A DNA stretch of 64,000 nucleotides from Acarospora socialis (taxonomy: Eukaryota; Ascomycota; Lecanoromycetes; Acarosporales; Acarosporaceae), in NCBI GenBank assembly GCA_025617375.2, contig JAMYGW020000010.1, forward strand, positions 372,001-436,000, read 5' to 3'. Shown here piece by piece: positions 1 to 64,000 of the stretch. The position numbers and the translations under genes are program-made. Numbering within the stretch: position 1 is the first letter of the stretch; each line of letters starts with the position of its first letter. The notes beneath the pieces were generated by a model, which ran no database searches, was not told where the DNA came from, and worked only from the letters and a program-made list of their open reading frames with translations.

Positions 1-433
1 ATAGAGCGACTGAGTCCGTAGCATGACTGCCCGTGCCACATTTACTTCCCTCCTGGAGATTCTTATCGAGTCCGGTTTGCAGTTGCAAATTATAATGAAT
101 TATAAGACTGTCAAAACCGCTGGATCTAATTTTGAGACGAGATGTTCTATCCTTATGGTACATCCTTTCTGCACTTGAACACCCCACCATTCTCTCGGCC
201 TAGATTCGCCTGACCTTGGACGTAACGCCAGCTCAACCATGGGTAGTACAGGGAGCAAATCTCTCGAACCGAACGCCATATCTCGAAAGCAGAGAACCCC
301 CCACAGTTGCTGGCATGGAGCGACTGCAATACCCAAACCAGCCGAGGACGCCATCCCTATGTGCATCTGCCTGAACATCATTATGAGACAAAAGAGCTTC
401 CACCCCACTTGAACAGACCAACGGATTCTTCAA
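1..433. other. Intergenic, window start to PPR gene
   Basis: This stretch lies downstream of the minus-strand PPR gene and probably holds its 3' untranslated region. Short open frames occur on the minus strand, but they have no recognisable protein features. I see no RNA gene or repeat. Confidence 0.5.
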
Positions 434-3400
434 CTAAACACATGTCTCGGTTCCAGTGAGGCTTTCCGCGTAAGAACTCCCCCGAGAAATCAATTCCGTT
501 ATTTTCCCTGATACGGCCGATGGATACCCTCTTGACAATAATTCGCGTACCACGTTCGCAGCACCATCTCGATCTACCACAGCAAGGAATGCTCTCGTCA
601 TGGCTTCGTAGGTGCTAGGTTCCCTTTTCTCAACAGGCAATTCATCGTAGACGGCTTTGGACTTGACTATATTCTTTTCAATCGCCCATCCGTGGATAAG
701 AGTGTTGGCAATGTATGGAGTTAACTCGACCCGCCTGGCCGCCATGTCTTGCAGTATCTCTTCCGTATCAGCAACTTCGTGGTTGGCAACCATTGCCTCG
801 AAGAGAGCTTGGTAGAGACATGCTTGCGGGCGAACCGTGCCAAGATTCAGGACCTCATTGAACAACTTGCGGGCCTCAGCCATATCATGCAGCACGCAAC
901 CCTTCGCGTGGATCAATGATGCGTAATGGACAGCTTCTGGTTGTTGGCCAGCCTGGCGAATGGTCTCCAGCAGCGCCTCCGCAGCAGGCATATCGATTGG
1001 TTCGAGCGTGGCGTATGTGTCTATGAGAAGCTTGTATGTGTGCATAGTCGGCTGGATGTTCTTCGCTTTCATCATATCATAGTAGCTCAGCACCTTCGCC
1101 CTATCTCGCTTCGTAGTGAGGAAGAATTGCATCAAGCTGTTGTACGGGGCCGGCCGAGGCTTGTAATTTGGCATGGTCTCCATCTCTTCGAAAAGCTCTT
1201 CCGCAAATTTCTCATCACTCACACGGCACAGCGCGTTAACGATGGTGCCGTAAGTGACACTAGTAGGCCGGATGCCGAGAGACCGCATCTCGGCAAAGTA
1301 GAATAGACAGTCGTCAATTCGACGAGCTTTACCCAGCTTACCGATGAGAGCGTTATAGAGAAATGAGGAAGGCTCAACCCCTTCAGACTTGGCGCGGTGG
1401 AAGATCTGCACCGCCTCGGTAGCTTCATCGGAAGTCTTGGAGAAGTCTTTTAACGTGGTGATGTAGAGACCGAATGTGTTTGCTGTTGGTGCTGCACCAA
1501 GATCCAGAAGCTCTTGATGAAACTGAGCCGCCAAACTCCGGTTCCCGAGGACGAGAGATGCACCAACCATTGCGTCAAGGATAGAAGCCCAGCCATATCG
1601 GACAATGCTGTACTGTGCGAGGAAGGGCACGTCCTGTCTGGCCATTCCCAGAACTTCATGTACAAGATCTCGGCGTCCTTCCCTTGCCGCTGCAGATATC
1701 AGTTTCGCGTAAGTGATATAGCGTGGATGGCGACCGGCACGACGGATATTCCTTAATCTCACGAGCGCTGCGTTGAGATTCTGACCATTTCTGACATTCT
1801 TTCGGTCCAGCTCGTCAGAGATGACTGTGGAGCCCTTATAATCAGTTGTTGATGCGTAGGGATCGAAGTTCCCTTCTTGAAGTGCAGGAATGGACTGCCG
1901 TCGAGAATCATAGGGAGTCGGAGAGTGGATCTGCTGCACGAGTTTTGACGTATATAGTTGCCATTGCTGAACTAGGTCTGGACGACTAGAGCCGAGTTGT
2001 TTCAGACATTGCTCGACGAGGTGCGAAGTATGTTTATCCAGAGGCATCCCATATGCTAGAACTGCGGAGAAGATATGGGCAAAACGTGCGGAATGAGCAA
2101 TATCTCCAGAGCCATTGATGAGCATGTTAGCCTGTACCTGCAGGGCCAGAGCTAGATCTTTCCAACTCAGCTGCGCAATGCCCTCTGGACCTAGTCCAGC
2201 GAGCACATTCTCAGCAACCGGAGAGACAAGGCCTCCATTTTCGATCATCGTCCATAGTAAACTCAGGCTAGCGTGAGGCGATAGCAAAACCCGTTTGCCG
2301 TGTACGAAACGGCCGATGAACTCGATACCTTCATCAATTTCCTCGACAATCTCCTCCATCAGTCTACGAGCGCTTGCGGACTCGCGGATACGACCGAACA
2401 TATTCCGAGCCTCCATAAGACCTTCATCGGTGTGACCACTGCCTATCAGGGCGACCGCGTACATGACCGTAGGTTCGATGAAAGTGGCATCAACTTGTGC
2501 CGAGGACAAGAGATAGTTCCAGTATTTCTGGGCTCCTTCGAGCTTCCCTTGGCGTACGCGAAGCGCCAACATTGCTGTAGCAGGTGCATGCTTGTCGACT
2601 TCAGCGGATGCAAAATGATTGAATGCTTCTGTTGCTGTCTCTGAGTCATCGCTGTCTGCTGCGGCAACGCAGACCTTGGCCATAGCCAGAGCACGAGCGC
2701 GAACGCTCAGATGCTTTTCGTTGGCCATGTCTAACGCTTCGCGAAACAAACCATTGTCGATAGAATTCTGTACCAGTGCAGTCACGACCACGGTGTCCTG
2801 CATGGCATCCAATCTAGCTAGACGGTTCTCCACAATGCCCTGGTATGAATCGAAGATCTTGCCAAAGAACCTGATGCCACCTGCCAACTTTCCGCAGACA
2901 GCATAAGCTTTGATGACCGCCGCATATACTTCATGATCATTGCGATCTACGACGGTATGACCTCCGTTGTCGTCCGAAACGGCCAAAGCTTTGTACTCAT
3001 TGTAACACTCGACAGCACTGCTAAGGTCACCAATAGCGCCGAAGGCTTCAATCATCGGTGCGAACATTGAGCCCAACGGAATGACTTTCTGGGACTCCAT
3101 ATGGTCATAGATGCGAATCATATCCGGCACACAGTTGGCCTTTGCACAGGCTGTAATCAGTAAGGCGTACGCTTCGGCAGAGAGGGTCCGGTGCCGGTGG
3201 GTAGACAACGATGCGTCGAAAATTTTGATGGCAAGGCTCAAAGCATTGTCGTCAGCCAAGATATCATGCTCAGCTTCACTGGACTGAAACATAAACTTCC
3301 CAGCTTCATCCATGCCCCCATACCTGACACGCTTCTCTTCCAGTGTCCGTTTCATGGCCAGTACGTCAACTGCCCGAGTTGCCAACAATTGAATCAAGGT

Positions 3401-4420
3401 GTCATATGTCGAGTTATCAGGGACCACCTTGCGACGCAACATATCAGAGTAAACGTCTAGGGCCTTCGGCACAACCTGATGTTTGGCCGATGGGAGCTGG
3501 ATGGCAGCCGTGAGCAGTGCATTGTAAGCCCTGCTGGTCGGTCTGATGCCACCAACCAGCATCGACTCGAACAGTGCTGGAATCTCAGCATATCGCTGGG
3601 TATCTCGAAGTTCAGTGAGGTGGTCCGAGAAGGCCAAGGATTGCGTATCCGAAAGGGACGATGCGCCTGTCCCATCGCTAGCGGGTGAAAAGTCAAGTCG
3701 AGACGAGTTCGCACTCAGGCTCGGAGATCGTGAGGGATCCACCAATGGTGAACTTCTGCTTTCGGCGAGCGGTTCCGTGATGAAGGTCATCTCAAGTGAT
3801 GAGTCAAGAGCAGACTGTTCCTGTGGTTGACCAGCCGCCTTTTTCACAAGCTCGACCTCTCTAGCGATTGCATCATCCACCCTCGCCACGGCAGCGGCAG
3901 CGGCCTCAATGTCATTGTCTTGACTCTTCTTGATATCATCCGCTGCGCTTGCGCTATATGCGCGGTCGACTGTTCCACGATTCGAGGATGTACTCTCTTG
4001 CTGGACACCGAATTCTTCCCTCCCCTTTGCCTTCCTGTCTCTCGCGATGGACGGCGCCTTCCACCCTATCCTTTTGGCGAACTGAAACTGCTTCCACTCA
4101 TTCTCGTCCCCCGCATGTTGCTGTTGCTGCCAGGCCGCATAATAGGCGGCCAGTCCTCCATCACCGGCACCATGCGCGGTACCGTGCCCAGCCTTGGCGC
4201 CAGTCCCCGACGAACCGGGTGTATTCTGAAACGCATTCTGTAGCTGTGACGTGCCGGACTTCCCAAATCTACTGGCCGCATGATTCCCGAACGGTGTGAA
4301 GGAAGTGGTCGAGGAAGCGTAGGAGGACTGTGAGGCGGCGACGACCGATTGCGCGTATCCGTGAGTTAGTGACTTGGCGAAACTCTGACGGGCGAGGTGG
4401 GTGAATGGCTTGAAAACCAT
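434..4420 (-). CDS. Pentatricopeptide-repeat (PPR) mitochondrial protein
   Basis: A single uninterrupted frame of 1,328 residues. The N-terminus (MVFKPFTHLARQSFAKSL) is basic, rich in Ser/Ala and free of acidic residues, as expected of a mitochondrial presequence. A low-complexity Gly/Ser/Gln stretch follows to about residue 230. PPR-type helical pairs are clear near residues 290-350 (AYNALLTAA...VVPDNSTYDTLIQLL) and in a long run from about 950 to 1300 (SFLYNALIGKLGKARRIDD, RPTSVTYGTIVNAL, QPTMHTYKLLIDTY). PPR proteins bind organellar RNA in a sequence-specific way. Size and layout resemble the fungal CYA-5/Pet309 group, which supports COX1 expression, but orthology is inferred and no symbol is given. 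The ATG at 4420 is the first in frame. The gene is divergent from ERG8. Confidence 0.85.
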   Translation of the reverse strand: MVFKPFTHLARQSFAKSLTHGYAQSVVAASQSSYASSTTSFTPFGNHAASRFGKSGTSQLQNAFQNTPGSSGTGAKAGHGTAHGAGDGGLAAYYAAWQQQQHAGDENEWKQFQFAKRIGWKAPSIARDRKAKGREEFGVQQESTSSNRGTVDRAYSASAADDIKKSQDNDIEAAAAAVARVDDAIAREVELVKKAAGQPQEQSALDSSLEMTFITEPLAESRSSPLVDPSRSPSLSANSSRLDFSPASDGTGASSLSDTQSLAFSDHLTELRDTQRYAEIPALFESMLVGGIRPTSRAYNALLTAAIQLPSAKHQVVPKALDVYSDMLRRKVVPDNSTYDTLIQLLATRAVDVLAMKRTLEEKRVRYGGMDEAGKFMFQSSEAEHDILADDNALSLAIKIFDASLSTHRHRTLSAEAYALLITACAKANCVPDMIRIYDHMESQKVIPLGSMFAPMIEAFGAIGDLSSAVECYNEYKALAVSDDNGGHTVVDRNDHEVYAAVIKAYAVCGKLAGGIRFFGKIFDSYQGIVENRLARLDAMQDTVVVTALVQNSIDNGLFREALDMANEKHLSVRARALAMAKVCVAAADSDDSETATEAFNHFASAEVDKHAPATAMLALRVRQGKLEGAQKYWNYLLSSAQVDATFIEPTVMYAVALIGSGHTDEGLMEARNMFGRIRESASARRLMEEIVEEIDEGIEFIGRFVHGKRVLLSPHASLSLLWTMIENGGLVSPVAENVLAGLGPEGIAQLSWKDLALALQVQANMLINGSGDIAHSARFAHIFSAVLAYGMPLDKHTSHLVEQCLKQLGSSRPDLVQQWQLYTSKLVQQIHSPTPYDSRRQSIPALQEGNFDPYASTTDYKGSTVISDELDRKNVRNGQNLNAALVRLRNIRRAGRHPRYITYAKLISAAAREGRRDLVHEVLGMARQDVPFLAQYSIVRYGWASILDAMVGASLVLGNRSLAAQFHQELLDLGAAPTANTFGLYITTLKDFSKTSDEATEAVQIFHRAKSEGVEPSSFLYNALIGKLGKARRIDDCLFYFAEMRSLGIRPTSVTYGTIVNALCRVSDEKFAEELFEEMETMPNYKPRPAPYNSLMQFFLTTKRDRAKVLSYYDMMKAKNIQPTMHTYKLLIDTYATLEPIDMPAAEALLETIRQAGQQPEAVHYASLIHAKGCVLHDMAEARKLFNEVLNLGTVRPQACLYQALFEAMVANHEVADTEEILQDMAARRVELTPYIANTLIHGWAIEKNIVKSKAVYDELPVEKREPSTYEAMTRAFLAVVDRDGAANVVRELLSRGYPSAVSGKITELISRGSSYAESLTGTETCV

Positions 4421-5543
4421 TGAGTTGAGGCTACACCTCTCGTATAGAGAGATGAGACTGAAGAGTGGTTTGGTCAGCTAAGCCGTTGCTGCCTTCTTCC
4501 AACATGTCACCGATCGAGGGACAAGGTAGTAGGTGCATACGTACCAGATATGTCAATGTGAGATCGATATGCAGGTTCATTGACGGCACTTGAGCCGGCA
4601 ACGAACACGCTGGAGCTGACAAACGACAACGGGTGGCTGAGTTGAGGGAGCTGTTGCTGGCAAGAGAGGGGTCGTCTGTAAGTTTCGTCCAGCTGCGAAA
4701 TGATGTTCAGGAGGGAAGTGCAGGGAAGGTTGAAGGTCCACGGTGTTTTGAGGATCGGAGATAAGGTATCGTAGTTGATAGGAATGAAGGTGAAGAAGTT
4801 TCGCTGACTAGCTTAGTGGACAGATCACGATGGAATCGCACGGAGCTGTGTCCGTTGCAGCGATCTACACATCCGACAAGGAAGCATTCAGGCAGGAGAA
4901 AAGAAAAAGAATGGGAAATGTGTCCCAAGCGTAAGATGAGAAGATTAAGGCAACAGCTGTCCGCACAACATATATGAAGTAAGGTAGGTACTGTAACTAA
5001 GCCATCACTCAGGTGGCATTGGCATTCAATCACTCCGTACATTTAGCCACCCGTATAATTCTCTTGGGAGAGAACGCTAGAGATTCATTGGCCAATCGGA
5101 TTGGGCGTCTTGATGACTCAGATTCGGACCACGTCCTCTAGGTAGGTAGGTAAGCCTGAGGCACGCGCCATCACACAGGGCTACAGCCTAGGTACCTACA
5201 CGTACTTTCCTTAAGGTAAGGTAGGCTACACCAAACACGTTCGTACACGGACGTTAGGTACTTACTCTACTGTACCCCAGCTAAAGAAGGTTGAAGTTCT
5301 TTCATATTCATTAGTAACCAGGACAACACACTAAGGTACCTACTAGTACTACTGTTGGGGCAGAACGGTTCAATAACTTCAAACTTATTGTATCATGCAG
5401 CTGTGCATTGCATGGAAGGGTAATGATGGATTTTGCAGTATGAGGTGACCGGGACTATTCTTAGGCGAACTGTCCTATTCCTACCTACCTTACCTTATCC
5501 TCCCTGGCTCCAGGTCAAGCGCTTTCTAGGGCTGGGCTCATCA
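4421..5543. promoter_or_regulatory. Divergent intergenic region, PPR gene / ERG8
   Basis: About 1.1 kb separates two divergently transcribed genes, so it should hold both promoters and 5' leaders. From about 5,138 to 5,345 it is dense in AGGTA/TACCT words (for example taggtaggtaggtaag). The same word cluster recurs at 7,860-8,030 and 10,955-10,990. I could not identify a specific factor site. Confidence 0.5.
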
Positions 5544-7188
5544 ATGGAAGACTCGTCGAATGTGGTTTCTGCGCCCGGTAAAGTCCTCCTTGCCGGGGGT
5601 TATCTTGTGCTGGATCGGGATTACACTGGCTTGGTTTTCGGACTCGATGCTCGTATTCACGTCCATGTTCAGAACCTGCACACGACGTCTGGACTCACCC
5701 TGTCGGAGATCATTGTACGGTCTCCGCAGTTCAGAGATGCTGAATGGCGGTACGGCTACAGGTTGACCGAAGACAACGGCGGCATGCGGGTCACCCAACT
5801 GAAAGGGTAAGTGAGCGAGCAGTTCCTGCCCTACAACCCTTCATACTCCCTCCTTGACTGAGAGGGATTCGGTGTCTCTGTGGGAACATTCTCACTTCGG
5901 GATTATGTCTTTTCTAGCTTGGTCTCCATTGTCTTGCCCTCATTTCCAGCCACAGCGTTCTTCTTCTTCTTCTTGTCCTTGACTCTGCTTCTCAATCCAA
6001 GCGCCAAATTGGAGCAATCCAGGTCACTTGGTCAGCTGAATGCGCTACGAATACAGTCACTCGACGTCGTCCTTGTCCCGGAACCCTTTTGTCGAGGTCG
6101 CTTTAGCCTATGCCTTGTCATATATTGTCGCGCTGAAGCCTCAACGTATTGGATCTGCTTCGATCACCATTCTGGCAGATAATGATTACTACTCACAACC
6201 CGAGTCGACACAACATACCCCAAGTCATCCGAGTCATCGATTCCAGAATTTTCATGTGCCACTGCACGAGGCCCACAAGACCGGCTTGGGCTCTTCCGCT
6301 GCACTCGTCACGGCGTTCGTAGCAGCAGTATTGACTCATTATCTGCCTCCACAGGGTTTTTCTTTAGCCACCGTCTCGGGAAAAGCCAGACTGCATAACT
6401 TAGCGCAAGCCGTACACTGCGCAGCGCAGGGTAAAGTTGGGTCTGGCTTTGACGTGGCTGCCGCTGTCTACGGTTCTTGCGTTTATAGGCGATTTTCGCC
6501 GTCTATCCTGGAGGGGATTGGGGACGTCGGCTCAGCAGACTTTTCTCAACGGCTCCGAACGCTCGTGGAAGGCACGGACCCGACGCGAAAGTGGGATGCC
6601 GAGATCAACACGTCCGCAGTGAGTATACCGAAACACCTGAGGCTAGTAATGTGTGATGTCGACTGTGGGTCTCAAACGGTGGGCATGGTCAAGAAAGTTT
6701 TGGCATGGCGAAAGGAAAAGCCGGAAGAGGCACTTCTGCTGTGGGCTGCGTTGCAGAAAGGCAATGACGATCTCAAGGACGAGTTTGTACGTTTGGCACG
6801 AAGTAGCCCCACACCGGAGCTCGATCACCGGGATCTTCGCGACATCATCAACACGACAAGATCTCTGATCCGAGAGATGTCCAGTAAGTCTGGAGTACCA
6901 ATTGAGCCCCACGTTCAAACCGAGCTTCTCAATGCTTGCTGCAAGGTTCCTGGCGTCATCGGGGGTGTTGTGCCCGGTGCAGGAGGCTATGACGCCATCG
7001 CACTTCTGGTTCTGGACAGTCCAGAAAGTCTGGAGGGACTGCAGAACTTCCTAAGCGCCTACACGGCGAGTTCTGACGAGAGTAGGCCAGAAGCGAATAT
7101 CGGGCGGGTTAGATTGTTGGGGGTACGGCAAGAGATGGAAGGGGTCCGGCCAGAAGACCGCAAAGGCTATGAGGCTTGGCTTCATTAG
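5544..7188 (+). CDS. ERG8: Phosphomevalonate kinase (two exons)
   Basis: Exons 5544-5806 and 6057-7188 give 464 residues (yeast Erg8 has 451). The enzyme phosphorylates mevalonate-5-phosphate to the diphosphate in the mevalonate/ergosterol pathway. The N-terminus MEDSSNVVSAPGKVLLAGGY carries the GHMP-kinase start signature SAPGKxLLAGGYLVL. KTGLGSSAALVTAF is the GHMP ATP-binding glycine/serine loop, GKVGSGFDVAAAVYGS the following conserved block, and VPGAGGYDAIA the C-terminal GHMP motif. Intron 5807-6056 (GTAAGT...ACAG) is long for this locus (250 nt) and holds a CTT-repeat pyrimidine tract. It restores the frame at NPFVEVALAYALSYI, which aligns with yeast NPFIE. An upstream in-frame TTG codon is not needed, because the ATG at 5544 matches the family start. 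Confidence 0.93.
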
Positions 7189-8610
7189 CGGAGCATGCGA
7201 GTATCTCACTCCAGCAGAAAGAGCTTGCGGAATCTGCACTGTGAAGGTGACGTTGAGAGTATCCTTCAGACAGGACACCCTTAGCAAAGTGTGCGTTGTT
7301 CCCGCTCATGTCCCGAGGAGCTGTCGGGCCGGCCGATGAGGTTACCTTAGTCGGCAGCGAGAGAAATCGGTGCAAACGCTCTGATAAGGCGTGAAAGGGG
7401 TCCAGGATGCTGCTTTGTGAGAAAATCAATATCCGGCTATGGACATTTCCAAAGGTGCCACCTGCAACAAGGGACCAACTATGCGTTAAGATAGTCGCCA
7501 TATATTCTTCATCTGTCCGAACAAGCAGCAAGATTTGTGACCACAGGAGAAGCCAATGGCAGCGTTACAACAAATTGCGTCTCTGATTATCATAGGATAA
7601 GGGGATTGCAGACTTCCTTTACGGCAAGCTGTGTCACAATGTATCCTCCTGTGATCACAAGATAAGTTGTCTAGTTCATGACTTCTACAGAGTATTGGAC
7701 ATGTTCTTGTGCCATGGGACTCGAATCTGACCATGACCGACAGTTGAGTGAAGTGCAAGTCCCAACTTGGTATAAGAATCTGTAACGGTACGGTAGGGGC
7801 GTGGACCAGAGATCTTGGCATCCGTGCCTCTTGGCGGGAGATCGACAACTACGAGTACCTTTAAGTTACGGCTAAGGTACCGGAAAGGTACAAGTACTCA
7901 CCTTACCTTAGGTACCTTAGGTAGATAGGTAAGGTAAGGTATGAGTACCTAGGTAGGTAAGATAAGGTAGTTGTAAGATACCTCTACCTACCATACCACA
8001 TACTGTACTTTAGGTATTACCTAAGTTCCAACGGCCGTAAGCGAGTTGAACCTCAGGATATAGGTAGATTCAGGTCAGTTGCTGCTCTTTACTTACTTTG
8101 GAAAAACCTCCTGCCATTGTCTGCTTGATCATTATTGAATGAGGTAGGTATTGGTGTGGACGTGCATATAAGCACAAGCACAAGCACAAGCACAAGCACA
8201 GTGCTCCTCGCTAAAGTACTCGTACAAGAACAGAGTACGGAGTACCTACAAGCTATGTAGTTACAGCCTTAGCTACTCCGTAGCTGCACTCTTCCCCGAC
8301 TTCATTTGCCTTTACTTTGTACACTATATCTACCATATACCATACCTACACCTACCTTGTCGAAGCCTGTGATTCTGTTCAGTCCTTCTTGAGGTTCCCT
8401 TTTCTTTGCCTTTAACTACCAGTCAGGCTCTTGTCATTGTCATGCCCGTATCTCTTACTCCAGCACATCCCATTCAGCCATAGGGTCCAGGCGAACGCCA
8501 CCCTAACTTTGAAGCATTGCGCTACTGCCATCAGTTTGGTCAATGACTGCTGACATTGCTGTCTGGACACCTTGACGATCGTTGCCATCCAATCTCTGTC
8601 AGAGCACAGG
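7189..8610. other. Intergenic ERG8 to UBL3-like gene, with AGGTA cluster
   Basis: No convincing coding region. Roughly 7,860-8,030 is a dense cluster of AGGTA, GGTACC and TACCT words, largely self-complementary. A short hexanucleotide array follows at 8,171-8,200. The 3' part should be the promoter and leader of the ubiquitin-fold gene, and 8,300-8,400 is pyrimidine-rich. Confidence 0.5.
8171..8200. repeat. Hexanucleotide microsatellite (AGCACA)5
   Basis: Five perfect tandem copies of AGCACA, in the intergenic DNA upstream of the ubiquitin-fold gene. Confidence 0.9.
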
Positions 8611-9620
8611 ATGGCTCCCCTGGGTCCTCCAGGGGCGGAGATTTCCAATAATGGGCCGTGCGAAGCGACTGACATACCCAACGCCCATCTAGAGCCGCCA
8701 CAACCGATACACAACACACCCACTTCCTCTACGCCGCTGGAAATGAGCAGACTCGAACCTCGTCCTAGATCACCAAGTCCTGAAATGTTACAGAACATTG
8801 CCGCTGAGCGCAGTGTGGAGGAACCTCGACCGGAACCCCAGACTGTAGCAGAATCGTCGTCCGTACTGCCCGCTCTTGGCACAGTGACCTCATTCCGGCC
8901 AGAGCCCTCGCCTCTTTCATCGAGCGACGAAAATACTCAGCCGGCCTCTCCGGCCGGCGTGCCGTTGACCACCCAGGCTACAAACCCGGCAATCGGCCCT
9001 TCATCCGACCAACCGACGCCGATGCCCAGGGAGTCGGACTCGACAGGTCCCACGTTGGTGATCACGTTGCTATTACCGACTGGCGCCAGGCATCCATACA
9101 GGATCGATGAAAAGTACTTGAAGAAGAGGAACGTCAATGTGTCGAACAACAATCCGATCCACATGAGTGTCTACACTCTCAAAGAGCTGATATGGCGGGA
9201 GTGGCGAGAAGGTACGGATAGATCATGTTCTGGCCTCGTGGACAGCTGCCGCAACGGGGCACTGCCTGTCGGATGGTCGACCAGCATGCTAACATATGTT
9301 ATTCCACAGAGTGGGAATTGAGACCCTCAAGCCCCAGCGCGATCCGACTAATCCATTTCGGCAAGTTACTAGACGATAAAACTTCTCTGGAAGGTATGAC
9401 CGTCAAACCATGAAAGTTCGGGGCATCCTCCGTCTCAGAGGAAACTGACCATCCTGTCCGCTCAGATGCAAAATTTAAAAACGATACGCCGAATGTTGTT
9501 CACATGACGGTCAGGCCGCAAGACATTGTTGACGAAGAGGATGCGAAGCTGGCAAAGCAGGGAGGGCGAGACCGAGATGGCAATGAAAGGAGTCCAGGCT
9601 GTCGGTGTGTTCTGATGTAG
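8611..9620 (+). CDS. UBL3/MUB-type prenylated ubiquitin-fold protein (three exons)
   Basis: Exons 8611-9211, 9310-9393 and 9466-9620 give 279 residues. Both introns start GTACGG/GTATGA and end CACAG/CTCAG. The first ~145 residues are Pro/Ser-rich and look disordered. A ubiquitin fold follows, from LVITLLLPTGARHPYRI through IRLIHFGKLLDDKTSLED to NVVHMTVRPQD. The I/L-R-L-I-x-x-G-K/R-x-L core matches human UBL3 (ILRLIYQGRFLHGNVTL). The protein ends CRCVLM: a CaaX box (CVLM; the final Met favours farnesylation) with a further Cys two residues upstream that could be palmitoylated. UBL3/MUB proteins sit on membranes through this lipid and are not conjugated like ubiquitin. The ATG at 8611 follows cacagg and begins MAPLGPPGAE. 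Confidence 0.85.
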
Positions 9621-10214
9621 ATCGGATGGCGTGTTTGAAATGTCTCCTGGGAGACTGAGGCCTTCGATTGACCATTCCAAGTGGATCGTACAGTATGATA
9701 TCTGCCACGTTTTCGATTCGGCCAGGCTTATGGGCATCACGGGAGCGTCGGGGTTGGAAGGAGCCCCTCCGGCATCGCACATGTTCGTTCCATTGCTGGC
9801 GCCTCAACGCGGCTTTCAGATGGCGTTAAGGGAAATTGGAGCAGCGTCGGCTAGGATTCGGCGTGGATCGCACCGGTTGTCGGTTTATGTGTTCCTCTAT
9901 GTGGTGTCACCTTTTGTTTCTCACCGAGCTCGAAGTCGAATGTATAAATAAGGTAGTGTAGCATCGGAGTGATGGTTATTTTGGGGCTATAGTACAAAAT
10001 GTCGCGCGCGTACCGTATCTGTGCAATAGGATAGTACGTGTGAAGTCTATTGGGATCCAGCAATTAACCGTAGATAAGGAACCTGCCATTCTAGTACCGC
10101 GAGAAATTATCTACCAGCCCCTGCTCCTGAACCGTTATGCTAGTTGCACCCATCACGTCGAGACAAACGTGTCATCCCTCTCTACCGGCATCGCAACCGC
10201 TACACAGCCGGGGA
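9621..10214. other. Convergent intergenic region
   Basis: Lies between the 3' ends of the ubiquitin-fold gene (+) and UMP1 (-) and probably holds both 3' untranslated regions. An open frame at 9,631-9,951 has no ATG near its start and no recognisable domain. I see nothing else in it. Confidence 0.45.
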
Positions 10215-10868
10215 TCACCAATTCATCCTCATCCTCGCCTCCATCTCCGTGTGAAAGTCCGGCGTATCCCTCAAATCATCACCTAAAACAACCACCCACG
10301 TCAGCAAACTCTTCCCACCCCGCGTTCCAACCACCACCACCCCCCTCCCCAAACGGGCGGGAGCAGCAGACATACCTCGATAGACATCCTCCCACGCCAC
10401 CTCCGTATCCCTCCCCGCCAGAATCTCCCCGTGCACGCCCGCGCTCCCGCCCAGCGCCTGCGGCCGCCATTCGCCCTCGCGCGCCAGCTTCAGCTCCATG
10501 CCGCGACGAACCGGCTCCGCGATGCCGAAGGTGCGGCGCAGCGACTCCATCTTCAGGTCGTCCTGCGTCTGTTGCCACCGCGCCAAGCGGGCTTCGAGTG
10601 GATGCGCGGATGTGGTTTGCGGGACGCTGGCGGTGCTGGTCGATGTGGTAGGGGCGAGGTTGAAGCGGAGGGTGTCGTGGATACCGGGGGCGGAGGGGGC
10701 GCCTTTGGAGAGGGATGAAGAGGCATTTTGGAGGTTCGTGGTCGATGTGGCGTGGCCGGATACTGGGACTATTCGGAGAGCCTGGAGTGACGATTAGAAG
10801 CTGTTGGGACTGAGCGGCGGAGGTGGGTTTTGTGCAGGTGTAGATTAGACTGCTACTTTGCTTACCAT
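10215..10868 (-). CDS. UMP1: Proteasome maturation factor Ump1 (three exons)
   Basis: Minus-strand exons 10868-10866, 10781-10376 and 10282-10215 give 158 residues (yeast Ump1 has 148). Ump1 is a chaperone that assembles with half-proteasomes and is degraded when the 20S particle matures. Diagnostic stretches are HDTLRFNLAP, HPLEARLARWQQTQDDLK, FGIAEPVRRGMELKL, WEDVYRGDDLRDTPDFH and the C-terminus EMEARMRMNW. Exon 1 is only the start codon: ATG is followed at once by GTAAGC, and exon 2 opens GCTCTCCGA, giving MALRIVPVSGH. Intron 2 (10,375-10,283, GTATGT...TTTTAG) is 93 nt, a multiple of three, and has no stop, so retaining it would insert 31 residues within the C-terminal conserved block. Confidence 0.9.
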
Positions 10869-11704
10869 CTTTGCCGTTGCTCGCTGGAAGGTTGGTTGCT
10901 ATGATGCAAGATGTGGTGCCTCTATTGATTTCTTGGGGGTGTTTTGGATACAGAGTAGGTAGGTAGGTAGGTAGGTAGGTAGGTAGGTAGCAAGGGACGC
11001 GCGCAAAGCTGTTGCAAGGATGCGGGTACGGTAGACCACAGAGCACATGTTGTCACTTTTGTTGAAGCGTATGTGGACTGCACCGTTGTAAAACCATCTC
11101 TTCAAATAGGGCAGATACAGTTACAATGCGGGACTGGGCTGTAAACTAACAGCTGTAGTTTGCGCGTCCATGCTGCTGCTGACAGTAGTTATGGAAGACA
11201 CAGTAAAAGTGCTCGTACTAAGAAATAGCACTGCTTATAGGAAACAGGCAGATGCGTACGACAGCACTCAGGTGTGAACCATAAACGCTGTATATCACCT
11301 TTTTGCCCCCAGTCGCGTCTGTGTGCTAAGAACTATTTCACGCACGACCATAAATTAACAGGCGGACCGAATGCGCAGGGACGGGCCTCCTCCGAGCAAC
11401 TAGTTCGAAGGAATTCGCCCTCCATTTTGAAGACAATGGCAACTTCTTAGCCGGAGCTCCATTATAACCTCTATCGGAAGGGCCTTGACTGAGCGTATTT
11501 GGATCGCTCGTCTCGTGCTTGCTTGAGCTGGCTTGGTGCTTCGACGCCGACACATGCCGGCGCCATGGCCGCGTTGTGGCACTCAATATCCCAGAAACTG
11601 AGAACGTTTATGGAAATCGACTCTGTCAAATGGTTTCTGTAAAATCCGTGTTCAAGACGAGTAACGATGCGGCAGGATTCGTATCGTTTATCGGGCACAC
11701 TTCG
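10869..11704. other. Intergenic UMP1 to dehydrogenase gene
   Basis: Holds the UMP1 promoter (right of 10,868) and the 3' region of the minus-strand dehydrogenase gene. It contains a (GTAG)9 array. Open frames here have no supporting features. Confidence 0.5.
10955..10990. repeat. Tetranucleotide microsatellite (GTAG)9
   Basis: Nine perfect GTAG units, about 90 bp upstream of the UMP1 start codon. They may sit in its promoter or leader. The unit is the same word that forms the looser AGGTA clusters elsewhere in the left arm. Confidence 0.9.
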
Positions 11705-12980
11705 TTATCCAGCTTTCCGACTCCGCCTTGACTGTGGAGCTCTTGCTCTGGTACCTGAAGCCGCGGTGACAGCACCATCAGTATCGACTGTGGACCCTGT
11801 ATATTTCTTCGGTCCCTCTTCCTCCAACTTCGCTAGTTTCCTCCTAACAGCACCCTCTTTTTCTAGAGCTTCGATCTGTTTCTCACTGAACTCCCATAAG
11901 CTTTTTGCGGCTTCCTCATCTTTCACCTCGTTCTTCAAGTAGTCGATCTCTCGGCACTCTTTGATCAACCTCCCACCGTCTCCGCGTCCAAGCTCAGCCT
12001 CCATGGCTGCTTGCAGAAAGCTTTGAGCACCTTGCTCTGGGGACTTCAATATCAGCCACCACAACGGCCATGTGCTCATATACAATAACAACCCCCACAA
12101 CGAGCCACCGGTTAACCATCGCCGCATACCAGGCGTCCTGGTAAAGCCAGGGTCAACGACAATAACTCTGGCGTTGTTTGGCTGTTTGTCTGGACGTTGA
12201 TAGACGTCCAAGTGTTTCTGAAATGCTTGAGCGAATACCGTCAAGGCCAACTTGCTAGATCCATAAGTCTGATCAGCTGAAAGGGGGTTTCGAGTGTCGG
12301 TAAGTTTCAAGGATCCACCAAGATGACTAGCACAAGTCCCAAAAATGATCCTCACATCTCTATCCGGCGGCTGTGCGCGAACCGCAGGGCTCAGGATCGA
12401 GAGCAGATGGAAGTTCGCCAGATGATTGATGCACCAATTTGCTTCCAGTCCATCTTGGGTGGCACCCGTCGTTCCCCAACGCGGCGAGAGCGTATTTGCA
12501 CAAAGTATTATCATGTCCAACCGTCTTGGAGGTGCGTTGTCTACCCACTTTGTGGCGAATAACCGGATAGAGTGAAGAGAAGAGAGATCGACTTGCTCGG
12601 CATAGATGAGTTCATTATTTGTCGAGAGTCGCAGATCATCAACAAAGTCGACGAGGAAAGGGTCGGAGGGGGCGTGGTGAGTAAGTAGAATAATTTGGGC
12701 GCCTCTCTGAGCTAGAGCCTGAGCTACAGCAGCTCCAATGCCGGATGTGCCTCCCTGACGCTGGTTAATATTTAAATCAATGCCATTGACTTGGTCAACG
12801 TACCGTTATCATTACTACCTTCGAGTGCATCAAGCGCTCGGACTTGTTTCTGGCCCCTCCAAACCAACGTTTCAGCAGGGCAATGAGGATGATCCATGGC
12901 GCGACTCTGAGTACGAGACCAATGTAAGGTACGGCCCGCCATCCTCTGAAAAGACCTTCTGCTAAGAGAGGAATTGGCAT
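11705..12980 (-). CDS. Membrane-anchored short-chain dehydrogenase/reductase (two exons)
   Basis: Minus-strand exons 12980-12804 and 12754-11705 give 408 residues; the 49-nt intron (GTACGT...GTCAG) sits just before the cofactor loop. The N-terminus MPIPLLAEGLFRGWRAVPYI is followed by a hydrophobic segment (VAPWIILIALL), a likely membrane or lipid-droplet anchor. The Rossmann dinucleotide-binding loop reads VVMITGGTSGIGAAVAQAL (TGGxxGIG). NLSNAG-type position: ILCANT. The catalytic motif is YGSSKLAL (YxxxK), then VDPGFTRTPGMRRWL. A coiled-coil-like basic/acidic tail ends RSRRKAG-like. The family oxidises or reduces lipid or retinoid-like alcohols and ketones; the substrate is unknown. I chose the ATG at 12980 because the conserved N-terminus begins there and no ATG lies upstream in frame. 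Divergent from the G-patch gene. Confidence 0.85.
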
Positions 12981-13308
12981 TACACGAATGTAGCATGGAG
13001 TGTCGTGCAATACCACATGAACATCGATCGATGCCGCTACTGATTGCCGAAGAAGCTCTAGCCACCGGAGCTGTCGCTGACATAAGCAAAGACCCAGGTA
13101 AGGCCGAGGCTAGGTGACAGAGGAGGTGGCAGAGCAATAAGCGGCCATGGGCAAGTTTTTGAGGTGTTGTCCTCGTTACAGTGTGCCATCTTCTCTGTCA
13201 CCTAGCCTCGGGCTGAGGTTTCAGGAACGTCATCTCTACATGCACTTCGTATATGATTTTAAACTGCTAACCTCAGTGCAACAACTTCATCGAAAAACTC
13301 CAGCGAAT
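12981..13308. promoter_or_regulatory. Divergent promoter, dehydrogenase / G-patch gene
   Basis: A 328-bp region between divergent start codons. It contains two arms of a perfect 19-bp inverted repeat at 13,104-13,122 and 13,193-13,211. If the upstream ATG at 13,147 is used instead, part of the region would code for an extra 54 residues of the G-patch protein. Confidence 0.5.
13104..13211. repeat. Perfect 19-bp inverted repeat with 70-bp spacer
   Basis: The left arm CCGAGGCTAGGTGACAGAG (13,104-13,122) and the right arm at 13,193-13,211 are exact reverse complements. They could form a hairpin in DNA or in a 5' leader, or mark a short decayed inverted-repeat insertion. The function is unknown. 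Confidence 0.85.
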
Positions 13309-14076
13309 ATGACGATGGTGGAAGCGGACGATGACTATCTTATTCCGCTACAGGATCAACGTGTGTTCGGTGCCGGAATCAAGAGAAAGCGGGTCCACTT
13401 CATACCCGCGGTATCCGATGCGCCACTTATCTCACCAGAGTTGACGAAGCGGAGCCCAGCTGGAGATCGATACCTCTCAATTGTGATGCCAGATGCTTGC
13501 TCTCACCGTGAGCATCTCCAGTCCACGGGATACACGGAGGAAGAAGCAAATCCGCATATACTGTCGAGCCCTGGGACTCCCCTATGCCAAATATGCAATC
13601 TTCCGATTCCACCTTACTCGACCAAATCAACAAGTTCTGCGACACACCATGAAGCCTCGATCGCTCACCAGGTTTGCCTAACACACTCCCATCCCCCGTC
13701 GCATCTGGAGCGTAGCCGTTCTGGTCTGAGGTACCTGTCGTCGTATGGCTGGGATCCAGATAGCAGACTCGGTCTCGGAGCTAGCGGACAAGGGATTCGA
13801 ACACCTATCAAACCCAAAGTAAAGGCTAACACCGTCGGGCTGGGTGCAGAAGTACCGCAGAGGGACAATGGCGATAGTAGAAGTGCCTCCAAGACGCGAG
13901 ATAAGCTAGGTGCCAAGAGAATCCGTGAAGGGGACGCAGAGAGTAAGCAGAAGAGAGAATCCCTACAGGAAATGTTCTACGGAAACGAGGATGTAGAGAA
14001 GTATCTGGGACCTAGTACATGGACCAGAGGCTTTCTGAGAGGAGCTACTACGACATCGAGAACAGCAGGTAAATGA
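13309..14076 (+). CDS. G-patch domain protein
   Basis: Single exon, 255 residues from the ATG at 13309 (MTMVEADDDYLIPLQDQR). The G-patch is at about residues 147-190: LRYLSSYGWDPDSRLGLGAS followed by GQGIRTPIKPKVK and NTVGLGAE, with the family's glycine spacing. A CxxC pair (LCQICNLPI) lies near residue 95, with a His-rich stretch after it. The C-terminus is basic and Lys/Arg-rich. G-patch proteins bind and activate DEAH helicases or RNA in splicing and ribosome assembly; which partner applies here is unknown. An in-frame ATG at 13,147 with good context (gccATGG) would add 54 residues that look like leader sequence, so I prefer 13309. Convergent with SEC1, with 194 bp between stops. Confidence 0.8.
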   Translation: MTMVEADDDYLIPLQDQRVFGAGIKRKRVHFIPAVSDAPLISPELTKRSPAGDRYLSIVMPDACSHREHLQSTGYTEEEANPHILSSPGTPLCQICNLPIPPYSTKSTSSATHHEASIAHQVCLTHSHPPSHLERSRSGLRYLSSYGWDPDSRLGLGASGQGIRTPIKPKVKANTVGLGAEVPQRDNGDSRSASKTRDKLGAKRIREGDAESKQKRESLQEMFYGNEDVEKYLGPSTWTRGFLRGATTTSRTAGK

Positions 14077-14270
14077 ATGAAGGGCTGCGTTCTCTCGAAG
14101 GCATACTAGTCAAAGATTTTCGGACTATGATCGTGACATCTAAATTCCTCGCAATAATGGTATAATGCTTGTTGTGCAACGCCACCCAACCTGCTGAACG
14201 CCCCCGCTGTGCAAGCCCGCCAAGCAGATGCAAGGAACCAGAGCTTGGTCAACTGCCAGTCGCAAGGACC

Positions 14271-16819
14271 TCATTTCTTTGATCCAAAGAAATGATGCTT
14301 CTTCTTCCTGTCTGCTTCTTGTGGCATTTCTTTCTTCGAAGATTTCCCGTCCGATGTAGGTTGCACCTGCGGGACAGTTCCTGGTGGCACATGGCCACTT
14401 CCCGTGCCATTTGCGGATCGGTTGACGCCACCTCGTGAAGTCAGCTGCATGGTAGCCATGGCAGAAGTCGGCGGCAGCTGGGCCTTGGATCGCAGTGAAG
14501 AACCCTGCGGTTGGGGTTGCGACTCTTGTTCGAACAAGTGTGCTGGAGCCTTGGCCTTTGGTCTTTCTGCTGGAAGATTTAACTGTCTCTTATCTACGCT
14601 AAGATCTCCCACTTGCCTTAGAAACAAGCTCGGGGTTAACATATGAGATGTAGCCAAGAACACGTCCTTCGAGGTCAGTTTGGAGACTTCGTAGCATGCT
14701 CTAGACTCAGCATATGTGGCACCTCCTGCCATAAAAACAATGACCCTCTGTCTGGGCTCAAGGCTCGTTGGACGTGTCCGGGCCCAGGTCGGCTTCGCAC
14801 TGCGTAACGAGGCCTGTGACGTGTTGTCTTGACCCAATAGGCCTTCAGCGGCATCGAGATGAGGTTTGGTGAAAGGAAACGTGGTCTGATCGAGCATGCC
14901 GCGAGTATGATCTTCCAACATAAACTTCACAGCCGGATCATACCGGGATAGGGCGGAGTCATCAGCAGATGGTGGTGGAGGTTGCTTCTTCGCAAAGAGG
15001 GGTTGAGATGATTGCTTGACATCCTTTAGAGGCTTTGAAACCCGCGCACCCAGCAGATCAAGATTGTGTATCACGTCACCGTCCTGAGGTGGGAGTTGTG
15101 CGTGAGCGAGGAGCTTTTGGGTGTCGGATGCTAGCAGACCATCTCGGTGCAGGAGATACATTACGATAAGACGCAAGCGGTCAGGGAAGCTTATACTCGT
15201 ATCATCAAGTAGACGGACAACCTGGTCAGCTAGGTTCTTGGGTTTGCGGTAGTCTTCGTCAAGCCCGGTTGCCAGGGACTAAATATATCAGCTATGGAGA
15301 TGTTCTCAAGTTGAGCAACAAAGACAGTACCCACTTGTTCAACAGATGCGAGATCGGCCAGTTTGCGTTGCTGAAACACATTCATACATTCTTGAGCCAT
15401 GCCTAGATGTAACGAATAGGCTTCCTTGCCTTGCTGGAATTGAGGTAGCCCGGCAAGCATGTCTTTTATCGAATTCAAGCTGTTCGCATTCTCGCTGCTG
15501 TGAGAGGTCCTGGGTCAGCAATTTCCTCGTCGAGATGCCAACTTCAATAGTAGAAGCACACCTGTCTGCGAATTGAGGATTTTCGGCCCTAAATCTGTTG
15601 AAGTCTTCAACCAGCTTCTCAAGTAAATCTTTCATATGCAAATGGCGATTTTCCACCCATAGCCTGTCCTTCTCACTTAGCTCAACCTCTTTCTCCTCCT
15701 GGTTTGGCCCACCCTCGTTTACAATAGTCTTGTAGAGCACCTTGTCTCCATCACGAATGGGTAATAAATCATGTGCCATGGCCTGATAAGTGAACTCGTG
15801 TACCAAAGGTGCGAAGAGATCCATTGATCTGTCCACAATGAACAGAGCGCCACGAGGCCGAGAAGACGGAGACGGAAAGTCGGCGTGGTGTTGGGCATAT
15901 TGATCTAGCTCGTCTTGCACGAATCGTGCGAGGTGAGAGCATAAAACACTTGCCTCATGCAATGGGTTTCTTGGGCGATAGTACCGTACTGTAGGATACT
16001 CCCCGAGTGAGACGCAGATGGAGACGATCTAGGCCTTTCATTCAGCATGCGCTGAGTACCAACTCCCAGACCTGGAGATGTTGAGCATGCCTACTTTTTG
16101 CGCTAGGTCGTCCATGTGCTTCCGTATGAGGTGATTGCACGCTGGATGATAAAGGGTGGGAAAGCTCCAAGGATCCCGGAAAGTGACGAGGTGTGATTCA
16201 CGTGGAAAGAATTCAATGTTCAACACCTGGAACCCTGCAATCTGTTCTCTTGCCATCGTAGATCTGTCAATCCGATTCCGCAACTCTGGCGGGAGGACTG
16301 CCTCTGCAGTTAGCGCAATTGCCATGGTTGAAACAGTCTTAGGGCTCTGAACATGAGGTCCAAACCAAATACGACCTCCTATAACGTTTCCGCTCCAAGT
16401 CGGCCATGAGGCAATCGACTATATGTGGTAGTGGTGAGAGAAGGTAGAGCACGTCCATCTCTCGGTTCATTGGCCTGCGCTGCTCGATCTGCTCAATGTC
16501 TAGGTCGCAATTAACATCCTTCGCCAGAGCCACAGCATGCACAGCGTACTGGTGACGTTTTCCTCCAAGATGTCATCCTCCTTGACAACGCCATCGACCA
16601 GTTTTCTGCTCGTATCATCAAGTACGAGGACCTTCCACTATGGGCCAATGGATCTCAGCAAGGAGGCCTTCCGGAGGGATGTAAGCACATACTTCTCCTT
16701 GGGCTGTACCGCGAACAGTATCTAGTATCACTGAAAGATTCAGTCAGTGGACTTTGCAAAGTACAACGATTGTATTAGAACACACTGTCCCGCTGAACAC
16801 TGATCATGGACAACCCCAT
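14271..16819 (-). CDS. SEC1: Sec1/Munc18-family exocytosis protein (eight exons)
   Basis: Minus-strand exons 16819-16786, 16730-16693, 16637-16550, 16499-16353, 16297-16095, 16028-15562, 15497-15335 and 15278-14271 join in phase to 715 residues (yeast Sec1 has 724). SM proteins clasp the SNARE bundle and promote fusion of secretory vesicles at the plasma membrane. Conserved segments in order are WKVLVLDDTSRKLVD, IEQIEQRRPMNREMDVLYLL, SPLPHIVDCLMADLERKRY, RIDRSTMAREQIAGF, FFPRESHLVTFRDPWSF, HEASVLCSHLARF, LFIVDRSMDLFAPLVHEFTY, KDMLAGLPQFQ, PPDRLRL-like (FPDRLRLIVMYLL) and RVIVFMAGGATYAESRACYE. The tail is Pro/Gln-rich and ends KKHHFFGSKK. The intron at 16,352-16,298 has a weak donor (GTTCAG). 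Divergent from SUV3. Confidence 0.93.
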
Positions 16820-17205
16820 CTTAACTTCCTCGCCAGCTTGGCATGTGCGATAGGAGTACGATCGTATAAGTGGCGGGCTTATGATACAGTATGAACGTTC
16901 AGGAGTTAGAATGACCGCTGGGACAGCCTCGCGTTTTATACGTCAAGGCCTATTTGCCTGAATAAGTTGTCACTGTTGTTTGTAGCGATCAACCTATTGA
17001 TTCATGCCTTCTTCTGGAACGGTGTCCGGAGTTTAATTTCCCCGAACCACCGAGCACTCTGTAGCTTCCGTATCAGCAAGCACAGAATTTCTTCTAAGAC
17101 TCTCCATACTAGTTCCATCATAGCGGATTTCGACTGTAATCAAGAGATCTTGGGGCCCCGCTATCATTCGTTTGAAGTGTTATTTAAGTCTTTACTCGTA
17201 TTGGC
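16820..17205. promoter_or_regulatory. Divergent promoter, SEC1 / SUV3
   Basis: A 386-bp region between two divergent start codons. I see no TATA-box cluster or repeat. Short open frames are not supported. Confidence 0.5.
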
Positions 17206-19653
17206 ATGTTAGCAGCAGAGGGTCAGCGTCGGCCTTGTATCTTCTGCATCTTCAGGTCCGCAAAATGGCTTCCCACCTCACCGAGTGGAAAGCAAGCGTC
17301 GATAATACATACGCGTACATTCCGCAAACCTGCAGCAGTTCGCCGGACGTCGAGCAGAGGAACAATACAAGTAGGAGAATCTGCCCCATCTAGAGTTGTG
17401 GAGACTTACGTTTGCAATGGTCACAGCTACCTGGCCTATCACTTCGTGGGCGTCAGAGGATGGCACCAGGCGTACGGCAGACATTAGAGAAGGCAAATCT
17501 GCGCAGGAAGGCTAAAACTTCCGATTTGAAGATACTCATCACGGAGAAATTATCAGGCCTATATATTGAACTGCTCGATTCCCCAATACTTGAAGCCTTG
17601 GGACTCAACAAGCGTTCATTCTCCCAACATTTCACAGGATTTGGAAAAGTCGTTAGGGGCTCCTTTTTCGAGCATCTGAGTACATATGGAGAGCCTAAGG
17701 AGGGAGAACTATTCAGAGCATTACGGCAAGCATTTTTCAGTAAGGGAGAGCAAGGTCTTGTAGCGCAGTTGAAGTATGCATTTTATGGGCATGTTACCAG
17801 CTCGCGGTTCACCAAGTCAGACCTGTCAAATCAGGCTAAGCTTGCGGATTTGCGTTACCCCATTGAATGGTACCCTGGGACGAGGACGGTACAGCGAACC
17901 TTGCATCTTCACGTGGGGCCTACCAATTCGGGGAAAACATATCATGCCCTGAAACGGCTGGAGCAAGCCGAGACAGGCTTATATGCAGGGCCTTTGCGCC
18001 TTTTAGCTCACGAGGTATACACCAGACTGAACGCCAACGGAAAGCCATGCAACCTTATCACTGGAGACGACCGAAAGTTAACGTTAGCAGAAGGAGAGAA
18101 AGCAAAAATGGCCAGTTGCACAGTGGAGATGGTTCCCCTTAACGAGGATCTTGAAGTCGCTGTAATTGACGAGATTCAAATGGTTGGCAGCGTAGAACGC
18201 GGCTGGGCATGGACGCAAGCCCTTCTGGGTCTCAAAGCAAAGGAGTTACATTTGTGTGGTGAGGAAAGGGTCGTGCCTCTAATCCGGGAACTGGCCGCCA
18301 TGATGGGCGACAAGCTCGTATTACACCAATACCAACGGTTAAGCCCATTACGAGCAATGACAACAAGCCTGGGAGGCAATCTAAAGAAATTACAAAAAGG
18401 CGACTGCCTGGTGGTCTTCTCAAGGCTGGGTATTCACGCATTGAGGCGTGAAGTCGAGAAAACCACCGGCAAGAGGGTGGCTGTCGTCTACGGCAGCTTA
18501 CCGCCGGAGACGAGAGCGCAACAAGCAAAACTCTTCAACGACCCTGACAATGATTACGACATCCTGATTGCCAGTGATGCCATCGGCATGGGCCTCAATC
18601 TGTTTGTTCGCCTTCCGATGTGTCTAAGCTGGTACTAATGGAACTTATAGGAGTATTAAACGGATTGTCTTCGAGACGACGATGAAGCACAACGGCATGA
18701 ACTATGCTGAACTGCAGATCTCCGATATCAAGCAGATCGGTGGAAGAGCAGGTCGATTTCGTACCGCTGCGCAGGATGTTGCGAGTTCAACACTTACCCC
18801 GAAAGGAGTTGATAACGCCGAGAAGTCAGACACGTCGGGCAAGAATCTAGGATTGGTTACTTCCCTAGAGGCAGTTGATCTTCCTCTCATACAGAATGCA
18901 ATGCAGAGCGAGGCGCCACCAATTACCACAGCCGGCATATTTCCGCCGGCTAGCATACTACAACGTTTTGCAACGTATTTCCCCCAGGACACTCCTTTCA
19001 GTTATATTCTACTTAGGCTCCACGAGATATCCCGACTGAGTTCTAGATTTCATCTCTGCGCGCTCAAGGAGCAGCTCGAGATTGCTGACGTCATCCAACC
19101 CTTCAAGAATCTTACTATCTCGGACCGAATGGCCATATGTGCGTCACCTACCTCACTCCGAGATCAAGGTGTACCGGAGGTCCTCAAAGCTTTTACGAAA
19201 TGTGTTGATGAGCAGCGTGGCGGCGCACTCCTTGACATACCGGAGTTGAAGTTAGAAGTCCTGGACGAGCAGGTATCGGCGGATAAAATATATTTGCAAA
19301 GGCTAGAGACCGTGCACAAAGCGCTGGTGTTATATCTGTGGCTAAGCTACAGATTTACTGGTGTATTTACCAGTAGAGGCATGGCACGCTACGTGAAGGA
19401 ATTGGTAGAGGACCGGATTGACAAGGTTCTCGCAGATTACGCACACAGTGAGAAGATCAGGCAGAAGTTAAAGAACGTGAGACAGCAGTCCATGATCAAG
19501 GACCTGAAAAGGCAGTTGCTAGCGGATAGGAAACCGCCAAAACTCGCTGTCAATGACGACACTCGGCATCCAGCGTGGGCTGATATTCCTTTCGCAATTG
19601 CGGTAGACGACGCCAAAGTAACTGATGAGAAACACGCAGCCACAGCGGCTTAA
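17206..19653 (+). CDS. SUV3: Mitochondrial ATP-dependent RNA helicase Suv3 (three exons)
   Basis: Exons 17206-17370, 17427-18601 and 18651-19653 give 780 residues. Suv3 is the helicase subunit of the mitochondrial degradosome, working with the Dss1 RNase to turn over mtRNA and introns. The N-terminus (MLAAEGQRRPCIFCIFRSAK) is basic, as in a mitochondrial targeting sequence. Motifs are Walker A LHVGPTNSGKTYHAL, Ia YAGPLRLLAHEVY, motif II VIDEIQM (DEIQ, typical of Suv3), SRLGIHALRREVE, the SDAIGMGLNLSIKRIVFET block (created by joining exons 2 and 3) and motif VI QIGGRAGRF. The Suv3 C-terminal helical domain follows. Introns are GTAGGA...CACAG and GTTTGT...TATAG, the latter with a TACTAAT branch site. 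Confidence 0.94.
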
Positions 19654-21462
19654 ACGGCAAGGCGTCATCCTAATCACTTGACAGTGTTTACGTTGACTTG
19701 ACTCTCTGGTCTGGTCTGGAGAAGCGTGTATGAAGCCAGCTTAGGGAGGATGTTCCAAGGGATCAACAGCTTTCAAAATTTACTCTATCTGTTATGCGAG
19801 TGGTCTGCTATGATTTATTCGGTGTTCATTCCACACCCCTTCGTGATCATCAGACACCTCAGCGATAATGGTTCCGGAGACTCGCTGTTGCACCTTTACC
19901 GATCTCAAGTTAGTCCAGCTCTACGACAGCCCTACCAAGATACCAGCATCGAGCATTATGCCACTAAGACTTGAAGCATGCCGCGCAGGGGATTTTCATG
20001 TCGGATGCCACTAAGGTCTCTATCCAAGCTCAAGCACGGTCTGACGGACATGGCGGGTTGCGGAAGTTGGGACTCCGGGGTGACTGTAGTTAATGGGGCC
20101 TGTGAAGCCGGCAGGCGTTGCAGTATGCTTTAAGTATGCTAATCGTACAAGAGGGAAAGTTAGCGCCTGTTCCGGGAAACGCAGGCCAGAAGTGAGGCGT
20201 CCTCTCATATGAGAAGGAAGACAAATTCATTCATTGGGATTTCCAAATCCCCGTTTGAAACATGTGCCGAGCAAAAGGAGTCCCAAACCCTGGCTGCGAG
20301 CTATGACTTTCAGCTCCAAGAATATTAAGATTACTCGACCCAAAGATGTCGGATGCACTGACGAGGATCACTACCCACAACACGCAGTCCGAATTGAATC
20401 CGAAGGTTGAACAATCGATATACAAACCTTCTCTGCAGGTAGCGTGGGCAAAGTGGTACATATTGGGATGTGTGCGGAGTCAAGGTCAACTGCGGCTGGT
20501 GGGCGACTAAGGCAGATTGTCCACGCTATGAGGCAATCGAGGCTGTACTGGGGAGCTGAGGTTGAGGCTGAGCACCACAGTTGTGGGGTTGAACTGTAAA
20601 TTTAGTTCAGTAAAATTCAGAAGATGTCTCACCGAAGTTGCTTATCTTTAGGTGTCGGTGAACTGGCGACGGCAAGCAAAAGTGCGGTAGCTCTAAGTAC
20701 ATAAGGGGCAATCCTCTACTTTCCATAACTCGGGCTGCCTTAGTTACTGTCCTAATAACACATCTACCCACAGATTGTTGGGCGTGGACTGACATGCAAG
20801 AGGTCTATGTCAGTATGTTTGTCCATGTCTCGCGGTTGCCCTCAGCAGCATCTGTCTCCTGTCTACCCTGATTTCTAAAACCGCATTGATATCTATCATT
20901 CTTACTAATAGCTACCCCTACTGAATTTGAGGCCTAAGTTTTAGCATCAACTCAGGCATAAGTTTAGGTGCAGACTTACAGTACTGTACATCTCAGTAAG
21001 GCATAGTTTATTAGGCATGAGTTCAGCGCCTGAATCTGAGTGTATTAGACATGAGTTAGATGTCAATTAATAAATAGATCTAGCTTGTTAGGCTGCGCTC
21101 TAAGCCAAAGTTCATGAACAAGATTAGGTGTGGATGTATGCACAAGCTCAGACATGATCTTAGACATGAACTTAGGTGTGTTTTCACGCATATAAGCCTG
21201 AAACTCCCGTAGCTGAATAGTGAAGCTTGCGCCTAAACTTAGGCCTTGAATTCAGTGGGGGTAGATATTAGTAACAAAGCGAAAAAACGGTGATCTGACG
21301 ACTTGTAATGTAACAAGTAATATTACCAGTCTGTAATCTACATCGCTCAGAAGTACAAGTTCTTCGTAGGACATGTGAACTCATCTCGTTCCGTACTATG
21401 TTACTTGGGTGGGTAATCAAGGTTGGGATTGAAAGGCTTGTTCAGCTTGATATTTTCTCGTC
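19654..21462. other. Intergenic SUV3 to PRP22, 1.8 kb
   Basis: No credible gene. It holds a MITE-like inverted-repeat element at 20,902-21,274 (separate entry), then about 190 bp of PRP22 promoter. The rest shows no repeat or RNA gene that I can recognise. Confidence 0.5.
20902..21274. mobile_element. MITE-like element with ~42-bp terminal inverted repeats
   Basis: The left end (TTACTAATAGCTACCCC...) and the reverse complement of the right end (TTACTAATATCTACCCC...) match over about 40 positions with four mismatches, running through GGCCTAAGTTT. The 373-bp interior does not code. It repeats a loose unit of the form TTAG(A/G)CATGA...TTAG several times. Size, lack of coding capacity and inverted ends fit a MITE. 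A TA duplication (Tc1/mariner/Fot1 type) is possible, because the ends contain TA, but the exact boundary is not certain. It is more AT-rich than the flanking genes. Confidence 0.75.
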
Positions 21463-24400
21463 ATGGACGACCTTGCGTCCCTTGAACTCCTCTCTCTGGT
21501 TTCCAAGGTCACCTCTGAACTGCAGAATCATCTCGGTATAAACGACAAGACCCTCGCAGAATTTGTCATAGATCAGCACTCACAATGCGGATCCTTGCCC
21601 GAGTTCAGAGCGAAGTTGGAGGCCATGGGTGCGGATTTTCCGCAGAGTCTGGTCGAGAGTGTGGACCGCTTAATCTTGACGATGCATCCGAAGTTCAAGG
21701 GCAAGATAAATAGGAACGGCGCCGCAGAGCAAGGCAGTGATGACGGGACAAATGGCCTGGACGAGGTGGAAAGGAAAACAAGGATCTTCAAAGGGCTTGC
21801 TGTACCGGACAAGGAGCAGCTGTGGGAGGAAGACTCGCACTCTGCGCCAACACGCCCAGAGCTAGATGCGAAGATGGGAGCATTGGATGATACGTTCGCG
21901 ATGTTGGAGGGGCTGGCTGGCAAGGGCAAAATGACAAATGGGAGTGCCAACGGGAGGAAACGGAGCCGAAGCCCGGAGGTGGATGACCAGGACCGGCGTG
22001 GCCGAAGGAAGAAGGACAGACACCGGTCACGATCGAGATCGAGACACCGTGACAAGGACAGGGGCCACCGGGCTGCTTATAAAAGCAGCAAACATAGAAG
22101 TCAGGAAGACGACCGTGACTACTTCAAACGGCCTCCTACACCGGACATCGACGATGAGCCTATACTGCATAAAATCTACGACGGCCGAGTAACTGGAGTG
22201 AAAGACTTCGGAGCTTTCGTCAACCTACAAGGCGTCAAGGGCAAAGTTGACGGCCTGGTACACGTTTCGGCGATGCAGGAGGGTGCACGGGTCAACCATC
22301 CCGCTGATCTGGTATCTCGAAATCAGCCAGTCAAGGTCAAGGTTGCCAGCATTCAGGGCACTAGGATAGGTCTATCGATGAAGGAGGTCGATCAAGTCAC
22401 GGGACGAGATCTTGTCCCGCAGAAAAGAATTGCGTCGGGTGCGAACATGGAGCGTTTAGATGGGACAGGCTCCTTCAGTAATGGCAACGGTCGGTATGGA
22501 AGCCTGAGTTCGGATGTTCCAGTCATAGAGGGTGACATGAACGGACGGTCAATGAGGAATAAGAAGCGAATGACCTCGCCAGAAAGATGGGAGATCAAGC
22601 AGCTTATTGCGTCGGGTGCCATATCGGCACTCGACTATCCGGATATAGACGAAGAGTACAATGCGACACTGACAGGAGATGGTGATTTCGAGGAGGAGGA
22701 AGACGTCGACATTGAAGTTCGAGATGAGGAACCGCCATTCTTGGCGGGTCAGACGAAACAGTCTCTTGAACTCTCGCCAATCCGAGTAGTCAAGGCCCCC
22801 GACGGGTCACTCAATCGCGCTGCAATGGCAGGGACATCTCTCGCAAAGGAACGGCGTGATCTACGGCAGTCAGAGGCACGGGATAAGGCTGCTGAAGAGG
22901 CTTCACAAGTTGATCTCAATGCTCAATGGCAAGACCCGATGATCGCGCCGGATCAACGCAAGTTCGCCAGCGACTTACGAAACGCGCAAAGTAACAAAGG
23001 AAACGAACCGATGCCGGAGTGGAAGCGCGCTATGCAGAGCAAGGACCAGTCATTTGGAAAGAGAACATCAATGACCATCAAACAGCAACGTGAGAGCTTG
23101 CCAGTATACAAATTCCGCAAACAGCTCCTTGATGCGGTTAAGGAGAACCAACTCTTAATTGTTGTTGGTGATACCGGTTCTGGAAAAACTACACAATTGA
23201 CCCAGTATCTTGCCGAAGGCGGGTTCACCAACAATGGCATGATTGGGTGTACGCAGCCGCGTCGGGTGGCCGCTATGTCAGTTGCGAAGCGTGTATCAGA
23301 AGAAGTAGGCTGCAGATTGGGTGCTGAGGTCGGATATACAATTCGCTTTGAAGATTGCACAAGCCCAGAAACGAAGATCAAGTATATGACGGACGGTATG
23401 CTCCAAAGAGAAGTCCTTCTTGATCCAAACCTAAATCGTTACTCCGTCATCATGCTGGATGAGGCGCACGAGAGGACGATCGCCACGGACGTTCTATTCG
23501 GTCTACTAAAGAAGACGCTGAAGAGGAGGCCAGATCTCAAGTTGATTGTCACCTCTGCAACCTTGGATGCAGATAAGTTTTCCGAGTACTTTAACAAGTG
23601 TCCCATATTCACCATCCCTGGTCGGACGTATCCTGTCGAGATTATGTACTCACGGGAGCCGGAATCCGACTACCTCGATGCTGCACTTGTCACTGTCATG
23701 CAAATTCATCTCACAGAGCCACCTGGTGACATCTTGCTCTTCTTGACCGGTCAGGAAGAAATCGACACTAGCTGTGAAATACTCTACGAGCGGATGAAAG
23801 CACTGGGTCCCAGCGTCCCGGAGCTTATTATTTTACCCGTCTACTCGGCACTGCCAAGTGAGATGCAGAGCAAGATCTTCGAGCCGGCACCGCCAGGGAG
23901 TAGGAAGGTTGTCATTGCTACGAATATCGCGGAAACGTCTATCACCATAGATCAAATTTACTACGTTATCGACCCTGGTTTCGTCAAACAGAATGCTTAT
24001 GATCCAAAACTAGGTATGGACTCGTTGGTGGTTACGCCAATCTCGCAAGCCCAAGCCAAACAACGTGCTGGACGGGCAGGAAGAACAGGCCCTGGCAAAT
24101 GCTTCAGGCTCTATACAGAAGCTGCTTTCCAGTCGGAAATGCTGCCGACGTCCATCCCGGAAATACAGCGGCAAAATCTGTCACACACTATCCTCATGCT
24201 CAAAGCTATGGGCATCAACGATCTCCTTCACTTTGATTTCATGGATCCTCCACCCACGAATACCATGCTCACAGCGCTCGAGGAGCTTTACGCTCTGTCG
24301 GCTCTGGATGACGAAGGGTTGCTCACCCGCTTGGGCCGCAAAATGGCTGACTTCCCCATGGAACCGGCGCTAGCCAAGGTACTCATTGCATCCGTCGACA

Positions 24401-25171
24401 TGGGCTGTTCCGACGAGATCCTCAGCATCGTTGCCATGCTGTCCGTCCAAACCGTCTTCTACCGCCCCAAAGAAAAGCAGCAACAAGCCGATCAGAAAAA
24501 GGCCAAGTTCCACGACCCGCACGGCGACCACCTCACTCTCCTGAACGTCTACAACGGCTGGAAGCAGTCCAAGTTCTCGAACCCGTGGTGTTTCGAAAAC
24601 TTCATCCAAGCCCGCATGATGCGGCGTGCGCAGGATGTGCGGCAACAGCTTGTCAGCATCATGGAGCGCTACAAGCACCAGGTCGTCTCGTGCGGCCGCA
24701 ACACGATGAAAGTACGGCAAGCCCTATGCTCCGGCTTCTTCCGCAACGCAGCCCGCAAGGACCCGCAGGAAGGCTACAAGACGCTCATCGAGGGCACTCC
24801 TGTCTACATGCACCCGAGCTCGGCGCTGTTCGGGAAACCGGCCGAACATGTCATTTTTCATACACTTGTGCTGACTACCAAGGAATACATGCACTGTACG
24901 ACAGGCATTGAACCGAAGGTATGTAACGCGCTTTCATCTCTCATATCTTGCATTGATTGGAAAGTGCCGTGCAGATGGCTGACATCGTTGGTAGTGGCTG
25001 GTTGAAGCAGCCCCAACGTTCTTCAAGGTCGCGGCTTCGGATCGCCTGTCGAAGCGGAAAAAGGCCGAGAGGATCCAGCCTCTGTATAACCGGTTCGCGG
25101 GCGAGGACGACTGGCGCTTATCGGCGCAGAAGAGGCAAGGCAGGGGCGGTGGAGGTGGCACTTGGGGTTAA
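21463..25171 (+). CDS. PRP22: DEAH-box splicing helicase Prp22/DHX8 (two exons)
   Basis: Exons 21463-24918 and 24995-25171 give 1,210 residues (human DHX8 has 1,220). Prp22 acts in the second splicing step and releases mRNA from the spliceosome. In order: an N-terminal helical domain, an Arg/Ser-rich stretch near residues 165-215, an S1 RNA-binding domain near 240-310 ([19 protein letters not shown]), Walker [11 protein letters not shown], Ia [16 protein letters not shown] box MLDEAHERT, motif [14 protein letters not shown], motif [12 protein letters not shown], motif [18 protein letters not shown], then the HA2 and OB-fold regions. The exon junction [13 protein letters not shown] matches the family end, and the C-terminus is Gly-rich ([10 protein letters not shown]). 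A closer acceptor at 24,973-24,974 gives a sequence unlike the family. Confidence 0.95.
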
Positions 25172-26082
25172 CGCTCCTCTTACTTGTACATCACCTTCCT
25201 TTCTAAGCATGTATGGACGAGTGCGGCGTAATTGTCTGTTTTTTGGATGGATATGGCACTAGCATTGTTCACATAGATCAGTGTAGAGTATTTTGAGAAG
25301 AGCTGTGGAGTGGCTTTATAGACCGTGCATCACGGCTAAAGATCTAATAACCTGAGGCTTGAACATGGAGTGTGGCAGTAAGGTGGTCTGCCATTTCATG
25401 ATAATGTGGAAGGTGCTACAGGATAGTACCACAAACGCTGTATTTACTAGGGCTTCGAAGGCGCTCGTACGTCAGTAGTCGACGGTATCGCTCATCACTC
25501 AACCTCGCCATATGAGATAGATCAGAAGTCATACTTACAAGGCAAATCTGATTGGCTTATTAAAACAGGTAGAGAATCTTTTCAATCATCTATAGTATGG
25601 CATATAGAAGAGCTACAAACAGGCTTGCTGACCATAGTAGACAATAAATCGCAGGCGGGATGCGAGTAAGGTAAGCTTGAGATAAAGGACTTTAATAGCC
25701 GGCAGGATGTGAGGTGAGCTTAATCCTAGGGTTGGGGTAGGAAGAATGTGGAGTAGGTAAGTATGGTGAAAAGCATCGCCGCTGGCAACTCATCTCCAGC
25801 CATTCCCCGTGAGAGTTGATCTTCCAGGCCAGAGCGCGCGTCAATTCCCGCCATCAGGAGGTCGAATTTCGGCTGTTTTATGCCGGGCGCCAGTAGCATC
25901 GAGAAGTGTCTTGAGCCTGATTGTCCGCCTGTACGTAGAAGGGTCTATTCAGCACAGCGAAAACCATGAGCTGAAAGCCTGTAGATTCCGATAGTGATCG
26001 TTCTCGTAGTTGGAGCTATGGGAACCGGGGGAGCAGCTGCTGCCTTAAGAAGAGTTGTCGTCAAGTATGATCTCAAAATCTC
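25172..26082. other. Convergent intergenic region, PRP22 / 2EXR-like gene
   Basis: About 0.9 kb between two 3' ends. An open frame at 25,809-25,994 has no supporting feature. I see no RNA gene or clear repeat. Confidence 0.45.
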
Positions 26083-27042
26083 TTAATCATCGTTGTTGGT
26101 TGAGCGATCGAGCACCGTCTCTTCACCATTACTGGAGTCGCCGTCGAACCCCATTTCGTCGTCAACATTGACATAGCCATCAAAGGCTGTCTCTTCTTCT
26201 TCGTCCAATTCGCTGTCGTAGTCCGCCTCCTCCTCAACATCGGCGTTACCATCAGAGACCGTCTCCTCACGCTCATCAGAGTAACCGTCAGAACTCATCT
26301 CGTCGTCGGTGACGGAATCATAAAGTCTCCAACTTCCGTCCTTCATGTCCGTAAGTGGTACAACTAAGGTACCCCTTTCTCTCAATAAGCTTAGTGTATT
26401 GGATATGGACTCGCAGAGCTCGGGCACGACCTTCAGCCGACCGAGACCTTGGAGTAGAATGAGAGATTCGAATATCCTCTTGTAGAGCTCCTGCCCTACC
26501 CTAGAGTATTCGCCGAACATAAACGCTATCTTCAGAACGCCTAAAAGCTTCCGATCAACGAGAGTCCAGACAAGATTGTTGACGCCAGCTCTTATGTCCT
26601 CGATGCGATCCGTCTCGTCAAGATTGTCGAATGCGGAAACATACGCCCGAGCGTACGATTTTCGAACCTGGGAAAATTGGGGTTAGATAGGGAAGTCCGG
26701 ATACTCGAAACCCGTGAATGACAGAATTCCGAAGTCGAGGGTTCGACCAGGTCCCACATACACACCGAAGAAGTTTTCGCGACAAAGTACCGCAAGCGCT
26801 TCCGCGTTGATGTACCGGTTCGTACGTAATATAGCTGGTTTATGGCGAGGACCTCCGTTGTTTGGAGGCCTCAAATACACGTACCACGCGCTTTTAGAGG
26901 AGTCGTATCGATAGCGAGCTCGCGGTGTCTTGCTGATATCCTCATCCTTAACAAGCAAAAGCCTATACACCATGTTCCTAGTCGCCGGTGGCAGATCGCA
27001 GAACCGAAAAGGCTCGCTACTAGATGCTTCTATAGGAGTCAT
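26083..27042 (-). CDS. 2EXR/F-box-like fungal protein with acidic tail
   Basis: Two open segments in one frame, 27042-26683 and 26520-26083, with open sequence between them apart from one TAA at 26,685-26,683. The likely model removes that stop in a 96-nt intron: exons 27042-26764 and 26667-26083, donor GTGTAT, CTAAC branch site, acceptor TTCCCAG, giving 287 residues. The N-terminus has the fungal 2EXR/F-box-like signature FRFCDLPPATRNMVYRLLL followed by ILRTNRYINAEALAVL. This family is greatly expanded in Dothideomycetes and its function is unknown. The last ~75 residues are very acidic with repeated DG(Y/N) units (EEETAFDGYVNVDDEMGFDG). The alternative is a host pseudogene with a premature stop; a donor of type GTGGGA is also possible. 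Confidence 0.6.
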
Positions 27043-27925
27043 GGTGATGCCTGAGCTGCGAAATGAGTAAGGTTGGCTTGTTCTTCTGTCAAATTGGAAA
27101 GAGCACGATGGCTCACCTTACAACGCAACAACCACTGGAAGAAGAAGCTTTGATCGCGGAAGCAGTGTAATCTCGCAGTAACGAACATTCGAGGCGAGAG
27201 ACCTGGGCTTTGCAAGAACCAATGAGACAGCTTGAGTGCACTGGATGGTGCAAGGTTAGAAGTGTTGGCATCCGGAGTCATTCCAGCTGTGTCAGTGGTT
27301 GTGTGATGTTCCTTATGAAGACGGAGAATGTAGAAGGGCTGAAGGAGATCTTTGTTAGAATATTAGCAATACGCAAGTTGACCTCACTGTTGTGGCTGAG
27401 GTCGGGGCTTGAGTCCAAGCCCTGATTTCGAGGCAAAGCCCCAGACAGTGACATCTGAGACACGAAGGACAAGGTACTTGTGAAGTCAACTTTAATACGC
27501 ATCGCATGGTACCTCATGGGTGACTGCCGCAACTGATCGGCTGAACGTGCAAAGTAGTCAGCATATGTGGTCCCTAACGATACACATCCGCATGACATGA
27601 GGCCGTGAAAGTACATATTGCAACACATCCTCCCCGCTGTAATTGACGGGTTGAATAAGCGATGCTCACATATGAGCATATGTGCGACAGTCATTATGGT
27701 GAGTGATTAAGGACATGACTATATCGTAAAAGCTAAAGTACTCTCAAGCAGGAAAGGTTGCGCACTGTAGCAGCAATGGTTCGCATCGGAGGCAAGAGGA
27801 AACAGTGGCATATGATAGTCATATAGATGTAATTGTTTTCGGGGACCGGCTGTCCGCTCACTGGACGGAGCCAGTTGCTCCGGAGACTCCTCGTTCCCCA
27901 ACCCGGCCGTTTCTGGAGACACCCT
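27043..27925. other. Intergenic, 2EXR-like gene to eIF4E-binding gene
   Basis: It holds the promoter of the 2EXR-like gene and the 3' region of the eIF4E-binding gene. A 138-residue minus-strand frame at 27,278-27,694 shows no domain and is not called. No repeats seen. Confidence 0.45.
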
Positions 27926-30433
27926 TCACCGTTTGAACTGGGCCTGCGGTGCTCCCCGCCCACTAGGTCCGAGAGGACCACCGTCGCTGTAGAGGTCGAA
28001 ATGGGGCCTCTGCGGACCACCGTAGTGATTGAGTCCAGGCATCCCCATCATACCGTCCGGGGTGAACGGTAGAGGTGGAAAGCCCGGAGGAGGTCCATTG
28101 ACGCCCATGAGGCCCGGCGGAGGCATGCCCAGGTTCATTTGCCCGGTACCACTGACTCTTGCGTATTGCCCTCGTTCGTTCGCAACAGAGGGATTGGCCA
28201 GGTTTGGGATCAAACCGGGAGGGAACACATTTGGAGCACGAGGCTGGAAACCTGGCGGTGGAGCAATATGATTTTGTTGCTGTGGCGTGGTCGACTGACT
28301 GGGCCAGATTGAAGGCATTTGATCCAAGCCAGGCGGTCGCGGTAATCCGAATGCGGGAGATGTTCCCTTCGGCGCGTTGTTCTGGGCTTGTCGCCTTGAG
28401 AATGCCGCCATAGAAGCATCGTCAAAGTACATGGGTGGGTGTCCACCAGTGACTTTCCGCTTCGGAAGCTCTCTTGCACTTGCCTGTTCCGCCCTTTGCA
28501 TGTCCGCAATCAAGGAGTCGTCCAACATACCTGACGGCGGACCAGTAGGCATCTTCTGTGAGACATCCTGAGGTTTACCTATCAGCTCGGGAAATGGCAA
28601 TAAGCCCGGCGCATTCCCCGGGAGTCCCCGTTGAGGGTACTGTTGGAGCTGACTAGGCCCTACACTTATCCTTGATTGTTGCATGAGCTTAAGTATGAAC
28701 TCGCTGTCACGATTCTGCGTTGGGCCCTCAGGCGGAGACTGCGTGCCAAGGAGGCTCTCCAAACCCGTGGCCTTGAGAGAACTCCTTGAGTTGTTCTCTT
28801 GTGCCACAGTATGCTGCTCATTATCTCGTCTACTTCCTAGTGGTTGGTCCGAACTAAATGGTCTTGAGTGATGGTCTCTAGCTTCGGGCGGTGGTGGAGC
28901 TTGTGAGGTATTGGTTTGCGGAGTGATTTTGCCCGAGGTAGAATTTGCGCCTCCCAGCATCTGCAAAATCCGTTGGAACCCTTCCTTGTCTTCATTGGAA
29001 GAGTCTCGTGATACAATGGGAGGGTTTGACGGTGCCCCAGTTTCAGTTAAGTTCGGAGGCTCAGGTTGCGGGTTGAAAAAACCTACAAATCTTGATGACT
29101 TTGGTGGATTTGCCTTCGCAGAGTCTTTCCTCGCAACGCCACCAATGTTCTCTTCATGCCCGACTTGGTTGTCCATTTCGGATTTACCCCAAAGGCTAAA
29201 GAACTTGTCCAAGGTTGCATCCATGACCAACGGTGTGTCGTCCTTCGGCACTGGCTCGACTTTTGGCGGCCCAAAAGTAGAACCGTGACGGCCAACTTGC
29301 TCTTCCCGTCTGAGGTTGGTCTTGTCTTCTGCGGGTGTATTACTCGCCTTCATGCGTTCTTTCCACCGCTCGAAATCTTCTTGAGTATGAGACTGTTTCT
29401 TCTCTTCACCCTCGAGCGAACCCATCCACTCAGGATCTTGCTCCACCTTCCCACCTCTGGTCCACTCGCGATCACCAACATGAAAGTTACCTCGATCTTT
29501 GTCTTTATCGCGCCAGTCCCGACCCCTCGTATTGTCTCGATTGTTCTTAAGGTCCCTACCGCTTGGTATTTCTTCGTCTTTCAACCAAGGGGGCTCTTTT
29601 CGATTCTTGTTGAGACCATGCCGCCCTACCTCGGCCACACGTTCGGTATCCCATTGAGGCGTATCGTGATCTTTCTGAGGGCGTTGTCGCCCATCCCTTT
29701 CCCGTTCACGGTCCGGAAAGTCGTCCTCCACCATGCGTCGTGTACCGTAGTCGCCTTCCTCCTGCCCACCAGCCTTCCTTGATCTGAAACCTCCCCAGCT
29801 ATCACCATCCTCCTTCGGTGCTCGTCGGCCTTGAAGTAGACCAGACCTCTGCTCGCGCGGGCGGTCTCCCTCTCTGTCACCTCGTTCTCTATCCTTGAGA
29901 AATCTCTCACGGAAACTGAATCGCTCGTTCCTTGACGTGTCTTCACCATGGTTGTTCGCAGCATGTCGGTCAGTAGATTCTAACGGCTGGGATTGGTTCC
30001 GAGATACAGAAGCAGAGGCGAATGATGTTTTTGGAGGCCCGAGCACAATGTCCTCTGGCACTGTACCAAGTGTCAGTATTGTGAGGTCTTAACACTCTCT
30101 GAAGGGAAAACGAGACTACCTGTAGCTGAAACTCGTGATGCGTGCCTCGTCTCGAACAAGGATGGCCTTCTGGTGGACGAATCAGTTGATTTGGAAGGGT
30201 CCTCGGATTTGGCTCTGAGGGTGATAGGCTTCTGAGTAGGCCCGCCACTGTTTCTCGGAGGCTTGTGCTGCTCTGCTGGTGGTCTGCAAAAACGTCAGTT
30301 TAGGTCCAAGTGCGGGTTAAGTGCTCAAACCATACCCCATCCACAGTTCTGTAGGAGGGAGATCGGATGGCTTGCAGACCAGCGGAGAGTCGCGTAACCG
30401 CATAAGCTCATCTATCTGATATCGTTGTGCCAT
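27926..30433 (-). CDS. eIF4E-binding protein, 4E-T/Eap1-like (three exons)
   Basis: Minus-strand exons 30433-30336, 30283-30120 and 30060-27926 join in phase to 798 residues. The N-terminus MAQRYQIDELMRLRDSPLV contains YQIDELM, a canonical eIF4E-binding motif (Y-x4-L-hydrophobic) at residues 5-11. The same motif sits near the N-terminus of animal 4E-T (YTKEELLELK-like). The middle is a long Arg/Glu/Asp-rich charged region (RERFLKDRERGDREGDR), and TLDKFFSLWGKSEMDN is a short hydrophobic motif. The C-terminal third is Pro/Gln/Gly-rich with repeats such as PPPGFQPRAPNVFPPGLIP, typical of mRNP and P-body proteins. I infer a cap-dependent translation repressor or mRNA-decay scaffold. Sequence outside the motif is too divergent to assign a symbol. 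Head-to-tail with URB1, 477 bp apart. Confidence 0.75.
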
Positions 30434-30910
30434 TTGAAGGGAATATGTAGTGCTTGGTGTATTAAGAGTGTGGAGATTGCAAGGCAGACACACCGCCGAG
30501 GAGCGTGTTTGAGTGTGCAAACCTCTTGCTGTGAGGTGGTGCTCTCTGAAGTACAACGAGTTTATTATTCACGGTTTTGCAATCATTCACCTAGAGTGAT
30601 GTTAGGAGTGTAAGCAATTGTCGATCGCTATGATAAGAGTTCTGCTCGACTGGGCTGTAAGAGTTCGTGTGTGATACGGTTCGAAGCGTGGTTATGCATG
30701 TGGAGGAAACGATGCCCACTGCGGCCCTGCTTGAGGACTAATTTTCCCACCGACATCGAATTCTCTGAAAATCTACATCTTTGATACGGAAGCTGCTATC
30801 ACATTCATTCACATAGGGCTATCTGGGTCCTGGAGGCGCTTTGAAAGATGATATTTGAATCTGGCTACGCTTGTCTCCAAGGTCCATCAGAATACCAGAA
30901 GCTTTCCCGA
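30434..30910. promoter_or_regulatory. Intergenic, URB1 3' end to eIF4E-binding gene start
   Basis: A 477-bp region with the URB1 3' untranslated region and the promoter and leader of the eIF4E-binding gene. No specific site recognised. Confidence 0.45.
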
Positions 30911-33900
30911 CTATCTCAAAGTCGTGATACTCTTCGCAGCGTCTGATACGGTCCCTCCACTCCAGTCCCTGATACGTCTATGATCGCAGGTCTCAAAGAG
31001 CCGTTCCAACAGCAACTTGAACATCACCGTATTAGAGTCTTTGAGCGCGATCTGAACGTGTGTCCAGCTTAAGATACTAGCGCGAGTCAAAAGGGTCGTG
31101 CTTCCGTCAACGTATGTGGCTCGATATATGAAGCGTATGATCCTCTTCCGGAGAGCTGGCGGAAGATGTGGAGACGAGTATAGAGATAGAAGGCGCTCGA
31201 AGGCGCCGCATCGCCTGTAGAGCTCCATATCCTAATAGTCGAACGTTAGGTATGCTTTTCCAACGTGCTGGATAGACTGTGTGACACACCTCTTTGGTTC
31301 TGAGACCTCCTATCATTGTATCGAGCAACCACTCCAATTCCTCTCCATGTGCGGTATCATTTTCTGGCGGATTTAGGAGTACTTTGTCTATCCAATAGGA
31401 AGGTAACTTCGAGATGCTCCAAGAGGGCCCTCTGTTCAAGTATCTGTTGATCTTACCATACAAGAAGTGCAAAGGATCTGTAAGAATAAGTAGTGCACGT
31501 GAGGTGAAGGCTCCAACATAAGATGGTACCGCCATCTCGGCAGAGGTTTCTTTTATGCTTTCGACGAGCTCACCCAGTAAGATATATACCTGTTCCCTCT
31601 CGACATAAGAAGATCCCTTGTCAGATTAGCTTTTCAGCTCACGACATGCGTGGATTAGAAATGTACCTACCTCCAGCTTGGCCAAGAAGTTTTCAATGTT
31701 TCTCAAGGCTTGCTTTCTGATGTCCTTGTGTTCGGAGCAGACACAGATAACAAGCTCACCTACGTCACCGTCGTCAATGGCTTCTTGAACGTCCTTTCGC
31801 ATCCAGCGACGAAGGCCAGGATGATCCGCATCCTCTGCTTGAGGCCCTTGCAACAACTCCTCGGTATCCACATCGGACACAGTTGGCTGTGGGTCTTGTT
31901 TGACGCTCTCAGGGGGTAGTTGCTGGATGCTGGTCTGTTGATCTTCAGGGAAGCCACCTTTTCTCTGTTCTTGGAATGCCTTTTCCAAGACTGCATGGCA
32001 TTTACGATCCGTAGCGTGAGTGACCAGCTTATCACGGACAGTGGCAAGCAAAGTGTCGTCTTCAACAAGCTGTTTGGAATAACCTATGTACCGAGCTAAC
32101 CATTGCGCGATCTCTAGCTTCTCACTCTCTTCCCCAGACTTTACAACGTACGGCCATTGCTCCACCAGAGTCGCGAATAGTGGGCTTATCCGCCTAGTCC
32201 AGGATGGGGTATTAGTGTCCGTGTACACCTTTGACAGTAGATTCAAGTCTTCGTAGTATTTGACTGACTTCTGGACAAAGCGAATGATGCACTTGTCCAG
32301 GAACACAAACACACGAGTTGACCAGCTCTGGTTCTCTGAGTTTCGCAAGCTAGCTATGATGACTTCTAGTGAAGACGAGTTGTCCTGAATCGGAATGACG
32401 GCACTGCGTTGCAAGATTGAACGCAGCAATGCCTTGATTGGCTTGAGAGGCATTCCCGATGGCCTTTCCACAACCAGTCTGAGTACGGTAGTGAAAGGTG
32501 AAAGACTAAGAGATTCTGTCCCATATCAGTCAAACATCTGCTATAATCGGTAGAAAAGCTTACCAGGCTTGTGCCACCATCGCATATCTGGTGACTGATA
32601 TGCAATCTGGAGCAGATGGCCAAGCTCGCGGAAACGAAAGTCACTCTCCTCTACCCCTTCAGTCTGCTCATCAATGCGGCTCAAGAAATTCAGGAGGGCA
32701 AGCGATATATCGAATTTCTCCTCCAAAGCTATCTGTGGTACGATCCGGTAATACAATACCATCAGTTTCGCAATAGCTTCCCGCTGTCGGGCATCAACGT
32801 CAGCTGCGTCCCGGAACACGGCAATCACATCTTTCATTCCGGGTGACCGACGGCAAAACTCAGCAACAAGCCGAGCGGATGCTTCTTCTCCAACGTTGGC
32901 GTGCCATCCAGAAGAACGAAACATGCGGAAAACATGTTCGAGCTTCTCGAGAGCTACGGTCAGTAGTCTCACCGCGAAGAAGGTAATGAGCTTCTCGTTC
33001 TGGTTCAAACAACGTTTCAGGACCTTCTGCGTTAGTGGCTGCGGCAATATGTTCTCAATGACTATCGCAGTCGGTGGAGGCCTTGTAGAGTAACCATCGA
33101 GGCGGCCATAAAACTCCGGCACCGGCAGCTGTACAGTAGAGAAAACAAATGCTGAATAGCCCAGCCATGTAGGGGTGAGCTTAGGGTCCAGAGCAAAAGA
33201 TCGCTTTCTGAAAAAGTAGTCGGCAACAAGCTCGGGAGCTGCTTTGAATATAGCTAACGCAAGCTCGCTTTGCATCGTATTTGCGTATGGACGGAGACCC
33301 TGGAGGAATGACGATAGCGTAGAGTTCCGCACTGGTACCCTTTCTTGGTACTTCTCGGACGAAACAAAGGACTCCAAGCCAAGATCAATGTAATCCGATC
33401 TTTCAGCATCTGCAGCTTCGATGTTGTCAATATCTGTATTGGGTGGATACCAGCCAGATTGCGTAGCAAGTACCCCAAGGTTTTCTGTGGTGCAAACCAG
33501 CAATAGGAACTCATGCGCAGCCTTGTCAACAGCCTTCCGATTGTCCGGCAGCTCTTCCGAGTCTGCTTCATAGTTGTATAACGTGGCAATGCGCCCCAAA
33601 GTGGTGTCTGTTAGGAATCGGCTCTTAACGTTTTTGGGTATCCTCTCATCGTGGACAACATAGCGAGTTATACCATCCAGTATGTCGGTGATAACTTCCG
33701 AGGAATCCTCTTTTAGATCCTTGAACAGCGCTCGGATGATTCGCCCTTGGCTTAGGATATCGCTCTTTGCAACCTGATCCTGAAACTTTAGGTTTGCAAG
33801 CAGATAACGTACAGCATTGTACCTGATGGAAGGCTTGTGGCGGTCTTGCATTGGCCCGTCTGAGGAAACTCTGCGAAATCCAAGAAGTATGTCTAAGCGT

Positions 33901-34582
33901 TTGAAGGTAAAGTCTCGCTGTGCATATAGCTTCCGCGCAAGCACCCCGCCATCGTAGGATACGATCTCGGTCAGCAGCCGCACACAGGGCGAGATGATAT
34001 GTTCCTTGACCTTGTTCGCCGTCAGTCCACCAGCAACAAGCTTGAGCTGTTCAAGCTGCAAGATAGTTCTACACAGCCTCGTGCCATACTCCCGGAACTC
34101 GAGTCGGCTTGAAATGGTTTTGAGGAGCAGAGCTAGCACCGCGGGAACAGCGGAAAGGAGAGAGTCGTTGTTGCACTGCGCAGCATAACTCCAGGTCTGA
34201 AAAAGGTCTGGCAGGTACACTGGATAGTGCTCTGCATGGTCCCGGGGCTTTTGAGCTTCGAAAAAGTCCTTAAGAATAGTAAGGCTTCTGCTTCGTTCAG
34301 GGCTCTCTGCGCTATAGGCGATGGAGTCGAGAAATGCCTTAAATATCTGAATACCTGTCAATGCTCGTAAGAAGTATTCGAAACTAGACGGCATCCCGCG
34401 AGTACAGTACCTTGTTTCGACTGAAGCCCCGAATCCTGCTGAAAGCTCACATATTGCCGTAATTGCTGTGCGGACTGGACTTGTGGATGCTCTCTGGATG
34501 GCGCGTTCGATTCCCCTATGTTTTGTCGCTTTGCACTCCCTTCTTGATGGAATGGTCTGGTGCCTGTCGGACGTTTGCCCAT
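30911..34582 (-). CDS. URB1: Nucleolar pre-ribosomal protein Urb1/Npa1 (five exons)
   Basis: Minus-strand exons 34582-34411, 34363-32564, 32515-31671, 31616-31290 and 31231-30911 give 1,154 residues. Urb1/Npa1 is a large helical-repeat scaffold of the earliest 60S pre-ribosome in the nucleolus. Conserved blocks are FKAFLDSIAYSAESPERSRS, FREYGTRLCRTILQLEQLKL, RVSSDGPMQDRHKPSIRYN, ETSAEMAVPSYVGAFTSRAL, LILTDPLHFLYGKINRYLNR, KLPSYWIDKVLLNPPEND, HGEELEWLLDTMIGGLRTKE and DMELYRRCGAFERLLSLYSS. The protein is shorter than yeast Urb1 (1,764). The first intron (GTACTG...ACGAG) is less certain than the others. A second in-frame ATG at 34,621 would add 13 residues. The 25-kb transposon island starts 71 bp upstream of the chosen start. 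Confidence 0.9.
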
Positions 34583-34647
34583 TACATATATCTCTCCTCG
34601 AATCCTCCCTTCGATACTCATCACTCCATACTCAGGGCGTAATTGTA

Positions 34648-34653
34648 CGGGTA
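34648..34653. repeat. Left target-site duplication CGGGTA of the island
   Basis: CGGGTA here and at 59,687-59,692 immediately flank the inverted-repeat ends of the 25-kb island, as expected for a 6-bp target duplication. An 8-bp reading (TACGGGTA) is possible if the end is placed two bases further in. Confidence 0.8.
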
Positions 34654-35130
34654 TACGGTGGACGATAACGAGGTTACCGACACATCAAATTTTTTTTTGA
34701 ATTTTCGCAAACACATAGACATAGATTGTAGTAGAGAAATGATGATCTGTAAGTAAGTAATCAACATCATCATCATCATACAAACAAATCAATCATCTAC
34801 AAGAATGTCCACTTCTATTTCAGTGATCAATAATATAGTGTAAACACAGAACAACAAAGTAAATACTTTTCAATATAGAGACTGATCTGAGAAACTGATC
34901 ATATGAAGATATATGACAGTGAGTTTTAATTTAATATCACTCAGACACAGATTCTGAAGAAGTGAAGAAATGAAAAGAAAATAAAACTGTGATCAAAAAA
35001 GAATCAGATGATGACTTTCTATATTGAAACTGTTATCATATAGTTCTGATTTGTACAATCTACAGCAACATATTACATTACACATTACTGACATCTTTCT
35101 AGTGAGAAAGAGAACAAAAAGAAATATAAT
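34654..35130 (+). repeat. Left long terminal inverted repeat of outer element
   Basis: The first ~43 bp are identical to the reverse complement of the right end. Similarity continues with substitutions and small gaps to about 35,130, where CATTACACATTACTGACATC is shared by both arms. The total is about 0.47 kb on this side. Confidence 0.8.
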
Positions 35131-36489
35131 TCTTTAAATTATAGTAGATCATTAAGTTAATTCATAGATTCTACAAGCTGTACAGTTTTATTAAATGAAT
35201 AATAATGAAGTTCTTTGTACAACTGACACTCTGCTTTTTATCTAACTTTATTTTTACTCTTATTTTTAGATTCATTACTATCACAACTTCAATCATAATC
35301 ATTATGTAAGTACACAGAAATAGTTTTAATACATTGATGTTAACTGATCATATGATGTAAAACTCTTATCATATACAATACAGTTATTACTGTCACTGTT
35401 GCTCAGCAGAATTCTGTTTTCTTAGTAAAACAGCAACAGCTCACTTTCTTTGTTCACAGTTCACAGAATAAAAGACTTTTGATTCTTTTTGAGTGATCTG
35501 TGAAATTCATATGAAATGCAATTATTTCACAGCAGATTTCAACACACTGTTCTTTGTACATCAATGACATTTTTATTCAGTTTCATGAAAGAATCAAACA
35601 AACATGTATACAGTGCATGTCAGTTTTAAGACTTTTCTCAGAATGTTGTTGCATTGCAGAATATTTTGATGAAGTATGTGAAAACTACAAATAATGTGAT
35701 CATGCAGCTTACTGCTTCATATAAAATGACAATGAAAGTGCTGTTAATGAGAACAATGACAATATTGTGATAGTTAAAGAGCATTACTTAAGTTTAAATT
35801 CTGAGTCTGCTGAACATGAAGATGAATCATCATCAGAGAATGTTATTGTGTTGTGATAAATATGTACAAATTTTTTTTAATTTTCTTGTTGATTTTCATT
35901 CTTTACTTCTCATTTAATCATATAAGTTATTATGACATCTGAGCAAGACTTACACTTCTTTGCAGTGCTCAGAACTAGTAATTATAACAATAATGAAGTT
36001 AAGTAAGTCAGTAGATTAAATTTATAATCAATATAATTGTATTCAATTTGTACAATACTGTAGTTCATTGATATTATAGAAAGAAAATCAATTTTCTTGC
36101 TTATGTAATAATATACACAGTCACAATTATACAAATTTTAATTTTTAAATCATACAAATAGAATTCATTATTCACAATATCAGCACAAACTGTGAATCTT
36201 GACTTCTGCAAAGACTATATTATATAGTTGTTTTGAGAAAATCACTTCAGTCAAGATATTAACAGAAAACTTCAAGATAAGTTGAATATCATCTGCAGTT
36301 ATTGTACAATTGAGTGAAGATTGCAAGAATAATAAATCTCAAAGAAAATCAAAATCATTGACACTTCTGAACTACAAATTAAGATTGTTGCTTTGTTTTA
36401 TGAAGTATATCTCAATAATGTTTAAATACTACATGTATTGCAGAAGAAAGAACATGAAATTGAATTGTATAAAATTGTATAATTACAAA

Positions 36490-37480
36490 AAAAGATGAGA
36501 ATAATTCATCAACATTTTCTATTTAACATTGAAGAAACAAAAAAAGAGATGACACAGCTTGTGTTGAAAGAGTTGAATACTGATGTTATTGATGAATATA
36601 AATGAAAATTACTTCATATTCACTTTCATATGAAAGAATTCAACATTTATCAATATATCATTCTGATTCTATTTCTAATCACTTTTTGACATGTTGTATT
36701 AGAGATTATTTGTTTAATATAATCAAATATTTAAATTCTCAAGATCACATTTGTTGTACAAAAGATCTTCAACATCAGCATGAAGAATATATTGTGCTGA
36801 GACTCAATTATCTATGATTTATTGATGATCATGACAAACTGTCTTATTAAGACATTAAGATCTATGCTGAAATTGATGTCTATTTCAGATATTTATCATG
36901 AATTTATATTGATGTATCAAATTATACAACAGTCAGTGTGCTCTGTCAGTATCTAAATGTTGTTTGCAATCTGAAAGTACATTCTCAAAATTTTATGCTC
37001 TGATTGAGACAAGAAAACATTATTATGTGTGAAAGTTCATCATGTACTGAGTTGTACAACTGCAAATGAATATACACAACTGTCAAAGATTTATTTCTTT
37101 GACATCAGCACTGCAAATCAACAAATTGAAGCTTGATGAAGTCAGTTAATCAAAAGTTAACTGTTTCAATGACAGATAAGTTATTTCTATGTTGCTTCAT
37201 ACAATTTACTAAGTAACTTGTACAGACATTTTTCAGAGATCTTACACAGCAAGATCTTTAAAATGATATCAGTCTTGCAGACTGCATCACACTAGTGACA
37301 CTGTATATGTTTATCATTCAGCAAGAAGTTCATGACTATGTAAAATTATAAAACATTCATCTCATACAAAAACAAGCAAATCAATCAAATTCAGTAGTAA
37401 GTAATTCATAAATGTTATATCATTGTTCAGAAATTATCAACACTGAGAATTATGTGTTGAGAATGAATGAAGAAGTAATG
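36490..37480 (+). pseudogene. Decayed integrase-like gene of the outer element
   Basis: Short plus-strand stretches around 36.5-37.5 kb resemble, in order, parts of the fungal integrase-core (rve-type, DDE) family found in inverted-repeat elements. Resemblance is strongest around the region before and after the presumed catalytic core. It is a fossil with many breaks, and the assignment rests on family resemblance by eye. The remainder of 34.66-38.89 kb shows nothing else I can identify. Confidence 0.45.
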
Positions 37481-38895
37481 ATAATCATGTGAGTATTATA
37501 TAATGACTGAAATAAGTCTTCATCACAACTAATTGTACAATAGATACTGACTAAAAAGATATTGATAAATATCTTTCTGCTGTAACTCTTAAGTGATTTA
37601 CATCACAATTATAAGTATTGAGCATAATTCTGAAAGATATAAAAGCAGAAAATGTTCATACTGATGATTCACAATGTTATGTTGAGATGTACAAGTAATT
37701 ATGTACTATTATACAATCACATATTGTCTTCAAAATACATTCAATTCTGACAGAATCTGCTAAATCTCATAAAGATTATGTATATTAAAACAGAGAACTG
37801 ATTGAATATAATGAACATTATGAGTTAAGTGAGAATTTTGTACAAAATGATGACAAAGCAAGTTTTGTTGAAAATGAAATGCTTATTGATGTTAATTCAA
37901 AAAACATGTTGAATATCTATCTTCAGAAATTGTAATTCTTTTGTTTGCAAATCTTCTTTCTTTTTAGATAATTCAAATTGTACAAAATGATTTCTTCATC
38001 ATCATGAAATTCACATTGCATTCTTGAAGATGTTGTGTATTCTACTGAATATTTCTTCACTTAATACAAATACTGTTTTTATGATTGTAACATTATTAAT
38101 TTTCATTTTTCTGTCATCATTGATTTGAATGCTCTTTCTCTTAATTGTACAACTTGAAATTCTTTCTTCAGACATGAGAAAGATGCTCAATAAATTGTAA
38201 ATCATTATGTACTTCAAGTAACTCATATTGTTAAAAGTTAAAAAACTCATGCAGACACAACAGCTCTGAACAGTTATATGACTTCTTCATCAGTAATCAT
38301 CAATAATTAAGCTTTTAAACATTGCACAATCATTATTCTTGCATGACAAAAGTTCTTATGAACTTCTGATGATGAAAAGAAGTTAAGAAAGTTTGAATTA
38401 TATAATGATTTGAATCTTAACATCATTGCAATTCATAAAAACTTTTTTTAACTCAAATCTTTTGATATTGTACAAAACAACACTGTATATTTTTGTTGAA
38501 CAATCATCTCATTGATGATCTGTTATCTTTCATATAAAGTGACATTTTTTCAGAAATTAAACATTCTTCAGTCATACAACATTTTTATGATCTTTTTTGT
38601 CTTGCAGTTGCATAAAATATCAAGACAGATTCAGAACATATTGAGAACAAAGCAGTTATAAAGATTTTGAATGTCTTGACTTTATTGAGAGATTATTGCA
38701 TCAAAATAAATTATATGTATGAGTTGTGATTGATTGTTTTTGTAAAAAATGAGTTATATGATTTGAAAGAGATCAAGATAAAGAAGATTGATAAAGATAC
38801 AAAGATAAAGATCAAGAAGAAAGAACAGAAAAAAAAGTCTTTTTAAAGAATTAAATTGAATATTACTCAATCATTCAACTCATCTTGAATAAGTT

Positions 38896-39211
38896 TGTTA
38901 TGACCATACTCTAATAAGAAATAATGAAATGAAAGATATGTCTGAATGAGCATAACTCTGAGCATGAAACAATGAAACATCAGACATTCTCTTGTAAATA
39001 TGTGTCAGAAACACATCAGAACACTGAAACACTGAGTGTGTCAGTGTACTCATTTCTATATAGTAGAATCAATTTTTTTATGAAATCAATCATGTTCAAC
39101 TCATCTAGTTATGCAATACAAAGCTACTGTTTATCTAGAATCTTTGAATCTTTATATCAAAGAGCACAAACTCTAGCTCTATAACTGAGAAATCTCAGTT
39201 GAAACATAATA
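38896..39211 (+). repeat. 5' LTR of copy A
   Basis: A 316-bp LTR starting TGTTATGACC. It matches 58,175-58,490, and the gag start follows about 26 bp downstream. Confidence 0.85.
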
Positions 39212-39401
39212 CTTTGAACACTCTTACAATATAAAGAATGTCATTCAAAGAATCAATCTCAGACAGTGTGTCACAGAGCATTAAATCAACAAAAGTAGTC
39301 AACATTGATTACAGAGTATCTAAAGTCAAGACTTTAGAGAACTTTATGAAAGATTAATGAAATTTGAGACAATTTCTTGCTCAAATTGACCTGTATATCA
39401 A

Positions 39402-39762
39402 TGTAATATTCTAATCTGAGCTTTCTTGAATATGTAGAACTAAGAGTTTGTGCTTATTGATATAACAGCTGGTCTGAAATGGTTCTGGTCTTTAACTCTT
39501 AGATGGTTATTTAAGTTGAACATGATTGTTTTCATAAGAAAAATGATTCTACTATATAGAATGTGCTTGACATCTCTGCATTGAGCATTCTTGGTGTTTT
39601 GATGTCTCAATGTTGAGAGATTGAGCTCTCAGCTTGTCTGCTCACCATTGAGCTGTTGTGCTGTCATGTAACTGCTGTCTAGCAGTTTCTTCTGTACATG
39701 CTCTGAGCAAATCTCTGATCACAGATCTGCAAGTTTTTTTCTTCTTGAATGTGATCATAACA
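39402..39762 (-). repeat. Divergent 3' LTR of copy C
   Basis: About 361 bp between TGTAATATTC and GTGATCATAACA. It aligns with the other LTRs at both ends but has a longer, different middle. No partner LTR is seen. Confidence 0.7.
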
Positions 39763-39837
39763 TCATTCTTCTCTTCTCAGGCACTAGTTCTCTAGAACCT
39801 ATATAAGTGAGAGTATTCACATTGTTCATCATCAACA

Positions 39838-40230
39838 ATGATGCTTTCTAAAAATTTCAATTGTCTAAAAATTGCAAAGAAAATTCAACTCAATGGTAGT
39901 CTTGTCACATTTTCTTGTGAATTCTGTACTGCTTGCAGTCTTGATTGCTTTGTCATGATTGATGAAAGATCAAAATGTGATAAGTGTACTTGTCACAGTC
40001 ATTCATGCATTGCAGTTTCATGAAAGTCTCTCAACAGAACTCATCTTTCTCTTCAAAAGAAAATAAGTGATGCAAATGTGATTCTTGATACTCTTATCAC
40101 CAAGATGATGCATCTTCAAAAGACTTTGAATCAAACAGATTGTCATGTCACACAGAAGATCAACTGTCTTGCTGCTGAACTTGATAGTGATAATGATGAA
40201 ACTGAGAATGAAGATTCTCAAACAATATCA
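39838..40230 (+). other. Antisense Cys-rich frame inside copy C
   Basis: Positional homologue of the frame in copy B. An open stretch at 39,838-40,023 holds CEFCTACSLDC and KCDKCTCHSHSC. Divergent, like the LTR of this copy. Confidence 0.55.
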
Positions 40231-42514
40231 TAACTTGTTAATTTGATGTTGTCATTCTTCTGAACTAATATTGACTTTTTTTCTTAAAATATTGAAGTGT
40301 TCTTGTGCAGTTCTTGAGGTTCTCTTTGAGTTCTCAGATATTTTCTGAGATGTCATAATCTTTTTATTTGATGAGATAATAAGCTTTTTCACTAATCACT
40401 CTCTTTCCTAGAATGTTCTCAACTTTGTATTCTTTGTTGAGTTTGACAGACATTTCACTGATTTGAAGTGATATGAACTGATTGCAATGCTGTAACATGA
40501 ATGCATGAAATACTGAGTGTATTCTCATTTTTCTGAGTAAGTCTAGCTCATAGCTCAATCTCTTGATGTCTCATATGATCTTGAATGATTCAATGCTCTT
40601 ATTCTCTAACTTCTTACTTCTTTTCTTTGTTCATATGTTGTCTGTTCTTAAATATATTTTTTCTTCTTCTTTGAATGATTTTGTCTCTGTTGTTCATTTC
40701 ATCTGCTGTCTGATTCATTTTGTTAGATCTTGATGCAGTTTCTTCATCTGTGTGATGTTCAAAATTACTTTTTAACTTCATAATCTGTGTTCTTTAGAAT
40801 CTTGTCATATCTTCAGATTGTAGTCATAGTTCATATAGAAAGATATTTCTTCTGTGATCTTGTTTCTTATGTTGTTGTATGCAAACTGTGTCATTGACAA
40901 TAGTCATATTCAGTCATTCTGATTTCTGTTGACATAGTGTTTCAAGTATGTTTTCATTGTTTGATTCATTTGTTTGCTTTGTTTATTTGTCTGTGAGTGA
41001 TATATCATCAACATCTTGTGTTTTATTTCAAGTTCTGCTGTGAGTGTTTTTCAAAACTTGCTTGTAAACAGCTTGTCTCTGTCAGTGATAAATTCTTTTG
41101 ATAGCTCATGAATACTAATCAATTTTTGCAGTATAATGTACATCAATACTGATGCTGTTGTGGTTTTCTTGAATGAAATGAACATTGTGTACTTGGTTAA
41201 TCTGTTCACTATGATCAATATACTATTGAATTTCACTCTTCATGCTGAATCTTTTGACAGTGACAATCTCATAATGAAGTTCATGATAACTGACTTTCAT
41301 GATGTGTTCAGTGCATCTAGTCATGTTACTTTGTCATATCATTTGTCTCAGTTAATCTTGTTTCTTCAGCATAAATTGCACACAGTGATCATTCTGATGA
41401 CTCAATTTCTAAAATTGCTAACATTGTGTCTTCTCTGCACTAGATCTTCAGTGCATTTAACTTTTAGATATTCTTCAACTCTGCTGTAGTGACATATTCT
41501 TATGAGTTTTTCATCTGTCAAAGAAGCTTGCTTTATTTTGTACATTGCTGCTAAGTTCTTTATGAGAATTCTCTTGTTGTCTTTGCTCAGAATTCTGACA
41601 TGTACTGTTTGTATATCTTCATGATTGAGTTGTCTGCTCAGAGCATCTACTTCATTATTCTCATTATCTTTCTTGTAATGAATCTGAAATTCATAATCTG
41701 TCAACTGCTCTGCTCAATGAATCTGCTGTTAGTTAAGTTGCTTTGTTGTTGTGAAGTTTCTCAGATTCTTGTGATCTGTATAGATCTAAATTGACTTTTT
41801 TGTTTCTGCAAGATAAGATCTTCAATCTTGCAGTGCTTTCACTATCACAAGAAGTTTCTTGTCATGAATCTCATATCTTTTCTTGAGTTCTGATAGTTTT
41901 CTAAATTGATACACTATGAATTTTTGCTGTTCTTTCTCAATCTAATATAAGCATGTATTTACTGTGAAATCTGAAGCATCAGTTTTCAGTGTCTTCTTGC
42001 ATGCTGAATTGAGTATTCTCAGATGTGCTGTTCTGCTAAGACTTTTCTTTAATATGTGAAACACATTCTTCTGCTCTTCATCTCAATGCTATTTTTTGCT
42101 TTTGTGTGTCAAATGCATTAGTGATTTCACAATTCTTGCATAGTTTGATACAAACTTTCAATAGTAGTTCATCAATTCTAGAAAGACTTGTACTTTCTTG
42201 ATTCTTTTTGATATTAATCAGTTTCTGACTGCTTCTGTCTTCTTTGAATTCTTCTTGATCTGTTTAGATTGAATCATATAGTTTAGAAACTCAATTTTCT
42301 TGATTTCAAACCTGCTTTTTGACTTTTTCACATACAGAGCTCTTTCATTGAGCTTTGTCAATATCTTTTACACATGCTTGCAGTGCTCTTCAAGATCTTC
42401 TGAGTATATCAGAATGTCATTGAGATATGTGATCACAAAATCATCAAGATATTCTCTTAACATATCATTGATCAATCTCTGAAAGATGACTGAGACATTT
42501 TTTAGCTCAAACAG

Positions 42515-42832
42515 TGTTACATTTCAACTGAGATTTCTTGGTTATAGAGCTAAGGTTTTGTGCTTCATGATATAAAGATTCAAAGGTTCTAGGTAAACAG
42601 TAGCTTTCTATTGTGTAACTAGATGAGTTGAACACAATTGATTTCATAAAGAAATCAATTCTACTATATAGAATTGAGCACACTGACACACTCAGCATTT
42701 CAGTGTTCTGATGTGTCTTCAGGCACATGTTCATGAGGAAATGCTTGGTGTTTCATCATTTCATGCTTGAGATTACACTATCTCAGACATACCTCTCATC
42801 CTGTTGTTTCTTTCTAGAATATGATCATAACA
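42515..42832 (-). repeat. 3' LTR of copy B
   Basis: 318 bp. It pairs with 48,235-48,552, and the differences seen are essentially all transitions. Confidence 0.85.
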
Positions 42833-42910
42833 TCATTTCTTCTCTCTCAGGTGCTAGTTCTCTAGAATTTATTTAAGCAAGAGTATATATCAGCACCTGC
42901 TCACCACATC

Positions 42911-43365
42911 TTGATGATGCATTTGAAATTCAAAAATCAACTTTGCCTTGCTGATACCATATTCCATAAAGAAAATCCTGCACTTGTTTCCTGTGATTGT
43001 TGTTTAGACATTGATCTCTCTTGTATCACAATGTCTCTTGATCTGTTGGTGTTGTCTGACTTCTTTAAGTCTGCAAAGTGTGTCAAGTGCATACATCAAG
43101 GTTGTTTCTGTGTCAGCCTCTCTCTTGACTTTCTTGAGTCTGTTCACTCTAAAATCAAAAATGAACTTTTTCTGACTCTTGATGAGCAACTTTCTGCACT
43201 TTTAACAAAAATTGCTAGGTTGCAGAAAACCTTGAAACAGTCTGAAACTTGAATTGATACAAAAGCAAAGTGTCTCACTGAAGAGCTTGCTGATGATAAT
43301 GATGAAACAGAGAATGAAAATTCTCAACTGTTGTCACAACTCATTGACATGATGTCTCCATTCTT
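42911..43365 (+). other. Antisense Cys-rich/coiled-coil frame inside copy B
   Basis: A plus-strand frame (open for 113 codons from 42,911) in the gap between integrase and 3' LTR of copy B, opposite in direction to the element's own genes. It contains clustered cysteines (CDCCLDIDLSC and KCVKCIHQGCFC) followed by a heptad-like stretch (LLTKIARLQKTLKQSE). A TATATA box-like word lies about 30 bp upstream. The Cys pattern KCxxCxxxGxxC followed by a coiled coil resembles a widespread fungal hypothetical family often found near retrotransposons. Related sequence occurs at the same place in A, C and D. Confidence 0.65.
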
Positions 43366-46300
43366 CTGAACTAATCTTGACTTCTTTTTTCAAAATGTTG
43401 AAGTGTTCTTGCACAGTTCTTGAGGTTTTCTCTGGGTTCTCAGGTGTTCTTCAATGTATTGTATTCTTTTCATTTTATGAGATAATGAACTTTCTCACTA
43501 ATCATTCTCTTTTCTAGAATGTTCTTGACTTCATATTCTTTGTTGAGTTTAACAGGTGTTTCTGTGATCTGAAGTGGTATGAACTGGTTGCAAGGCTGTA
43601 GCATGAATGTGTGAAATACTGAGTGTATTCTCATTTCTTTGAGTAAGTCTAGCTCATAGCTTAATTTCTTGATGTTCCATATGATCTTAAATGATTCAAT
43701 GCTCTTGTTCCTCAGCTTCTTGCTCTTTTTCTTTGTTCATATATTATCTGTTCTTAGATATACTCTTTCTTTCTTCTCAAATGATCTTATCTTTGTTGTT
43801 CATTCCATCTGCTGTCTGATTCATTCTGTCAGGTCTTGGTGCAGTTTCTTTATTTGAGTGATATTCAGAATCACTTTTTGACTCTGTGATTTGTGTTCTC
43901 TTGAATCTTGCCATACCTCTGAGTTGTAGTCATAGTTTGCATAAAAAGGTGTTTCTTTCATGATTTTATTTCTTGTGTTGTTGTACACAAACTGTGCCAT
44001 TGACAACAGCTGTACCCAGTTGTTCTGATTCTTGTTGACATAGTGTTTCAAGTATGTTTTCACTGTCTGATTCATTTGTTCACTTTGTTCATTCATCTGT
44101 GAATGATATGCCATTAACATCTTATGTTTTATCCTGAGTTCTGCTGTAAGCATTTCTCAAAACTTGCTTGTAAACAGCTTGTCTCTGTTGATGATAAACT
44201 CTTTTGATAGTTCATGATTGCTGACCAATTCTTGTAGTATGGTGTATGTCAATACTGGTGCTGTTGCAGTTTCTTTAAATGAAATGAACATTGTGTACTT
44301 GGTTAATCTGTTCACTATAGTCAATATACTGTTGAATCTTACTTTTCATGCTGAGTCTTTTGATGGTGATAACTTTGTAATGAAGTTCATGATAACTGAC
44401 TTTCATGATGCATCTGATGCATTTAGTTGTGTTACTTTGTCATATTGCTTCTCTCAATTGATCTTATTTCTTCAGCATGAATTGCACACAGCAATCATTC
44501 TGATGATTCAATTTCTAAGATTGTCAATATTGTGTCTTCTTCACACTAACTCTTTGATGCATTTAACTCTCAGATGTTCTTCAGTTCAGCTGTAGTGACA
44601 TATTCTGATGAGTTCTTTGTCTGTTAAGAAAGCTTGCTCTATCTTGTACATTGCTGCTAAGTTCTTCATGAGAATTCTGTTGTTGTCTTTGCTCAGAATT
44701 TCAGCATGTATCATCTGTATGCCTTCATGATCAGATTGTCTGCTCAAGACATCTGCTCTGTTGTTCTCATTATTCTTCTTGTAATGAATTTGAAATTCAT
44801 AATCTGTCAACTGTTCTGTCCAACAAACTTGTCATTGATTGAGTTGCTTTGTCATTGCAAAGTTTCTCAGATTCTTGTGATCAGTATAGATCTGAATTGA
44901 CTTGTTGATTTCTGCAAGATAAGGTCTTCAGTTTTGCAGTGCTTTCACTATTGCAAGAAGTTTCTTGTCATGAACCTCATATCTTTTCTTGAGTTCTGTT
45001 AGTTTTCTAAATTGATATGTTATGAGTCTCTGCTGTTTCTTCTCAATCTGATATAAGTATGTGTTTACTGTGAAGTCTGAAGCATTGATTTTCAGTGTCT
45101 TTTTGCATGCTGAATTGAGTATTCTCAGGTGTGCTGTTCTGCTAAGACTTCTCTTTAATGCATGAAATGCATTCTTCTGCTTCTTATCTCAATGCTATTC
45201 TTTGCTCTTGTGTGTTAAATGCATTAGTGATTTCACAATCTTTGCATAATTTGGTACAAACTTTCAATAATAGTTTGTCAACCCTAGGAAGACCTGTACT
45301 TCCTTGATTCTTTTTGATGTAAGTCAGTTTCTGACTGCTTCTGTCTTCTTTGAATTCTTTTTGATCTGTTCAGATCAAATCACATAGTTTAGAAACTTAA
45401 CTTTCTTGATTTCAAACCTGCTTTTTGATTTCTTCATGTACAGGGCTCTCTCTTTGAGTTTTGTCAATATTTTGTGCACATGCTTTCAGTGCTCTTCAAG
45501 GTCTTCTGAATATATCAGAATATTGTTGAGATATGTGATCACAAAATCATTGAGATACTCTCTCAACATGTCATTGATTAGTCTCTGAAAGGTGGCTGAG
45601 GTGTTTTTTAGCTCAAATGACATAATGATGTACTCATAATGTCTGTATCTTGTCTGAAATGCTGTTTTTCATTCTTCATCTTCTTTCATTCTGACTTGAT
45701 AGTAGGTGTTTTTCAGGTCTAAGCTTGTGAACTACTTGACTTTGTTTAACTGGTCTTGCAACTCTTCTATCAATGGTAGAGAATAACTATCTTGATGAGT
45801 TATCTTGTTGAGTTGTCTGTAGTCAACACATAGTCATTTTCTGTCATCTTTCTTTGATACAAATAAGATCAAATATTCTGCTGGTGATTTTGATGATTTG
45901 ATGAATTTTCTCTTTAGATTCTCATCAAGGTAAGTTCTAACTTTCTTGAGTTGATTCTTGCTCATTGAGTATAACAGCATTCACTTGAGTTGCTTTTCAT
46001 TCAATAGTGATATCTCATGATCCCATGACCTATGCTCTGATAAGCTCATTTCTGGCTGTTCAGGAATCTTGTATGTGTCTTTGATTGCACATATTTCTTT
46101 TGTAACTCAATCAATTCATGAATTCTTTCTGCACAATCAGGACATTCCTAGTACTGCATCATATCTGATTGATCTCATAACATCAAATGTTATCTCTTGT
46201 GAGTTTTCAAGAATTGAGACCTTCACACAGATCTCTTTGTTAATCTTTTCAGTGACTTCATTTGTCATGTGTATGTTGAATGAACAGCACACTCACTGTG

Positions 46301-48234
46301 TCACTAATTCTAACATGTCAACTATTCATTTGTTTATAATATTACCATCTGCTCCAAAATCCACCAATGCATTGATCTGGTGTTTGTTAATTGTGATCTT
46401 GGTTCATATTCTGTGACTATTGTCTTGTTTTTGAGATGTTGCTAGCTTCTTTTTCTCTAGTCTTGTCAAGAAAGCTCTTCATTTTTTGACTCATCTGATC
46501 ATTCAGCTCATCTTCAAAGTTTCTGAAACCATCTGGGTTTCTTTCTGATCATAAGATTTGCATACTCTAGGCTGTGTTGCTCAATGTGTCTTTTTGGGTG
46601 TAGTTGAGATTCATACTGATCATATTTCATCTGCAATTGACTCTCAAAGACTCTTATTCTTTGCAGAAATTCAGATGATATATATTCTTCACTGAAGATT
46701 CATCTGTCTTCATTCTGTGTGATATATTCTTCAGATAAGTGTATCTCAATCTTGTGACTCTTTGTTCTTCATATAAGGGATTTCAGCAATGTTGTGTTGT
46801 CACTGTCAGAACATTTGTCTTTAACAGCTATCATCAGCTCTTTTAGCTGGTTGCATGTCTTTTGTTCTTTCACACTCTTGTGTTGTGCTTCCCATTTTCA
46901 AGCTTGCATCTCTTGTTCAAGTTTCTTTTTCTTGAACTGAAGCTTTTCTTCTTTCAATGCTCTTTGTTGATTTTTGAAATGCTGATATGCTGTCTTCAGC
47001 TTCATGTTGACTTCTCATTGATCAACTTCTTCTTGATCTGCATTCAAATTCAAGACAATTCAGATGCTATCACTGTAGTCTTCTTCTATCTGAGTATCTT
47101 GAGTATCAACTTCTTTGATCTCAGTCTCTAGAACACATAGTTCTTTTCTTACAGTGTTGTCTGATCTAGACCATTCTGTGATATTGTAAGTTTCTTGTTT
47201 CTGGTGTGACTTCTTTGAATAATATTTGACTTTGTTCTTGCTGCTCATGTGGGTTCAACACATGTTGTCATAGCAAGTCATTCAACTGAGATCATCATGC
47301 ACTACTTTCTTAGTTACAATTGCAGCTTTCTTTCTTTCTTTTCTGGGTTTCTTGCAATTCTGTGCAAGATGTTCAGTAATATCACAGTTGTAGCACTTTT
47401 GTGTTTCTCAGTAGCTCAAAGACTTTTCTCTTGAGAATCATTTCTTTTCTTGTGATGCTTCTTCTGACCTTCATGCTGAAGGTTGATCTCACTTTATTGT
47501 GTTGAGATTCATGAGGTTCAAGTAATGTTGTCTTTGATTACTTCTATCAGCTCAACTCATTCATTTCTGATGTCAGTAGCCTCTTTTTTTCATCTGTTGC
47601 TCTCATTGACAATCATCTATTGTGATTGTCTTGTTAATAAGTTCTTGCAGATCATCTGACCTGTCACTTTGCACAATCTTGTTCTTGATAGACTTCTTCA
47701 AGCCTCAATAGTAAGTTGATGCTAATTGATCTGAGTTTCATTGCATAAGCATCACAATTCATTGAAACTCTGCCACATACTTAACTGCAGATTCTTCTTG
47801 CTGTAACATGTGAATCTTCTGTTTTGCTGCATGTTTCTCATCAACTACCTTGAAGGTTCTTCTTAGCTCTTCTTTGAACTGCATTCAGTTTTCTATGCAA
47901 GACATATTTTATTCTTGATTGAGAATGCTCTTGATCATGAACTTGTTGAGCTGTGATTTGATTCAATCAAACATTGTGTTCTTCATGTAGAATGTTGTGA
48001 ACAAGACTCTGTTGACATCACTTTCAAACTTCTTCTGATTGAAGTCAACATACAGGTTGATTTGGACAAGAAATTGTCTCAGATTTCATTGATCTCTCAT
48101 AAAGTTCTCTGGAGTCTTGACTTTGAGTACTTTGTGATTGATGTTGACTATCTTTGTCAGTTCAATACTCTGCAACACATCACCTGAGATTGATTCTTTG
48201 AATGACATTCTTTATATTGTGAGGGTGTTCAAAG

Positions 48235-48552
48235 TGTTATGTCTCAACTGAGATTTCTTGATTATAGAGCTAAGATTTTGTGCTTCATGATATAAAGATT
48301 CAAAGATTCTAGATAAACAGTAGCTTTCTATTGCATAACTAGATGAGTTGAACACAATTGATCTCATAAGAGAATTGATTCTACTATATAGAATTGAGCA
48401 CACTGACACACTCAGCATTTCAGTGTTCTGATGTGCTCTCAGACATATGTTCATGAGAGAATGCTCAGCATTTTGTTGTTTCATGCTTGAGATTACACTA
48501 TCTCAGATGTACTTCTTGTCCTGTTGTTTCTTTCTAGAGTATGGCTGTAACA
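48235..48552 (-). repeat. 5' LTR of copy B
   Basis: 318 bp, followed on the plus strand by the AACAG duplication and the remaining reverse-transcriptase part of copy C. Confidence 0.85.
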
Positions 48553-48816
48553 AACAGCATAACAATGTACTCATAATGTTCATATCTTGTTCAGAATGCT
48601 GTCTTTCATTTTTTATCTTCTTTCATTCTAACTCAGTAATAGACATTCTTAAGATTTAAGCTCATGAATCACTTAGTCTTCTCTAACTGATCTTGCAACT
48701 CTTTTATCAATGGTAGAAAATAACTATCTTGATGAGTTATCTCATTGAGTTGTCTATAATCAACACATAGTTGTTTCTTGTCATCTTTCTTCAGTACAAA
48801 TAGAATTGAATATTCT

Positions 48817-49133
48817 TGTTACATCTCAACTGAGATTCCTCAATTATAGAGCTAGAGTTTGTGCTCTTTGATATAGAGGTCCAAAGGTTCTAGATAAACA
48901 GTAGCTTTGTATTGTGTAACTAGATGAGTTGAACATGATTGATTTCATAAGAAAATCAATCCTACTATATAGAAATGACCACACTGACACACTCAGTGTT
49001 TCAGCATTCTGGTGTGCCTTCAGGCACATGTTCATGAGGAAATGCTCAGCATTTCATCATTTCATGCTCAAGATTACACTACTTCAAGCATATCCCTTGT
49101 TCTGTTATTTCCTTCTAGAGTATGATCATAACA
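48817..49133 (-). repeat. 3' LTR of copy D
   Basis: 317 bp. It pairs with 54,536-54,852, with mainly transition differences. Confidence 0.85.
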
Positions 49134-49214
49134 TTATTTCTTCTCTCTCAGGTGCTAGTCCTCTAGAATCTATTTAAGCAAGAGTATATATCAGCACCTG
49201 CTCACCACATTCTG

Positions 49215-49670
49215 ATGATGCACTTGAAATTTAAAAATTGACTTTGTCTTGCTGATACTATATTTTGTAAAGGAAATTCTGCACTTGTCCCTTGTGATTG
49301 TTGTCTAGACATCAACCTCTCTTGTATCACAATGTCTCTTGATTCATTGACCTCATCTGACTCCTCTAAGTCTGCAAAGTGTGCTGAGTGTGTGTGTTGA
49401 GGTTGTTTCTGTGTTGGTCTCTCTCTTGACTCTCTTGAGTCTGTTTGCTTCAAAATCAAAAATGAGCTCTCTCAAGCTCTCAATGAGCAACTTCCCACAC
49501 TTTTAACAAAAATTGCTAGGTTGCAGAAAACCTTGAAACAGTCTGAAACTTGAATTGATACAAAAGCAAGGTGTCTTGCTGAGGAACTTGCTGATGATAA
49601 TGATGGAATGAAGAATGAGAATTCTCAATCATTGTTGCAACTCATTGACATGATGTCTCCATTCTTCTGA
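49215..49670 (+). other. Antisense Cys-rich region inside copy D
   Basis: DNA closely similar to the antisense frame of copy B, in the same position between integrase and 3' LTR. Not intact. Confidence 0.5.
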
Positions 49671-52600
49671 GCTAATCTTGACTTCTTTTCTCAAAACATT
49701 GAAGTGTTCTTGCACAGTTCTTGAGGTTCCCCTTGGGTTCTCAGGTGTTTTCTGATGTATTGTATTCTTTTCATTTTACAAGATAATGAGCTTTTTCACT
49801 AATCATTCTCTTCCCTAGAATGTTCTTGACTTCATATTCTTTGTTGAGTTCAACAGGCATTTCCATGATCTGAAGTGGTATGAACTGGTTGCAACACTGT
49901 AGCATGAATGCATGAAATACTGAATGTATTCTCATTTTCTTGAGTAAGTCTAGCTCATAGCTTAATCCTTTGATGTTTCATGTGATCTTGAATGATTCAA
50001 TGCTTTTGTTCTTCAGCTTCTTGCTCTTTCTCTTTGTCTGTATGTTATTCATTCTTAGATATACTCTTTCTTCTTCTTCAAATGATTTTACTTCTGTTGC
50101 TTGTTCCTTCTGCTGTTCAATTCATTCTGTTAGGTCTCAGTGCAGTTTTTTCATCTGTGCAATGTTCAGAATCACTTTTTGACTCTGTGATCTGTGTTCT
50201 CTTGAATCTCATCATATCTCTGAGTTGTATTCATAGCTCACATAGAAAGGTGTTTCTTTCATGGTTTTGTTTCTTGTGTTGTTGTATGCAAACTGTGCTG
50301 TTGACAACAGCCATACTCAGTCATTCTGATTCTTGTTGATATAGTGTCTCAAGTATGTCTTTACTGTCTGATTCATTCATTTGCTTTGTTCATCTGTCTG
50401 TGAGTGATATGCCATTGACATCTTGTGCTTTATTCTGAGTTCTGCTGTAAGCATTTCTCAAAACTTGCTTGTAAACAGCTTGTCTCTGTCAGTGATAAAT
50501 TCCTTTGGTAGTCTGTGATTGCTAATCAATTCTTTCAGTATCATGCATGTCAATATTGGTGCTGTTGTGGTTTCTTTGAATGAAATGAACATTGTGTACT
50601 TTGTCAATCTGTTCACTATGATCAATATACTATCAAATCTTATCCCCCATGCTGGGTCCTTGAACAGTGACAGCTTCATAATGAAGTTCATTGTAACTGA
50701 TTTTCATGGTGTGCTCAGTGCATTCAGTCATGTTACTTCATCATATCATTTATCTCAGTTGACCTTGTTTCTTCAGCATGAATCACACACAGCAATTATC
50801 TTGATGACTCAATTTCTGAGATCACTAACATTGTGTCTTCTTTGCACTAGATTCTCTGTGCATTTAACTTCTAAGTGTTCTTTGATTCTGTCATGATGAC
50901 ACATTCTAATGAGTTCTTCATCTGTCAAGAGGTTCTGCTTCATCTTGTACATTGCTGTTAAGCTCTTCATGAGAATTTTGTTGTTGTCTTCACTCAGAAT
51001 TCTGATGTGTATTGTCTGTATATCTTCATGATCAGATCATCTACTCAAGGCATCTGCTTCTTCATTCTCATTACTTTTCTTGTAATGAATCTGGAATTCA
51101 TAATCTGCTAACTGCTCTGCTCAACAAACTTGTCATTGATTGAGTTGCTTTGTTGTTGCAAAGTTTCTCAGATTCTTGTGATCTGTGTAGATCTGAATTG
51201 ACTTGCTTGTTTCTGCAAGATAAGATCTTCAGTCTTGCAGTGCTTTCACTATTGCAAGAAGTTTCTTGTCATGAACCTCATATCTTTTCTTGAGTTCTGA
51301 TAGTTTTCTAGATCAGTATGCTATGAATTTCTGCTGCTCTTTCTCAATCTGATATAAGCATGCTTCTACTGCAAAATCTGAAGCATCAGTTTTCAGTATC
51401 TTTTCACATGTTGAATTGAGTATTCTCAGGTGCACTTTTCCACTAAGACTTCTCTTTAATATGTGGAATGCATTCTCCTGTTCTTTGTCTCAATGTCATT
51501 TTTTGCTTTTGTGTGTCAAGCACATTAGTGGTTCCACAATCCTTGCATAATTCAGTACAAACTTTCAGTAGTAGTTCATCAATTCTAGAAAGACCTGTAC
51601 TTTCTTGATTCATTTTAGTCTTAATCAGTTTCTGACTGCTTCTGTCTTCTTTGAATTCTTCTCAATCTGTTCAGGTTGAATTACATAGTCTAGAAACTCA
51701 ACTTTCTTGGTCTCAAACCTGCTTTTTGACTTTTTCACATATAGAGCTTGCTCATTGAGCCTTGCCAGTACCTTGCACACATACTCACAGTGCTCTTCAA
51801 GATCTTCTGAGTATATCAGGATGTCATCAAGGTACATGATCACAAAATCATTGAGATATTCTTTCAACATGTCATTGATCAATCTCTGAAAGGTGACTGG
51901 GGCATTCTTTAGCTCAAATGACATAACAGTGTACTCATAATGTTTATATCTCATTCAGAATGCCATTTTCCATTCTTTCTCTTCTTTCATCCTGACTTGA
52001 TAATAGGCATCTTTAAGGTCTAAGCTCATGAACCACTTAGTCTTACCTAATTGGTCTTGCAACTCTTCTATCAATGGTAGTGGATAACTATCTCAGTGAG
52101 TTATCTCATTGAGTTGTCTGTAGTTGACACACAGTCATTTTCTGCCATCTTTCTTTGGTACAAACAGAATCAGATATTCTACTGGTGACTTTGATGATCT
52201 GATGAATTCTCTCTTCAGATTCTCATCAAGGTAAGTTTTAACTTTCTTGAGTTGGTCCTCACTCATGGGGTATAGTGGCATTCACTTAGATTGCTTTTCA
52301 CCCAGTAGTGATATCTTGTGATCTCATGACTTATGCTCTGGTAAGCTCATTTCTGACTGTTTGGGGATCTCATATGTGTCTTTGATTGTGCATATTTCCT
52401 TTGTAACTCAATCAATTCATGAATTCTTTTTGTGTAACCAGAGCATCCCTAGTACCACATCATATCTGATTGATCTCATAACATCAAACATTATTTCTTG
52501 TGAGTTTCCAAGAATTGAGACCTCCACACAGGTTTCCTCATCAATTCTTTTGATGAATTCATTTGTCATGTGTACATTGAATGGACAGTGCACTCACTGT

Positions 52601-54535
52601 GTCACTAATTCTAGCATGTCAACTACTCTTTGATTTATAATATTACTGTCTGCTCCAGAATCTACCAATGCATTGATCTGGTGTTCATTAATCATGATCT
52701 TGATTCATACTCAATGATCATTGTCTTGTTTCTGAGATGCTGCTAGCTCCTTATTCTCTAGTCTTGTTGAGGGAGCTTCTCATTTTTTGACTCATTCAGT
52801 CATTTGACTCATCTTCAAAGTTCTTGAAACCATTCTGGTTCCCTTCTGATCATAAGACTGACATACTTTAGACTGTACTGCTCAATGTGTCTCTCTGAAT
52901 GTAGTTGAAGTTTGTACTGATTGTACTCTGTCTGCAACTGACTCTTCAAGACTCTTACTCTTTGCAGAAATTCAGATGATATATACTCTTCACTGAAGAT
53001 TCATCTGTCTTCATTCTGCATGATATATCCTTCAGATAAGTGTATCTCAATCTTGTGACTCTTTGTCTTTTAAACAAGAAATTTTGATATTGTCACATCA
53101 TTGCTGTCAAGACATTCATTTCTAACAGCTGTCATCAGCTTCTCTAGCTGATTGTATGTCTTTTGTTTCTTTGCATTCTTGTGCTGCACTTTTCATTTTC
53201 AGACTTGCATTTCTTGCTCAAGCTCTCACTTCTCAAACTGAAGCTTTTCTTCTTTCAATGTTCATTGTTGATTCTCAGAGTGCTGACATGCTGTCTTCAG
53301 CCTCATGTTGACTTCTCATTGATCAACTTTCTCTTGATTCACATTCAAATTCAAGACAATCCAGATACTATCACTGTAGTCTTCTTCTACCTGAATATCT
53401 CAAGTATCAACTTCTTTGATCTCAGTCTCTAGAACACATAGTTCTTTTCTCACAGTGTTGTCTGATCTGAACCATTCTGTGATATTGTAAGCTTCTTGTT
53501 TCTGGTGTGACTTCTTTGAATAATATTTGACTTTGTTCTTGCTGTTCATGTGAGTTCAACACATGTCATCAAAGCAAGCTGTTCAGCTAAGATTGTCATG
53601 CACTACTTTCTTAGTTGTGATTGCAGCTTCCTTTCTTTCTTTTCTGAGTTTCTTGCAATTCTGTGCAAGGTGTTCAGTAATATCACAGTTGTAGCATTTT
53701 TGCATTTCTCAGTAACTTGAAGACTTTCCTCTTGAGAATCATTTCTTTCTCTGTGGTGCTTTCTTCAGTTTTCACATCAAAGATCAATCTTGCTTCATCA
53801 TGTTGAGATTCATAGAGTCTAAGTAATGTCATCTTTGATTGCTTCTATCAGCTTGACCCATTCACTCTTGATGTCAGTAGCCTCTTTTTTCCATCTGTCT
53901 TTCTCATTGGCAGCTGTTTATCATGATTGTCTTGTTGATAAGTTCTTGCAGGTTGTCTGACCTGTTGCTTTGTACAATCTTGTTCTTGATAGATTCTTTC
54001 AAGTCTCAATAGTAAGTTGATGCTAACTGATTTGGGTTTCATTGTGTAAGTGCTGCAATCCATTGAAACTCTGCCACATACTTGACTGCAAATTCTTCTT
54101 GTCATAACATGTGAATCTTTCATTTCATCACACATTTCTCATCAACTACCCCAAAGATCCTTCTTAGCTCCTCTTTGAACTGCATTCAGTTTTCTATGCA
54201 AGATGTATTCTGCTCTTGATTGGGAATGCTCTTGATCATGAACTTGTTGAGCTGTGATTCAATTCAATTGAATGCCGTGTTCTTCATGTAGAATGTTGTG
54301 AACAAGACTCTGTTGATGTCACTTTCAAACTTCTTCTGATTGAAGTCAACATACAGATTGATTTGAGCAAGAAATTGTCTCAGATTTCATCAATCTCTCA
54401 TAAAGTTCTCTGAAGTCTTGACCTTAGATACTTTGTGATTGATGTTGACTATCTTTGTCAGTTCAGTGCTCTGCAACACATCACCTGAGGTTGATTCTTT
54501 GAATGACATTCTCTATATTGTAAGGATGTTCAAAG

Positions 54536-54852
54536 TGTTACATCTCAACTGAGATTTCTCAGTTATAGAGCTAGAGTTTGTGCTCTTTGATATAGAGATT
54601 CAAAGGTTCTAGATAAACAGTAGCTTTGTATTGCATAACTAGATGAGTTGAACACAATTGATTTCATAAGAAAATCAATCCTACTATATAGAAATGATCA
54701 CACTGACACACTCAGTGTTCCAGCATTCTGATGTGCCTTCAGGCACATGTTCACAAGAAAATGCTCAGCATTTCATCATTTCATGCTTGAGATTACACTA
54801 CTTCAAGTGTATCCCTTGTTCTGTTATTCTCTTCTAGGGTATGGTTGTAACA
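54536..54852 (-). repeat. 5' LTR of copy D
   Basis: 317 bp. The gag start lies about 26 bp downstream on the minus strand. Confidence 0.85.
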
Positions 54853-57649
54853 CATAACAAGATGCTCTAATTATGTGAAAAGAATCTGAGAATTGACTGA
54901 GTTACAAAAGAAATATGTGCAGTTAAGAACACATATAAGATTTCTGAACAATCAGAAATGAGCTTATCAGAGTATAAGTTATGAAATCACAAAATATTGC
55001 TATTGAATAAGAAGCAATCTAAGTGAATGTCATTATACTTAATGAGTGAGAATCAGCTCAAGAAAGTAAGAACTTATCTTGATGAGAATCTAAAGAAAGA
55101 ATTCATAAAATCATTCAAATCACTGACAGAATACTCAATTCTGTTTATATCAAAGAAGAACAACAGAAAACAACTATGTGTCAACTACAGATAACTCAAC
55201 AAGATAACACATCAAGATAGTTATTTTCTATCATTGATAGAAGAATTACAAGATCAATTAGACAAAGTTAAGTGATTCACAAGCTTAGATCTTAAGAATG
55301 TCTATTATCAAGTTAAAATGAAAGAAGATAAAGAATGAAAAATGACATTCTGAACAAGATATGAACATTATGAGTATACTGTCATGTTATTTGAGTTAAA
55401 AAATGCATCTGTTATCTTTCAGAGATTGATCAATGACATATTGAAAGAATATCTCAATAATTTTGTGATCACATATCTTAACAATATTCTGATATACTCA
55501 GAAGATCTTGAAGAATACTGTGAGCATGTGTGCAAAATATTGACAAAACTCAAAGAAAGAGTCTTGTACATGAAAAAGTCAAAAAGCAGGTTTGAGATCA
55601 AGAAAGTTGAGTTTTTAAACTATATAATTCAATCTAAACAAATCAAGAAGAATTCAAAGAAAACAGAAGCAGTCAGAAACTGATTAATATTAAAAAGAAT
55701 CAAGAAAGTACAGGTCTTTCTAGAGTTAATGAACTATTATTGAAAGTTTGTATCAAATTATGCAAGAATTGTGAAATCACTAACACATTTGACATGCAAA
55801 AGCAAAAAATAGCATTGAAATAAGAAGCAGAAGAATGCATTTCATGTATTAAAGAAAAGTCTTAGTGAAATGACACATCTGAGAATACTCAATTCAGTAT
55901 GTGAAAAAACACTGAAAACTGATGTTTCAGATTTTGCAATAAAAACATATCTATATCAGATTGAGAAGAAACAACAGAAACTCATAACATATCAATTTAG
56001 AAAACTATCAGAATTCAAGAAAAAATATGAAATTCATGATAAAGAACTTCTTGCAATAGTGAAAGCACTACAAGACTGAAGATCTTATCTCACAAAAATA
56101 AGCAAGTCAATTCAGATCTACACAGATCACAAGAATCTGAGAAACTTTGCAACAACAAAGCAACTTAATCAACAACAAGTTCATTGAACAGAGCAGTTGA
56201 CAGACTATAAATTTCAGATTCATTACAAGAAAAGTAATGAGAATGATGAAGTAAATGTTTTGAGTAGACAATCTGATCATGAAGACATACAAACAATACA
56301 CATCAAAATTCTGAGCAAAGATGACAACAAAATTCTTATGAAGAGCTTAGCAGCAATGTACAAGATGAAATAAACACTCATGACAGACAAAAAACTCATA
56401 AAAATATGTCATTACAGCAGAATCAGAGAACACTTAGAAGTTAAATGCATCAAAGATCTAGTGCAAAGAAGACACAATGTAACAATTTTAGAAATTGAGT
56501 CATCAGAATGATTACTGTGTGCAATTCATGTTGAAGAAACAGAATCAGTCAAGATAAATGATATGATGAAGTAACACAACTAGATGCATCAGACACATTG
56601 TGAAAGTCAGTCATCATAAACTTCATTATAAAGTTATCACTGTTCAAAGACTCAGCATAAGAAATAAAATTCAATAGTATATTGATCATAGTGAACAGAT
56701 TGATCAAGTACACAATGTTCATTTCATTCAAGAAAACTGCAACAGCATCAGTATTGATGTACATTATACTGCAAGAATTGATTAGCAATCACAAGCTATC
56801 AAAAGAATTTATCATCAACAGAGACAAACTGTTTACAAGCAAGTTTTGAGAAACACTCACAGCAGAACTCAGAATAAAACACAAAATATTGATGACATAT
56901 CACTCACAGACAGACAGACAAAGTAAATGAATGAATCAGACAATAAAAATGTATTTAAAACACTATGTCAACAAGAATCAGAACAACTGAGTATGACTAT
57001 TGTCAATAGTACAGTTTGTGTACAACAACACAAGAAACAAGATCATGAAAGAGATGCTCTTCTATGTGAACTATGACTACAATTCAAAGATATGACAAGA
57101 TCTCAAAGAACATGAATCACAAAGTCAAAAAGTGATTTTGAACATCACTCAGATGAAGAAACTACATCAAAATCTAATGAAACAGATTGAACAGCAGACA
57201 GAATAAATGATGAAAACAAGATCATTTAAAGAAGAAAAAAAAGTATATCTGAGAACAGACAACATATAAATCAAAGAAAGAAACAAGAAGCTGAAAAATA
57301 AGAGCATTGAATCATTCAAGATCATATGAAACATCAAGAAACTAAGTTATGAGTTAAATTTACTCAAGAAAATGAGAATACACTCAGTATTTTATGCATT
57401 CATGTTACAGCATTGCAATCAGTTCATATCACTTCAAATCACTGAAACACCTGTCAAACTCAAAAAAGAATATGAAGTTGAGAACATTCTAAAAAGAAGA
57501 ATGATTAGTGAAGAAGCTCACTATCTCATAAAATGAAAAGACTACAATATCTCAGAAAATATCTGAGAACTCAAAGAGAATCTCAAGAACTGTGCAAGAA
57601 CACTTTGACATTTTGAGAAAAAAGATCAAGATTAATTCAGAAGAATGAA

Positions 57650-58090
57650 GACATTGTGTTGATGAGTTGTAATAATGATTGAGAATTTTCATTCTCTGTC
57701 TCATCATTATCATCTGCAAGCTCTTCAGCAAGACACTTTGCTTTTGTATCAATGTGAGCTTCAGACTGTTTTAAGGTTTTTTGCAATTTAGCAATTTTTG
57801 TTAAAAGTGTGAAAAGTTGCTCATCAAGAGTCTGAGAAAGCTTGTTTTCAGTTTTTGAACAGACAGACTCTAAAGAATCAAGAAAGAGATCAATGCAGAA
57901 ACAATCTCAATGCACACACTTGACACATTTTGCAGATCAGAACAAATCAGACAATATTAAGAAATCAGAAGACATCATAATGCAAGAGAAATCAATGTTT
58001 AAACAACAATCACACAGAATAGATGCAGAATTCTCTTTGTGAAATATGATATCAGTGAGACAAAGATGATTTTTGAATTTCAGATGCATT
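57650..58090 (-). other. Antisense Cys-rich region inside copy A
   Basis: Because copy A lies on the plus strand, its antisense frame is on the minus strand. It is again between integrase and 3' LTR and shares the coiled-coil part. Not intact. Confidence 0.5.
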
Positions 58091-58174
58091 GCTGAAAGAT
58101 GATGAGCAAAGTGCTGATATATACTCTCACTTAAATAGACTCTAGAGAACTAGTGCCTAGAAGAAAGAAGATGA

Positions 58175-58490
58175 TGTTATGATCATACTCTAATAAGAAA
58201 TAGTGAAACAAAAAGTACATCTGAGTGAGCATAATCTCAAGCATGAAATGACAAAACACCAGACATTTTCTCATGAGTATGTGCCAGAGACACACCAGAA
58301 CACTGAAACACTGAGTGTGTCAGTGTGTCTGTTTCTATATAGTAGAATTGATTTTCTTATGAAATTGATCATGTTCAACTCATCTAGTTATGCAATACAA
58401 AGCTACTGTTTATCTAGAATCTTTGAATCTTTATATCAAAGAGCACAAACCCTAGTCCTATAACCAAGGAATCTCAGTTGAAACATAACA
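58175..58490 (+). repeat. 3' LTR of copy A
   Basis: A 316-bp LTR starting TGTTATGATC and ending AAACATAACA, followed by the AAGTT duplication. Confidence 0.85.
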
Positions 58491-59164
58491 AAGTTGTACA
58501 ATTTTATTTCTAAAATTCTCTATTAATCTCTATATTAGAAAGATACATTATTCAGAGATCAATTAACAACTTTAAAAAACTCTACTACTGCAGAATTTGA
58601 TATTTCTTCAGATGATAGTTTGTTGATGTATTGTATGAGAATTGATGATCACAAAAAATGACTTATGTGCTTGTATTGAGAAATATATAGAATACTTGTG
58701 CTAGAAATATACACTATTGTCATCATTGACTGTGCAGACTGATTAGTTGATTAAGTTGACTGCAGTCAACTTAATTTACTCATATAATTCAGATTCTGAC
58801 ACTAGAGTTAATTAAAACAATGAAAGTAGTTAGAATACTGCACTTCTTGACAGCTTGTTATCTTAATGTATTAATACATATTTATTTTCTATTTAAAATA
58901 TTTAACTAATGTCTGAGTTATACAATCTAAATATATTTGAACTGTCTGTTTCTTCTGTTTCTTTTTTTTCTTCTTTTTTCTGATTTTATTGATCTTAATA
59001 TTCACATTGTAATCACATCTGATCATGTGATCATATCAGTAACAGTTGCTGTAAACATTTCAAAAATTCTCTGATATAAAAATACATTTCTATACATCAT
59101 TAATATCATATAACTTGAATTTCAGAAAGTAATACTTGAAATGAACTGTTCTCTCTATCACACT

Positions 59165-59686
59165 CAGTACATTTTTTTTTGTTCTTTTTCTCACTAAAAA
59201 GATGTCAGTAATGTGTAATGTTGTATATTACTGTAGATCATATGAATTAGAACTGTATAATAATTGCTTCAATATATAAAGTTTGCTGCAACATGCTGAT
59301 CATGACATGATTCTTTTTCAGCTGCATTTTGATTTTCATTTCATCTCTTCATTTCTTCAGAATCTGTGTCTGAGCATTGTTGAATTGAAATTCACTATTG
59401 TATATCTTCATATGATCAGTTTTTCAGATCAGTCTTCATATTAAAAAGTATTTACTCTGTCTTTCTGTGCTTGTGTCATATCATTGATGACTGAAATGAA
59501 GATGATCATTGTTGTAGTTGATGAGTTTGTTCATACAACAATGAGAGTGTTGATTATCTACTTATAGATCACGATTTCTCTACTACAATCTATGACTATG
59601 TGTTGTTAATGGTGAATATTCATTAACACTTTGTGAAAATTTGAAAAAAATTTGATGTGTCGGTAACCTCGTTATCGTCCACCGTA
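59165..59686 (-). repeat. Right long terminal inverted repeat of outer element
   Basis: The mirror of the left arm, about 0.52 kb, longer by a few small insertions. The outermost bases read ...CCTCGTTATCGTCCACCGTA. Confidence 0.8.
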
Positions 59687-59692
59687 CGGGTA
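59687..59692. repeat. Right target-site duplication CGGGTA
   Basis: Matches 34,648-34,653 and marks the return to ordinary host DNA. Confidence 0.8.
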
Positions 59693-60072
59693 GCTGAGGT
59701 TTTGTTGCAACGGAATTATCCGGCGGATATATGAGCATGAAAATAACAACTCGATGACCATGATTATGATCCTAGCCCTCTTTTTGGGAGCCTACCTAAG
59801 TACAGTAGCTTGAAGGTGGTCTACAGAATAATAATATAGTACTACAATTATTGCTATCTTTTCACGACCGTACACTGCCTGCTGTAAGATACAACCGTCA
59901 TGCTTCTAATGCTTTATAAGTCAATGAATGAGCTCACTTCCAGCGTTTACCGGAAACATAACCAAGCACTTGTTGAATCCGCGTCACACCGAGTTGTCCG
60001 AGTGCTTGACCAATCAGAAGTCAAGCGAGGATCAGAAAGCCACCAGATCTATCCTCGTTATCAGCATACCTC
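59693..60072. other. Host intergenic DNA right of the island
   Basis: Base composition returns to that of the gene arms at once. It should contain the 3' region of the NADH dehydrogenase gene. It is also the DNA that lay directly upstream of URB1 before the insertion. Confidence 0.5.
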
Positions 60073-62222
60073 CTACGCCGTTCGGATACGACTTGGAAAC
60101 TCACCTCTCCCAAAGAGCGCCCTCTTGCTCCAGTCCATCGCCAGCAGGATCCTCGTCCTCAGGCTGACGCTCTCTGCAAAGTACACACTGCGCCAAAGGT
60201 AGACGGCTAACAGTCCACCCGAGAAACTCAACCCGTTGATATCGAACACAGCCGCGTTACCGATGTACGCCAGACTTCCAAGGTGTTTGTATTCGAATGC
60301 CTTGTAGATGGCCTCATCGAGGTCGCCATAGTCGACCTCGTTGGCCCGAAGACCTGGGGCCGCCAGAGCCATCTTGTTAAATTTGCGACCAAGGTATTTG
60401 CCTTGTTGGTCAGCGCGCTGCGCGGTGGCAGGAAGGGAGGTCAGTTTGGAGTCGATCTGGAGAAGGAGTTCGCGGAGCTCGCCGAAATCGAGTCTACCAC
60501 TCTTATCCTTGTCGTACTGCTCGAATAACTTGTCGAGTCGCCTAAGATGATCACTGGCTTGTGGAAAGCGTTTCTTGACCCGCTGGGCTACTCCTTGCCA
60601 TTCCTTGAAGGTGATGCGCATCTTCTCCGGGTCCCTGCCTTTCTCCCAGGCAAGATTGCGGAGAAAGTGGACCAGATGGTCAGCCACATTGTTCTGAACG
60701 GTCGAACAGTCACCAATGGCGTACACATCCCCAAGAGGTGTACCATTGAGACGAAGATGTGAATCGGTTTCAAGTGCATGTTTGTTGGTTTGCACTTCCA
60801 GTTTGTCGGAGATGCGCTGGCAGAATTCGCTTTGGGCTACCCCAGTTGACCACAAACAGAAGCCCATAGGCAATTCTTTGGTCACACTCTCCCCATGCTC
60901 ATCCTTCTGTGAAAAAAGAATCTTATCTGGTCGGACCTCCTTCACCCTTGAGTTTGTGAGAACCTCGACTTGGTCATGGGCGAATCGCGCTTCTGCATAT
61001 CTTGAGAGCGCCTCATCATAAGTGTTGAGAATGTGACCCCTGCTCTGTATAAGATGTACTGAAATCTCGTTCCTTAGGATCTTAGGGAATGAACGCCCCA
61101 GATCCTCGTTGAGCATATCAAAGAGTTCAGCCGCAAATTCTACCCCGGTTGGTCCTCCGCCAGAGACAACAAATGACAGCAGTCGCCGCCGCTCTTCGTC
61201 AGCTGTGGTCGGTAAACAAGCTTTCTCGAGATTTTGCAGGATTTTCGTTCTAATTTTGCGGGCGTCATCTGTCGACTTGAGGAAGTTACAGTTCTCGAGG
61301 CCTTTCACGCCATGAGGATTGGAAATAGAGCCTGGTGAACGCCGTCAGTAACAGCTCTCTGGAACAAGGACAACTAGACCGTACCAACACCAATGACCAA
61401 CTTGTCGTATGGTAGATAGAAATGCCTCTTGACTCCATTCGAGTCCGTTTGCGAAACTTCCACTAGTTTCTCCGAAAACTCCACCTCTTCTGCCTCTGCC
61501 AGCAAGTAGTGTCCGCTAACCCTTTGCACGATACGCCTAATCGGTTCAACCAGTGACCTCAGCTCAAGCGTGCCTACAGTGGCTGATGGCAACATCGGCG
61601 TGAACAGGAAGTAGGGACAAGGCGATACAACCGTAACGTGATAATCACCAGGGACGAGGGTGTTCAACAACGCAACGCTTCCCCATCCACTCCCAAGAAT
61701 TACCAACTTTGGTTTGTCCCTCTGCTTCGTCATCTCCGGGCCGTCATCATCGTCAACCAGCACTTCTGCAATAGGCAGATTCTTCGGTCCGCCGCGGCGC
61801 GGATTGAGCGCTTTCTCGGAAACAGGTATGTCCGAGTACGAGAGGTCTTCACGATAGGTCGAGGCATCGTAGACAAAGAAGGCCAGCACGATACCGCCAC
61901 TGACAAGGATGAAAGCGCCGGTATACGCAAAGGCTCGGTAGAAGAAGCGGAAGACAGGGCCACGTTGTTGAGGTAGAGGTTTGGTGGAGATCGACCGGAG
62001 AAGGTGACTTAGACGTGGATGCTGTTGGGTTGTATTGGGTCGGTGGGTGAACTCAATGGCCAAGCACCTTCGCCTGGGTGTATGATATGTCCGGAAGACC
62101 CCATCCTTAGCAAACTTGGGCGTCCATTGATTTCGCAGTGAAGGTGGACGCGCAAATGACGAACGCAGCTGGAAACGAGCAGACACGGCCGCGAAGCGCG
62201 GGAAGCATGATGGCTGTATCAT
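60073..62222 (-). CDS. External alternative NADH:ubiquinone oxidoreductase with EF-hand (two exons)
   Basis: Minus-strand exons 62222-61385 and 61331-60073 give 698 residues. Type-2 NADH dehydrogenases pass electrons from NADH to ubiquinone without pumping protons. The long basic presequence (MIQPSCFPRFAAVSARFQLR), a membrane segment (YTGAFILVSGGIVLAFFVYD) and an inserted EF-hand (YDKDKSGRLDFGELRELL) match the calcium-regulated outward-facing enzyme of Neurospora (NDE-1 type). Two dinucleotide-binding folds are visible: KLVILGSGWGSVALLNTL (FAD) and LLSFVVSGGGPTGVEFAAEL (NADH). A conserved VYAIGDCSTV closes the FAD domain. The 53-nt intron (GTACGG...ACCAG) joins VIGVG and SISNPHGVKGL. The C-terminal YIGNAAVFDINGLSFSGG is the usual membrane-association region. 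Confidence 0.93.
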
Positions 62223-62963
62223 TGTAGCTGGACCCTATCTGACAGAGAGTTGCCCATGGGAGGTATGGGAACGGTCAATTCGTTCTGCGCAGGTGGAAAT
62301 CAGTCAACAAGCATGCAACTGCTACTGCACATCAACTTGGGCGGCGAAGATACGGTATGGTCAGGTTCTAGGTGAAATTTGTAGGTGACTTGGAGATGCG
62401 GCACTAACAAAATAAACATTGACGTAACGATACCTTATATACGATCATTGATAGACAGGAACGGGTCGCTTCACAATCTCGTCGATCGTCCCTGCTACAT
62501 ACATATTGAGCAATCCATTTACGAAGCCGATCGACTCTCCATAGCACTGGTACAAAATCCTTCATGGCACATAAGATTGCATGTTAAGCAGATGGTTACC
62601 TATGTACATTGCCTTATTAAAGCTATCAGATCTTTCGCTACAAAACGGATCAGAGGAGCAATCCGACACGTAGCAGCCTATGCGTCGCAAAGGCAAAGAG
62701 GAATATTTTCATACTCCTTAGGGTAGATACCTCCCATAATTCCAATAACCAGGAGCGATCCATCCTGTTTTGATGCCAGACTTTGGGACAAGCTCCAACA
62801 GCGCCACGCTAACTGCAGAATATGCGGTCTCAACTCCAAACACCGTGGTACAACCGTAAGAAACGACCAGGCTTAACCTAAGGTCAACTAGGCATATCTC
62901 TTCTCAGTACCAGCCTCTCCCCAGACTGGCTGCACGGTTAATCCTCCCAACGACACGTGATCA
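62223..62963. other. Intergenic, SCC2 3' end to NADH dehydrogenase gene
   Basis: A 741-bp region with the NADH dehydrogenase promoter and the 3' region of the cohesin-loader gene. The plus-strand frame at 62,385-62,726 has no ATG at its start and no domain. Nothing else seen. Confidence 0.45.
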
Positions 62964-64000
62964 TCAACGTCCTCTCTGCTTCTTAGGTGTCTCACTTCCA
63001 TTGGCCCTCGTATTCTTCCTCTTTGGCATACTGGACTCCTGACCTGGGAACCTCTGCGACACTCCGTCGTACGCAGGACTGGGTGAATGGAACCGTCCCG
63101 GATCCTCACCAGCATCACCGTCGGGAACCCTGATCTCATCATCGATAGCTAGACGCTCGAGGAACTCCTTACATCGACGCATCATGGCATCACGGCTTGA
63201 AAGACCAGTCATAATCTCCGAGATCTCCCCCCAGAGCCAGTCGCCCGTAATGCTGTTCACTCTGCTTGGTGCCTTGTTGAGATCTTTGATAATGTGTTTG
63301 CCCTTGCTTTCACGGCGTTGTTGGCCGGGGCCGAGACCGAAAGCACGCTGAAGGAACGTTTTTGCTCCCATCAACATTGATAGAATTACCGACGCAGATG
63401 CAAGCTGCTTTAGCCGTCCGAGACCAATCGTTTCATTTTGCAGCGTTGTCGAGTCCGCTAACTGTCCGATTTTGATTCCATTGGAGTCTGTTTCTACCTT
63501 GAACAATTCAGCCTCAATGGCATGTGCAACACCTGCCCCAGTTCCAGTGATGACATGTTCCATGCAAGAAATGGTGTGTAATAGCTCGTCGACCCGCCCG
63601 TACTCGAAGAATGCTAGATTCTCGACTATAAACCTGGCAAACTCTACCTGCGCCGGTGGTTCGGCAGAGACATCCAGCTTGTTGAGATCAAAATCGACTT
63701 TGGCGCACAGATTTTTGAGAAACTTCTTTTGAAATTTGCCCTTGCCTATCCTGATAACCTCAAATAACGAGTGAAGCTTCGCAACATACAGCTTCGAAGT
63801 TGCACCGCGCGGGTCTCTCACGATATCCCGCTGATAGACGAATGCCTCTTGGACTGCCTTCATGTACTCTTTCTCGAAGAAGGTCTCGTACTGTTGGTGC
63901 AGTCTGCGATATTCTTTGAAAGCGGTGTCTGCAATCAATCTGTTGTTTGACGTCCCAAGGGCTACAAGAGCTAGACCACACTCTTTCGGGTGAGTTACTC
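62964..64000 (-). CDS. SCC2: Cohesin loader Scc2/Mis4/Nipped-B, C-terminal part (runs off the window)
   Basis: Open to the window edge; the 5' part lies beyond 64,000, leaving about 345 C-terminal residues. With Scc4, Scc2 loads cohesin onto chromosomes. Recognisable C-terminal segments are THPKECGLALVALGTSNN at the edge, FEKEYMKAVQEAFVYQRDIV, LHSLFEVIRIGKGKFQKKFL, PPAQVEFARFIVENLAFFEY and GRVDELLHTISCMEHVI, in the order seen in fungal Scc2. The end is Ser/Pro-rich and basic (PKRKNTRANGSETPKKQRGR), a likely nuclear localisation signal. No intron is visible in this part. Confidence 0.88.
   Translation of the reverse strand, partial: VTHPKECGLALVALGTSNNRLIADTAFKEYRRLHQQYETFFEKEYMKAVQEAFVYQRDIVRDPRGATSKLYVAKLHSLFEVIRIGKGKFQKKFLKNLCAKVDFDLNKLDVSAEPPAQVEFARFIVENLAFFEYGRVDELLHTISCMEHVITGTGAGVAHAIEAELFKVETDSNGIKIGQLADSTTLQNETIGLGRLKQLASASVILSMLMGAKTFLQRAFGLGPGQQRRESKGKHIIKDLNKAPSRVNSITGDWLWGEISEIMTGLSSRDAMMRRCKEFLERLAIDDEIRVPDGDAGEDPGRFHSPSPAYDGVSQRFPGQESSMPKRKNTRANGSETPKKQRGR

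Follow-up and report, generated by a model that had tools for sequence, protein, structure and literature searches.

A 25-kb AT-rich island of Acarospora socialis: a probable IS3EU-superfamily transposon split by nested retrotransposons

The AT-rich block in the window (the whole stretch of 64,000 nucleotides that was analysed) is a single 5.4-kb DNA transposon, split by approximately 19.6 kb of nested Ty3/Gypsy retrotransposons (Table 1). At 1-kb resolution, the GC content drops from about 0.50 outside the ends to 0.25-0.37 between them. The original prediction had described one insertion with nested copies, shared perfect ends of 43 bp, flanking CGGGTA, inverted repeats of about 0.5 kb, a stripped length of about 5.4 kb and an integrase-like remnant at 36.5-37.5 kb, and all of these features were recovered. 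The outermost arms agree at 43/43 positions and are continued inwards by stretches of 79% (34710-35014 against 59300-59604) and 83% identity (35014-35128 against 59168-59282), CGGGTA is present on both sides, and a catalytic core lies within the predicted interval. Without its inserts the element measures 4239 + 1190 = 5429 bp, and its two pieces span 5485 of the 5489 positions of an insert-free copy (C3) elsewhere in the genome.

Table 1. Positions of the transposon, its inserts and its flanking duplications in the window
Feature	Position	Strand	Basis or remark
Left target-site duplication CGGGTA	34648..34653	.	Sequence
Left terminal inverted repeat, 43 bp, perfect (TACGGTGGACGATAACGAGG...)	34654..34696	+	Inverted-repeat comparison
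Left inverted repeat arm, ~0.5 kb	34654..35128	+	79% and 83% over ungapped stretches inside the 43-bp end
Putative IS3EU-type element, first piece	34654..38892	-	Positions 5489-1195 of insert-free copy C3:548647-554135
Broken transposase gene, approximate extent	36170..37970	+	Edges estimated from their distance to the aligned core; contains frame jumps
Transposase catalytic core remnant	36704..37299	+	In the window copy, a frameshift precedes the second D
Nested block, at least four Ty3/Gypsy copies	38893..58496	.	RVT_1, RNase H and Tf2-1-type SH3 pieces
Nested Ty3/Gypsy copy	39396..42511, 48558..48816		Continues past an inserted copy
Nested Ty3/Gypsy copy	54862..57735		Inverted
Putative IS3EU-type element, second piece	58497..59686	-	Positions 1190-1 of insert-free copy C3:548647-554135
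Right inverted repeat arm, ~0.5 kb	59168..59686	-	Inverted-repeat comparison
Right terminal inverted repeat, 43 bp, perfect (...CCACCGTA)	59644..59686	-	Inverted-repeat comparison
Right target-site duplication CGGGTA	59687..59692	.	Sequence

Within the block, matches to reverse transcriptase are confined to the nested part. An LTR retrotransposon or retrovirus was rejected as the identity of the outer element, whose ends are inverted and whose only reverse transcriptase is that of the nested block. A preference of the Gypsy element for this transposon was also considered and dropped, because the retrotransposon is common genome-wide (348 candidates, of which 40 were scored). Repeated insertion of this common retrotransposon would have enlarged the window copy from 5.4 to 25 kb, and the island is thus accounted for as ordinary transposon layering.

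The left 547 bases of the element have at least 41 matches in the genome, many of them as oppositely oriented pairs (40 of 50 candidates scored), and the interior has at least 44. The sample drawn from the same genome comprised 24 copies or part-copies, 16 of which could be followed to both ends; copies free of inserts measure 5.49 kb. The termini read TACGG..CCGTA; some copies deviate from this by transitions. A search for further copies, proposed in the original prediction, retrieved this terminus together with 6-bp duplications that are identical in 11 of the 16 two-ended copies and differ by transitions only in two; the remaining three have no matching duplication, and to that extent the expectation failed. 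Because the left end recurs at least 41 times, often in opposite pairs, and 11/16 copies have identical 6-bp flanks, the inverted-end signal of the window lies above chance. Taken together, the ends, the duplications, the broken integrase-type transposase and the 24 copies or part-copies suggest that the block represents a single inactivated cut-and-paste element of the IS3EU superfamily, a reading to which we assign a probability of roughly 0.87.

The integrase core was recovered by a genome search with the Pfam model PF24764 (rva_4, integrase core) and in-frame alignment of the copies. This model, which presumably belongs with IS3EU, has hits in 11 of the 15 aligned rows with E-values up to 10 (best 2.6e-4) and none in the other four; the next family matches 2/15. 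All scores, with a maximum of 21.2 bits, fall below the curated cut-off of 26. In the window, the profile check suggested beforehand did locate a match at 36788-36988, albeit a weak one (16.3 bits) that is under the cut-off. A D-58-D-41-E spacing is present in 17 of the 21 copies read, with the catalytic residues themselves altered in some, and the frame jumps may represent introns or old indels. A literature search by name for a link between rva_4 and IS3EU gave nothing relevant among the matches listed. The generic integrase model PF00665 hits ten places in the genome, none of them in the element's own sequence; its place in the block (C10:422404-422628, window 50404-50628) and that in the C2 copy sit within nested insertions. 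Comparison of the core profile with a PDB set yielded chance matches only and no integrase. In the core-domain genome search no place exceeded the cut-off and none was free of stops; therefore, the family is probably immobile in this genome.

In a block full of Ty3/Gypsy pieces, the integrase signal might have come from nested retrotransposon DNA, leaving a non-coding inverted-repeat element outside. However, the core occupies the same element position in the insert-free copies C3, C4 and C10b, which refutes this origin, and it also matches a second, diverged family, so that virtually no weight is left for it. Both families share the broken integrase-type transposase. The minus-strand frame of copy C4 aligns over approximately 620 codons with a diverged relative, L037, at 24% identity (E 5e-31), and identity in the core reaches 42-48% (C3 and C4). 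Other frames, including those of the opposite strand, match the relatives too, as expected of homologous DNA, and the choice of frame therefore rests on the core and on counts by codon position. Core transversions at codon positions 1/2/3 number 19/14/34 between L021 and L037 (117 codons) and 250/184/442 when summed over 13 copies, a pattern as for a once-selected coding frame. The second family begins TAYGGGYGACTAAG, with the same TAYGG start. Its duplication measures 5 bp; a length of 6 bp would require the loss of one base.

A shrunken Polinton/Maverick was weighed as another identity of the element. These are large elements with polymerase B and virion-type genes, whereas the insert-free copies here are just 5.49 kb long and six-frame Pfam scans of three of them detected none of the polymerase, capsid or ATPase families. 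The negative carries little weight, as these scans of the copy interiors missed the integrase too, probably through dilution by mutation and frame jumps; an intein domain at chance level was all that they matched. An integrase, inverted repeats of hundreds of bases (here ~0.5 kb) and 6-bp duplications (PMC10045372) are features in common with Polintons, but the TACGG..CCGTA ends are the IS3EU signature of rust fungi, and we consider this identity very unlikely. An upstream H-H-C-C domain, which PMC10045372 describes as lacking from both IS3EU and Polinton, does not separate the two; no such pattern was found upstream of the core in any of the three frames of three copies, a weak test on mutated sequence.

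Elements of IS3EU are bounded by TA..TA and, in most cases, flanked by 6-bp duplications (PMC10045372), and the families of rust fungi have TAYGG..CCRTA ends, 6-bp duplications and inverted repeats longer than 30 bp (PMC12730594). Ginger1 and Ginger2, with duplications of 4 or 5 bp (PMC10045372), were rejected on the 6 bp of the window family. Conceivably, the element belongs to no named superfamily and is an integrase-type DNA transposon whose duplication length and end motif merely coincide with those of IS3EU; the inverted repeats are long (~500 bp) and the Pfam match is under its cut-off. This is improbable, however: IS3EU is matched in the five-base end motif, the 6-bp duplication and the integrase core alike, and the TAYGG start recurs in a second family of the genome. 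Under the IS3EU assignment, and by analogy with the superfamily, the transposase would have bound the outer 30-45 bp of the element, cleaved its ends and linked them to the target across a 6-bp stagger. The original prediction of an undescribed family is not supported, since the features match those published for IS3EU (PMC10045372, PMC12730594) and Styx (PMC10853768). The assignment adds one, probably two, families to a superfamily for which Repbase listed 45 in 2022 (PMC10045372).

Copies of the window family diverge by 11.1% in transitions and 0.41% in transversions (270 copy pairs), a pattern consistent with spread in one recent burst, after which a homology-directed defence may have mutated the copies. 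At 134 interior sites that were inferred to be former CpG, CG is kept in 0 of 2894 cells; near the ends, CpG survival rises to 30% at 20-45 bp and to 56% in the outermost 20 bp. CpC has almost disappeared as well, and CpA is enriched. Positions expected to be Trp in this family read TGA or TAA in 13/13 rows, with no TGG among them. The amplified source copy may already have been dead before the burst, although CpC-to-TpC change after the burst could yield the same pattern. The saturating, tip-sparing loss of CpG is the most interesting part of the result. Tentatively, and with the odds somewhat against it, the host defence could be a saturating CpG- and CpC-directed hypermutation. It would convert, on one strand, practically all interior CpG in each repeat copy (to TG or CA) and stop once no target is left, while its weakening over the terminal 50-100 bp of the repeat would let the tips survive. 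Such a process, if it exists, would amount to a separate variety of RIP machinery, one whose edge footprint can be measured. The family also offers a natural experiment on repeat mutation: its two dozen copies, apparently from a single recent burst, record base by base which contexts are preferred, which strand outcome results and how the effect changes towards the edge.

Among known systems, RIP likewise produces repeat-specific C-to-T and G-to-A transitions, but it prefers CpA in most fungi (PMC2621366), opposite to the spectrum observed here. IS3EU, or GingerRoot (Repbase), is alike in TA..TA ends, a usual duplication of 6 bp and a DDE integrase-type transposase without H-H-C-C, whereas the present copies are broken and have degenerate inverted repeats of ~0.5 kb. 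The rust-fungus families, described together with TET/JBP and alpha-kinase genes (PMC12730594), share the ends, the duplication length and inverted repeats above 30 bp, here 43 bp perfect and ~0.5 kb degenerate. Styx of Zymoseptoria, an IS3EU-related element of an ascomycete, resembles the window family in its integrase gene, 6-bp duplications, inverted repeats and RIP-like (C-to-T, G-to-A) mutations among copies, but it has active copies (PMC10853768) and measures ~7.9 kb with 36-bp inverted repeats and four coding sequences, against 5.49 kb and one recognised, broken gene here.

The block at 34654–59686 of the window has inverted ends that are perfect over 43 bp and continue as weaker inverted arms for ~0.5 kb (79% and 83% in ungapped stretches), with CGGGTA on either flank; the 43-bp ends, the ~0.5-kb repeats and the CGGGTA had been described in the original prediction. 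GC drops from ~0.50 outside to 0.25–0.37 between the block edges at 1-kb resolution. A search of the genome (31.1 Mb, 38 contigs) for further copies, as had been proposed, was run with the left 547 bases of the block and returned at least 41 matches, and an interior stretch of 3.1 kb gave at least 44. Copies and part-copies (n = 24) were fetched and positioned on the coordinates of C3:548647-554135, which spans 5489 bp without an insert; C4 (5490 bp) and C10b (5486 bp) are likewise insert-free. The window copy is reversed, its halves of 4239 and 1190 bp being parted by ~19.6 kb. On contig C10, the stretch from 217 to 431 kb contains five of these 24, among them the window copy.

Both ends were located in 16 of the 24 copies, the other eight being without at least one intact located end: the right end of C1c, for example, is truncated, and in C10c, where the right end is present, the left was not found within the 201 bases fetched. 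The 6-bp flanks are identical in 11 of the 16, differ by transitions only in two and do not match in three. At the locus L048/L049 (C2:3466082-3482404), the flanks ttggcttgccat and tggcaaagcttc are more like an inverted than a direct duplication.

Element copies with both ends located, with their 6-bp flanks, and loci of the second, diverged family
Feature	Position	Flanks	Comparison
Window copy	34654-38892, 58497-59686	cgggta	identical
C12		gtgcac	identical
C7		atctga	identical
C6		gtactc	identical
C1a		atttat	identical
C5		cccgag	identical
C1b		ctaatg	identical
C3		atcaaa	identical
C4		cccttg	identical
C11		actcac	identical
C2b		ggcaaa	identical
C10a		ggacac/gaacat	transitions only
C10b		actgac/actggc	transitions only
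C2		tgtgag/cgcagg	no match
C3b		ctccgc/tctgtg	no match
C2e		tgccat/tggcaa	no match
Second family	L037 from 3803, right end in L053
Second family	L038 from 1311

Between the halves of the window copy lie at least four Ty3/Gypsy copies, and three of the ten ORF pieces scanned in this nested block match retrotransposon families above the cut-off (RVT_1, RNase H and Tf2-1 SH3). Since this retrotransposon is also frequent in other parts of the genome (40 of 348 candidates were scored), no special targeting of the element is claimed. In another copy, L023/L024 (C2:443236-453860), whose flanks form no duplication, a nested segment carries long open frames of 494 and 423 aa, the former with an integrase match, and has apparently escaped the mutation.

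The transposase gene became visible through comparison with L037 and L038, two diverged and similarly AT-rich loci with 68–70% identity to the interior stretch. Among the matches listed, one pairs a minus-strand frame of C4 with L037 across ~620 codons at 24% identity (E 5e-31), and within the core the frames of C3 and C4 show 42–48% identity; further frames and the opposite strand also match, as expected of homologous DNA. In 21 copies the catalytic core lies within a single aligned stretch and could be read; 17 of them share the D-58-D-41-E spacing. A frameshift precedes the second D in the window copy and in L039, the frame of L036 is lost ahead of the E, and L045 carries 30 inserted bases. 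In the 17, the first D reads N in six and the E reads K in three. The integrase-like remnant of the original prediction was recovered: the integrase core family rva_4 (Pfam PF24764) matches window 36788-36988, weakly, below the cut-off and with stops. In an alignment of 15 rows (13 of the 21 copies, all without a core indel, and the two relatives), rva_4 matches 11 at E up to 10, the best at 21.2 bits (E 2.6e-4; cut-off 26), and three other Pfam families match two, one and one. Genome-wide, rva_4 finds 12 weak places, each with stops and none above the cut-off; 11 lie in fetched copies and one, C2:2922909, outside. By codon position, the cores of L021 and L037 differ by 19 (first), 14 (second) and 34 (third) transversions, the distribution left by a protein that was formerly selected. 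The reading frames jump at places common to copies, which may be introns or old indels.

The second family, which is IS3EU-like, has TAYGGGYGACTAAG ends adjoining GC-normal DNA. It starts with TATGGGTGACTAAG in L037 and TACGGGCGACTAAG in L038 and ends with ..CGCCCGTA, and its flanks have gcctt in common (5 bp; 6 bp if one base was lost). By eye, ORFs of L038 resemble reverse transcriptase. A long ORF of 635 aa (L037:949-2856), ~1 kb from the end of the family, presumably resembles a choline-sulfatase-type gene.

Over 270 copy pairs, mean divergence is 11.1% for transitions and 0.41% for transversions (10.8% and 0.27% over the 226 pairs without C2d and C10d). We read this as a single recent burst followed by decay through transitions only. 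The two ~0.5-kb arms probably diverged from each other before this burst, since in the insert-free L021, L022 and L031 they differ by 30 transversions and a 40-base gap in the first 530 aligned columns; the outer 60 columns contain no transversion. The observed/expected ratio in the first window piece (34654-38892) is 0.07 for CpG and 0.03 for CpC; the second piece has 0.22 and 0.13, and both flanks have 0.88–0.94. For CpA the ratio is 1.65 and 1.39 in the two pieces, versus 1.11 and 1.08 in the flanks. In the first piece and the 24 copies, CpA is enriched and CpG and CpC are nearly gone. A dinucleotide column was taken as a former CpG site if at least two copies had TG and at least two CA, or if at least two were still CG; 15 or more copies had to be readable there, with no more than one departing. 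Of 5486 columns, 169 qualified. Those lying over 500 bp from the ends number 134, and their 2894 cells comprise 0 CG, 1072 TG, 1238 CA and 575 TA. Anywhere beyond 100 bp from the ends, former CpG sites hold TG, CA or TA, and CG is absent. This 20% of TA would fit a single CpG hit plus a later background CpA rate, ~20% of interior cells being mutated at 343 CpA sites.

The tips are spared. Within 20 bp of an end, 50 of 89 cells (56%) are still CG, as are 16 of 53 (30%) at 20–45 bp and 3 of 35 (9%) at 45–100 bp, but none of 138 and 340 cells at 100–200 and 200–500 bp, respectively; these counts rest on few terminal sites (eight CpG sites within 45 bp), and local alignment may lose badly mutated tips. 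No CpA mutation occurs within 45 bp of an end (four sites). CpG-biased RIP is known from Aspergillus nidulans and Microbotryum (PMC2621366). In the accessible parts of the literature on CpC preference or CpG loss, including PMC2621366, PMC3828140, PMC6141143 and PMC5555474, no description of such a combination of changes was found.

The data show that the element exists in many copies with shared ends and target-site duplications, that it retains a coding relic, and that nesting and mutation came later. The encoded transposase would act on the outer 30–45 bp, move the element by cut-and-paste and cut the target DNA with a 6-bp stagger. IS3EU elements are described as having TA..TA ends and usually 6-bp duplications and, like Polinton, as being without the H-H-C-C pattern (PMC10045372); this zinc pattern was absent upstream of the core in all three copies checked. 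The IS3EU elements of rust fungi end in TAYGG..CCRTA with inverted repeats of more than 30 bp (PMC12730594), and the IS3EU-related Styx (~7.9 kb) has 6-bp duplications and 36-bp inverted repeats (PMC10853768) and has been termed an IS3EU DNA transposon (PMC9970103). The window element agrees with IS3EU in every feature tested, and on these features it is filed there as a probable member.
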